Part shown: positions 1-42,651 of the stretch, one piece after another
Numbering within the stretch: position 1 is the stretch's first letter
Layout: every line of letters starts with the position of its first letter
NCBI GenBank assembly: GCA_900320565.1
Contig: ONSR01000028.1
Location: 1 to 42,651, forward strand
DNA length: 42,651 bases
Direction of reading: 5' to 3'
DNA from: an uncultured Prevotellaceae bacterium
Lineage (GTDB): Bacteria; Bacteroidota; Bacteroidia; Bacteroidales; Bacteroidaceae
Notes under the pieces: generated by a model
Told to the model about the DNA's origin: nothing
Databases searched by the model: none
The model's input: only the letters and a program-made list of their open reading frames with translations
Made by a program: the position numbers and the translations under genes

Positions 1-1
1 A

Positions 2-2182
2 GTACTTGTGGCCGACGGGTTTAGACGTATCTACATCCACGCCTTCGAGGATGTTGTCGCTGTAGTCGGCAGCACTTTCCTCTGTTGTGGTTGCCATGCT
101 GATGATTCCGCCTTGCGACTTCAGGACGACGCCTTCGCCTGCCTTGATGATGCGGTCTTCCACTTCGGTAGCCGAGAGCTGCGAACCGTTCATAGCAACC
201 TTGAAGACTTGTGTTCCCGCATCAACCTTCACATTGTCTGTGCTGTTATAGTAGGTAGTGAGGTTTGAGCCTGCCATCTCAGCCGCTTCCACTTGAGGCA
301 GCAAATCGCTTACGAAAGTGACGCGAGCCACATCTTCCCATTTTGCCTTGCATGCATCGGCATTGAAGACATGGCAAATGGTAGCTTTATCATACATAAA
401 GTCGTCGCAACCGCCTTCGTACCATTCGCGGAATGCTTCCGGGTCGGCATAGAAATAAACATCCGTAATCCTATAACTACGAAAGAATGCATCATAACCA
501 ATATAGGTCACACCGCTGCCTATTGTAACAGACTCCAATCGATCGCAATCATAAATGGCATGTGACTTTATGTCTGTTACATTATTGGGGATGGTTATCG
601 AGGTCAAATTGTCGCAGTTGGCAAAGGCATTCTCTCCAATAATCTCCAACGAATTGGGAAGTGTGACAGATTTCAAAACTTTGTTACCACTAAAACAATT
701 GTCTGTTATCTCTGTCACGCCTTCGGGTATGACTGCAGAGGTTCTGCCAGATGGGAAAATTGCAACATACTTGCCATCCTTGCTGAGAACAATGCCTCCA
801 ACGCTCTTTATGTAGGGATTATCCTTGGCAACATAAATGTTTTGCAGAGACGGACAACCTTTGAACATTTCATAAGAAAATTCATTCAAACCTGTTCCTA
901 TATTTGCGACTCTAAGTTCATCGCAGCCATAGAATGGAGACCCATAAACAGTCTCTACGCTATTAGGTATTGTCACTTCAACCAATTTTGCGCAGGAAAA
1001 GGCATCGTAGCAAATTGTCTTAAGACCTTCAGACAATTTAATCTCTTGCAGACCCCAACAGTTACAGAATGCGCCTGTGCTAATCTCCTGCACATTGGCG
1101 GGGATTGTCAAGGATGTGAGATTTGGACATTCGTAAGCTGCATAGTCACCGATATGTTCAACATCACTTGTTATATCAAATGATGATTTGCCAGGTGCCA
1201 AACGTACAAGACTGTTGCCACTTTTGCTATAGACATTTCCATCTACCGTCTTATATTCGGGATTGTCGCTTGCTATATTGATGGCCATCAGGTTAGCACA
1301 ATTACTAAATGCCCTAGGATTGAAGTCCGTCAAAGAAGCCGGAATGTCTATGCTGGTTAAGCTGGCGCAACCACAAAATGAATCATCTCCAATTGAACCC
1401 ACAGAACTGGGAATGAGAACAGATGTGAGAGAGGTACATTCATAGAACGCATACTCACCAATAGAGGCAACACCTTCTTCAATGACGACTGTCTCTATTT
1501 CGCTGGCATAGCTGTGCCAAGGCCTTTTACCAACGTCGGCATAATTGAGCATCGGCTCTTGTCCGCTGAGGGTCAGGGTATGTGTCGCTTCGTTGTAAGA
1601 ATAGCTGAAAGGTATCGTATGTGGGTCTCTAAATAAAAGGTTGACGATGCCCCTGAACTTATTCTGCCAAGGAGCAGCATCGGCAACATGGCAAACGGTG
1701 GAGCCGTCAGACTTGAAGTCGTCGCAGCCACCTTCATTACTCCAGTCAAGCGCCTCGGGATCGGCATACATATAAACGTCTTCTACATTTCGGGAGCAAA
1801 AGAAGGCATCATAACCGATGCAGGTCACGCCGCTGCCGATAGTAACTGTCAGCAGTTGTTCGCAATAGTAGAAAGCATGGGTCTCGATGCGCAACACGCT
1901 GTTGGGGATAACAACGGATGTCAGCGAAGTGCGGGAGAGAGCATAATCGCCGATTACTGTCACGGGATAATCTTTACCATCGACCGTAATCTTGTCGAGG
2001 ATAGTGAGATCGCCCGTTGCCTCGGAGCTGCTACCGACATAAGCCGTCTCGCCGTCGTCAGCGATGTAGTAGTTCACGTTATTCTGCGTGAAGTCCTGTG
2101 CCCAGGCCGTCAAAGAGCAGAGCACCACGAAGAGCATCATAGCTGCCCTTGAAATCATTGTTGAAAAGTAGTTTTGTTTCAT
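2..2182 (-). CDS. BspA-like leucine-rich repeat surface protein (partial, C-terminus off the left edge)
   Basis: The minus frame is open from an ATG at 2182 to the window edge, about 727 codons with no stop. It begins with a signal peptide (MKQNYFSTMISRAAMMLFVV... ending AWAQ). Repeats of the LRR_5/BspA type follow, with recurrent pieces such as LTSVVIPNSV, IGDYA and LTSLTIP. Two copies of a linker module, of the form YADPE...GCDDF...CHV.DA, lie at about residues 135-190 and 575-630, so the protein is built as two LRR blocks each closed by a linker. BspA-like proteins are known to bind host matrix proteins or glycans; the ligand here is unknown. An in-frame ATG at 2158 is a less likely start, because 2182 gives a better signal peptide. 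The gene has its own promoter. Confidence 0.85.
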   Translation of the reverse strand, partial: MKQNYFSTMISRAAMMLFVVLCSLTAWAQDFTQNNVNYYIADDGETAYVGSSSEATGDLTILDKITVDGKDYPVTVIGDYALSRTSLTSVVIPNSVLRIETHAFYYCEQLLTVTIGSGVTCIGYDAFFCSRNVEDVYMYADPEALDWSNEGGCDDFKSDGSTVCHVADAAPWQNKFRGIVNLLFRDPHTIPFSYSYNEATHTLTLSGQEPMLNYADVGKRPWHSYASEIETVVIEEGVASIGEYAFYECTSLTSVLIPSSVGSIGDDSFCGCASLTSIDIPASLTDFNPRAFSNCANLMAINIASDNPEYKTVDGNVYSKSGNSLVRLAPGKSSFDITSDVEHIGDYAAYECPNLTSLTIPANVQEISTGAFCNCWGLQEIKLSEGLKTICYDAFSCAKLVEVTIPNSVETVYGSPFYGCDELRVANIGTGLNEFSYEMFKGCPSLQNIYVAKDNPYIKSVGGIVLSKDGKYVAIFPSGRTSAVIPEGVTEITDNCFSGNKVLKSVTLPNSLEIIGENAFANCDNLTSITIPNNVTDIKSHAIYDCDRLESVTIGSGVTYIGYDAFFRSYRITDVYFYADPEAFREWYEGGCDDFMYDKATICHVFNADACKAKWEDVARVTFVSDLLPQVEAAEMAGSNLTTYYNSTDNVKVDAGTQVFKVAMNGSQLSATEVEDRIIKAGEGVVLKSQGGIISMATTTEESAADYSDNILEGVDVDTSKPVGHKY

Positions 2183-2210
2183 AGCTTAAATAGTTTTAAG
2201 TTTCTGAGCG

Positions 2211-2218
2211 CAAAAATA
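2211..2218 (-). promoter_or_regulatory. Promoter -7 element for the BspA-like gene
   Basis: On the minus strand this reads TATTTTTG, matching the Bacteroidetes -7 consensus TAnnTTTG, 28 bp before the chosen ATG. No clear TTTG is seen at the -33 position, where the sequence is simply AT-rich. Confidence 0.5.
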
Positions 2219-2410
2219 CGAAAATAAATTGAAAATTAAAAATTGAAACAACGAATTTATTATTTAACGAACACGGATTTATTATCTTCGAACACGAATG
2301 GCACGAATTGAACGAATTGAACGAATTTTCTTTAACCTTTAACCGTTAACCTTTAACCGTTACCTTTTAAACCCTTAAACCCTTAAACTTTTCAACTTTT
2401 TATAGGTCCA

Positions 2411-2486
2411 GTCCCTATGAGGGGAAGGACGCGTCCCTATGAGGAGAGGGACACGTCCCTAAGGCGAGAGGGACGCGTCCCTAAAA
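2411..2486. repeat. 22-bp tandem array, GTCCCT/AGGGAC dyad units
   Basis: GTCCCT recurs at 2411, 2433, 2455 and 2477, exactly 22 bp apart. Each unit also carries the inverse AGGGAC (AAGGAC in the first), so units can fold as hairpins. The unit junctions form palindromes such as AGGGACGCGTCCCT. The 22-bp period is not a multiple of three and no frame is coding. Confidence 0.9.
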
Positions 2487-2602
2487 TCGACGTGATCCTC
2501 TGCAGGATTTTCCGAGTTTCGCAAGTGATTAGAAAACAAGGCTATAGAAAAACGTAAAAACTTGACTTGCGTCGACCTGTCGGTCGACTGGTGTTGAGCT
2601 AA

Positions 2603-2673
2603 AACTTCTGCAGTGAAGTTTACGAACTTCTGCAGAGAAGTTGGCCAACTTCTGCAGAGAAGTTTGGGAACTT
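2603..2673. repeat. 22-bp tandem array, AACTTCT-GCAG-AGAAGTT units
   Basis: AACTT starts at 2603, 2625, 2647 and 2669, exactly 22 bp apart. Units 2 and 3 carry the perfect arms AACTTCT and AGAAGTT around GCAG, and unit 1 has one arm mismatch. The 4-bp spacers differ (TACG, GGCC, TGGG). A further 22-nt hairpin follows directly at 2679-2700 (GCGT..AGCT..AGCT..ACGC). Confidence 0.9.
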
Positions 2674-2842
2674 GACTGGCGTCGAGCTAAAGCTTAACGC
2701 TAGTCATGGAGACCGTGGTCAGTTAGACTTCAGTATGACTTCGGTATGAGTTCAATATGAATTTAATATGACTTCAATAGGGACACGGATTTGTCTTTAA
2801 CCGTAAATTTTTATCTCGAACACGGATGATACAGATGACACT

Positions 2843-2906
2843 CTAAGGAGTCAAGGAGTTGAGGAGTTTTTTTCAGGAGAGACTCCTTTACTCCTAAACT
2901 CCTTAG
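2843..2906. repeat. Long imperfect inverted repeat built of AGGAGT words
   Basis: The left arm 2843-2867 and right arm 2882-2906 can pair at 21 of 25 positions around a 14-nt loop. Each arm is itself an 8-bp repeat of the AAGGAGTC type. It could act as a terminator or attenuator for the upstream minus-strand DUF4421 gene. The T-run lies in the loop, so a simple intrinsic terminator is not clear. Confidence 0.6.
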
Positions 2907-3071
2907 ACATGAAAATCCCAGTCGCGAGAAACTATCGCTAAAGCGTGTAAAATCCTTAATTTAGAACAACGGATTGAACTGATTAAACGGATTTGTCTTT
3001 AACCGTTAAACTTTAACTTTTAACCGTTAACCTTTAATCTTTAACCTTTAACCTTTACCTGCGAAGCCCTC

Positions 3072-4103
3072 TTACTTCCACAGCCTCATCCCGACAAAGG
3101 CGTGGGCGACCCATTTGTTCTGATGGACAGTTACGGCATCGTCAACAAAGAGTGAGTTGTTGGCCACCCCAGAAAGTCCCAAGAAATAGCGCTGAGAGAA
3201 GTTATAGACGATGGCGGCCCGTTCGTTGAAGAGCATGTTGAACTTCATCCGCCCTGCATGGCGGCTCTCGTCGTTGATGGTCAGTTTGTTGCGGTTATAG
3301 ACGACAAACGTAGGAAGCAAGGTTAGGTTGAAGAGCCATTTCTTGCCGAGAACGAGGTTGTAGCCATAGCCGCCGCCGATGCCCAGATGGCCCACGCTGA
3401 TGCGAACGTCGGGGTCGTCGGGTTTCAGCTCTTTCCGCTTGTCGCTCGTCTTGATGTTTCCGCCCTGATAGCTCAATCCCACCAGCCACGAGCCCGCCGA
3501 GCGGCGCTGGATGTAGCTCTGGTTGTAGGCTGCAGAAACGCAGTAGCGACGATGGTTGAAGACATAGTAACCGGTGATGTTGAAGACCTTCATGTCTGCT
3601 TCGCCCTCCGCCATCCCAAGGTTCTTGTCGCCAATCGTCATATCGCCCGACAGTGAGGAAGAGCGCTGATAGCTGGCATCGATGCAGAAACGACTGGCAT
3701 AGTAATTGATGTTCAGTTCGTAGTCGTCGTAGAAGCCTTTCAGCTTGGCCGGATTGATGGAATAGGCAGCAGAGATGCCCCGATAGGCAGCTCCGATGGA
3801 AATGGTTGCTTTGTGCTTGGTGCTCAGATGGGACTTGAAGTATTTGTCGCGAACAGTACCTTTTGCCCGGATGCCGTTGCCCGTCAAGTTTGCTCGGAGC
3901 TTCAGCGTCAGCCGTCCCTCAGGACGGACCACATAGTTCGTGTCGTAAGGTGTGCGGTAATAGCGAGACGTGAGGATGCTGTCGGCTTTCGTCCACAACC
4001 TCTTCAGACGAGTCTCGGCATGAATCTCGGAAAGACAACAGACAAGGGACAACAGACAACAGACAGCCCGAAAACTAACATTATGTATTACCCTCACGAC
4101 CAT
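3072..4103 (-). CDS. DUF4421 family secreted/outer-membrane protein
   Basis: The product has 343 aa with an N-terminal hydrophobic signal segment (AVCCLLSLVCCLSEIHA). Alternating beta-strand-like segments run to the C-terminal aromatic and basic ending MRLWK. The opening TKADSILTSRYYRTPYDTNYV and the later GYGYNLV segment match my memory of Bacteroidetes DUF4421 proteins, which are thought to form outer-membrane barrels of unknown function. It follows the patatin gene on the same strand with 38 bp between them, filled by a 7-bp repeat, so co-transcription is likely. The ATG at 4103 is used; no clear ribosome site is seen. Confidence 0.75.
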   Translation of the reverse strand: MVVRVIHNVSFRAVCCLLSLVCCLSEIHAETRLKRLWTKADSILTSRYYRTPYDTNYVVRPEGRLTLKLRANLTGNGIRAKGTVRDKYFKSHLSTKHKATISIGAAYRGISAAYSINPAKLKGFYDDYELNINYYASRFCIDASYQRSSSLSGDMTIGDKNLGMAEGEADMKVFNITGYYVFNHRRYCVSAAYNQSYIQRRSAGSWLVGLSYQGGNIKTSDKRKELKPDDPDVRISVGHLGIGGGYGYNLVLGKKWLFNLTLLPTFVVYNRNKLTINDESRHAGRMKFNMLFNERAAIVYNFSQRYFLGLSGVANNSLFVDDAVTVHQNKWVAHAFVGMRLWK

Positions 4104-4140
4104 TTAACTATGAACTATGAATTATGAACTATGAACTATC
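4104..4140. repeat. 7-bp tandem repeat (CTATGAA/TTATGAA)
   Basis: About five copies of CTATGAA or TTATGAA in tandem fill the short space between the patatin gene and the DUF4421 gene. The same word fills the next two junctions upstream in this gene run. Confidence 0.85.
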
Positions 4141-4141
4141 C

Positions 4142-6364
4142 TCAAAACTCATACCCGAGGTCGAGGAAGAAGTATGGTTTCTTTGTGCGGTTACTGTATC
4201 CGAAGGTGGCTCCAAGGGGACCGAACATCGTCTTGTAGTAGTAAGCGCCCTGAATGCCGTAGAGCGTCTTGTGGTCGAAGAGTTCCTTCAGCTTCTCTGC
4301 CTGCTGGGCCACAGCCACACGAAGCAACACATAGTTGTTGGTTGCTATGCGAAGCTGTCCCTGAAGCTGTGCGGCGACGAACTGATTGGCAACATACTCG
4401 ATGTTTCCTATGCCGGCGAAAGGCATCTGCTGCTCCAAGTAATGACCAAACCAGTTGCCTCCTACATTGTTGGCAAAAATCATAGGAACAACGTCGCCAA
4501 GAAGCAGACGTCCGTAAACCATCGGCTGAAGCGTGAATCGCCTGCCAAAGGTAAACGACTTTCGCCAACTGGCACTAATGTCACTCATGCCAGCCATACC
4601 ATCAAGTTTGACGAAATTGTCCGTAATATAAGCATAGCCAGCCTTGAAGCGAGCACCACGAGTCGGGAAGTACCAATCATCCTCGCTATTGTAATTGAGG
4701 CGGGCACGATAGCTGACGTAATGTTCATTATTGAGGGTAACATCTGTTGACTGCTCCGACTCGAGCTTGTCGCTAAAGTGCATGTAGTCCCAACGCAAAC
4801 CCACTTGGATATTCAGGTTGCGGAAGTCGTGGTTGATGGGCACTGCCTCTGCCTGGAACTGATTGTAGAGGACGCTGTAGTCGCGACTGCCACGAACATA
4901 ACAATCAATATCGTTGCGGCGATAAGTAAAGCTCAGGCTGGGACGTATAAAGTTGCGAGGATGGATGGTGAGCTCGCCACGAGCCATAATGCGCTTGCCC
5001 AGACGAACCGTCAGCTCTGTGTTGGTGGGCACAGCAGCCTTCAGAGGTATCTCAAGTCCCAACAGAAGGGCTGCGTACTCTTCTGTGTCGAAACGCAAAC
5101 CGACATGAGCTTGTGCCACCTTGCGGTTGCCTGCAGTCAGAGCAACATGCACGCCATCTGCGTCGGGCAACAACCGACACTCGGCCGTCTTGAAGAAGAG
5201 GTCCACTCGCATCGATGTAGTGAGCTGTTGCTGCAGGTTGGCATCGATGCTGTCCGTTCTGTTCAAATGGAACTTCTGCCTGAGGAAACGCTCGTCCTGC
5301 GGCGTCATGTTCTCGAAGATAAAGCTCTTCACATATTGCCGCTCGGTCATCACCTTCGGACGAAGCGGATGATGTATGGTGGGGCGGAAGTCGTCGCCGA
5401 TGCCTATCTTCTGCTTCAAGGCCATCAGCTCGTCCCAATGCTGCATGGCTTCCTCCTCGCCTCGACGAACAAGGGTGTCGATGGCAGTGGATGAGAAGCT
5501 TGCAGTATTATAGCCAGAGGTGTTGACCTGCAGATGCAAGTCCGTAATGGCAAGGTTCTCTTCGACCTTGTTCTTACAGTTCACATCGACAATCTGGCTG
5601 AGGATGCCAAGCGTGCCTTTGATATCATCTGCCGTCTTTGCCTCGCCCTGCACGGTGACGCCAATGATGATGTCGGCTCCCATCTCGCGGGCAATGTCGG
5701 CAGGATAGTTGTTCTTCAAGCCACCATCAACCAGCACCTTGTCGCCCAGCCTGACGGGAGCAAAGGCAGCAGGAATGGCCATCGAAGCACGCATGGCTTG
5801 CGGCAACCTGCCGCTGTGGAAGTCAACCTCGCTGTTGTCGATGATGTTCGTCGCCACACAAGCAAAAGGAATCTTCAAGTCCTTCGAGAAGTCGAGCGAG
5901 TCGGTATAGCCCGTACAGAGCTGACCAAAAAGCTCAGCAAGGTTCTTGCCCTTGATAATGCCACCTTCGCTGGACTTGTTCTTCTTGCTGAAAGAAAGTC
6001 CTGTGGAGAAGACATAAGTGTATTGCTTGTTGCGGTCGCTAAGGCTCTGGTTGCGAAGGTCCTCCTTATCAGTTATAACGTAGCTCCAGTCCTGCTTGCG
6101 CACCACAGAGTCGAGCGAGTTGGCATTGTAACCGATGGCATACAAGCCGCCTATGATGCTGCCCATTGATGTGCCGGTAATGACATCGACAGGAATGCCA
6201 GCCCGCTCCAGGACCTTCAGCACACCAATATGTGCCATTCCCTTCGCTCCGCCACCACTCAAGACAACGCCGACCTTCTTCCTGCTTGGAATGCTGTCCT
6301 GTTGTGCACTCAGATTGCAACACAACAGAACCGCTATGACAAGCAACCAAAACTTCCTCTTCAT
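4142..6364 (-). CDS. Patatin-like phospholipase fused to an outer-membrane barrel
   Basis: This 740 aa protein has a signal peptide (about residues 1-20) and an N-terminal patatin domain. The oxyanion-hole motif SGGGAKGMAH lies at 36-45, the nucleophile serine is S66 in GTSMG, and the catalytic aspartate is D213 in DGGLKNN. A POTRA-like part and then a C-terminal BamA/Omp85-type beta-barrel follow, ending LDLGYEF with a terminal phenylalanine. The layout resembles the type Vd PlpD-like secreted lipases, although in many Bacteroidetes the two parts probably stay joined. The expected role is lipid hydrolysis at the outer membrane. It lies between folD and the DUF4421 gene in one minus-strand run. 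Confidence 0.9.
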   Translation of the reverse strand: MKRKFWLLVIAVLLCCNLSAQQDSIPSRKKVGVVLSGGGAKGMAHIGVLKVLERAGIPVDVITGTSMGSIIGGLYAIGYNANSLDSVVRKQDWSYVITDKEDLRNQSLSDRNKQYTYVFSTGLSFSKKNKSSEGGIIKGKNLAELFGQLCTGYTDSLDFSKDLKIPFACVATNIIDNSEVDFHSGRLPQAMRASMAIPAAFAPVRLGDKVLVDGGLKNNYPADIAREMGADIIIGVTVQGEAKTADDIKGTLGILSQIVDVNCKNKVEENLAITDLHLQVNTSGYNTASFSSTAIDTLVRRGEEEAMQHWDELMALKQKIGIGDDFRPTIHHPLRPKVMTERQYVKSFIFENMTPQDERFLRQKFHLNRTDSIDANLQQQLTTSMRVDLFFKTAECRLLPDADGVHVALTAGNRKVAQAHVGLRFDTEEYAALLLGLEIPLKAAVPTNTELTVRLGKRIMARGELTIHPRNFIRPSLSFTYRRNDIDCYVRGSRDYSVLYNQFQAEAVPINHDFRNLNIQVGLRWDYMHFSDKLESEQSTDVTLNNEHYVSYRARLNYNSEDDWYFPTRGARFKAGYAYITDNFVKLDGMAGMSDISASWRKSFTFGRRFTLQPMVYGRLLLGDVVPMIFANNVGGNWFGHYLEQQMPFAGIGNIEYVANQFVAAQLQGQLRIATNNYVLLRVAVAQQAEKLKELFDHKTLYGIQGAYYYKTMFGPLGATFGYSNRTKKPYFFLDLGYEF

Positions 6365-6474
6365 AACTATGAACTATGGACTATGAAGCTTTAGCTCGAC
6401 GTTAGTCAACTATGAAGCTTTAGCTCGACATTAGTCAACTATGAATTATGAATTATGAATTATGAATTATAATA
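6362..6474. repeat. 29-bp direct repeat followed by 7-bp repeats, between folD and the patatin gene
   Basis: A 29-bp unit starts at 6381 and 6410 and contains AGCTTTAGCTCGAC(G/A)TTAGTC. It is flanked by CTATGAA and TTATGAA heptads on both sides. The inner 23-bp phrase is nearly the reverse complement of 2671-2694, so one repeat family is present at two sites in opposite orientation. Confidence 0.8.
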
Positions 6475-7341
6475 AAGATGTTTGCCTGCAGCAAGGGTGT
6501 TGAGCATGAGCATGCAAATCGTCATTGGCCCTACTCCACCTGGAACAGGCGTTATGTAGGAACAAAGAGGAGCCACATTCTCGAAATCGACATCACCTTG
6601 CAGACGGAAGCCGCTCTTCTTCGTGGCATCAGGAACACGCGTGGTGCCCACATCAATAACGACTGCTCCCTTCTTCACCATGTCGGCCTTAAGGAAAGCG
6701 GGCTGTCCGATGGCTGCGATAATGATGTCGGCTTGCAAGCATTCCTCTTTGAGGGTCTTGCTGCGGCTGTGGCAAACGGTTACGGTGGCGTCGCCATACT
6801 GCTTCTGCATCATGAGCTGAGCCATCGGTTTGCCCACGATGTTGCTGCGACCAAGGATGACGCACTTCTTGCCGCTCGTCGGTATCTCGTAGCGACGAAG
6901 CAACTCGAGTATGCCTTTTGGCGTGGCACTGATGTAGCAAGGCAGACCGATTGCCATGCGGCCGACGTTGATGGGATGGAAACCATCCACATCTTTCCTA
7001 TAGTCGATGGCTTCGATGACTTTCTGTTCGCTGATGTGCTTGGGTAAAGGAAGCTGCACGATGAAGCCATCGACGGAGGCATCCTTGTTGAGTTTATCCA
7101 CTTCCGCAAGCAGTTGCTCCTCGGTGATGTCGTCCTCGAAACGAAGCAAAGTGCTTTGGAAGCCGCAAGCCTCGCAAGCAAGCACCTTGTTGCGCACGTA
7201 CGTCTCGCTGCCCCCGTCGTGTCCTACAAGGATAGCTGCAAGGTGCGGACGCTTGCCACCTCGTGCAACGATGTCTTCCACCTCTTTCTTAATCTCTGCC
7301 TTAATCGTGGCAGCAGTCTGTTTTCCGTCAATCAATTGCAT
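6460..7341 (-). CDS. folD: Methylenetetrahydrofolate dehydrogenase / methenyltetrahydrofolate cyclohydrolase
   Basis: The 293 aa length is normal for FolD, the cytosolic bifunctional enzyme that interconverts 5,10-methylene-THF and 10-formyl-THF using NADP. Visible motifs are the substrate region YVRNK around residue 50, VQLPLPKH, the GRSNIVGKP cofactor motif near 165, and the C-terminal signature [13 protein letters not shown]. It lies downstream of ffh on the same strand with a 41-bp gap filled by heptad repeats. The ATG at 7341 gives the family N-terminus [10 protein letters not shown]. Confidence 0.96.
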
Positions 7342-7346
7342 ATCCG

Positions 7347-7382
7347 ACTATGAACTATGAATTATGAACTATGAACTATAAA
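7347..7382. repeat. 7-bp tandem repeat (CTATGAA/TTATGAA) between ffh and folD
   Basis: Five heptads in tandem fill almost the whole gap between the ffh stop and the folD start, the third such junction in this run. Confidence 0.8.
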
Positions 7383-8723
7383 CTACATTCCCGGCATTCT
7401 GCCTTTCATCATGGCCGCCATTTGTTGCATCTTGCTCTTGTCCGTGACAAGCTTCATCATCTTGCGCGTCTGGTCGAACTGCTTGATGAGTTTGTTCACC
7501 TCTTGTATGTTGGTGCCAGAGCCCTTTGCCAATCGCATTCTGCGACTCGTGTTGAGGCATTCGGGATGGGTTCGCTCGCTGGGAGTCATGCTGAGGATAA
7601 TGGCTTCGATGTTCTTGAAGGCATTATCGTCGATGTCCATATCCTTGATGGCTTTGCCCACACCAGGAATCATGCCTGCCAAGTCCTTGAGGTTGCCCAT
7701 CTTCTTGATTTGCTGAATCTGCTTGTAGAAGTCGTTGAAGTCAAATTGGTTCTTCTTGATCTTCCTTTCCAGGCGGCGAGCCTCTTCCTCGTCGTATTGC
7801 TCCTGAGCTCTCTCGACAAGCGAAACGATGTCGCCCATGCCAAGGATTCTGTCGGCCATTCGGCTTGGATGGAATGGGTCGAGCGCTTCCATCTTCTCGC
7901 CTGTGCCGACGAACTTGATGGGCTTGTTGACGACACTTCTGATGCTAAGCGCAGCACCGCCTCGTGTATCGCCATCGAGTTTGGTGAGAATGACGCCCGT
8001 GTAGTCCAACCTGTCATTAAACTCTTTTGCCGTATTCACAGCATCCTGACCTGTCATGGCGTCCACGACGAACAGTATCTCGTCGGGCTGGACGGCATCA
8101 CGAATGTCTTGTATCTGCTGCATCAGTTCCTCATCGACAGCCTGACGACCTGCCGTATCGATAATGAGCACGTCGAATCCCTGAGCCTTGGCATGCTGGA
8201 TGGCATTCTTGGCAACAAGCACGGGGTCGGTTGCGCCTTCTTCTATGTGAACGGGAACGCCCACCTGTTCGCCAAGGACACGAAGCTGTTCCATAGCTGC
8301 AGGGCGGAACGTGTCGCATGCAGCAAGCAAAGGATTCTTTCCTCGCTTTTCCTTGAGCAACTTTGCCAGCTTGCCACTCATCGTGGTTTTACCTGCACCA
8401 TTCAGACCAGCCATAAGGATGATAGCAGGATGGCCTTTAAGGTTCATGTCGGTGGTCTCTCCACCCATCAACTCGGCCAGTTCATCGTGCACAATCTTGA
8501 CCATCAATTGCTGTGGCTTGATGGCCGTCAGAACGTTCTGACCAAGTGCTTTCTGCTTAACAGTATCAGTGAAGGACTTTGCTACCTTGTAGTTGACGTC
8601 TGCATCAAGCAGAGCCCTACGCACATCTTTCAGCGTCTCGGCAACATTTATCTCGGTTATCTTGCCTTCGCCTTTCAGTATCTTGAACGACCGCTCGAGC
8701 CGTTCGCTTAAGTTTTCAAACAT
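7383..8723 (-). CDS. ffh: Signal recognition particle protein Ffh
   Basis: This 446 aa protein has the usual NG plus M layout: an N-terminal helical domain, then a GTPase with the P-loop GLNGAGKTT near residue 107, DTFRPAA, DTAGRQ and TKLDGDTRGG. A methionine-rich M domain comes at the C-terminus (KMMKLVTDKSKMQQMAAMMKGRMPGM). It binds the signal sequence of nascent membrane proteins together with SRP RNA and docks on FtsY. No SRP RNA gene was recognised nearby. It follows the small hydrolase gene by 16 bp on the same strand. Confidence 0.97.
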   Translation of the reverse strand: MFENLSERLERSFKILKGEGKITEINVAETLKDVRRALLDADVNYKVAKSFTDTVKQKALGQNVLTAIKPQQLMVKIVHDELAELMGGETTDMNLKGHPAIILMAGLNGAGKTTMSGKLAKLLKEKRGKNPLLAACDTFRPAAMEQLRVLGEQVGVPVHIEEGATDPVLVAKNAIQHAKAQGFDVLIIDTAGRQAVDEELMQQIQDIRDAVQPDEILFVVDAMTGQDAVNTAKEFNDRLDYTGVILTKLDGDTRGGAALSIRSVVNKPIKFVGTGEKMEALDPFHPSRMADRILGMGDIVSLVERAQEQYDEEEARRLERKIKKNQFDFNDFYKQIQQIKKMGNLKDLAGMIPGVGKAIKDMDIDDNAFKNIEAIILSMTPSERTHPECLNTSRRMRLAKGSGTNIQEVNKLIKQFDQTRKMMKLVTDKSKMQQMAAMMKGRMPGM

Positions 8724-8739
8724 ATCTTGAATTTTGAAT

Positions 8740-9339
8740 TTATTTATTTTGAATTTCGAGGCTCGCCTCGACGAGTGGCATCACCACCTTGCTCAGCACT
8801 TTGTCGTTGAGGAAATGTTCGCCTTCGAAGAGGCGCATCTGCTCCCGCCCGTAGTGTTTCAGGAAGTCGCTCTGGCAATTGACGAGCTTGTCGCCTGTGC
8901 CAAAGAGGCCCCAAACCAGGGCTTTCTCGTTGGCGTCGATGCCTTTGAAACTCTCCTTCTCGACCTGCTGGAAGGCCTGAATCATGGCTTTGTCAACCTT
9001 GAACTCTGTTGCGCCGTCTTGCCTCTTGTTGCGGAATTCACGCTTGCCCAAGCCTCGAAAGGTCAGCAAGCGAGCCATGTGGAACGACGGATTGACCAGG
9101 ATGCGCTTCACACCCCTGAGTTGCTCGCCATAGAGGGCTCCCATACTTGTTGCCACGATGAGGTCGGGTTGCTCGTTTGCCACAAGTTCTTTGAGGAAAG
9201 TGATTGCCTCGATGGGATCAACTGGCACGTCGGGGCTGACCACCTGCACGCCTTTCGGATAGAGGTGGTTGCGCATCTGAGTGGCAGAACCTGTGCTGCC
9301 GGCCGATGCAAAGCCGTGAATGTAGAGCACCTTTTTCAC
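8740..9339 (-). CDS. YqiA-like alpha/beta hydrolase
   Basis: The product has 199 aa from a GTG start at 9339. It shows the YqiA/YcfP pattern: VLYIHGFAS at the N-terminus, the nucleophile elbow ATSMGALYG around residue 65, and the late GEHFLND with the catalytic histidine. The frame is open farther upstream to 9465, but that extension would run through a terminator hairpin and lacks similarity to the family. A full promoter ends only a few bases before the GTG, so this start is preferred. The family is thought to be esterases with poorly known substrates. Confidence 0.82.
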   Translation of the reverse strand: MKKVLYIHGFASAGSTGSATQMRNHLYPKGVQVVSPDVPVDPIEAITFLKELVANEQPDLIVATSMGALYGEQLRGVKRILVNPSFHMARLLTFRGLGKREFRNKRQDGATEFKVDKAMIQAFQQVEKESFKGIDANEKALVWGLFGTGDKLVNCQSDFLKHYGREQMRLFEGEHFLNDKVLSKVVMPLVEASLEIQNK

Positions 9340-9344
9340 GGCTG

Positions 9345-9375
9345 CAAATTTACAAAGAAATTTCGAGACCCCAAA
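9345..9375 (-). promoter_or_regulatory. Promoter giving a near-leaderless mRNA for the hydrolase gene
   Basis: Minus strand: TTTG, 19 bp, TAAATTTG, a full match to the Bacteroidetes promoter. Only five bases separate the -7 element from the GTG at 9339, so transcription should start at or very near the start codon. Confidence 0.75.
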
Positions 9376-9421
9376 ATTCCTACTAAGGAATTTGCCAAAA
9401 CAAACGACACAGATACAAATT

Positions 9422-9450
9422 GCCCTCCGAAAGTCGAACCTTCGGAGGGC
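9422..9450 (-). terminator. Hairpin terminator of the small winged-helix gene
   Basis: The arms GCCCTCCGAA and TTCGGAGGGC pair perfectly around a 9-nt loop, about 40 bp past the stop of the 9493-9693 gene. The tail on the minus strand is only moderately T-rich (AATTTGT). Confidence 0.7.
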
Positions 9451-9492
9451 AATTCCGTCGAACACTCCCCCAAAAAGGGAACTGTACGTTTC

Positions 9493-9693
9493 TTACTTCA
9501 GGGTAACTGTCACTACCTTATCAGCTTCAGCTACTTCCACCTTGTCTTCGCGGAGCAACCAGCCGAGAGCCAGATACAAGTCCTTGTCGGTCTTGATCTT
9601 AGCAGCCTTCTTCAGGTCCTTAGTGTTCAGTGCACCATTTTCATTGAGGGCAGTCCAAACTGCACCTGCCAAAGTTCCAACTAATGCTGTCAT
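9493..9693 (-). CDS. Small winged helix-turn-helix protein (DUF2582-like)
   Basis: This 66 aa protein, MTALVGTLAGAVWTALNENG..., fits the short Bacteroidetes winged-helix family PF10771/DUF2582. The WTALNENGALNTKDLKKAAKI part is the likely helix-turn-helix and the basic VEVAEADKVVTVTLK end is the wing. The target is unknown; such proteins usually sit alone, as this one does, with their own promoter and terminator. It is transcribed away from the lipoprotein gene at 9898. Confidence 0.75.
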   Translation of the reverse strand: MTALVGTLAGAVWTALNENGALNTKDLKKAAKIKTDKDLYLALGWLLREDKVEVAEADKVVTVTLK

Positions 9694-9755
9694 AACTTTT
9701 GAATTTTTTGTTCGTTATTCCTTAGAAAATCTAATTCTCTCAATTAATCTAAGTG

Positions 9756-9787
9756 CAAAGGTACGTCAACTTCCACAAATCTGCAAG
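9756..9787 (-). promoter_or_regulatory. Promoter of the small winged-helix gene
   Basis: On the minus strand CTTG, 20 bp, TACCTTTG is present. The -7 element is a full match and the -33 element is one base off. The leader would be about 50-60 nt. Confidence 0.65.
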
Positions 9788-9869
9788 CATAATCACACTT
9801 TTTTTATGTTATTTGACATATATTTGATATTTATCAAGCACCTTTGGGTGTATATTTCAGGAAAAAGTA

Positions 9870-9877
9870 TAACTTTG
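9870..9877 (+). promoter_or_regulatory. Promoter -7 element of the lipoprotein gene
   Basis: TAACTTTG lies 20 bp before the ATG at 9898. A TTTG at 9843-9846 lies upstream at a rather long spacing of 23 bp. Confidence 0.6.
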
Positions 9878-9897
9878 CGACTCCAAAATCGAGAATT

Positions 9898-10302
9898 ATG
9901 AATAAGGTATTAGTCATTTCCTGCTTTATTTTGATGGCTTTTGGGGCTTGCAAGCGCGAGACGAAGGACGAGCGATTCCAACGGGAGTTCCTGCAGTTCA
10001 CGCAAAAGGAATGCCCAAAGTTCGTGGACGAATGGACAAGACTGGACAGTGCCGTCTATGACATTGAGAGTCGGACACTTACATACTTCTATACGGTAAA
10101 GGGCGAGCTCGACGACGAGGCGGTTTACGCCAACGAGCAGATGATTTCCGACTTCCACGACACTATCCTGAAGGGCTTGAAAGGCAGCCTCCAGCTGAAG
10201 GTCTATAAAGACGAAAGTATTTCCTTCCGCTACAACTATTGCAGCGAAACGACCGGCAAGCAGTATCTGGAATTCACTTTCACCCCCGAAGATTATAATT
10301 AA
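9898..10302 (+). CDS. Small putative lipoprotein, unknown function
   Basis: From the ATG at 9898 the product has 134 aa with a lipoprotein signal peptide, MNKVLVISCFILMAFGAC, the lipobox ending in FGAC. The frame is open upstream to 9844 but that part lies before the promoter. The mature part is acidic and mixed alpha/beta, with no motif I recognise. Its stop lies 1 bp before the GTG of the winged-helix regulator, so the two are probably co-transcribed and translationally linked. A sensor or accessory role for the regulator is possible but is only inferred from position. Confidence 0.75.
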   Translation: MNKVLVISCFILMAFGACKRETKDERFQREFLQFTQKECPKFVDEWTRLDSAVYDIESRTLTYFYTVKGELDDEAVYANEQMISDFHDTILKGLKGSLQLKVYKDESISFRYNYCSETTGKQYLEFTFTPEDYN

Positions 10303-10303
10303 G

Positions 10304-11017
10304 GTGCAGAAAGTCATCCACTACGCCGACCTCTTGGTCGATACGGCCTCGCATCAGGTCTTGCAATCGGGCAAGCCGGTGGCACTCACGGAAACGGAGT
10401 ATCGCCTGCTGCTCTATCTGTTGAGACATCAGGGAGTTGTGTGTCGGCGAGACGATATCATCGAGGATGTTTGGGGCGAGCGTTTCCTCTACGACACGGG
10501 AACGCTGGACGTCCACCTCTCTTCGCTGCGACACAAGCTGGGCTGGACGAAAGAAGGTCCCGTTCGGGCCATTCGGGGCGTGGGGCTCATCCTGCCTCTC
10601 GAGGCTCCCGAACCCGAGGTCGTGAAGATTGACGCTTTTCTGCGCGAACTGCTTATGTGTCACGAGGAAGCGATACTCAAGAAGGACATCCGCTGCTACC
10701 TTCGCCTGACACCTTTTGTTTACGAAATCATGGTGGACGAGGCCATCTTGCGACAAATCTTCTCCGCCGTCTTTTCCCTGTTCCTCAGGCACGCCCCAGA
10801 GGGTGCCAGGTGGGAGATTTCCTCGCAACTGACCGTTCGGGAGTACACCCTGACGCTCACCTCAACTGGCAACTGCCCCGACTTCAACGAGCTGGCCAGC
10901 GCAAGGCAACAGGCCGCTTTCCTGGGCATCCCAATCCGCATGGGCAACAAGCAAACTGCAGAGGGAATGCTGATGGGCGTCGAGCTTAGCATCCCAATGG
11001 ACAGCTCCGAATCCTGA
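10304..11017 (+). CDS. OmpR/PhoB-type winged-helix protein with a decayed histidine-kinase-ATPase-like C-terminal half
   Basis: This 237 aa protein uses a GTG start 1 bp after the lipoprotein stop. Residues about 1-100 form a typical Trans_reg_C domain: LTETEYRLLLYLLRHQG, RDDIIEDVWGE, TLDVHLSSLRHKLG and the wing VRAIRGVGLIL. There is no receiver domain. Residues about 105-235 look like a histidine-kinase ATPase: VDEAILRQIFSAVFSLFLRHAPEGARWEI resembles the N-box region, followed by a strand pair and a late glycine-containing segment. The ATP-binding N-box asparagine and the DxGxG motif are not seen (STGNCPD stands there). So it looks like a DNA-binding head on a pseudo-ATPase. The TonB receptor gene follows by 76 bp, with a candidate binding site between. 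The ATPase likeness is my reading and needs structure prediction. Confidence 0.8.
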   Translation: MQKVIHYADLLVDTASHQVLQSGKPVALTETEYRLLLYLLRHQGVVCRRDDIIEDVWGERFLYDTGTLDVHLSSLRHKLGWTKEGPVRAIRGVGLILPLEAPEPEVVKIDAFLRELLMCHEEAILKKDIRCYLRLTPFVYEIMVDEAILRQIFSAVFSLFLRHAPEGARWEISSQLTVREYTLTLTSTGNCPDFNELASARQQAAFLGIPIRMGNKQTAEGMLMGVELSIPMDSSES

Positions 11018-11020
11018 GAC

Positions 11021-11039
11021 ATCTTAAGTCTATCTTAAG
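11021..11039 (+). promoter_or_regulatory. Candidate operator: 11-bp-spaced direct repeat of ATCTTAAG
   Basis: ATCTTAAG occurs at 11021 and 11032, an 11-bp step, the geometry used by OmpR/PhoB-family tandem dimers. It ends 21 bp before the -7 element TACCTTTG, at the place of the missing -33 element. That fits an activator site for the adjacent winged-helix protein. Confidence 0.55.
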
Positions 11040-11060
11040 GAAAAGCCGCGAAACTTTCCG

Positions 11061-11068
11061 TACCTTTG
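11061..11068 (+). promoter_or_regulatory. Promoter -7 element of the TonB-dependent receptor gene
   Basis: TACCTTTG lies 25 bp before the ATG. No TTTG is found 19-21 bp upstream, where the 11-bp direct repeat sits instead, so the promoter probably needs an activator. Confidence 0.65.
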
Positions 11069-11093
11069 CGGCCGAAAATCAAAACACAGAATC

Positions 11094-13514
11094 ATGCTTA
11101 AAATATCGACACAAAACTCTACACATTATCCATTAACTAAACTAACAACTATTTTAGCCTCGCTCTCCCTCCTCCCGCTCATGGGAGCTGGGGGAGCACT
11201 TTATGCCAACGAGTCGGACACCATTTCCGTGCACGAGATGGACGAAATCGTGGTGGTCAGCACACCCAAAGAACATGCTGCCCTGCGCGACCAAGCCCTC
11301 TCCTCATCGACGTTTGGCGCAAGACAAATGCAGGAGAAGAGCATCGACAACATCAAGGACTTGACCGCTCACGTTCCTGGACTCTTCATCCCCGCTTACG
11401 GAAGCCGACTGACCAGCAGCATCTACCTGCGTGGCGTTGGCAGCCGCATCGGCACACCGGCCATCGGGATGTATGTCGATGACGTTCCACTGGCCAATAT
11501 GAGCAGCATGGACCAAGACCTGAGCGACGCCGACCGCATCGATGTTCTGCGAGGCCCCCAAGGCACACTCTTCGGGCGCAACACGATTGGCGGCCTCATT
11601 CGCGTCTATACCAAGAACCCCATGAACTACCAGGGCACCGACCTGATGCTGGGTGGTGCTACATATAATAATTATCGCGCACGCGTGACCCACTACCATC
11701 GCCCCTCCGAACGCTTTGCCTTTAGCGCGGGCGTCGGCTACGAGCACCTCGGAGGCTTCTTCAAGAACGAAGCGCTCGGCGGCAAACGCGTGGACCGCAG
11801 CGACGACATCTCGGCTCGCTGGCGAGGCATCTTCGTGCCCTCCGATAAGGTGCGACTCGACCTCTCGGCACGTTACCAATGGACTAGGCAGGGCGGCTAT
11901 CCCTATGCTGCCCAGCAAGGCCCCGATGCCGGACTGGTGGCATACAACCGCGAGTCGAGCTACCTCCGCCACCTCCTCTCCCTTGGCCTCAACGCCGAGC
12001 ACGACCTCGGCCGCGTCATGATGACCAGCACCACAGGCTTCCAGTTCCTCCGCGACGACATGTTCATGGATCAGGACTTCTCCCGACAAGACCTCTACAG
12101 CCTCCAGCAAAAGCAGAACAGCAAGGTCCTGAGCGAAGAGATTGCCGTCAAGTCGAAGGGCGACAGCCGTTGGCAGTGGACCTCCGGCCTTAACTTCCAG
12201 TACCAGTGGCTCCGCACCGAAGCGCCCGTCACCTTCTATCAGGAGGGCGTCGATTGGCTTTCCCAGATCATCAACCGCAGCCTGCCCGACCTCACGGCAC
12301 AAGGCATGGGCCCGATGTCCATCACCCTGAACAACACCATCATGCCCATGGGCGGCGTCTTCCACACCCCTACCCTCACCGTCGGACTCTTCCACCAGTC
12401 AACCGTCGAAATCCTCAAGAACCTCTACCTCACCGCTGGCATCCGACTCGATTACGAGCACTACAAGATGAGCTACGACGCACCGAGCAGCGTCGATTTC
12501 GACTTCGCCATGCCGGCACACGGCATGAACGTCGAGCTCAACGACATGAACGTCACCCCAACCTTCCGCGGCAAGACGAGCAACCACAACTGGCACGTCC
12601 TGCCAAAGGCTTCGCTGAAATACGACTTCGGCAAGACCGGCAACATCTACGCATCCGTCGGTCGCGGCTATCGCTCCGGAGGCTATAACGTGCAGCTCTT
12701 CAGCGACCTGCTACAGACCGAGATGCGACGCGAGATGATGAGCGCCATCGATGCCGGAACAGAAGCCTACCTGACCAACCTCTTCTCGCGCATCCCCTCC
12801 ATGCCGCCTGGGCACGTCGATATGATTATGGGACGCATGCGTGCCGGAATGCCAAACATACCGGAGCCCAATGTAGCCGAAACGACCTACTACAAACCCG
12901 AGACGGCTTGGAACTACGAGCTGGGCACACACCTGAGCTTCCTCGACGGACGCATCAAAGCCGACCTCGCTGCCTTCTGGATTGAGACTCGCGACCTGCA
13001 AATCAGCCAAATGGCAGAGAGCGGAATGGGTCGCGTCACCATCAACGCCGGCAAGAGCCGCAGCCGTGGCATAGAAGCATCCCTCTGGGCTGCCGTCACC
13101 GATGCCCTCACCGTCAACGCCTCCTACGGCTTCACCCACGCCATGGCGACCCTGCAGGATGCCGACGGCAACGACCTGCGCGTCCGCGTGCCCTTCGCAC
13201 CCCGCCACACCGCATCCTTCGCCACCAGCTACACCTGGCACACCCGCGGTTGGCTGCAGGACATCACCCTCGCCGCCATCGGAAAAGGCATGGGACGCAT
13301 CTACTGGACGCGCGAGAACGACATCTCGCAGCCCTTCTACGCCCTGCTCGACGCACGGCTCACCCTGCGCCACAGCGACCTCGAGCTCTCTCTCTGGGGC
13401 AACAACCTGACCAGCACCCACTACAACGCCTTCAGCTTCGTCACCCGCGGCCAAGTCTTCGCGCAACAGGGCACACCAACACAAATAGGAGCCGACATTA
13501 GAATAAAATTCTGA
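11094..13514 (+). CDS. TonB-dependent outer-membrane receptor, methionine-rich
   Basis: The product has 806 aa with a signal peptide ending near residue 38. Residues about 50-170 are a plug domain with DEIVVVSTPKE, LTAHVPGLFIP, YLRGVGSR, GMYVDDVPL and RIDVLRGPQGTLFGRNTIGG. A 22-strand-type barrel ends in the terminal phenylalanine of ADIRIKF. No SusD partner and no N-terminal carboxypeptidase-like domain are present, so it is not a SusC glycan porin. Several predicted outer loops are rich in Met and His (for example around residues 400-425, 475-495 and 545-590), which would suit a soft metal or a metal-chelate ligand; this is inference. Base composition is more GC-rich than the neighbours. 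Confidence 0.92.
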   Translation: MLKISTQNSTHYPLTKLTTILASLSLLPLMGAGGALYANESDTISVHEMDEIVVVSTPKEHAALRDQALSSSTFGARQMQEKSIDNIKDLTAHVPGLFIPAYGSRLTSSIYLRGVGSRIGTPAIGMYVDDVPLANMSSMDQDLSDADRIDVLRGPQGTLFGRNTIGGLIRVYTKNPMNYQGTDLMLGGATYNNYRARVTHYHRPSERFAFSAGVGYEHLGGFFKNEALGGKRVDRSDDISARWRGIFVPSDKVRLDLSARYQWTRQGGYPYAAQQGPDAGLVAYNRESSYLRHLLSLGLNAEHDLGRVMMTSTTGFQFLRDDMFMDQDFSRQDLYSLQQKQNSKVLSEEIAVKSKGDSRWQWTSGLNFQYQWLRTEAPVTFYQEGVDWLSQIINRSLPDLTAQGMGPMSITLNNTIMPMGGVFHTPTLTVGLFHQSTVEILKNLYLTAGIRLDYEHYKMSYDAPSSVDFDFAMPAHGMNVELNDMNVTPTFRGKTSNHNWHVLPKASLKYDFGKTGNIYASVGRGYRSGGYNVQLFSDLLQTEMRREMMSAIDAGTEAYLTNLFSRIPSMPPGHVDMIMGRMRAGMPNIPEPNVAETTYYKPETAWNYELGTHLSFLDGRIKADLAAFWIETRDLQISQMAESGMGRVTINAGKSRSRGIEASLWAAVTDALTVNASYGFTHAMATLQDADGNDLRVRVPFAPRHTASFATSYTWHTRGWLQDITLAAIGKGMGRIYWTRENDISQPFYALLDARLTLRHSDLELSLWGNNLTSTHYNAFSFVTRGQVFAQQGTPTQIGADIRIKF

Positions 13515-13548
13515 TTACATAACTGGCGAAAGAAGGATTTGACAAAAT

Positions 13549-13575
13549 GTAAGCGAAAACACCCTTTTCGCTTAC
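13549..13575 (+). terminator. Terminator hairpin after the TonB receptor gene
   Basis: GTAAGCGAAAA at 13549-13559 and TTTTCGCTTAC at 13565-13575 pair perfectly over 11 bp with a 5-nt loop, 34 bp past the stop. A CCCCTTTTT run follows about 5 bp later. Confidence 0.75.
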
Positions 13576-13815
13576 ACACCCCTTTTTCACAAACTCTCCA
13601 GAATCGCTTATTTTTGTCTCGGTGGCACTTTTCGACCCCCGAGCAAAAATAAGGGCTTAAATCGAATGCACTTTTACAACCTCCTGATTCACAGGCGATA
13701 ACTCATCGCTTCTCGCATTCACCCATTATTATAAAAGTGGCAAATTGCAATGTACAACTTGCAAAACAGACACTTTTAAACCGTTTTTGCACACTTTTCG
13801 CCACATCAAAAAGGT

Positions 13816-13947
13816 AAACTTGACACGGAGGTTTTTCAAAATCGACGTGAGGATTTTATAAAATCGACACGTCGCTTTTGCCAAGGCCTCACGTCGCATC
13901 AGGAAAAAAGCCACGTCGAAGCCCATTTTTCGACGTTTTTAGGAGTG
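13816..13947. repeat. Decayed 22-bp tandem array, CGAC/CACGTCG units
   Basis: Six units start at 13816, 13838, 13860, 13882, 13904 and 13926. AAAATCGAC opens units 2 and 3; CACGTCG is at 13868, 13890 and 13912, exactly 22 bp apart; CGACG in the last unit (13931) has the same phase as in unit 2 (13843). The units have diverged, but the phase holds over 130 bp. Confidence 0.75.
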
Positions 13948-14025
13948 TGCAATAATTGACGCTTTGATAGATTTCAGCACAAAATGCTGACAATTTATCA
14001 AAATGGTAATCGCGTATATTGATGG

Positions 14026-14991
14026 TTAGGGAGTCAGACGAATTGTATCAGCCCATGCCGTGTCCCAATAAAGATTAATGCCAAAAGGATAAACCGTATC
14101 GTCATCGTCCCCTGTGTTCTCAAACATTGCTCCTTGCCATGCGGTCATAACATTGATACGAAGAGGGACGTTCATAAAATGTTTACTATACAAAGGATTA
14201 TCATTCTCTCCCAAAGCCTGAACAGTATAGTTTGCAGTAATCTCTTCCTCTGGGAGAAACAGGTAAACGGTAAAATCCATTTCCTTTTCGCCAACTTTAT
14301 CAGATGAAATCTCAATGTTTGAAATTCTGCCTGTATTTTGCTTCGCATAACCTGTTGTCGCATCCAAGACTGTGCCTCCAGCCGAACTGATGAAACGCAT
14401 CTTCTTTAATTCTGCAGGGATTGCATCTTCTGCCCTCAGGCGGAAGGCAGCCACAACATGGCGGAGGGTAATCTTACGATCAAGAGTGGCATTCTTGTCG
14501 AGTGTGAGTTCCTCGCAATAGAGAAACGTATTCGGTACATAGTCTGCACTCCATGTAACCTGTTCAGGTGAGGTGATATGGCAAGTTTTATCACCATTAA
14601 AGCCAAGAATAAGCACTCGATAATGGCCATAAGGAAGTGTTATCGAGAACTGCCTATAAGCTTCCCACTTATCGCTTTCTTCATAGTCTGATTGATCATG
14701 TTGGATTGGAGAGCAAACTTGCTGATTTGTCTCTGCATCAAAAACAGCTATAAGAAGATGACGCAGTGTTGAAGGGTGGTCGGTAGGAATGGTACTTGCT
14801 GGTGAACGTGTCGAAGCTGACGAAAGGTCATCGAAGCTGATTTGCCTATAGTTAGTAACCAAGAAGTTCACAGTGCATTCACCCTCCTGGCTCGGTGCTT
14901 CATCCAGTCCAGACTGACAGGAAACGAGCAGAGGCAACAAACAAGAGATAAAAGGCAACAAAAGGTTCCTTGTTTTCAGTTGAACGGACAT
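14026..14991 (-). CDS. FimB/Mfa2-like fimbrial-type lipoprotein
   Basis: From the ATG at 14991 the product has 321 aa and a lipoprotein signal, LLLPFISCLLPLLVSC, with the lipid cysteine at residue 25. The mature part fits the Mfa2/FimB pattern seen in Bacteroidales minor-fimbrium anchors: an N-terminal strand set with LRHLLIAVFDAET, YRVLILGFNGD, then KITLRHVVAAFRLR and a second beta domain. An ATG nine codons upstream (15018) lies right against the promoter and would give a leaderless message, so 14991 is preferred. No major fimbrillin gene is next to it, so a role in adhesin anchoring is by family only. Confidence 0.75.
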   Translation of the reverse strand: MSVQLKTRNLLLPFISCLLPLLVSCQSGLDEAPSQEGECTVNFLVTNYRQISFDDLSSASTRSPASTIPTDHPSTLRHLLIAVFDAETNQQVCSPIQHDQSDYEESDKWEAYRQFSITLPYGHYRVLILGFNGDKTCHITSPEQVTWSADYVPNTFLYCEELTLDKNATLDRKITLRHVVAAFRLRAEDAIPAELKKMRFISSAGGTVLDATTGYAKQNTGRISNIEISSDKVGEKEMDFTVYLFLPEEEITANYTVQALGENDNPLYSKHFMNVPLRINVMTAWQGAMFENTGDDDDTVYPFGINLYWDTAWADTIRLTP

Positions 14992-15019
14992 ATTGTGTAA
15001 ATTTATTTGTTTCTGCATG

Positions 15020-15050
15020 CAAATTTACAGATTATTTCTTCATTATTCAA
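15020..15050 (-). promoter_or_regulatory. Promoter of the FimB/Mfa2-like gene
   Basis: On the minus strand TTG, 20 bp, TAAATTTG is present. The leader to the ATG at 14991 is about 20 nt and A-rich, as usual for Bacteroidetes translation starts. Confidence 0.7.
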
Positions 15051-15061
15051 TTTATTTATTG

Positions 15062-15069
15062 TAATTTTG
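15062..15069 (+). promoter_or_regulatory. Promoter -7 element of the 48-aa membrane protein gene
   Basis: TAATTTTG lies 32 bp before the ATG at 15102. No good -33 element is seen. It is transcribed divergently from the FimB/Mfa2-like gene. Confidence 0.55.
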
Positions 15070-15101
15070 CGGTAAATATTCAAATCATTGCAGTTTGCGG
15101 T

Positions 15102-15248
15102 ATGAGTTTAGCTTTAATTATTCTGCTGGGATGGGGCGTCTTTGTCTGCCTGGTGTTTCTGTTGCTTTGGGGCGACACTATCTACTACAAATACAATCTG
15201 CCGAAGGTCTGCAAGAGGGTGCTGGATGCTTTTACGGAAGAGGAATAG
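15102..15248 (+). CDS. Small membrane protein, 48 aa, unknown
   Basis: The product begins MSLALIILLGWGVFVCLVFL and has one long hydrophobic segment (residues 2-24). A short basic-acidic tail (KYNLPKVCKRVLDAFTEEE) would lie in the cytoplasm. It overlaps the next gene by 23 bp in another frame, suggesting coupled translation. No family is recognised. A promoter just upstream supports it as real. Confidence 0.6.
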   Translation: MSLALIILLGWGVFVCLVFLLLWGDTIYYKYNLPKVCKRVLDAFTEEE

Positions 15249-15777
15249 CCTGCTGCTCTGCTGCCTGCTGCTGGCTTGTTGCCAGAAAACGGACTTGGCG
15301 GTGGAGCCTGCCGGTGCCGGTGCGGCGGGTGAGGCGACACGGGCTGTACGCCTTGTCGGCACGGGCGAGGGTACGAGGGACTGCCCCTATACCATAGCGG
15401 ACTTTTGTGCCTTGGAGCTCTCGGCCGACGAGCCGGTATGGGTGATTGGCTACATGGTGGGCACTGCGCCACGCTCGATGAACAATGCCGTCTTCTCTGC
15501 GGATGCCGACAACGGGAGTAACATCCTGCTTTCGTCCGACTCGCTCTGCACGGACATTGCGCGCTGCATCCCCGTGGAGCTCTCTACGGCGGGGAGCAAG
15601 GCGAGCTTCTCGTTGCCCACGAACGCGGGGCACTTCCGCAAGTGTCTGCTGATAGAGGGTGTGCCCTCGACTTACCTATACACAAAAGGCCTGCGGAGGG
15701 TTTCTGCAGGCCTTTGGTTGGACGGCTTCGACATCTCTTCGGTCGAGCCGACGGTATGGGGTTCTATCGAAATCTGA
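15226..15777 (+). CDS. DUF6359-like lipoprotein
   Basis: From the ATG at 15226 the product has 183 aa with a short signal and lipobox (NSLLLCCLLLAC). The body follows the DUF6359 pattern: GTGEGTRDCPYTIADF, VWVIGYMVG, NNAVFSADADNGSNILLSSD, CIPVELST, CLLIEGVPSTYLYTKGLRRVS. That is an OB-fold-like domain common on Bacteroidales surface proteins, of unknown function. It overlaps the upstream 48-aa gene by 23 bp and converges on the Wza-like gene 5 bp away. Its last 30 codons contain a perfect hairpin that seems to serve as the terminator of that opposite gene. Confidence 0.75.
   Translation: MLLRKRNSLLLCCLLLACCQKTDLAVEPAGAGAAGEATRAVRLVGTGEGTRDCPYTIADFCALELSADEPVWVIGYMVGTAPRSMNNAVFSADADNGSNILLSSDSLCTDIARCIPVELSTAGSKASFSLPTNAGHFRKCLLIEGVPSTYLYTKGLRRVSAGLWLDGFDISSVEPTVWGSIEI
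15685..15715 (-). terminator. Intrinsic terminator of the Wza-like gene, inside the convergent coding region
   Basis: AAAGGCCTGC and GCAGGCCTTT pair perfectly over 10 bp with an 11-nt loop. On the minus strand the stem is followed by TTTTGTG. It begins about 67 bp past the stop of the minus-strand exporter gene and lies fully within the DUF6359 gene. Confidence 0.65.
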
Positions 15778-15782
15778 CTCTT

Positions 15783-16595
15783 TTACTTCTTCACAGCAAA
15801 GACGAGTGCCACGACGGATGCGATGACGCCCAGGATGGACGAACCGGCTCCGAGGAAGGTGTAGAAGGCACTGCTCTTGACGGTCTGGCTCTTGTTGGGC
15901 TCGACGTAGATGAGGTCGTTCTGCTGGACGTAGTAGGCAGGGCTCTGGAAGATGTCGGTGTTGGTGAGGTCGATGTAGTACTTCCTGCGCTCGCCATTCT
16001 CTTCGCGATAGAGGGTTATCTTCTTGCGCAATCCGGTGTCGGCGATGTCGCCGCAGCGGGACAGGACGTCGAGGATGGTGTTGCGCTCGCTGGTGAGGTT
16101 GACGACTTGCGGGTTCTTGACAGCTCCGAGCACTGCGACGCGGGCATTGAGCAGGCGAACGGTCACCTCGGGGTCTTTGATGAGGTTGGCTGCGATGATG
16201 CTCTCCTCGATGCGACGGGCTGCCTCGTCGGAGGTGAGGCCTGCCACCGAGACGCGTCCCACGGCTGGCAGGACGACGAAGCCTTCGTTGCTGACGGTAT
16301 AGCCATAGGCGTTTGTCATGGAGCCGGTGCTGGTTATGTTCTGGGAACTGGTGTTGCCAGCGGTACCCATCGTGACGTCTTGTGCGAAGATGCTAAGCAG
16401 AGCGGGCTCGGAACAGGTGACTTTGATGAGAATCTGGTCGGCGGGCTTGAGTCGCATCTCGTATTGTTGCATGATTTTCTGTCCGTCCTGGAACACCTGG
16501 TCGGGGTCTTGGAAATAGACAATCTTCTTTGTTGACACGCAGCTCGACATCATGAGCACTGCCATGAGTGCAAGCAAGAGGGATGATTTCTTCAT
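15783..16595 (-). CDS. Polysaccharide export lipoprotein (Wza-like)
   Basis: The product has 270 aa with a lipoprotein signal (LLLALMAVLMMSSC). It has a Poly_export domain (RLKPADQILIKVTCSEPALLSIF, GFVVLPAVGRVSVAGLTSDEA) and then an SLBB part (VAVLGAVKNPQVVNLTSERNTILDVLSRCGDI). A C-terminal hydrophobic segment follows (FLGAGSSILGVIASVVALVFAVKK) and resembles the helix that forms the outer-membrane pore in Wza. It would export capsule or exopolysaccharide. No Wzc kinase or glycosyltransferase genes adjoin it, so it is an orphan copy here. It carries its own promoter and terminator. Confidence 0.9.
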   Translation of the reverse strand: MKKSSLLLALMAVLMMSSCVSTKKIVYFQDPDQVFQDGQKIMQQYEMRLKPADQILIKVTCSEPALLSIFAQDVTMGTAGNTSSQNITSTGSMTNAYGYTVSNEGFVVLPAVGRVSVAGLTSDEAARRIEESIIAANLIKDPEVTVRLLNARVAVLGAVKNPQVVNLTSERNTILDVLSRCGDIADTGLRKKITLYREENGERRKYYIDLTNTDIFQSPAYYVQQNDLIYVEPNKSQTVKSSAFYTFLGAGSSILGVIASVVALVFAVKK

Positions 16596-16637
16596 TATGT
16601 TGTAGATTAGAGGTTAGTGGGTTCGTTATTTGTGGTG

Positions 16638-16645
16638 CAAAGGTA
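16638..16645 (-). promoter_or_regulatory. Promoter -7 element of the Wza-like gene
   Basis: TACCTTTG on the minus strand, 42 bp before the ATG. The -33 region shows no TTTG. Confidence 0.6.
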
Positions 16646-16701
16646 AGAAAAAGATTAGAGATTAACGATTAGTGTGTGGGAGTTTTTTCGTATTTCCTAT
16701 C

Positions 16702-16736
16702 ATTTTTCATTTTTAACTTTTCATTTTTCATTTTTA
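16702..16736. repeat. 7-bp tandem repeat (ATTTTTC/ATTTTTA)
   Basis: Five heptads, ATTTTTC, ATTTTTA, ACTTTTC, ATTTTTC and ATTTTTA, stand just upstream of the -7 element of the HAD gene, in the spacer and -33 region. Confidence 0.7.
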
Positions 16737-16741
16737 TATTG

Positions 16742-16749
16742 TACCTTTG
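16742..16749 (+). promoter_or_regulatory. Promoter -7 element of the HAD-like gene
   Basis: TACCTTTG, 32 bp before the ATG. The region where a -33 element should lie is occupied by the 7-bp ATTTTTC repeat, so a change in copy number could alter promoter spacing. Confidence 0.6.
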
Positions 16750-16781
16750 TCCCCCAGAAACATAGATAAGACAAAAAAATT

Positions 16782-17201
16782 ATGACTATTGCTGTTGACT
16801 TCGACGGAACGATTGTTGAACACCGTTACCCGGAAATCGGTAAGGAGCTGCCCTTCGCTACGCAGACGCTCAGGATGCTGATTGAACAGCGCCACAAGCT
16901 GATTCTGTGGAGCGTGCGCGAGGGCAAGCTGCTGGACGAGGCGGTGGAATGGTGCAGGAAGCGAGGCGTGGAGTTCTATGCCGTGAACAAGGACTTCCCC
17001 GAAGAGGTGGAGGGCAAGAACCGCAGCTTCAGCCGCAAACTGAAGGTTGACATGTGGATTGACGACCGAAACGTGGGCGGACTGCCCGATTGGGGAACCA
17101 TCTATCAGATGATTACCGAAAGGAAGTCGTACGAACAGATCATGATGGAACGCTTCTCGACGGAACAACCGAAACCGAAAAAGAAGTGGTGGCAGTTTTG
17201 A
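16782..17201 (+). CDS. BT0820-like HAD-superfamily protein
   Basis: This 139 aa protein begins MTIAVDFDGTIVEHRYPEIG, with the HAD nucleophile pair D6 and D8. LILWSVREGKLLDEAVEWC covers the second motif, and DMWIDDRNVGG gives the acidic motif IV. It lacks a cap domain, like the Bacteroides thetaiotaomicron BT0820 group. The expected activity is a small phosphatase acting in the cytoplasm; the substrate is not known. The tail PKPKKKWWQF is basic. Confidence 0.85.
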   Translation: MTIAVDFDGTIVEHRYPEIGKELPFATQTLRMLIEQRHKLILWSVREGKLLDEAVEWCRKRGVEFYAVNKDFPEEVEGKNRSFSRKLKVDMWIDDRNVGGLPDWGTIYQMITERKSYEQIMMERFSTEQPKPKKKWWQF

Positions 17202-17207
17202 GAATTA

Positions 17208-17265
17208 AAAGTTAAAAATTAAAAGTTAAAAGTTAAAAGTTAAAAGTTAAAGATTGAAAATTGAA
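17208..17265. repeat. 7-bp tandem repeat (GTTAAAA)
   Basis: GTTAAAA or close variants repeat about six times between the HAD gene and the next small gene. The tract then drifts into ATTGAAA words. Confidence 0.75.
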
Positions 17266-17381
17266 AATTAAGAGTTGACTTACGGTCGAGAGTACTTTTT
17301 CAATCGGAGCCTTGAGAGGTGAAAATTGCTCGATAAAAGAAAATTCTTTCCGCTTCTGCATTAATTCTTAATTATATTTCT

Positions 17382-17389
17382 TATCTTTG
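17382..17389 (+). promoter_or_regulatory. Promoter -7 element of the 54-aa membrane protein gene
   Basis: TATCTTTG, 32 bp before the ATG. The upstream TGCATTAATTCTTAATT is shared word for word with the aguA promoter spacer near 30178. Confidence 0.6.
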
Positions 17390-17421
17390 CAGTGCAAAAG
17401 TACACATAAACTCATAATATT

Positions 17422-17586
17422 ATGAACAAACAGAACTTGGGTATCATCCTGATTGTGCTGGGCGCTTTGCTGCTCATCATTAGTTACTTCGCCGATTTGG
17501 TGGACTACAATTTCTACAACATCGGTGCACTGGTCATCATCATCGCCGGTATCGTGACGCATATCGTCATAACGAAGCGCTCGTAG
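17422..17586 (+). CDS. Small two-helix membrane protein, 54 aa
   Basis: The product begins MNKQNLGIILIVLGALLLII and has two hydrophobic helices, residues about 6-22 and 34-48, joined by a short polar loop (DLVDYNFYN). It ends TKRS. Small proteins of this shape are common and conserved in Bacteroidales, but no function is known to me. The gene has its own promoter and lies 40 bp before the barrel gene, which has no other visible promoter, so the two may form one unit. Confidence 0.75.
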   Translation: MNKQNLGIILIVLGALLLIISYFADLVDYNFYNIGALVIIIAGIVTHIVITKRS

Positions 17587-17626
17587 CGACCTGACCTTTC
17601 ACTTTTTTCTACTAAACAAAGAAGCC

Positions 17627-18274
17627 ATGTTTACCACCCGAATTAAAATGGCTGTGTTTGCCGTGCTGTGCTGTGGACTGAACGCCCAAGCCCAGTTTGA
17701 CGACTCCTATGACGTGGAGGAATGGACGCTCGACGACGAAGAGGTCGCCCCAAAGCCACAGCACAAGGAATACAAAAACGCTTTCTACCTGCAGTACTCG
17801 CCCTCGAGATATCAAGTGGGCGAGGATGCTGAACGCGTGAAATTCAACGAGTTCACGCTTGGCTATAGCCGCTTCATTGAGGTCGTGGAGGATATGCCGT
17901 ACTTCGTGGAAGTGGGCGCAAACATGAAGTTCTCGTGGGAGACAAGCGTAATGAGCGGCCGTGCATTGACCTTCCGAATCCCCGTCAATGTGATTTACAA
18001 ATGGTATCCCTGGAGCAAGAAGGACTTTGCCATCGCTCCCTTTTCCGGAGCCTCGTTGCGCGCCATTGCCATGGCTCGGGAACATACTGGCGAGAAGAGC
18101 ACCAATCTGCTGTGCGATGGCGGATGGAAAAGCTTTCAGGTAAGCTGGCAAGTTGGCCTGCGCTTCTATTGGGACCGCTACTTCTTGGGAGTCAGCTACT
18201 CAAGGGACTTCCGCGACTCGAGCAAATACCCTGGCGTACGTGAAAGCGGCGTACACTTTGGCGTTTGCTTCTAA
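17627..18274 (+). CDS. Outer-membrane beta-barrel protein
   Basis: The product has 215 aa with a signal peptide (AVFAVLCCGLNAQAQ). An acidic stretch follows (DDSYDVEEWTLDDEEV) and then about eight amphipathic strands with aromatic ends (NAFYLQYSPSRY, FTLGYSRFIE, LRFYWDRYFLGVSYSRDF), finishing VHFGVCF with a terminal phenylalanine. The size and layout fit a small eight-stranded barrel. No specific family is recognised. It converges on the LOG gene with only 13 bp between stops. Confidence 0.75.
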   Translation: MFTTRIKMAVFAVLCCGLNAQAQFDDSYDVEEWTLDDEEVAPKPQHKEYKNAFYLQYSPSRYQVGEDAERVKFNEFTLGYSRFIEVVEDMPYFVEVGANMKFSWETSVMSGRALTFRIPVNVIYKWYPWSKKDFAIAPFSGASLRAIAMAREHTGEKSTNLLCDGGWKSFQVSWQVGLRFYWDRYFLGVSYSRDFRDSSKYPGVRESGVHFGVCF

Positions 18275-18287
18275 GAAACTTCTCTGC

Positions 18288-18824
18288 TTATTCAACCAGA
18301 CGAATCACCTCGTCGAACGCATTGGCCACAAGCACGTAATCGCTCAGTGGCTTGTTGATGACGTTCCGCCGCTCGAGCCCCCGGAACATCTGGAACAACT
18401 CGTCCCAGAACCCATCGATGTTCCAGAAAAGCACACGTTTGCTATGAATCCCGATTGTGTTGGCCGCCAGAACGGTAAAGACCTCGTCGAGGGTTCCCAC
18501 GCTTCCTGGCATAGCGATGATGATGTCCGAGCGGTCTATGATGCCCTGTTTGCGCTGGTTCAGGTCTGGCGTCAGAACCATCTCGTCGATGAAACCGCTC
18601 ACCCTATCGTTATCGACCAGAATCTGCGGAACGACTCCCAGCACGCGACCGCCACTCTCGTGAACCGAACGGGCTAAAGTCTCCATCAATCCGCAATTCG
18701 CACCGCCATAAACAAGCGTCCTGCCTTGGCGTCCAATCCATTCGCCAAGACGCTTCGCCTCCTCGTAGAACACCGGTTCCAGCCGGTTCGACGATGCACA
18801 AAAGATTCCTATATTCCTGTTCAT
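18288..18824 (-). CDS. LOG-family protein (TIGR00730), putative nucleotide phosphoribohydrolase
   Basis: This 178 aa Rossmann-fold protein starts IGIFCASSN and contains YGGANCGLMETLA and MPGSVGTLDEVF. The family motif is PGGxGTxxE; here the second glycine is a serine (PGSVGTLDE). LOG proteins remove ribose 5-phosphate from nucleoside monophosphates, releasing free bases. The gene is the last of the chain that starts at pyrK, 31 bp after the PI-PLC gene. Its substrate cannot be read from sequence. Confidence 0.87.
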   Translation of the reverse strand: MNRNIGIFCASSNRLEPVFYEEAKRLGEWIGRQGRTLVYGGANCGLMETLARSVHESGGRVLGVVPQILVDNDRVSGFIDEMVLTPDLNQRKQGIIDRSDIIIAMPGSVGTLDEVFTVLAANTIGIHSKRVLFWNIDGFWDELFQMFRGLERRNVINKPLSDYVLVANAFDEVIRLVE

Positions 18825-18855
18825 ACGACCTTTTAGGCGTTAAGTTTCGAAGCCC

Positions 18856-21030
18856 TCATCTATTGTTTCCAGCCAATCGCTTTGTAGCCTTTCCGTCCGG
18901 ATCGAGTTGAATATATACGCCGCTTTGTGGCTTTTCGATGCGACGACCACTCAAATCATAATAGATAGGCTGACCGGCTGGCTGGATTTCCGTTATTCCA
19001 GTAGCATCTCCAAGCAGAAACTCGATGGCGGTAACCTCGGTTCCGTCGGCGCATTGTGGCTCGAGATAAGCTCGAAGGCCGTTCTGCTTGATGGAATTCT
19101 TGTAGCTGTAGAACCTGTTGCTCGTCAAATAGAAACTGCCCAAAGGCAAAACGCTCTTGGGGTAATACCCGGTGAAAGTCAGCTTATTGCCAGCTCTGTC
19201 GCTCAACTTGATGGGGCTATTGACAGTGGTCTTGACGTTAAGCCCGTTATCGGGAGTCAGCTCGAAGTCGTTTATGGTGGCTTGGGTGCGAACAAGGCAA
19301 GGACGCCCCGCCCTGATGGACGTAACCTCGTCGAACGCCACATACCATTTCTCGCCACCCGAATCGAAAGCACAAGGCTCTCGAACCTCAGTTCCCTCGC
19401 CAAGCAACTCCGTTATCTGAGTTGCCGACAGGTTGAAAGGCAAGCAAAGCGTCGTCCAAACATGCCCAGGAAACCTCTTGTTCACCTTTATGCTAAGGCA
19501 AACACCTCCATCGGGAACCGTGGTGGAAGTCTCGTCGAAAACAATCTGTTCGATGGGCTCGCCCGTCCGATAAATGCCACAATCGAAATAAGCGCCGCCA
19601 GTATTCTGCTGAACCAGAGCAGCAATAACATTGCGCCCCCGCCTCAAGTATCGGGAAACATTCTTCTCGATGGGCGTGTCGGTAGTCCATCCATCTTCCG
19701 AAAGCACCTGCGTGCCATTGATGTAGAGCTTGTAGTCGTCATCATGGAAGACGCGAAGGGTATGGGGCAACAACGAGGTAAAGCCATCGAGATAAAACTC
19801 CCGACGAATCCAATAACAGTTGTACTCGCCCGTCCAGCGCGACACATAAGGCAAACCGTAATTGGGACTTCCCATCGGGAAAACTGCTTCCTGCCACTCG
19901 CTATCATTGTAATCCAAACGATACCAACCAGTAGCCGGAGCCTTCAAAGCATCGACAGCACTGGAAGTTTGCGAGGCAGCATCCTTGCGATAAACACGCC
20001 CATTCCACGGGACATCACTGCCCATTGGCAAAACCCATTCGGGACCAGGGGCCGGAGGAGCTGTTGCAGTTGCCTGACAATTCGTAATTATGGCATCAAC
20101 GAGCAATTGGCCTCGCGTATCATGACTGGAGAAAGTGAGCTCATAACGGTCGGTTCCCGCAAAGTCCATCAGAATGACACCCGTCGGTCCACTATGGGAC
20201 CTAAGGTAATTCAACGCAAGTTCGTTACACTTTTCAGCGCAATCGGCCACATAATGATTATTGATAATGTAGTTCTCCTTCGTGAAACCCGATGTGTGAT
20301 TGATGTAGAATTTGCCCGTCGTACCAGCCATTGCCTCGCTCAAGAGGCGTTCTATATCAGCCTTCTTCTTGTTGAGATTATCCGAGGAAGCTGCGTTATA
20401 GATGTCCTGAATGCGGCAGGGAAGCTCATCGCCAAACTTGCCTCGATAGGTCATATCGAAGGTTGCGTTGTCTTGCCAACTATCAACCCTCACCGCACCA
20501 TAGTTACTATCTCCCCAACTTTCACGGCTCAACACAAGCATCTTGCCACGCATCTGCTCGACAGTCAGGTAGGGATTGAGTTCCAGCAAACGAGAAGAAT
20601 GGGCGTCCAACACCTGTTTCATCTTCTCGCCCCAATTGCCGTTGCCCAATTCATTCTTTAGAAAGACAATAAGGAACTCGCCCGGATGGTCCGCCAAAAA
20701 GCTGTCGTAAGTGCTGAAAATGCTATTCAGCGTCTCGCTCCCATGCGTTGAAGAACCATGATAAATAACCAGATTACTTCCATTAATGCCTGGCCGGAGG
20801 TCAAAAGCTCGCACGCCAAGCGAAAGCTGGTCCTTGATGGAATAGCGCTGACACTCGGCATTCCAACTAAATCCCTTAGTGCCTGCATCATGAGTTCCTG
20901 GGATGGAAAGGCTGCGCAACGATGCTCTTCCTGGCAGAGAAGCCATCCAATTCTGGCGGTCAAGGTCTGCATAAACCTCAAACACAAACATAAGAAGCAA
21001 CATGCTCCACAAGTACCTAAGCAGCTTCAT
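18856..21030 (-). CDS. Secreted PI-PLC-like phosphodiesterase with C-terminal beta domains
   Basis: The product has 724 aa with a signal peptide (LLRYLWSMLLLMFVFEVYA). Residues about 25-310 form a PI-PLC X-type barrel with the two catalytic histidines, H47 in SIPGTHDAG and H91 in VIYHGS, plus FDLRPG. Residues about 330-490 look like a galactose-binding-type jelly roll (WYRLDYNDSEWQEAVFPMG, DDYKLYINGTQV, GRNVIAALV). The end (YYDLSGRRIEKPQSGVYI) matches the tail common on Prevotella secreted proteins. It would cleave phosphatidylinositol or related phosphodiesters outside the cell. It follows the 69-aa gene by 14 bp in the pyr-trmD chain. Confidence 0.88.
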   Translation of the reverse strand: MKLLRYLWSMLLLMFVFEVYADLDRQNWMASLPGRASLRSLSIPGTHDAGTKGFSWNAECQRYSIKDQLSLGVRAFDLRPGINGSNLVIYHGSSTHGSETLNSIFSTYDSFLADHPGEFLIVFLKNELGNGNWGEKMKQVLDAHSSRLLELNPYLTVEQMRGKMLVLSRESWGDSNYGAVRVDSWQDNATFDMTYRGKFGDELPCRIQDIYNAASSDNLNKKKADIERLLSEAMAGTTGKFYINHTSGFTKENYIINNHYVADCAEKCNELALNYLRSHSGPTGVILMDFAGTDRYELTFSSHDTRGQLLVDAIITNCQATATAPPAPGPEWVLPMGSDVPWNGRVYRKDAASQTSSAVDALKAPATGWYRLDYNDSEWQEAVFPMGSPNYGLPYVSRWTGEYNCYWIRREFYLDGFTSLLPHTLRVFHDDDYKLYINGTQVLSEDGWTTDTPIEKNVSRYLRRGRNVIAALVQQNTGGAYFDCGIYRTGEPIEQIVFDETSTTVPDGGVCLSIKVNKRFPGHVWTTLCLPFNLSATQITELLGEGTEVREPCAFDSGGEKWYVAFDEVTSIRAGRPCLVRTQATINDFELTPDNGLNVKTTVNSPIKLSDRAGNKLTFTGYYPKSVLPLGSFYLTSNRFYSYKNSIKQNGLRAYLEPQCADGTEVTAIEFLLGDATGITEIQPAGQPIYYDLSGRRIEKPQSGVYIQLDPDGKATKRLAGNNR

Positions 21031-21044
21031 CCCAGTAACAAGAC

Positions 21045-21254
21045 TTATCTTTGCTTGCGACGTGCCAGAGGATCTCCCGTATTACTATCTTGGAAAGCCT
21101 GTTCCACCTCTGGAACCATCTCAAGAATCTTACCGTTTCGGCACACCACAAGGCTCTGGTTGGCAGCATGTGCTCGTTGCAAAAGGCGGATCTGAGCACG
21201 ACGAACGCCCTCGTCTATGAGGCGTTGCATCTCGAGTATCTCTTTCTCTTTCAT
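21045..21254 (-). CDS. Small 69-aa partner of the zeta-type kinase (possible antitoxin)
   Basis: The sequence opens with a charged helix (MKEKEILEMQRLIDEGVRRA) and then an SLVVCRNGKILEMVPEV segment. Its ATG overlaps the stop of the zeta-type gene by 4 bp, so translation is coupled. The tight pairing with a toxin-like kinase suggests an antitoxin or modulator. That is inference: it is not like the known epsilon antitoxin, and the order (kinase first) is the reverse of the usual one. Confidence 0.65.
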   Translation of the reverse strand: MKEKEILEMQRLIDEGVRRAQIRLLQRAHAANQSLVVCRNGKILEMVPEVEQAFQDSNTGDPLARRKQR

Positions 21255-21859
21255 GCCTTCTCGCCCTCCTCCGGCTTGCCGTATTGTTCCTGAAGCTTAG
21301 CAAAAGCCTCTTCTTCATAAACCATTACCTTGTCTCCACCCAGCCCGGATGCGAGATGGACAGCAGGGCAGTCGCTATTATCATAGAGCGACCAGCTGTC
21401 CACAACCGGCATGTAGAGCTGGAACAGGTTGCTCAAACCTGCTTCGTAACGACGCAAAATAACGTCGGTAGGTATGTTGTGACCGCCCATCGCAACGCGT
21501 TTTGCCACACGGGCAATGGCCTGTTCGGGCGTGCTCAACAGGAAGAAAAGCAGCGTCACAAAGTAGCCACGCTTTTGTGCTTGCTTGATGAGCTTCACGT
21601 ACGACCGCGTCGCCAAAGTCGTCTCGAAGGCAAAGGTCTCGCCTTCTTTCAGGAGATAGATGATGCGGTCTATCATGAGTCGGCCAGCTTGAATGGCCAC
21701 ACCTTCGGGATTGAAGGGCGAAAGACCTGCTGCTATCTCGTCGGCATTGACGAATTCGCGGCAACCCAACATCTCCGGCAATACCGTGAACGAGGCTGTT
21801 GTCTTGCCCGCGCCATTGCAACCAGCTATGATGTAAAGGTTCATTTTCTTCTTTTCCAT
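21251..21859 (-). CDS. Zeta-toxin-like P-loop kinase
   Basis: The product has 202 aa and is short for the family. It has a Walker A motif GCNGAGKTT at about residues 14-22, then FVNADEIAAGLSPFNPE with the conserved aspartate, FETTLATRSY and RVAKRVAMGGHNIP with basic residues as in the zeta lid. Plasmid zeta toxins phosphorylate UDP-N-acetylglucosamine and block cell-wall synthesis; many chromosomal relatives are untested. It lies 7 bp after trmD and overlaps the 69-aa gene by 4 bp. Confidence 0.85.
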   Translation of the reverse strand: MEKKKMNLYIIAGCNGAGKTTASFTVLPEMLGCREFVNADEIAAGLSPFNPEGVAIQAGRLMIDRIIYLLKEGETFAFETTLATRSYVKLIKQAQKRGYFVTLLFFLLSTPEQAIARVAKRVAMGGHNIPTDVILRRYEAGLSNLFQLYMPVVDSWSLYDNSDCPAVHLASGLGGDKVMVYEEEAFAKLQEQYGKPEEGEKA

Positions 21860-21866
21860 ATCTCTT

Positions 21867-22583
21867 TTATTTGTTTTTTCCTTTCTTCTTCATGTTTGGA
21901 ATGGTCTCGCCCTTGAGCAAATCGGGTCGAAGCCTTTGTGTCCGCTCGATGCTTTGCTGCAATTCCCACTCCTTTATCAAGCGCTCGTTACCCGAAAGCA
22001 AGACCTCGGGTACCTTCCAACCCTTGTATTCAGCCGGCCTTGTATATACCGGAGCCGCCAAGAGATTGTCCTGAAACGAATCGGAGAGAGCGCTTTGCTC
22101 GTCGCCAATTGCTCCTGGAAGGATGCGAACGATTGCATCCGCCATTACAGCTGCCGCAAGTTCTCCTCCCGTCAAGACATAATCGCCAATGCTAACCTCC
22201 TTAGTTATAAGGTGTTCGCGAATGCGATAATCGATGCCTTTATAGTGTCCGCAAAGGATAATGATGTTCTCGCAAAGCGAAAGACTATTGGCCATCGGCT
22301 GGTCGAACTGTTCCCCATCGGGTGTCGTGAAGATAATCTGGTCGTAATGACGCTCGGCTGTTAAGGCTGAGATGCATCGGTCAATAGGTTCGCACTGCAT
22401 CACCATACCGGCGAAACCGCCAAAAGGATAGTCGTCCACGCGCCTCCATTTGTCCAATGTATAGTCGCGCAGATTGTGGATATGTATTTCCACCAAACCC
22501 TTCCTTTGTGCCCTTCCGACAATAGACTCCTGCATGAAGCCCTCAATCAGTTCGGGTAATACGGTTATGATGTCTATTCGCAT
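21867..22583 (-). CDS. trmD: tRNA (guanine37-N1)-methyltransferase
   Basis: The product has 238 aa, the normal size. It has the SPOUT trefoil-knot motifs of Trm[48 protein letters not shown] and [13 protein letters not shown], with the catalytic aspartate region at the end of that loop. It makes m1G37 in tRNAs that read CNN and related codons, preventing +1 frameshifts. It lies 12 bp after pyrD. The usual rpsP-rimM-trmD-rplS context is absent. The lysine-rich tail is MKKKGKNK. Confidence 0.96.
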
Positions 22584-22595
22584 AACTTACGTCAC

Positions 22596-23504
22596 TTATT
22601 CGCAGATTCCAATTATCTCTTTAACGCTCTTGAAACCATATTTCTCGAGGTATTCATTAATACCCTGAGCAACCTTGGCACTAATGGTCGGATCAAGGAA
22701 ATTGGCTGTTCCAATCTCTATCGCAGAAGCCCCTGCCAGCAGGAACTCTATTGCATCCTTCGCACAGCTAATACCTCCAAGACCAATAACAGGCACTTGA
22801 ACCGCATGAGCCACCTGGTAAACCATTCGCAAAGCAACTGGTTTGATGCATGGGCCGCTGAGTCCTCCCGTTCCGATACTCAAGACGCGTTTACGCTTTT
22901 CTATGTCGATGGCCATTCCCATCAAAGTGTTTATGAGGCTAACTGCATCAGCTCCAGCGTCTTGTACGGCAAGAGCAATGTCCGTAATGCTTGTAACATT
23001 TGGCGAGAGCTTCACGATGAGCGTCTTCTTGTAGGCCTCCCTAACGGCCTTTACAACACTCGACGCTCCTTCGGTCGTTGTACCGAAAGCCATTCCGCCA
23101 TGTTTGACGTTCGGACAGGAGATGTTAAGCTCTATTGCTGGAATGCAATCGAGTTCATTGATACGAGCAGCACATTCGGCATAATCCTCAGGACTGTTAC
23201 CAGACACATTCACAATCATGTTGGTCTTGATGTCCTTTATCTGAGGGTAGATATGCTGGCAGAAATAATCCACTCCCTTATTCTGAAGGCCAACACAATT
23301 TAGCATTCCTTGTGCCGTCTCGGCCATTCTGGGATAAGGATTGCCTTCTCGAGGCTCGAGGGTAGTGCCCTTGACGATGATGCCTCCCAACTGACTCAGG
23401 TCGATAAAGTCTTGATACTCTATGCCATAGCCAAAAGTTCCGCTCGCCGTAAGCACCGGATTCGTCAGCTCCAAGCCAGCTATTTTCACTCGCAAATCTG
23501 CCAT
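22596..23504 (-). CDS. pyrD: Dihydroorotate dehydrogenase B, catalytic subunit
   Basis: The product has 302 aa and is the class 1B form, using FMN, which pairs with PyrK to pass electrons to NAD. Motifs are [54 protein letters not shown] with the catalytic cysteine, and [29 protein letters not shown]. It carries out the fourth step of UMP synthesis. It follows pyrK with an unusually long gap of 143 bp that contains a 22-bp array. Confidence 0.96.
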
Positions 23505-23557
23505 CTTTGTTTTTCCTTTACAGTATCTTAGTCAACCACCCTAGTGTCGTTGCCAAA

Positions 23558-23623
23558 CTTAACACGTTAACTTTATCATTTTAACACGTTAACTTTGCCA
23601 ACTTAACACGTTAACTTTGCAAT
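23558..23623. repeat. 22-bp tandem array, TTAACACGTTAACTTT units, between pyrK and pyrD
   Basis: Three units start at 23558, 23580 and 23602, exactly 22 bp apart, each with TTAACACGTTAACTTT. A broken fourth copy begins at 23624. Each unit holds the near-palindrome TTAAC-AC-GTTAA. The tract sits inside the pyrK-pyrD transcription unit. Confidence 0.9.
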
Positions 23624-23647
23624 TTAACTACGCCACGTTTTGAGGCT

Positions 23648-24421
23648 TCACCAATTCAGTTTCTCGACATCGAACACAGGTCCTTCCTTGCAGACACAAA
23701 CATTTCCGTCTTTCGTGTTTTCGACGCAGCAAAGACAAGCGCCCAAGCCGCAAGCCATCACGTTTTCCAAGCTTACTTCACACGAGATTCCTGTATGTTT
23801 TGCATAGGAAGCCATTGCCAACATCATGGGCTTAGGCCCGCATACAGCAATATTGTCGTACTTTTCTCGCTGCAAAATACTGTGCTGCGTAACGAAGCCT
23901 TTTTCGCCTTCCGAACCGTCTTCCGTGGTCACATAAACAGTCCCCAAAGCACGGTACTTATCGAGCAAAAGCAGGTCAGACTTACTGCGAGCGCCAAGCA
24001 GGAACGTGGGTCGAACGCCCATCCGCAGCATCGCTTCTCCCATGAACAGGAGGGGAGCAACGCCAACACCGCCTCCAACGAGCAAGAACCTCTGTTCTGC
24101 CGATGTGGGCATCGTGAAGCCTTTGCCAAGAGGCAAAATGACGTTCAACGTCGAGCCAGGCTGTTTCAGCCAAAGCGACGCAGTTCCCTTTCCTGCCTTC
24201 TGTATCAGAAAACTGACCTCATTATGCTCATAATCAACATGATGCAAGCTGATTGGACGGCGCAGGAACGTCTCCTTGCTGTCGTCAATACGGAGCTGGG
24301 CAAACTGTCCAGGACTCATTTCCGGAAGAGGACCTGCTGGATTGGTCGCCGAAAGCAGGAGATATCGCTCACTCAGCTGCTCGGCAGAGGTAACTCGAAG
24401 GTCCAAAACGTACTTCCTCAT
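23648..24421 (-). CDS. pyrK: Dihydroorotate dehydrogenase electron transfer subunit
   Basis: From the ATG at 24421 the product has 257 aa (an ATG two codons upstream is possible). It is a ferredoxin-reductase-like protein with an FAD-binding LRRPISLHH segment and the NAD-binding VGGGVGVAPLL motif. A C-terminal [2Fe-2S] cluster site has the cysteines in CGLGACLCC and VCVC. It moves electrons from PyrD to NAD. It is the first gene of the chain and carries a full promoter. Confidence 0.95.
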   Translation of the reverse strand: MRKYVLDLRVTSAEQLSERYLLLSATNPAGPLPEMSPGQFAQLRIDDSKETFLRRPISLHHVDYEHNEVSFLIQKAGKGTASLWLKQPGSTLNVILPLGKGFTMPTSAEQRFLLVGGGVGVAPLLFMGEAMLRMGVRPTFLLGARSKSDLLLLDKYRALGTVYVTTEDGSEGEKGFVTQHSILQREKYDNIAVCGPKPMMLAMASYAKHTGISCEVSLENVMACGLGACLCCVENTKDGNVCVCKEGPVFDVEKLNW

Positions 24422-24446
24422 ATACATTATTATATATAACGCGGTG

Positions 24447-24478
24447 CAAAGTTACGACAATAGCAAGAGATAAACAAA
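24447..24478 (-). promoter_or_regulatory. Promoter of the pyrK-pyrD-trmD chain
   Basis: On the minus strand TTTG, 20 bp, TAACTTTG is a full match to the Bacteroidetes consensus. The -7 element lies 25 bp before the pyrK ATG. Confidence 0.8.
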
Positions 24479-24550
24479 CAAAACAAGCAAAAATGTGTCG
24501 TATTATGCCTAAGCGTAACAGTTATGCAACAAAGTTATGGCTAAAAAAAA

Positions 24551-24574
24551 TCGGAACATAAAACTATGTTCCGA
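24551..24574 (-). terminator. Intrinsic terminator of the XRE regulator gene
   Basis: TCGGAACATA and TATGTTCCGA pair perfectly over 10 bp with a 4-nt loop. On the minus strand it is followed by eight T, directly past the stop of the XRE gene. Confidence 0.9.
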
Positions 24575-24580
24575 CATTTT

Positions 24581-25036
24581 TCATTGTTTAGGAGAGAATA
24601 TCTCGTATGTTCCGTCGTCATAAAAGACTCTTATTTCTGCTATTTTACGAGAAGGTTTGTCAAATATTTTTCCTTCTAACGTCAAATTAGAAGTTTGAGG
24701 GGGCATCTGCTGAGAGGTTGCAAGATGATCCATGAACCCAGGTTGAATAGGCAAACCAGAGCCAGATGATGGCGCAATCTGTGATCCTTCATTATTCGAT
24801 TCGAATTGCGGAGAAACAGGAGCTGTAGAACCAAACATCTCGCCTTTTCCGTTCATCAGCCAATCCATATTAACCTCAGGAAAACGTTCATGAATGTTAT
24901 TAAGGGTGTTAAGGGTCGGCTTGTTCCTGCCACTAAAAATACTCGATAGCGTTCCTGGCGAAATACATATCTCGTTAGCAAAATCCTTTTGCGACATTCC
25001 CATGTGTTTCATGAGAGCACTAATCCTGTCCTTCAT
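24581..25036 (-). CDS. XRE-family transcriptional regulator
   Basis: The product has 151 aa. Residues about 1-65 form a helix-turn-helix of the Cro/CI type (RISALMKHMGMSQKDFANEI, ISPGTLSSIFSGRNKP) followed by VNMDWLMNGKGEMF, a pattern common in Bacteroidales. A long Ser/Pro/Gln-rich linker (about 70-115) leads to a short beta tail (IAEIRVFYDDGTYEIFSP). It stands alone with its own promoter and terminator. The target is unknown, but a 21-bp dyad lies upstream of its own promoter, so self-control is possible. Confidence 0.88.
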   Translation of the reverse strand: MKDRISALMKHMGMSQKDFANEICISPGTLSSIFSGRNKPTLNTLNNIHERFPEVNMDWLMNGKGEMFGSTAPVSPQFESNNEGSQIAPSSGSGLPIQPGFMDHLATSQQMPPQTSNLTLEGKIFDKPSRKIAEIRVFYDDGTYEIFSPKQ

Positions 25037-25086
25037 AATATATAAGTGTATCGTTTTACGTGCCTGTTTGCATTTCTAAACCTGTG

Positions 25087-25117
25087 CAAAGGTACAAAAT
25101 AAAGTTTAATCTACAAA
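25087..25117 (-). promoter_or_regulatory. Promoter of the XRE regulator gene
   Basis: On the minus strand TTTG, 19 bp, TACCTTTG, a full consensus match. The leader to the ATG is about 45 nt. Confidence 0.8.
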
Positions 25118-25148
25118 ACTTTTGCTTTGGAAATTTAAAAATTCATGC

Positions 25149-25169
25149 AGTTTTGCGATTCACAAAACT
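25149..25169. promoter_or_regulatory. Candidate operator dyad upstream of the XRE gene
   Basis: AGTTTTG, 7 bp, CAAAACT forms a perfect 7-7-7 dyad about 30 bp upstream of the -33 element. A further half site (TTCACAAAAC) follows at about 25173. Confidence 0.4.
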
Positions 25170-25797
25170 ATATTCACAAAACAAAATTAACTTGTGGCAC
25201 TAACTAATTCTTCTTGAACAAAACCCTCTATCTGCCACAAAATCAGCTTAAAGTAAGTTTGTTTTGCAAAATCGCATATCATTCTGGGTTTTATAGCGTA
25301 ATGCACGTGCCTGGCATACGTTCCTGGGCATCTTCAGGTCAGAAGTGGCACTTTTCCCCTGTTTTGTGCAATTATATCTCCATTTTATTTTGGCCAAATT
25401 GCATTATTCACTGGTTTTCAATGCAATAAGAATGTCAATTCGTTATGCATAAGATTTCACAGAAATATGCAGCGGCCTGTGTTTTGATTTTGATATTGCA
25501 GTTTTGGAAACAAAACAGACAAGTATGGCATTAGGGAGTTTTGTAAATTGAATTGGTCGTTTTGTTTGGTTTTGTATGGAAATGCGCCTGTTTATGTTTC
25601 TGAATCCAAACAAGCTAAAAACACGGAAAAACAGCCAAAATCGCAAAAATCGACGTTTTTCGCATTCTTTCGGACCGAGGGGAAGGTTGAGGATTTTCGT
25701 GCGATTCTCAGAAGGGTAGAATCCTATCTAAGGTGTTTTATTTCAGGGGATAAGGGCAGAAAACTGGCTTCGTGAGCCAAGACAGTTTTGGTGAAAA

Positions 25798-26814
25798 TTA
25801 ATGTAAAATAAAGAAGATTAGGTCCTGAAGAAGCTCTTCTTGGGGTGTTCTTACGCCCCCTACCCCCTTACTTTTGGCGTCAGTTTTGCGAATTTCGCCC
25901 AAAATTTGCATTACCTTCACGCCGGAGTAGTTTCTTCGGGCTGGCCCGATGTCCATCCTGACCTTCCATTCTGTCTTCCCTAACCAGGCAGCTATACCGG
26001 CATCACTTTTGTCTGGAGCATAATATGCCAGCATAACGTCAGAAAAAAATGTAAATAAATTGGTAAGGGTTCTGGTGATGAAGAAGCTGCGAGGGTTGCC
26101 TTGATAGTATTTTACTATTTGGTTTGCACGGAAGATGTTACGTTGCGCGAGGGCGGACTGCAGTTCGAAGTCATTAAAGTCCTTGCTCATGCCAGTCAGT
26201 TCCTCGACGAGCGAGGCCCCTACTACCCTATTTCCATTCAGAGCGAGGAGCAGTTTGTCCATTTCCGTGGTGAGTCGGCTCAAGTCGGAGCCTACATGCC
26301 CCGCAAGCATCAGAACGGCTTGGGGCTCGATATCGACATTATGTTTATGAAGATATTGCGAGATGAAGGGTGCGAGCTGGTTGTCGAAAAGGCGTTTGCT
26401 CTCGAAGACGACGCCCACTTGCTGAATGGCTTTGGCAGCGGCCTTTCGTGCGTCGAGTTTTCCGTGCTTGTGGCAAAAGACGAGAACCGTCGTGGGAGTG
26501 AGGTGCTCGAGATATGCCTCGAGGCCATCGAGGGAGCGTATTGCTTGTGCTTCTCGCACGAGGACGACACGCTTTTCGGCCATCATGGGATAGGCATGAG
26601 CCAGTTCGATCACCTTGTCTATATCGACTTCTGCGCCATAGACGATGTCGAGGTTGAAATCCTTCTCGTCCTCCGTCAGCACAGCATCCACGATGGCATC
26701 GCTCAGCTTATCGATATAATAGTCCTCCTCGCCCATCAGATAATAGACGGGAGCCACTTTCTGCGCCTTAAGGTCGCGCAGGATATCGTCGTATGTAATG
26801 CCCTTCGCTGCCAT
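25798..26814 (-). CDS. holA: DNA polymerase III subunit delta
   Basis: The product has 338 aa, normal for HolA. It starts with the pattern VAPVYYLMGEEDYYIDKLSDAI and has the AAA+-like core MAEKRVVLVREAQAI, VLVFCHKHGKLDAR and the late FNDFELQSALAQRN segment. Delta opens the beta clamp within the clamp loader. It lies 2 bp after amn on the same strand, so the two are co-transcribed. Confidence 0.92.
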   Translation of the reverse strand: MAAKGITYDDILRDLKAQKVAPVYYLMGEEDYYIDKLSDAIVDAVLTEDEKDFNLDIVYGAEVDIDKVIELAHAYPMMAEKRVVLVREAQAIRSLDGLEAYLEHLTPTTVLVFCHKHGKLDARKAAAKAIQQVGVVFESKRLFDNQLAPFISQYLHKHNVDIEPQAVLMLAGHVGSDLSRLTTEMDKLLLALNGNRVVGASLVEELTGMSKDFNDFELQSALAQRNIFRANQIVKYYQGNPRSFFITRTLTNLFTFFSDVMLAYYAPDKSDAGIAAWLGKTEWKVRMDIGPARRNYSGVKVMQILGEIRKTDAKSKGVGGVRTPQEELLQDLIFFILH

Positions 26815-26816
26815 AT

Positions 26817-27593
26817 TTAGTAGTCGAACTTCAGGTGCTTGACAGTCTTCTTGTCCTGTTTGATCATTTCGAGTGCCTGAATGCCTATGTTTACATGATC
26901 GACCACATAACCTGCCGTCACCTGACGGTCGCTTTCGCTCGTCTTCACGCCTTCAGGTGTCATGGGGTTGTCGCTGACCAGAAGGAGTGCTCCCGTCGGG
27001 ATGTGATTGGCGAAGCCACAAGTGAAAAGCGTTGCCGTCTCCATATCGACAGCCATTGCCCGCGTTGTGCGGAGGTACTCCTTGAACTTGTCGTCGTGTT
27101 CCCAGACGCGTCGGTTGGTCGTATAGACTGTGCCGGTCCAGTAATCGAAGCCAAGGTCTCGGATTGTTGAGCTGACTGCACGTTGCAACATGAACGCGGG
27201 GAGAGCAGGCACTTCGGGCGGGAAGTAGTCGTTGCTGGTACCCTCTCCTCGGATGCCAGCAATGGGCAGGACGAGGTCGCCGCGTTGTGTCTTCGATGAG
27301 ATGCCGCCACATTTGCCCAGGAACAGGCAGGCTTTCGGCTTGATGGCGCTCAGCAAGTCCATGATGATGGCAGCGTTCGGGCTACCCATACCGAAGTTGA
27401 TGATGGTGATGCCGTCAGCCGTTGCACATCGCATGTTCGAGGTGTAGGCGGGTTTTTCTATGCCGAAGTTGTCGCAGAAGATGTCCACATAGTTATTGAA
27501 GTTAGTGAGCAGAATGTATGTTCCGAAGCTCTCGAGTGGCATTTGCGTGTATCTTGGCAACCAATTCTCTACGATTTCTTGCTTTGTCTTCAT
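26817..27593 (-). CDS. amn: AMP nucleosidase
   Basis: The product has 258 aa. It is the short Bacteroidetes form of the nucleoside-phosphorylase fold that cleaves AMP to adenine and ribose 5-phosphate. Motifs are IINFGMGSPNAAIIMDLL, FLGKCGGIS, RGEGTSNDYFPPEVPALP, AVDMETATLF and LLVSDNPMTPEGVKT. The long N-terminal domain of the E. coli enzyme is absent, as is usual in this phylum. Its promoter overlaps that of the divergent HsdR-N-like gene. Confidence 0.92.
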   Translation of the reverse strand: MKTKQEIVENWLPRYTQMPLESFGTYILLTNFNNYVDIFCDNFGIEKPAYTSNMRCATADGITIINFGMGSPNAAIIMDLLSAIKPKACLFLGKCGGISSKTQRGDLVLPIAGIRGEGTSNDYFPPEVPALPAFMLQRAVSSTIRDLGFDYWTGTVYTTNRRVWEHDDKFKEYLRTTRAMAVDMETATLFTCGFANHIPTGALLLVSDNPMTPEGVKTSESDRQVTAGYVVDHVNIGIQALEMIKQDKKTVKHLKFDY

Positions 27594-27609
27594 CTTTTAT
27601 GTAATTTTG
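27579..27609 (+). promoter_or_regulatory. Promoter of the HsdR-N-like gene
   Basis: TTG at 27579-27581, 20 bp, then TAATTTTG at 27602-27609. It interlocks with the opposite amn promoter, whose -7 element begins 3 bp farther on. Confidence 0.65.
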
Positions 27610-27612
27610 CAG

Positions 27613-27620
27613 CAAAGTTA
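27613..27620 (-). promoter_or_regulatory. Promoter -7 element of amn
   Basis: TAACTTTG on the minus strand, 19 bp before the amn ATG. The predicted start of each transcript falls in or next to the -7 element of the other gene. Confidence 0.65.
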
Positions 27621-27634
27621 CGAAAAAAATCGAT

Positions 27635-28087
27635 ATGCAGGTACTTAACCTTCCGAAAACTGAGCTTAAGGTCACGACAAAGGCCGGGAAACCTCATGTT
27701 TTTGACGTTTTGAGGCGGAAATATGTGGCTCTGACGCCCGAGGAATGGGTTCGGCAGCAGTTCGTCCACTTCCTGATTAGTCAGAAAGGCTATCCTGCAG
27801 AGTGCATTGGCAACGAGGTGTCCATCACCCTGAACGGCACGAAGAAGCGTTGCGACTCGGTTGTCTATGGCAAACAGGCTGAGCCACTGATGATTATCGA
27901 GTACAAGGCGCCCAATATCGACATCACTCAGCAGGTCTTCGAGCAGATAAGCCGATACAATATCCGGCTTCGAGTGAAGTGGCTCATTGTGAGCAACGGG
28001 TTGCAACATTACTGCTGCCAGATAGACTACGAAAGCGGCACCTACCAGTTTGTCGAGGACATTCCGACATACAACGACATCAAATAA
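27635..28087 (+). CDS. Orphan HsdR N-terminal-like nuclease-fold protein
   Basis: The product has 150 aa and matches the HSDR_N_2 type, a PD-(D/E)xK nuclease fold: TPEEWVRQQFVHFLISQKGYP, the aspartate in KKRCDSVVYG and the IIEYKAP motif with the E-x-K pair. A short YQFVEDIPTY end follows. No HsdM, HsdS or helicase part is present, so it is not a restriction enzyme as such. Stand-alone copies are common in Bacteroidetes and of unknown role. Confidence 0.85.
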   Translation: MQVLNLPKTELKVTTKAGKPHVFDVLRRKYVALTPEEWVRQQFVHFLISQKGYPAECIGNEVSITLNGTKKRCDSVVYGKQAEPLMIIEYKAPNIDITQQVFEQISRYNIRLRVKWLIVSNGLQHYCCQIDYESGTYQFVEDIPTYNDIK

Positions 28088-28446
28088 TCTCGGATAACAC
28101 AGAGCCTTTCCCAAGGAAACATAAGAGTCCGAAAAACGCCCTATAGAGTAGCGACAAACGCCCTATAGGGGCGACTGGGGTCCGGAGTATGCTCCGGAGA
28201 AGCCACTGAATGTGGCTTCGGCCCCACAAAGGGGAGCGAGTTTCCACTCGCGACGCCCTATAGGGGAGTGAACAACGCCCTATAGGGGAGTGAGCAACGC
28301 CCTATAGGGGAGTGACAGACATCCTATACCTTTTGCGTCAAATAGGTTGTCCTCGTCGGGAAACGCCCCACGGCAGCTTAAAAAAGGAAGGCGTGCCCCT
28401 GTCTTTACAGAAGCACGCCCATATAGTTTCTCAAACGAGATTGGTC
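28088..28446. other. 359-bp gap between convergent genes, mainly a 22-bp array
   Basis: The array takes up 28137-28332. The rest holds AGGAAGGCGTGCCCCTG...CAGAAGCACGCCCATA near 28385-28420, whose GGCGTGC and GCACGCC words could pair as a terminator stem for the zinc-ribbon gene or the orphan nuclease gene. Confidence 0.6.
28137..28332. repeat. 22-bp tandem array with CCCTATAGGG dyads and a mosaic of other hairpins
   Basis: CCCTATAGGG (or CCCTATAGAG) is centred at 28143.5 and 28165.5, then again at 28260.5, 28282.5 and 28304.5, with a degraded copy at 28326.5, all 22 bp apart within each run. Between the runs stand four unrelated hairpins: TCCGGAG/CTCCGGA (28181), AAGCCAC/GTGGCTT (28200), CCCC/GGGG (28222) and CGAGT/ACTCG (28237). 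Confidence 0.9.
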
Positions 28447-29274
28447 TTATTCCTCCTTCTTCTTCGAAGCACGCTTACGAGTACCCTTCTTTGCTCCTTC
28501 CTGAGCTTCTGAGGGCAGTCCGGCCAGTTCGCGGTCAATCATGATGCGGCCACAGTACTCGCAAACGATAATCTTCTTGCGGCTACGGATGTCGAGCTGA
28601 CGCTGTGGCGGTATCTTGTTGAAGCAACCGCAGCAGGCGTCGCGCTGAACAGAGACGATGCCCAAGCCGTTGCGACTATTGCGGCGAATGCGCTTGAAGG
28701 CATTCAGGAGACGCGGCTCGATGGTGAGTTCCAGGTTCTTAGCCCTTTCGCGGAGCTTCTCCTCCTCAGCCTTAGTCTCGCTTACAATCTCCTCCAGTTC
28801 CTCTTTCTTCGTTTCGAGGAGCACTCGGCGGTCGTTCACGTCGAGGTTGCAACGCGTCATCTCGGCTGTCTTTGCCTCAACGAGTTCCTTAGCCTCGCGT
28901 ATCTTCTTCTCGTGCAACTGGTTGTCGAGTTCGGCATACTCCACTTGCTTCGTCAGGCTGTCGTACTCACGATTGTTACGGACGCTGTCCATCTGCGTGT
29001 TGTAACGCTCGATGTTTGCCTTGTTCTCGGTAATCTTACCGTTGCGTTCGCTGATTTCCTTCTTCAGCTCGGCAATGTCGTTGTTGATTTTCTCGATGCG
29101 AGTCGTCATACCCTCGATTTCGTCCTCCAGGTCCTGAACCTCAAGGGGCAGCTCGCCGCGCAGTGTCTTGATGCTGTCAATCTCTGAAAGCATGCTCTGA
29201 AGAGCATAAAGGTTCTTCAGTTTCTCCTCAACGCTGTAGTCAGCGGGGTCTTTCTTAGCTTTTTCTCTTGCCAT
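28447..29274 (-). CDS. Coiled-coil protein with C4 zinc ribbon (CT398/DUF164-like)
   Basis: The product has 275 aa. Residues about 15-190 form a long charged coiled coil (LEDEIEGMTTRIEKINNDIAELKKE and further heptads). A zinc ribbon follows with cysteines in CCGCFNKIPPQRQLDI and VCEYCGRIM. The tail is rich in Lys and Arg (KKGTRKRASKKKEE). The family is widespread and its exact role is not settled. It lies 4 bp after the NIF3 gene on the same strand, a conserved pair in Bacteroidetes as I recall. Confidence 0.88.
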   Translation of the reverse strand: MAREKAKKDPADYSVEEKLKNLYALQSMLSEIDSIKTLRGELPLEVQDLEDEIEGMTTRIEKINNDIAELKKEISERNGKITENKANIERYNTQMDSVRNNREYDSLTKQVEYAELDNQLHEKKIREAKELVEAKTAEMTRCNLDVNDRRVLLETKKEELEEIVSETKAEEEKLRERAKNLELTIEPRLLNAFKRIRRNSRNGLGIVSVQRDACCGCFNKIPPQRQLDIRSRKKIIVCEYCGRIMIDRELAGLPSEAQEGAKKGTRKRASKKKEE

Positions 29275-29278
29275 AATG

Positions 29279-30094
29279 TTATAAGTATTTGATGGGATTG
29301 GTGCAGACTGTCGTCTTGAAGAGCGGCAGCCTTGGGCACCTCTCGCCTATAATTGAATTGAATATATCCATCGTGTATTGCTCGCTCTGATAGTGACCGA
29401 GCACGCCAATCTGTATCTGTCCGTTGTGCCCGAAGTACTGATGATAGTGCATCTCTCCCGTCAGGAACGCATCTGCACCAGCTCTCACAGCCTCATCCAA
29501 GAGGAAATCCCCTGCCCCGCCACAAACGGCGACGCTCTCTATGGGACGGGCCAACAACTCGTTGTGCATCAGGCACTCCACACCGAAAGCCTGCTTCACC
29601 CTTTGCAGGAAAGCCAACGAGTCTTCCCCTTCGGGCAGATAACCTATCACGCCCGAGCCGGCCTGCACCGTATGGGCACTCTGGCCGATGCCGACAGCCA
29701 CCTGTCTGGGCTGCAGCAGCACCACATCCACCAGCCCGAGTCGCTCGGCCATCATGTAGTTGACGCCATCCACAGCAGCATCCAGGTTGGTATGAGCCGA
29801 ATAGATGGCAATGTCGTTCTGCACGGCCATACGCACGCAACGCTGCACCACATCCGCATCCGTCAGGTGTTTCAGTCCATGGAAGATAAGCGGATGGTGC
29901 GACACAATCATATTGCATCCCAACTCCATCGCCTCTCGAATCACCTCCTCCGTGACGTCCAGGCACAATAAAGCCCCTGACACTTCCGCTTCTGTCAATC
30001 CAACCTGCAAGCCAGCATTATCGTAGCTTTCCTGCAAGGGCAGAGGCGCGAAATCTTCAAGGGCGTCGATAACGTCTTGAACTCTTACGCTCAT
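29279..30094 (-). CDS. NIF3-like dinuclear metal-centre protein
   Basis: The product has 271 aa. Metal-ligand motifs are MIVSHHPLIFHG, YSAHTNLDAA, LTGEMHYH and GHYQSE. Many Bacteroidetes members are longer (about 365 aa) because of an inserted PII-like domain; this copy is the short form. The function is uncertain, with proposals including GTP cyclohydrolase-like metal chemistry. It has a full promoter, divergent from aguA, and heads a two-gene unit with the zinc-ribbon gene. Confidence 0.92.
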   Translation of the reverse strand: MSVRVQDVIDALEDFAPLPLQESYDNAGLQVGLTEAEVSGALLCLDVTEEVIREAMELGCNMIVSHHPLIFHGLKHLTDADVVQRCVRMAVQNDIAIYSAHTNLDAAVDGVNYMMAERLGLVDVVLLQPRQVAVGIGQSAHTVQAGSGVIGYLPEGEDSLAFLQRVKQAFGVECLMHNELLARPIESVAVCGGAGDFLLDEAVRAGADAFLTGEMHYHQYFGHNGQIQIGVLGHYQSEQYTMDIFNSIIGERCPRLPLFKTTVCTNPIKYL

Positions 30095-30138
30095 ACGAAC
30101 AGTATGTTTTTAGTGTGCAATTACATACAATTGCGCTG

Positions 30139-30170
30139 CAAAGGTACGGCTTTCCAAGATAAAAACCAAA
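30139..30170 (-). promoter_or_regulatory. Promoter of the NIF3-like gene
   Basis: On the minus strand TTTG, 20 bp, TACCTTTG, a full match. The -33 element is only 4 bp from that of the divergent aguA promoter. Confidence 0.8.
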
Positions 30171-30174
30171 TTTC

Positions 30175-30207
30175 TTTGCATTAATTCTTAATTTATTCGT
30201 AACTTTG
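30175..30207 (+). promoter_or_regulatory. Promoter of aguA-aguB
   Basis: TTTG at 30175, 21 bp, TAACTTTG at 30200-30207, 24 bp before the chosen ATG. Confidence 0.8.
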
Positions 30208-30231
30208 CACACCCATATTATACATCCTCCT

Positions 30232-31272
30232 ATGCCAAGCAGTCAATCATACTTGCCAGCCGAATGGCACGAACAAGGTGCCGTGCAGCTCACATGGCCG
30301 CATGCCGGTACTGATTGGCATCCCATTCTGGAGGCCGTGAACCGCTGCTATATTGATATGGCGAAGGCTCTCTCTACGCGCGTACATATTATTATAGTAA
30401 CACCTGAGCCTGCCCATGTTCGCCAATTGCTCGAAGAGGCTTTGACTACAAGGGAACTTACCCGCATCTCCTTCTGCAAAGCGCCGACCAACGACACTTG
30501 GGCTCGCGACCATGGCTTCATCACATTGCTTGCCAATGACGGCCCCCATCTGCTCGACTTTAAGTTCAACGGCTGGGGCGAGAAGTTCCCCGCCGAACTC
30601 GATAACGAGATTTGCCGAAGAATGGCAGAGCAGAACATTCTAAAAGGGACGTATGAATGCCACCTCGATTTCGTTCTCGAGGGAGGCAGCATCGAGAGCG
30701 ACGGCAAAGGGACCATCTTGACTACAAGCAAATGCCTGCTTGCGCCACATCGCAACCAGCCTCTCACAAAGGAACAGATTGAGGCTCGACTACTCGAAGC
30801 ACTTCATGCGGAACGCATCCTGTGGCTCGACTACGGCTACCTCGCCGGCGACGACACAGACAGCCATATCGACACACTGGCTCGCTTCTGTCCCGACGAC
30901 ACGATCGCCTACGTGCAATGCCTCGACAAGGAAGACGAGCATTATGCTGAACTATCAAAGATGGAAGCGCAGCTCCAGTCGTTCCGCACCACAAATGGCA
31001 AGCCTTATCGTCTCATCCCATTGCCCATGGCAAAGGCCATTTACGACGAAGACGGCAATCGACTGCCTGCCACTTACGCTAACTTCCTTATCACGAACGG
31101 CGCCGTCTTGATGCCCACCTATGGCGATGCATCGACCGACCTCAAGGCAAAGGAACGGCTTCAGGAAGCATTCCCTCATCACGACATCATCGGCATTGAC
31201 TGCCAAACACTCATCATCCAGCATGGAAGCCTGCACTGCTGCACCATGCAATTTCCAAGAGAAGCATTATGA
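30232..31272 (+). CDS. aguA: Agmatine deiminase
   Basis: From the ATG at 30232 the product has 346 aa. The frame is open to a TTG at 30205, but that lies in the promoter. It is a pentein-fold hydrolase that turns agmatine into N-carbamoylputrescine and ammonia. Motifs are DTWARDHG, DFVLEGGSIESDGKG, AGDDTDSHIDTLARF and the catalytic cysteine in HGSLHCCTMQFP. It overlaps aguB by 4 bp, so the two proteins are made together. The pair gives a putrescine route from agmatine. Confidence 0.95.
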   Translation: MPSSQSYLPAEWHEQGAVQLTWPHAGTDWHPILEAVNRCYIDMAKALSTRVHIIIVTPEPAHVRQLLEEALTTRELTRISFCKAPTNDTWARDHGFITLLANDGPHLLDFKFNGWGEKFPAELDNEICRRMAEQNILKGTYECHLDFVLEGGSIESDGKGTILTTSKCLLAPHRNQPLTKEQIEARLLEALHAERILWLDYGYLAGDDTDSHIDTLARFCPDDTIAYVQCLDKEDEHYAELSKMEAQLQSFRTTNGKPYRLIPLPMAKAIYDEDGNRLPATYANFLITNGAVLMPTYGDASTDLKAKERLQEAFPHHDIIGIDCQTLIIQHGSLHCCTMQFPREAL

Positions 31273-32150
31273 AGATAGGTATCATACAACAAAGCTGCAC
31301 AGAAAGTGTTGCAGAGAATCGCAAGAAGATTGCGCTGAGCATCAGCAAGCTAGCCAAGAAAGGTGCAGAGCTCGTCGTTCTTCAAGAACTGCACGACAGC
31401 CCTTACTTCTGCCAGACGGAAGATGTAATGAACTTCCGCTACGCCCAATCCATTCCAGGCGATGCAACAGAGTTCTATTCGAAGAAAGCAAGAGAGAACC
31501 ATGTCGTCCTCGTCACGAGTCTCTTCGAACGTCGTGCCCCAGGTCTCTATCACAACACGGCAGTCGTCTTCGATATCGATGGCAGCATCGCAGGCAGATA
31601 TCGCAAGATGCACATTCCCGACGACCCTGCCTATTACGAGAAATTCTATTTCACGCCTGGCGACATTGGCTTCCACCCCATCGAGACAAGCATAGGAAAG
31701 CTTGGCGTACAAGTGTGCTGGGACCAATGGTATCCCGAGGGAGCACGCCTCATGGCCCTGCAGGGAGCAGACGTCCTTATCTTCCCTACTGCCATTGGCT
31801 TCGAGAGCACCGACACCAAGGAGGAGCAGCAACGTCAGCGCGATGCTTGGATGACCATTCAGCGCAGCCACGCCATTGCCAACGGCATCCCTGTCGTGGC
31901 AGTCAATCGCGTCGGCTTTGAGCCAGACCCAAGCGGCGCGACTGGTGGCATCCAGTTCTGGGGAAGCAGTTTCGTGGCAGGCCAGCAGGGCGAACTACTC
32001 TATCAGGCTAGCGACACCAAGCAAGAAGCCGTCGTCGTAGATGTTGACCTGCAGCGCACAGAAACCGTCCGACAATGGTGGCCCTTCCTGCGCGACCGTC
32101 GCATCGATGCTTTCGACGACCTCTCCCGTCGCTTCATAGAGACCCCCTAA
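31269..32150 (+). CDS. aguB: N-carbamoylputrescine amidase
   Basis: The product has 293 aa and is a nitrilase-family enzyme with the catalytic triad Glu in VVLQELHDSPYF, Lys in GRYRKMHIPDDP and Cys in LGVQVCWDQWYPEGAR. It splits N-carbamoylputrescine to putrescine, carbon dioxide and ammonia. Its ATG overlaps the aguA stop. The last codons run into CCCCCTAACCCCCTTTAGGG, a short stem that may aid termination. Confidence 0.96.
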   Translation: MKIGIIQQSCTESVAENRKKIALSISKLAKKGAELVVLQELHDSPYFCQTEDVMNFRYAQSIPGDATEFYSKKARENHVVLVTSLFERRAPGLYHNTAVVFDIDGSIAGRYRKMHIPDDPAYYEKFYFTPGDIGFHPIETSIGKLGVQVCWDQWYPEGARLMALQGADVLIFPTAIGFESTDTKEEQQRQRDAWMTIQRSHAIANGIPVVAVNRVGFEPDPSGATGGIQFWGSSFVAGQQGELLYQASDTKQEAVVVDVDLQRTETVRQWWPFLRDRRIDAFDDLSRRFIETP

Positions 32151-32175
32151 CCCCCTTTAGGGAGAATAAATCCTA

Positions 32176-32201
32176 AAATCGTAAATCGTCAAATCGTAAA
32201 T
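32176..32201. repeat. 7-bp repeat (AAATCGT) before glnN
   Basis: AAATCGT occurs three times in a row (once with an extra C), ending 8 bp before the glutamine synthetase start codon, where it takes the place of a ribosome site. Confidence 0.65.
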
Positions 32202-32208
32202 ATAAAAG

Positions 32209-32808
32209 ATGTCCAGTACTCTTAGGTTTCAGATTGTAGGCGAGGCATTCAAGAAAAGGCCCGTCGAAGTACCCAACCGCAAGGAGCGTCCAAGCGAGTT
32301 CTTTGCCAAATACGTATTCAACCGGCAGAAGATGCAACAGTATCTGCCAGCCGATATCTATAAGAAGATATGCGACGTCATCGAAGGCGATGCTACGCTC
32401 GACATGGCGACTGCCGATGCAGTGGCTGCGGGCATGAAGAAGTGGGCGATGGAGCTTGGCGCGACACATTGCACGCACTGGTTCCAGCCTTTGACTGAAG
32501 GCACGGCCGAGAAGCACGACGGCTTTGTGGAGCACGACGGCAAAGGCGGCATGATAGAAGAGTTCACGGGCAAGCAGCTCGTTCAGCAAGAGCCCGATGC
32601 CAGTTCGTTCCCAAGCGGTGGCATTCGCTCGACCTTTGAGGCTCGAGGCTATAGTGCCTGGGACCCCACGAGCCCCGTCTTCGTATTTGGCGACACCCTG
32701 ATGATTCCCACCATCTTCATCTCCTATACAGGCGAGGCCCTCGACTACAAGGCTCCACTCAAGAAGTCGCTCAAGGCGAGGGACTCTATGCAGCTCGTCC
32801 CGACCTGA
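32209..32808 (+). pseudogene. glnN: Glutamine synthetase III, N-terminal fragment (gene broken by internal deletion)
   Basis: The 199 codons match the start of type III glutamine synthetase ([87 protein letters not shown]). After KSLKA, at about 32777, the frame changes and ends at a stop after RDSMQLVPT. The same bases read in the next frame give [10 protein letters not shown], which joins straight onto the second fragment. About 33 residues usual in the family are missing here, including the GWEQEYFLVD segment with metal-binding glutamates. Total coding length plus the gap gives about 730 aa, the normal size. Confidence 0.85.
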
Positions 32809-34301
32809 TGATGACCGGCCGAACCCTACTTGGCCACGATAGCGCGAAGAACCAGCAGATGGACGACCACTACTTCGGCTCCATACCGATGCGCGTTGCC
32901 GCCTTCATGAAGGACCTCGAGATAAAGTCTCTAGAACTCGGCATCCCCTGCAAGACACGCCACAACGAGGTAGCGCCCAACCAGTTCGAGCTGGCTCCCA
33001 TATTCGAGGAGACGAACCTCGCCGTGGACCACAACATGCTCATCATGAGCCTGATGAAGAAAGTGGCTCGCAAGCATGGCTTCCGCTGTCTCCTGCACGA
33101 GAAACCCTTCGCAGGCATCAACGGCAGCGGCAAGCACAACAACTGGAGCCTCTCCACCGACACCGGCATCCTGCTTCATGGCCCAGGCAAGACGCCCCTC
33201 GACAACCTGCGCTTCGTTACATTCATCGTCGAATCGCTGATGGCAGTCTATCGCCACAATGGCCTGCTCAAGGCATCCATCATCAGTGCTACCAACGTGC
33301 ATCGTCTGGGAGCAGCCGAGGCACCACCAGCCATCGTGTCGAGCTTCTTGGGAAAGGAAATCAGCGATCTGCTCGAACACTTAGAGACAAGCACTGACGA
33401 CGAGTTAATCAGCCTCTCCGGCAAGCAGACGCTCAGCCTCGACATACCGCAGATACCCGAATTGACGCAGGACAATACCGACCGCAACCGCACCTCACCT
33501 TTCGCCTTTACGGGCAACAGGTTCGAGTTCCGCGCCGTCGGAAGCCAGCAGAACTGTGCCGCATCGATGATAGTGCTGAACACAGCAATGGCCGAGGCTC
33601 TGACGAACTTCAAAACGCGCGTCGATGCCCTTATCAGCGAAGGCATGGAGCCCATGAAAGCCATCCTTCGCATCGTTCGCGAGGACATCAAGACCTGCAA
33701 GCCCATCCGCTTCGACGGCAACGGCTACAGCGAGGCTTGGAAGCAAGAAGCAGCGCGCAGAGGGCTCGACGTCGAGACCAGCGCTCCCATCATCCTCGAC
33801 CAATACCTCAAGCCCGAGACCATCGAGATGTTCGAGGGGATGAACGTCCTGAGCAAGGCAGAGCTGGAGGCTCGCAACGAAATCAAACTCGACACTTATA
33901 TTAAGAAGGTTCAGATTGAGGCACGCATCTTCGGCGACATCTGTATGAACCACATCATACCCGTCGCCACGCGCTACCAGACGCAGCTCATCGACAACGT
34001 GCACCGCATGAAGCAAATCTTCCCCGCCGAGGTTGCCGACCCCTTAAATAGCACAAACCTGAGCCTCATCAAGCAAATGGGCGAGCACAACGCGTTCATC
34101 ATCAAGAACGTGGAACGCCTCATTGAGGCTCGTCGAGTGGCCAATCGCATTAAAGACGGCCGCGAGCGCGCTATTGCCTACCACGATACCGTAGCGCCCC
34201 TCATCGAGGAGATTCGCTACCACGTGGACCATCTGGAACTTATCGTCGACGACGAACTTTGGCCCTTGCCAAAGTATCGCGAGATGCTATTCATACATTA
34301 G
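32808..34301 (+). pseudogene. glnN: Glutamine synthetase III, C-terminal fragment
   Basis: The 497 codons from an internal ATG continue the family sequence: MMTGRTLLGHDSAKNQQMDDHYFGS, TRHNEVAPNQFELAPIFEE, INGSGKHNNWSLSTDTG, NRTSPFAFTGNRFEFRAVGS. The ATP and glutamate sites in this half look intact, but the first metal-binding glutamates lie in the missing segment. Without them the protein should not make glutamine from glutamate and ammonia. The rest shows no decay, so the deletion is either recent or an assembly or sequencing fault. Confidence 0.85.
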
Positions 34302-34321
34302 GAGGAAAGCCTTATAACCTT

Positions 34322-34409
34322 ATAAGGTCTTGAGGCGAAGTACGCTAATACTTTGGCCAAGGAATACTAGCACCTTGGTTGGAGCATGCTAACACCCCAA
34401 GCGAGGGCT
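34322..34409. repeat. Decayed 22-bp tandem array between convergent genes
   Basis: Four units start at 34322, 34344, 34366 and 34388. The last three share nCTA(A/G)(T/C)AC at the start and a CCAAGG or CTTGG-like middle. The perfect dyad ACCTTATAAGGT (34317-34328) precedes them. The copies are diverged but keep the 22-bp phase. Confidence 0.7.
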
Positions 34410-35223
34410 ATCCCTTTACTCCCTCTGCAACTCCGGCTGTGACAGCGACGAGCATCAGGACAATGAAGAAGATTAGCATGGTCAGAATCATTCCAACGCA
34501 GTTCAGCAGGACGCTCTTCCACCACTGTATGTTGTACAGCTGACGGTAGAGGACGATGATGTAGATTGTGGTGATTATATAATAAACGGTAGTCAGAAAT
34601 CCGTCGAAGCCCTTTATGAGACAGAGGGGGAGCATGACGATGGAAAGGAACATACCAATACAGGAGTGGTACATCTGGGTGTAGAACTGCTCGGTGAGGT
34701 TCAAGGGGAGTTGCTGTCCGTCGGGGCGCGCTATCCTGTACTTGCGAAAAGCCCATTGAAAGGATAACGCTGCAAAAGACGACAGGACAATGTTGCCGTA
34801 GAGTTTGTTAGAGCTTATCTTTGTTATATTCTTCAAAACGAAATCCAAGTATTCGTACTTCGTAGGCTGAGTGTCCGTCTCGAAATTGATGGTTGTCATG
34901 TCGTCGAAGATGGTGTCGCTGACATTCAAGACGTAGGAGAGGATGGCATAAGCCGTCAAAAGGAACACAAACAGTTGCAGGGGGTTGTAGTACCCGATGC
35001 GTTTGCCTTGCATGTACTCACGTATCATGTGGCCCGGACGAATGAAGAGGTCGCGGCAAGTGCACAGGAACTTGTTGTCGCCGCCCACAAATGAGCCGAC
35101 AAAGTTGTTGACGGTTTCAGTCAGTCGCAGCCGTTTGGTATTTGCCTTCTGGCCGCAATGCGGACAATACTCGCCCTCGAAGGCGTTTCCGCAATTCAGG
35201 CAAGTTGTTGTTACTCTATCCAT
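34408..35223 (-). CDS. DUF3667 membrane protein with zinc ribbon
   Basis: The product has 271 aa. It begins with a zinc ribbon (CLNCGNAFEGEYCPHCGQK). The DUF3667 signature follows (FLCTCRDLFIRPGHMIREYMQGKRIGYYNPLQLFVFLLT), then about four hydrophobic helices to the C-terminus. The function is unknown. Its start overlaps the trmO gene by 13 bp, and it is the last gene of the chain that starts with the glycogen synthase. Confidence 0.88.
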   Translation of the reverse strand: MDRVTTTCLNCGNAFEGEYCPHCGQKANTKRLRLTETVNNFVGSFVGGDNKFLCTCRDLFIRPGHMIREYMQGKRIGYYNPLQLFVFLLTAYAILSYVLNVSDTIFDDMTTINFETDTQPTKYEYLDFVLKNITKISSNKLYGNIVLSSFAALSFQWAFRKYRIARPDGQQLPLNLTEQFYTQMYHSCIGMFLSIVMLPLCLIKGFDGFLTTVYYIITTIYIIVLYRQLYNIQWWKSVLLNCVGMILTMLIFFIVLMLVAVTAGVAEGVKG

Positions 35224-35903
35224 GCTTCGATTTGATTAGGTCTGATTCGGAACTTTACCTCCTTGCCAGCGAACTCAAGGGCATAAACGCGGTCGGCATC
35301 ATCATGATAGTGAGGTCGCGGATCAGAAAGAAGTATCTCTTTCAGCGTCTTGAGGTGCTCTGGGTCGAAAGTCTTCGTAAGTATTGAATTGAATGTAAAG
35401 GTTATCGATTCCAAGGAAGGATTCGAATTGAAAGTCTCTTCCGTAAAGCCCCCGGTAGCATCGGGATGACTGTCGGTAAAGGCGAGATAGGGTTTGATGT
35501 CGAATATGGGTGTGCCGCTCATCAGGTCGGCGCCTTCAACCTCTATCACTGGTCCGTCGGGGGTATGCAAGTTAATGCTGAGGATACGAACAGAAGACAG
35601 ACCGATGTTATTGGGACGATAAGGGCTTCTGGTAGCAAAGACACCTACTCGCTTGTTGCCGCCAAGACGAGGGGGACGCACTGTAGGTCGCCACTTCATG
35701 CCATCCCGTCGCGCCTCGCTGAAGTCCCATAGCAACCAGATATGGCTGAAGCCGTCCAAACCTCGCAAAGCCTCAGGGTCGCGATACTCAGGCTCGAAGA
35801 CAATCCTGCCTTTCAGTCCCGCCACCAATCCGCTCTGACGAGGCACGCCGAACTTTGTAGGAAAATCCGTCTCAATATGTGCTATGGGCTTCAATTCACT
35901 CAT
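35211..35903 (-). CDS. trmO: tRNA t6A37 N6-methyltransferase TrmO (TsaA-like)
   Basis: The product has 230 aa. The TrmO/UPF0066 barrel is seen in IAHIETDFPTKFGVPRQSG, LDGFSHIWLLWDF, RPPRLGGNKRVGVFATRSPYRPNNIGLSSVRI and GADLMSGTPIFDIKPYLAFTDS. It methylates t6A at position 37 of threonine tRNA using SAM. It overlaps the MATE gene by 4 bp upstream and the DUF3667 gene by 13 bp downstream. Confidence 0.93.
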   Translation of the reverse strand: MSELKPIAHIETDFPTKFGVPRQSGLVAGLKGRIVFEPEYRDPEALRGLDGFSHIWLLWDFSEARRDGMKWRPTVRPPRLGGNKRVGVFATRSPYRPNNIGLSSVRILSINLHTPDGPVIEVEGADLMSGTPIFDIKPYLAFTDSHPDATGGFTEETFNSNPSLESITFTFNSILTKTFDPEHLKTLKEILLSDPRPHYHDDADRVYALEFAGKEVKFRIRPNQIEAWIE

Positions 35904-37216
35904 CTTCTGAATTCCTTATAATATAACAATCCTGCGCTGGTTAGGCCAAATGGAAATGCCATCCATACGCCAACAAGTCCCCAGCCACAAATGAAGCCGA
36001 AGATATAGCCAAGTGGCAACGAGATGACGATATATGCGACGAAGGCTATCCATATCATGGGCTTCACGCGAGCCATGCCTCGGAGGGCATTGGCATAAGT
36101 GCATTGCAGAGCATCGCCCACCTGATAGAGCAGGAAAGGAACCGTCAGCAACGCCACCAGAGAGGCTACGTCCCCGCTCGGCGTAAAGAGCAGCCCTACC
36201 TCGTCCCGCATCAGCATCAACGGCACGGAGAGCACAAAGGCTATCATCCAGCAAAGGTGCAATCCGGCCACAGCCACCTTCTGCATCTGCTCCGGCTCGT
36301 CGGCACCACGGTAATAGCTGACTTGCACGGCCACCGCCGCCGACATTCCATAGTAGAGCATGAAGAAGAGCTGGCCGATGACTATCATCACCTGATGCGC
36401 CGCCAGAGCCGTCGCTCCCAGCCACCCCACATAGATGGCGCTGAAGCTAAACGAGGCTGCCTCCATACCAAGCTGCAACGCCACAGGCCAGCCAAGCCGA
36501 TGCAGCTCCTTCTGGCCTTTCATCGTAACAGAAGCCCTGGGGAAATCTTGTCTGTACGGCTCGTAACGCCTGGTCAGATGGAACACCCCGGCCATCAGCA
36601 CAAGCTGCACCACACGGCTCACAAGCGTAGAGATGCCGGCACCGAACAAACCCATTTCAGGGAAGCCCAAGTGTCCGAAGATGAGCAACCAGTTGCCCAA
36701 GATGTTCAGCACGTTGCTCAGGAGCATAATCCACATCGGCATGGCCGTGTCCTGCACGCCGTCGCTGAACTGTTTGTAGGCGTTGAACACCATCTGCGGC
36801 AGCAAGCTCAGCATCAAGACAAGCAGATAGGGACGCATCAAGGGCAACAGCTCGACGGGTTGCCCCAAGCCTGGCAGGAAGACATAAAGCAAGCCTGCCA
36901 GCAACATCAGCAACAGGCCGACGCCCAGGCAGGCAAAGAGTCCGTTCTTCAGCCCGGCAGCGATGTCGTGCACCCTGCCCTCTCCCAGAAGAGAACCAAC
37001 GACGGGAGTGATGCCGTAGGAGAAGCCCATACCACCTACAATGAGCAGGGCAACGATGTTATTCACGAAACCAGCTGCAGCCAGTTCGTTCGTGCCATAA
37101 TGTCCTACCATAAGCGTATCGGCGAGCCCCATCACGATGGTGCTCAACTGCCCCAACATGATTGGCACGCCGATGCGCAAAAGGTCGGTGTAATAGTATT
37201 TTCTTAGAGGAACCAC
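35900..37216 (-). CDS. MATE-family efflux transporter
   Basis: From a GTG at 37216 the product has 438 aa and about 12 membrane helices in two similar halves ([54 protein letters not shown]). This is typical of multidrug and toxin extrusion pumps driven by Na+ or H+. An ATG at 37279 is also in frame but would overlap the phosphorylase gene by 76 bp and add a proline-rich tail not usual in the family; the GTG gives a 13-bp overlap. The substrate is unknown. Confidence 0.87.
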
Positions 37217-39768
37217 TTCACGTAGCAGAAGTCCTGACGGTGAGGCAGGTTCTTGTTCTTCGGGAACAGACGGTAGCAAACCTTGAAGCTGCCGGCATTG
37301 TCGATGCAGTGGGTGGTGGTGAAGGTGTAGAGGTTGCCTTCGCGCTTCACCATGTCGAAGGAATCAACATGGTAAACATGTTCCTTTCCGTCCTTGTCGG
37401 TGGTGAGCGTCACAAGCTCCAGTCCGATGGCATCGTCCAGCCCGGCCTCGTCAACGACAATCTCGATGTTGTACTTCTTGCCTGCCTCGATGGAGCCATT
37501 GATGAGCTCTTCGCCTTTCTTTGCACTGACCACCTTAACTGCATCCCAACGCTCAGCAACAGTTTCCTTCCAGAGAGCAATCTCCTTGGCAAGCTGATAG
37601 TTGTTCGCCTGCAACTGCTTTGAACGTTCGCTGAGCTTGTTATAGAACTTCTCGTAGTAATCGTCGAGCTGACGCTTCATGGTGTAATGCGGAGCAATCT
37701 GTGCGATGGAGTTCTTGATGACCTTGATCCAGCCAGCAGAGATACCCTTCTTATCCTTCTTATAATATAAGGGAAGAATCTCGTTCTCCAAAAGCGAGTA
37801 GATGGTTGCTGCATCAAGACGGTCCTGATACTCCTGGTTCTGATAGGTGCGCTGCTCGGTAAGAGCCCATCCTGCACCCTCGCGATAACCCTCAAGCCAC
37901 CAGCCGTCTTTCACGCTGAGGTTGACAACACCATTCATCTCGGCCTTCTCGCCAGATGTACCACTTGCCTCCATCGGACGGGTTGGTGTGTTCATCCAGA
38001 TGTCCACACCGCTGACGAGACGGCGAGCCAACAGGAAGTCATAGTCTTCCACAAAGATAATCTTTGCCTGGAACTCAGGGCGCTGACTAATCTCATATAT
38101 CTTCTTGATGAGACCCTGGCCTGCTCCATCGGCGGGGTGAGCCTTGCCGGCAAACAGGAAGATGACAGGGCGTTCGGGATTGTTCACAATCTTGCTGAGG
38201 CGCTCCAAGTCGGTGAAGAGCAGGTGAGCACGCTTGTATGTGGCAAAGCGGCGGCAGAAACCAATGACCAGAGCATTGGGATTGAAACTTTCAATAAGCT
38301 TAACCACGCGCTGCGGGTCGCCTTGATTCTTCAACCAGGTCTCCTTATACTGCTCGGCGACATACTTGAAGAGTTTCTTCTTGAGAGCCTGACGGGTTTC
38401 CCAAATCTCCTCGTCCGGGCAGTTGTAGATGCCGTGCCAAATCTCTTCGTTTGACTGATCGCTAAGATGCTTTGCATCGAAGTACTTGGCATAAACCTGT
38501 CGCCATTCCGTTGCACACCACGTGGGGAAGTGAACACCATTGGTAACATAGCCGACGTGGCTCTCCTCGGGATAATAGCCGTTCCAGATATTGTTGAACA
38601 TCCTCTTGCTGACCTCGCCATGCAACCAGCTTACGCCGTTGACTTCCTGACAAGTGTTGCAAGCGAAGGTGCTCATGCAGAACTTCTCGCTATGGTCGTC
38701 GGGATTCGTGCGACCCATGCCGATGAACTCATCCCAGCTGATGCCAAGCATCTGGGGATAGCCGCTCATGTACTTGCCAAAGAGGTCTTCGGTGAAGTAG
38801 TCGTGGCCGGCTGGCACAGGAGTATGTACGGTATAGAGAGACGATGCACGTACGATTTCGAGTGCTTGGTTGAAGGTGAGACCTTCGTGGATGTAGTCGC
38901 ACAGACGCTGCAGGTTGCAAAGTGCGGCATGGCCCTCGTTGCAGTGATAGACGTCCTTCTTGATGCCAAGCTTCTTGAGCAGCAGCATACCGCCGATGCC
39001 AAGCAGAATCTCCTGCTTCAGACGATTCTCCCAGTCGCCGCCATAGAGGGCATGAGTGATGGGCTTGTCGAACTCGGAGTTCATCTCGTTGTCGGTATCG
39101 AGCAGATAGAGTTTCACGCGACCTACATTGACGCGCCAAACGTATGCATGCACATGATAGTTCATATAAGGAACGTCAACAACCATTGGCGTGCCATCTT
39201 CGTTCATCTGCTGTTCGATGGGCAGTGAGCCGAAGTTCTGTGCCTCGTAGTTGGCAATCTGCTGCCCATCCATTGCGAGGCTCTGTGTGAAGTATCCATA
39301 ACGATAGAGGAAGCCGACAGCGCACAAATCGACGTTGGAGTCGGAAGCCTCCTTCACGTAGTCGCCAGCCAGCATGCCCAGACCGCCACTGTAAATCTTC
39401 AGGGCGGAGTGGATGCCATACTCCATGCAGAAGTATGCTACGGACGGACGCTTGTGGTCTGGCTCTACATCCATATACTTACGGAACAGCGCATAAACAT
39501 CATTGATGCGCTTCATCAGTTTCTTATCCTTTACAATCTCTTCTTTACGGCTAAAGCTCAGGCGCTCCAGGAGTGCCACGGGGTTGTGCTTCACGTCGTG
39601 GTAAACTTCCGGGTCGAGGTCACGGAACAGGTCACGAGCCTCGTAGTTCCATACCCACCACATGTTGTGAGCGAGTTCTTCGAGCTTACTGAGTTCGGCT
39701 GGAACACTGCCTTTAACGATGACTGACTTCCAGCTGGGCTGATTTGCATTACTTGCTTTAATCTTCAT
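37204..39768 (-). CDS. glgP: Alpha-glucan phosphorylase
   Basis: From the ATG at 39768 ([14 protein letters not shown]) the product has 854 aa. The open frame runs 31 codons farther up, but that part lies over the end of the synthase gene. It is a GT35 enzyme of the short bacterial type: [50 protein letters not shown], and the pyridoxal phosphate lysine in [13 protein letters not shown]. It releases glucose 1-phosphate from glycogen. It follows the synthase by 14 bp, so making and breaking of glycogen are encoded together. Confidence 0.94.
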
Positions 39769-39782
39769 ATTCTTTATATAGG

Positions 39783-41450
39783 TTATTTGATTGTTCTTTC
39801 TTTTGCCTTTCGCAGAGCGAAGTCGTAGGCGTCGTAGTAGTATGTGATAAAGTTCTTCCAAAGGGCTTTCTCGGCGAGCTTGGCTGCACTTTGACGCACT
39901 TTGTCGATGGCTTTCTTATCCAAAGCGGAATAGCGGGCAATGGTGGCGCTGACCTTTTCTGCCACTTCCTGGAAGTTATAGTCGTTTCGGGCGATAACTT
40001 CCACGCCGTCCTCCAGCTTGCTGTCGTGTCCGACGCTCGAACTTGCCCAGACACCGAAGCCGCTGAGGGAGGTTGTGATGCAGGGAACATGGAAAGCCAC
40101 TGCCTCGAGCGGTGTATAGCCCCAGGGTTCATAATAAGAGGGATAGGCTGCGAGGTCGTCGCCTATGAGGAGGTCGTAGTAAGGCATTTGGAAGATGCCG
40201 TCGCTTCCGTCGAGATAACAGGGCACGAAGATGACCTTCACACGGCTATGTATATCGTTCTTCATGCCGTGGAAGCGCAGGAAATTGAGCACCGGGTCGT
40301 TCCAAGCTTCATGCAGGTTATGTGTGATGACGGGATCGGGCAACGGCTCGGTATATGTCCAGCCCAGCTTGAGGCGCTCTTGCAGGTCGGTGCGTGGACT
40401 TTCCACCCAAGCCGGAACCTGTATGAGCATCAGGACGGGTCGCTGCAGGTCGCTGTCGTAGAGGCTGCGGTAGGCTGCCTCGAGGAAGACGTCGATGCCT
40501 TTGTTGCGGTACTCATAGCGGCCGCTTGTAGCGACGATGAGCGTGTCGTCGGTAAACTCGGCGCCGGTCAGGGCATTTGCTACCTGCAGAATCTTGGCTC
40601 TTGCCTCCTTGCGACGCTTGGTAAAGGCTGCTCCTGTCGGCACGAAGTCTGCTTCGAAGCCGTTCGGCAGGATGACGTCAGGCTGCTTGTCGAGCAGTTC
40701 TGCACACTCGCGACCTGTGACATCGCTGACGGTCGTAAAGCAATCGACATTATGGGCTGTCTGGCGCTCTATGCTGTGCTTAGCTTCCATGTTGAGCTCG
40801 CCTGCCATTTGCGTGCCGTTGTAAGCCCAAAGGTAGTCATAGAGCGGCTTGTTGTTGCCTGCGATGCTACGGCCGATGCTTGTGGCGTGAGTAGTGAAGA
40901 TGGTGGCAATCTCTGGCACATGCTTCTTGATGTAGAGTACTCCGAGACAAGTCATCCACTCGTGAGCCTGATAGACGACCTGCTTCTTGGCACCGAGATA
41001 ATAGTGGAAAAAGCTTTCCACCACAAGAGCTGCGGCTATGCTGAACATGTTTGCTTCGTCGTAGTCGCCGTAAGCATGGAGGCTGTCCACGCCAAAGTCG
41101 TTCCAGACTGAGCCGTAGATGTCGTTCTTGAACTCGAAGTAGGGCTGAAAGTCAACAAGGACGACGCATGGTTTGCCTGGGATGTTCCAACGACCTGTAC
41201 GGACGTGAAGACCGCTTTCCGCAGCCATCTTCACCCAAGGTTGCCACATCGTCGCATCCTCCAGGAAGAGGGGATTTTTCTTCTCCTGCCAGAGGTCTGG
41301 ACCGATGAAGAGGAGATTGTCGTGATACTGCTCTTGAAGAGTCTTGGCACGCGTCGAGAGCACCGTATAGATGCCACCCATCTTGTTACAAACCTCCCAG
41401 CTACTCTCGAAAATAAAGTCTGGTACCAATCGTTTTTCTCTCATTAACAA
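39783..41450 (-). CDS. Glycogen synthase, GT3 (eukaryote-like) type
   Basis: The product has 555 aa. [20 protein letters not shown] at the N-terminus, [61 protein letters not shown] and [28 protein letters not shown] match the GT3 fold of fungal and animal glycogen synthases, as known in Bacteroidetes. It adds glucose from a nucleotide sugar to glycogen. An ATG two codons in (41444) may be the true start. It heads the chain synthase, phosphorylase, MATE, trmO, DUF3667. Confidence 0.9.
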
Positions 41451-41473
41451 CCTTCGTTTCCTAATTTCGCGCG

Positions 41474-41481
41474 CAAAGGTA
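41474..41481 (-). promoter_or_regulatory. Promoter -7 element of the glycogen synthase gene
   Basis: TACCTTTG on the minus strand, 23 bp before the ATG. The -33 region is AT-rich without a clear TTTG. Confidence 0.65.
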
Positions 41482-41567
41482 CAACAATTTATGTTAAAAA
41501 AGAAACCTTTTCTGCTTTTTATATATAAATGTATAGGGTTTGCGTTACAACATAACTCTTTTTTCGC

Positions 41568-41575
41568 TATCTTTG
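41568..41575 (+). promoter_or_regulatory. Promoter -7 element of the 137-aa protein and cytochrome genes
   Basis: TATCTTTG, with a TTTG at 41539 at a long 25-bp spacing. The predicted start near 41582 puts the whole 22-bp array into the 5' leader. Confidence 0.6.
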
Positions 41576-41586
41576 TAGGAGTTTAC

Positions 41587-41696
41587 AACTCCTTTATAGG
41601 GGAATGCGAACTCCCCTATAGGGGAATGACTAACGCCCTATAGGGGAATGAACAACGCCCTATAGGGGAATGAAGACTCCCCTATAGGGGATAAAT
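41587..41696. repeat. 22-bp tandem array, CCCTATAGGGG units, in a 5' leader
   Basis: The central TATA of each unit is at 41595, 41617, 41639, 41661 and 41683, exactly 22 bp apart. Units 2-5 hold CCCTATAGGGG and differ only in the spacer (for example GACTAACG, GAACAACG, GAAGACTC). The core is the same as in the 28137 array. It ends 10 bp before the ATG at 41706. Confidence 0.92.
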
Positions 41697-41705
41697 GGAC
41701 ACCGA

Positions 41706-42119
41706 ATGAAGAAAATAGCTACACTTGCACTGATGTTTCTTGTCACCGCTGCCTGCATCGCGCAGCAGCCATGGAAACTCCAGCTGACAAGCCCCGAAGA
41801 GAAGATTAACCTCAGGCTCGACCTCTACGAGGAAAGCATCGAGGTGCCTGGCTTTGAGAGTTTCGGGCCGATGAACGGATACATGGATGGCAACATCTAT
41901 GGCGTATGGTATGTGGTGGGCTTCGACATCAAGGACGATAAGCATGCCGCCATCACCATTGCCAACGAACTGGGAAGCGAAGACCAGAAGCTGACGCTGA
42001 TTCAAGACTCCGACAGCACCTATCAGCTGAAGTTCGTGGGCTATAATGCCGTGAAGCGTGCTCAGGGAAAGAAGTTGGTGAAGATTCCTTCTGAGTTCAA
42101 AATGGAGATTCAGAAATGA
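41706..42119 (+). CDS. Small secreted protein, unknown function
   Basis: The product has 137 aa with a signal peptide (MKKIATLALMFLVTAACIAQ). The mature part is beta-rich (WKLQLTSPEEKINLRLDLYEESIEVPGF, GNIYGVWYVVGFDI, YQLKFVGYNAVKRAQGKKLVKIP). No family is recognised with certainty. Its stop overlaps the ATG of the cytochrome gene by 4 bp, so translation is coupled and a periplasmic role linked to the cytochrome is possible (inference). Confidence 0.75.
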   Translation: MKKIATLALMFLVTAACIAQQPWKLQLTSPEEKINLRLDLYEESIEVPGFESFGPMNGYMDGNIYGVWYVVGFDIKDDKHAAITIANELGSEDQKLTLIQDSDSTYQLKFVGYNAVKRAQGKKLVKIPSEFKMEIQK

Positions 42120-42651
42120 CGACTCGCAAGAAATACTTCCTCACTGCTCTGGGCGGCGCTCTGTTCGGCATCGTGCTGGTGCTGGCTGCACTCTATACGA
42201 GCAATGTCACCTCGACGAACGAGTCGTGCGGGGCTTGTCATGTGCATCCCGAGGCTGAGACAAGCTGGAAGCAAAGCAAGCACTTCATGAACCAGAGCGG
42301 TGTGCAGACGGACTGTGCTGCATGCCATCTTCCCCCAGCTGGCACACCCCATTACTATTGGGCAAAGGTCAAGATTGGCCTGCACGACATTTGGATGTAC
42401 CTCACCCACGACAAGGAGGACTTCGACTTCGAGTCGAAGCGGACCGAGGAATATGCGCCCAGCATCGTCTTCAACAGTTCCTGCAAGAAGTGCCACGCCA
42501 ATCTCTTCCCTGAAGGCATCACCGACGATGGCGTCGCTGCACATCTCTATTACGAAGAGAACGAGGAGAAACTGGGCTTACAATGTGTCTCGTGCCACCT
42601 CGATGCCGGACATTTCATCGCTGGCTACAAGCACGAGAAGATGACGACGGC
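42116..42651 (+). CDS. NapC/NirT/NrfH-type tetraheme cytochrome c (partial, runs off the right edge)
   Basis: The frame is open from the ATG at 42116 to the edge, 178 codons. An N-terminal membrane anchor (YFLTALGGALFGIVLVLAALY) is followed by four CxxCH heme sites: CGACH, CAACH, CKKCH and CVSCH. This is the pattern of quinol-oxidising cytochromes that pass electrons to periplasmic reductases such as NrfA. The next gene, outside the window, would show the partner. In Prevotella-like bacteria a nitrite reductase NrfHA pair would fit, but this cannot be decided here. Confidence 0.88.
   Translation, partial: MTTRKKYFLTALGGALFGIVLVLAALYTSNVTSTNESCGACHVHPEAETSWKQSKHFMNQSGVQTDCAACHLPPAGTPHYYWAKVKIGLHDIWMYLTHDKEDFDFESKRTEEYAPSIVFNSSCKKCHANLFPEGITDDGVAAHLYYEENEEKLGLQCVSCHLDAGHFIAGYKHEKMTT

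Follow-up and report, generated by a model that had tools for sequence, protein, structure and literature searches.

The window, the whole stretch of 42,651 nucleotides analyzed here, contains short rows of units repeated at a pitch of 22 bp, one of them in the operon gap between pyrK and pyrD. The features are listed below, with a strand where one applies.

2251..2299: weak 22-bp row, 2.3 copies, dyad not clear (TRF; lies beyond the seven places discussed below)
2411..2483: 22-bp array, 3.3 copies, AGGGAC[A/G]CGTCCCT dyads with core CRCG (TRF; lag-22 identity 0.86)
2603..2673: 22-bp array, 3.2 copies, AACTTC-TGCAGA-GAAGTT dyads (TRF; lag-22 identity 0.86)
13816..13935: degenerate array at a 22-bp period, cores CGTG/CACG (lag-22 identity 0.55; TRF 13828-13868)
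22596..23504, − strand: pyrD, encoding dihydroorotate dehydrogenase, on the downstream side of the operon gap (Pfam PF01180, E 1.5e-84)
23550..23628: 22-bp array in the pyrK/pyrD gap, 3.6 copies, TTAA-CACG-TTAA dyads (TRF; lag-22 identity 0.74)
23648..24427, − strand: pyrK-like gene for the electron-transfer subunit of dihydroorotate dehydrogenase, on the upstream side of the operon gap (Pfam PF10418, E 1.4e-12)
28124..28168: first part of a 22-bp array of the CCCTATAG type, 2.1 copies (TRF; lag-22 identity 0.70)
28171..28252 (ends approximate): hairpin-rich insert interrupting the CCCTATAGGG array
28253..28315: second part of this 22-bp array, of the CCCTATAGGG type, 2.9 copies (TRF; lag-22 identity 0.98)
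34322..34410: degenerate 22-bp row, GCTAATACTTTGGC type (lag-22 identity 0.46, best lag 22)
41587..41691: 22-bp array, 4.7 copies, CCCTATAGGG type (TRF; lag-22 identity 0.80 over 41587-41696)

A preliminary description had placed an exact 22-bp period at seven of these places. A lag identity scan bears this out, with 22 as the best lag at 7/7 and an observed lag-22 identity always above the maxima of the shuffles (2000 each), which ranged from 0.40 to 0.61. Two rows are weak: that at 13816 (0.55 vs. a shuffle maximum of 0.42) and that at 34322 (0.46 vs. 0.42), the latter fitting the profile described below poorly and being absent from the TRF period-22 output even at score 30. The place near 28 kb consists of two arrays with an insert between them, and the 34-bp centre of this insert is present 9 times unchanged in the genome. 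The array at 41587 stands upstream of a + strand ORF at 41706.

A 22-bp Period in the Genome and the Genus

We searched a sample of 925 kb, 35% of the window genome's 2.63 Mb, in which most stretches had been picked because their contigs carried CCCCTATAGGGG, CCCTATAGGG or TACATGTA sites. At a TRF score of at least 50, it held 116 arrays at period 22, 8 at 44, 10 at 21, 1 at 23 and 86 at 7; the period histogram that the preliminary description had put forward as a check thus shows a strong peak at 22 over this 35% of the genome. In the 150 kb chosen without regard to repeats, 11 arrays had a period of 22 and no other period had more than 2 (score of at least 60). Extrapolation from the 35% suggests that there are probably hundreds of sites per genome. 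With crude gene calls, 95/124 arrays are intergenic, so that their reported position between genes holds for most but not for all. Tandem arrays occur in 78 of the 214 sampled gaps of at least 120 bp, every gap class being represented, and more often in convergent (23/64) than in divergent gaps (11/74), a difference which also fits tolerated junk and which we count against the protein-binding interpretation proposed below.

The peak is present in genomes of the same genus; the relatives named here are uncultured MAGs, mostly ruminant, titled Bacteroidales, Bacteroidaceae, Prevotellaceae or Bacteroides, which does not establish the organism as a Prevotella. No period-22 peak was found in the other Bacteroidales sampled, and other genera of the same family (G113, G312, G381; 140 kb) gave one array at 22, one at 44 and no peak. 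Among the matches listed for four more distant pyrK loci, there was one weak 22-bp array (L099, score 56). A candidate 23-bp counterpart in G054 was discarded, as its two arrays lie in one 20-kb stretch and no more appeared over 220 kb. Pairs of CCCTATAGGG number at least 113 in the window's genome, 3 in G034 and 0 in the remaining 35 genomes of the genus that were examined, and among the matches listed they are always 22 bp apart, although gaps of 2-31 bases were permitted. They do not form a CRISPR array: the 12 bases between CCCTATAGGG copies are, in the matches listed, mostly variants of a few patterns and not unrelated spacers.

Unlike Arrays Share a Dyad Architecture

Unit sequences differ between arrays, in agreement with the preliminary description, but its view that no sequence is shared has to be qualified, since a weak consensus exists across arrays (A3, C9, G12 and T18 in the 22 columns). 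The architecture common to unlike arrays is a 22-bp dyad with outer CA/AA...TT/TG and a 4-bp core, CRYG or TATA, in which the inner arms differ between arrays yet remain complementary. Symmetry is indeed kept: the best circular self-complementarity of 22-bp units is 0.64 vs. 0.51 shuffled (n = 66), and units of other lengths are close to their shuffles. When 53 CACG arrays were aligned on their cores, inner arm positions 1-3 were complementary at 62-74% vs. 32-35%.

In 67 units of the window's genome picked by the TACATGTA core alone, 99% of the 134 half-sites have TTGCA as outer arm; their inner NN are mixed, the commonest reaching 29%, which suggests contact and spacer. Triplet arms are species-specific (TTGCA in the window's genome, TTATA in 79% in G065, TTGAA in 65% in G070) and differ at orthologous sites as well. 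Two observations count against the protein-binding interpretation: in G065 triplets the inner bases are uniform too, which points to recent copying there, and inner arms that are free yet complementary are not predicted by one fixed protein specificity.

The Register Continues Beyond the Tandem Copies

Beside TACATGTA triplets, the 22-bp register extends for about four units, across units that are not tandem copies. The units flanking 23 such triplets (n = 46) carry A3 in 93%, C9 in 89%, G12 in 80% and T18 in 89%, all in the same register. A profile built from them found 74 other places at period 22, vs. 0 to 14 at 19 other periods, a result that does not support the earlier statement that only length and symmetry are kept. 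The 14 places came from period 27.

The flank shift was then scored in relatives, whose triplets are outside the profile set though partly orthologous to it. The best shift was 0 in 39/40 for units 1-2, 35/40 for units 2-3 and 35/40 for units 3-4, with 1.8 expected. In the CCCTATAGGG arrays of the window's genome, shift 0 was best in 14/31 for units 1-2 and 18/31 for units 2-3 (1.4 expected). Flank units of the AACTTC-TGCAGA-GAAGTT type (three arrays) fit best at shift 0, and those of the AGGGAC[A/G]CGTCCCT type (two arrays) at −5, not 0. Units 7-8 beside triplets, intended as a control, still gave shift 0 in 11/40, meaning either that the register reaches that far or that the test is unclean.

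An initial search for unlike dyads that keep the register had found 12 pairs in the window's genome, 0 of them at 0 modulo 22, and 4 pairs in relatives, 3 of them at 0 modulo 22, all from one locus. A loose profile restricted to outer and core columns was too noisy, its non-tandem units being almost without arm complementarity, and triplet-neighbour units were therefore used in its place. In the first neighbour unit (n = 126), complementarity at columns 4, 6 and 8 was 0.62, 0.52 and 0.41 vs. 0.44, 0.39 and 0.28 shuffled; in units 2-3 (n = 252), only column 6 was raised (0.38 vs. 0.31). Across 75 flank units, profile-conserved columns did not evolve significantly more slowly between species (0.111 vs. 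0.133 per site, P = 0.25). This result, the initial dyad search and the control units count against the protein-binding interpretation.

Orthologous Gaps Change in Steps of 22 bp

The gap orthologous to pyrK-pyrD was read in 19 relatives, and that orthologous to the array at 28253..28315 in 7. In 14 species (the window's and 13/19 relatives), the pyrK-pyrD gap measures 124 to 191 bp, all lengths being 13-15 modulo 22, and 22 is the best lag in 14/14 although the units are unlike. In one convergent gap, the lengths in five relatives whose units are unlike are 0, 22, 44 or 66 bp apart in 10/10 pairs, while in the same comparison the window's genome, L090 and L091 do not give exact n × 22. Overall, 63/100 length differences between orthologous gaps fall within 1 bp of n × 22, vs. 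13.6 expected, the species pairs being non-independent.

A Putative Row of Binding Sites

The observations to be explained are thus a period, a register, dyads, constrained outer arms with mixed inner bases, and orthologous position with changed sequence. Cooperative protein-binding arrays are marked by dyads at a constant helical pitch and by constraint on the contact bases, both of which are observed here, and a protein array reading spacing and symmetry, one of the possibilities raised in the preliminary description, is the best explanation that we found. On this sequence evidence, we lean towards the arrays being in-phase rows of sites for a putative dimeric, cooperatively packing DNA-binding protein whose specificity would drift between lineages. 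A sequence-specific protein, or a small family, would occupy the rows with one dimer per 22-bp dyad, such that adjacent dimers would share one face of the helix at a distance of about two turns and could pack side by side. Each half-site, of about one turn, would combine an outer contact, CA/AA (TTGCA in triplets), with an inner contact adjoining the 4-bp core (CRYG or TATA), which would be bendable. The strong sites, TACATGTA triplets and CCCTATAGGG rows, embedded in weaker in-phase units would allow nucleation and spreading, and the gain, loss and replacement of units may always involve a full 22 bp, so that the register would persist while the sequence drifts with the specificity of the protein. 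The protein itself, its cooperative packing, and a role in chromosome organization or in insulating neighbouring genes, as opposed to single-promoter regulation, are what we infer from this arrangement. Against the proposal, no such protein was found when the 755 proteins predicted from the 35% genome sample were clustered: the largest clusters had 5 members, and an expansion of DNA-binding proteins was not evident bar one cluster, sigma-factor-like by eye.

We extend this proposal tentatively, and with slightly less than even confidence, to a genus-wide lattice, in which a putative cooperative protein family would read a 22-bp dyad register across many intergenic gaps, the register being inherited orthologously while specificity and site sequence turn over.

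Alternative Explanations

Cassette copying contributes too, and binding arrays are a better fit than RNA hairpins, REP/RAYT or simple slippage. Homologous conversion or a putative transposase may carry cassettes (66-bp triplets, CCCTATAGGG rows) from one intergenic site to another, where recombination with resident units would place them in register. Nearly the same units recur across the 19 G065 triplets read, the CCCTATAGGG pair is almost private to the window's species, and the hairpin-rich insert, found 9 times unchanged, adjoins CCCTATAGGG rows in 5/5 sampled copies. One G061 triplet differs from its counterpart in the window's genome together with its two neighbour units (L177, L133): downstream DNA is near-identical from the next unit on, and upstream similarity declines. 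As an account of the arrays as a whole, we nevertheless find such copying unlikely. Terminal inverted repeats and target duplications were not seen by eye at the ends of 31 CCCTATAGGG arrays and 23 triplets, viral contigs had no match to two unit patterns of the window's genome, and the degenerate in-register units are left unexplained. Moreover, triplet sites are retained at orthologous places: 6/7 G061 triplets have both-flank orthologues in the window-genome sample, and 6/6 carry a triplet there.

Minisatellite slippage, in which an accidental 22-bp duplication expands or shrinks with the assistance of palindromes and without function, appears improbable. Copy number does change between relatives as in a VNTR, with exact gain or loss of 22-bp units (L141 vs. 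L176, L183), and 122/124 arrays hold only 2-5 copies. However, the period is not free between loci (116 arrays at 22, 10 at 21, 1 at 23), and slippage gives no reason for 22 at more than 100 places with unlike sequences, in one genus and absent in the others sampled, nor for outer arms that are constrained while inner bases vary. The fixed-length slippage suggested in the preliminary description cannot, alone, explain a register that passes through units unlike each other.

Symmetry could also arise by mutation, quasi-palindrome template switching equalizing the arms so that free complementary inner arms need no direct reading and a protein reads outer and core bases only. This would account for the free complementary arms and the mixed half-sites within arrays, and it is compatible with protein binding in combination; since template switching alone accounts for neither a 22-bp register nor the restriction to one genus nor the constraint on the outer arms, we regard it as very improbable.

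That the units act in transcripts as RNA hairpins, e.g., in mRNA decay or termination, is barely credible: arrays do lie in operon gaps and 3′ regions, with inner arms pairing around a 4-base core, but there is no continuous stem, as arm positions 4-5 of the CACG arrays are within the shuffle range (0.47 vs. a mean of 0.44, and 0.42 vs. 0.32), nearly equal transcribed-strand mismatches (G-T 94, A-C 85) show no G-U bias and so indicate DNA rather than RNA, no stem with G-U tolerance on the transcribed strand was found, arrays occur across all gap classes, and the window has no Rfam match.

Comparison with Known Systems and Implications

In MetJ met boxes and ArgR ARG boxes, palindromes follow one another at a constant pitch and are bound next to each other; these operators serve few regulated promoters and have one conserved sequence, unlike the arrays described here, which have many sequences and occupy more than a third of the longer gaps in all gap classes. 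ParB-parS, SlmA and MatP use dispersed palindromic sites of conserved single sequence, with nucleation and spreading. The arrays resemble them in their dispersed palindromic sites and in the binding and spreading that we propose from sequence; to our knowledge, none of these systems has a 22-bp lattice or sites that drift between the species of one genus. REP/BIME elements with RAYT (Y1) transposases are likewise short dispersed intergenic palindromes, at times in arrays. We rejected this parallel, given the many unit sequences in one genome, the fixed 22-bp pitch, and the Y1 transposase (PF01797), which has no match in the window's genome (about 89% complete). This domain is present in 6/19 genomes tested and absent in 12/18 others besides the window's genome.

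Among repeats of the order, the BrickBuilt minisatellite MITE of Porphyromonas gingivalis has a 23-nt tandem unit in intergenic positions, with 19 copies in one strain, and the same paper notes an earlier description, without exact locations, of tandem direct repeats of 22, 23 and 41 nucleotides in strain W83 (PMC4596501). BrickBuilt is similar to the present arrays in being a short intergenic tandem unit of Bacteroidales. It is a single sequence family with a leader, a tail and IS5-like terminal inverted repeats (PMC4596501), whereas the arrays here have many unit sequences, a period of 22 and a register continuing outside the repeats, and such ends were not seen by eye. PINSR, a 188-bp intergenic repeat of the Prevotella intermedia group with 177 and 184 copies, is also amplified between genes without terminal inverted repeats, which here were not seen by eye; it is set apart by its description as one 188-bp sequence, the excerpted text describing no 22-bp array (PMC4755523). 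No papers on such arrays were found among the matches listed from open-licence full texts.

Repeat families are usually defined by sequence, whereas here phase, symmetry and position endure while sequence turns over, and repeat masking and motif searches would therefore miss most of them. If a genus-wide lattice exists, it would be a new class of bacterial chromosome-organizing element, defined by phase and symmetry and not by sequence. A protein reading it might be a nucleoid or boundary factor, or a partition-like one, in a gut lineage that has been little studied, and the arms, which differ by species, would form a series in which the co-change of a DNA-binding specificity and its many sites could be followed. 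If a copying process is responsible instead, its exact two-turn steps would apparently be new too. The lineage concerned is a gut Bacteroidales group, known mostly from ruminants.

Tandem arrays peak at 22 bp in this genome and, among the Bacteroidales sampled, in its genus

TRF located both 22-bp arrays, which are tandem rows of mostly intergenic 22-bp dyad units, and heptamer arrays in the window.

Tandem arrays in the window
2251, 2411, 2603, 13828, 23550, 28124, 28253, 41587: starts of 22-bp arrays
2997-3057, 4106-4139, 6440-6470, 7347-7385, 17205-17276 and elsewhere: heptamer arrays (CTTTAAC, AACTATG, TTAAAAG, others)

At all seven places for which the preliminary description had claimed a 22-bp period, 22 was the best lag and lag-22 identity exceeded the maximum of 2000 shuffles, narrowly so at 34322 (0.46 vs 0.42). 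The genome measures 2.63 Mb in 122 contigs, of which the window is C72. A 416-kb part of this genome yielded 191 non-overlapping arrays in TRF (score at least 40), with 59 at period 22, two at 21, none at 23, six at 44 and 60 at 7; these stretches were chosen from contigs bearing CCCCTATAGGGG. In 150 kb without such selection (score at least 60), 11 arrays had period 22 and every other period had at most 2. The peak at 22 on which the preliminary description had staked its claim is present in our whole 925-kb sample, 35% of the genome, with 116 arrays (score at least 50). Heptamer arrays form a second strong peak, with 86 in the same sample (score at least 50).

Single stretches from 20 of 36 same-genus genomes (370 kb) held 19 period-22 arrays, spread over 11 of the 20, and 15 near-relative pyrK loci (267 kb) held 30, at least one in every locus. 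Four more distant pyrK loci (79 kb) gave a single weak 22-bp array, 20 same-order genomes from other families (262 kb) gave none, and further sequence from other genera was without a period-22 peak. The own genome carries 44 TACATGTA pairs (gaps of 2-30 bases allowed), spaced 22 in 5/5 among the matches listed; in other Bacteroidales, 10 of 392 genomes had one or two pairs, none spaced 22 bp, and the five same-family genomes of other genera within those 392 had no pair. One genome of another family, G054, has two arrays of 23-bp period, each built around a palindrome resembling ACAAGYTTGT (L055, 8231-8298 and 9647-9736), and a further 200 kb of that contig held no more of them.

BrickBuilt (PMC4596501) and PINSR (PMC4755523) are Bacteroidales repeats, and the source on the former also notes tandem direct repeats of 22 nt in strain W83 of P. 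gingivalis. Among the papers listed in searches of mostly open-licence full texts, no title or abstract opening indicated a treatment of 22-bp palindrome arrays in this group.

Unlike units share one 22-bp register

Each unit comprises outer arms, inner arms and a 4-bp core (CRYG or TATA). In 53 arrays aligned solely on the CACG/CGTG core, inner arm positions 1-3 were complementary in 62, 66 and 74% (shuffled, 32-35%) and position 7 in 89% (shuffled, 60%), with positions 4-5 inside the shuffle range. Within a single array, core orientation flips from unit to unit, the arms being unchanged.

Our sample contains 23 TACATGTA arrays, 20 with three units (triplets), one with four and two with two. 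The units adjoining them are not triplet copies, yet keep the same columns (A3 93%, C9 89%, G12 80%, T18 89%), a signal that has faded by unit five. From 138 triplet-adjoining units (units 1-3) we built a 22-column profile carrying 5.7 bits per unit. Scored as a sum over four consecutive units with a threshold of 16 bits, it matched 74 places at period 22 vs 0-14 at 19 other periods (14 to 33) in this sample, triplets ±300 bp excluded. The matches were 33 vs 0-4 in the 15 pyrK loci, 9 vs 0-2 in the 20 same-genus stretches, and one vs 0-6 in other genera. Period 27 showed a minor excess in our sample (14 places vs 0-6 at the remaining non-22 periods).

Among 40 triplets of relatives, flank shift 0 was best in 39 (units 1-2), 35 (units 2-3) and 35 (units 3-4), with 1.8 expected each. 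The 31 CCCTATAGGG arrays, in which TATA replaces the CRYG core, lie on the same register (shift 0 best in 14/31 for units 1-2 and 18/31 for units 2-3; 1.4 expected), so the main sequence families are variants of a single 22-bp architecture. Two GGGACRCGTCCC arrays, including that at 2411, are a counter-case, their flank optimum being at shift -5.

Orthologous gaps retain the period and change the units

The pyrK-pyrD operon gap (window array 23550..23628) carries 22-bp units in the own genome and in 13 of 19 relatives, a set in which L091 and L092 are near duplicates; in the remaining relatives the gap is 15 bp (L089) or, by script, absent (five). The 14 array-bearing gaps measure 124 to 191 bp, stop codon counted, all 13-15 modulo 22, and 22 is the best lag in 14/14 (identity 0.68-0.95 over 44 bases vs shuffle maxima of 0.50-0.59). 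Across all orthologous gaps, 63/100 length differences equalled a multiple of 22, give or take 1 bp, where the gaps had a lag-22 array (13.6 expected), and 53/189 where they had none (25.8 expected), counting differences of at least 8 bp between species pairs that are not independent.

In the convergent gap (28.1-28.4 kb), compared across eight species, a terminator-like hairpin is present in 7/8, followed by the array region.

Array region of the convergent gap
L081: GGCGTGCC units
L084, L086, L097: GTGTGACGTT-type units
L088: TTAACGTGTTAA units
L090: single CCCTTATAGGG unit, no clear lag 22
Own genome: CCCTATAGGG rows and insert
L091: other sequence

L081, L084, L086, L088 and L097 differ from one another in length by 0, 22, 44 or 66 bp (10/10 pairs); the other 18 pairs, each involving the own genome, L090 or L091, are 2 to 10 bp off multiples of 22. 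The insert, a hairpin-rich element at approximately 28171-28252, looks recently mobile: its 34-bp centre occurs unchanged nine times in the genome (window; C29, C33, C35, C73 twice, C94, C116, C117), and it joins a CCCTATAGGG array in 5/5 copies inside our sample.

The pyrK-pyrD units are TTAACGTGTTAA, TAGGCGTGCCTA, GGGACGCGTCCC, AAGGCGTGCCTC or GTCACGTTTGAC depending on species. At the L076 site, species differ by whole 22-bp steps in how many degenerate units follow the triplet, the DNA beyond being conserved.

Outer arms are species specific

Units for this survey were picked solely by TACATGTA cores spaced 22 or 44 bp.

Outer arms of triplet units (G065 and G070 figures are from part of the 117 and 203 units that the whole genomes hold by pattern)
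Own genome (67 units): TTGCA in 99% of half-sites
G061 (21 units): TTGCA 93%
G063 (12 units): TTGCA 100%
G065 (54 units): TTATA 79%, TTAAA 13%
G070 (27 units): TTGAA 65%, TTGCA 35%

The inner NN of the own units is mixed (TA 29%, CG 19%, CA 16%, others). For 14 of the 40 relative triplets both flanking genes lie in our sample, and the script found an own triplet at the corresponding gap in 10/14; the arms of three from G065 differ from ours, and those of six from G061 and one from G063 are alike. In the four cases missed, row alignment identified G070 L165 as the same site, with TTGAA arms; at G065 L147 the own genome carries a CACG array instead; at G065 L155 the own gap is 957 bp with a CCCTATAGGG array; and G065 L154 has a doubtful orthologue match, at 67 and 53% identity.

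Proposed protein recognition, and cassette copying

The fixed register through unlike units, the contrast of constrained outer arms with mixed inner bases, the genus restriction and the orthologous retention point to DNA sites recognised by a putative protein. MetJ, ArgR, ParB, SlmA, MatP and quasi-palindrome mutagenesis form the background for comparison. Several results did not favour recognition by a protein: the inner arms vary freely yet stay complementary, conserved columns were not significantly slower-evolving, a first search of 12 own pairs of dissimilar dyads gave none at 0 modulo 22, and units 7-8, the intended control, are unclean, shift 0 still being best in 11/40 relative triplets (1.8 expected). 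The 755 predicted proteins of our sample included no large DNA-binding protein family.

Copying of units as cassettes is an improbable explanation of the arrays as such. Nevertheless, unit uniformity in G065, the CCCTATAGGG family nearly private to the own genome and the 9-copy hairpin-rich insert show that cassette copying takes place as well, and we retain it as a rival to protein recognition. REP systems possess a Y1 transposase, whereas none was found in the own genome. An RNA role and a promoter operator are both opposed by the about equal transcribed-strand mismatches (G-T 94, A-C 85) and by the occupancy of all gap classes (convergent 23/64, tandem 52/224, divergent 11/74; crude gene calls put 29/124 arrays outside gaps).

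Separately, a minus-strand ORF at 24581-25036 weakly resembles phage repressors of the RstR family (NF041951, E 8.3e-6, under the curated cut-off). Finally, the block of several 22-bp array types at 2380-2800 resembles L001 75-253, L008 1-308 and L017 75-277 (67-83% identity), which lie right at the beginning of contigs C35, C56 and C40, suggesting that such blocks may interrupt assembly.
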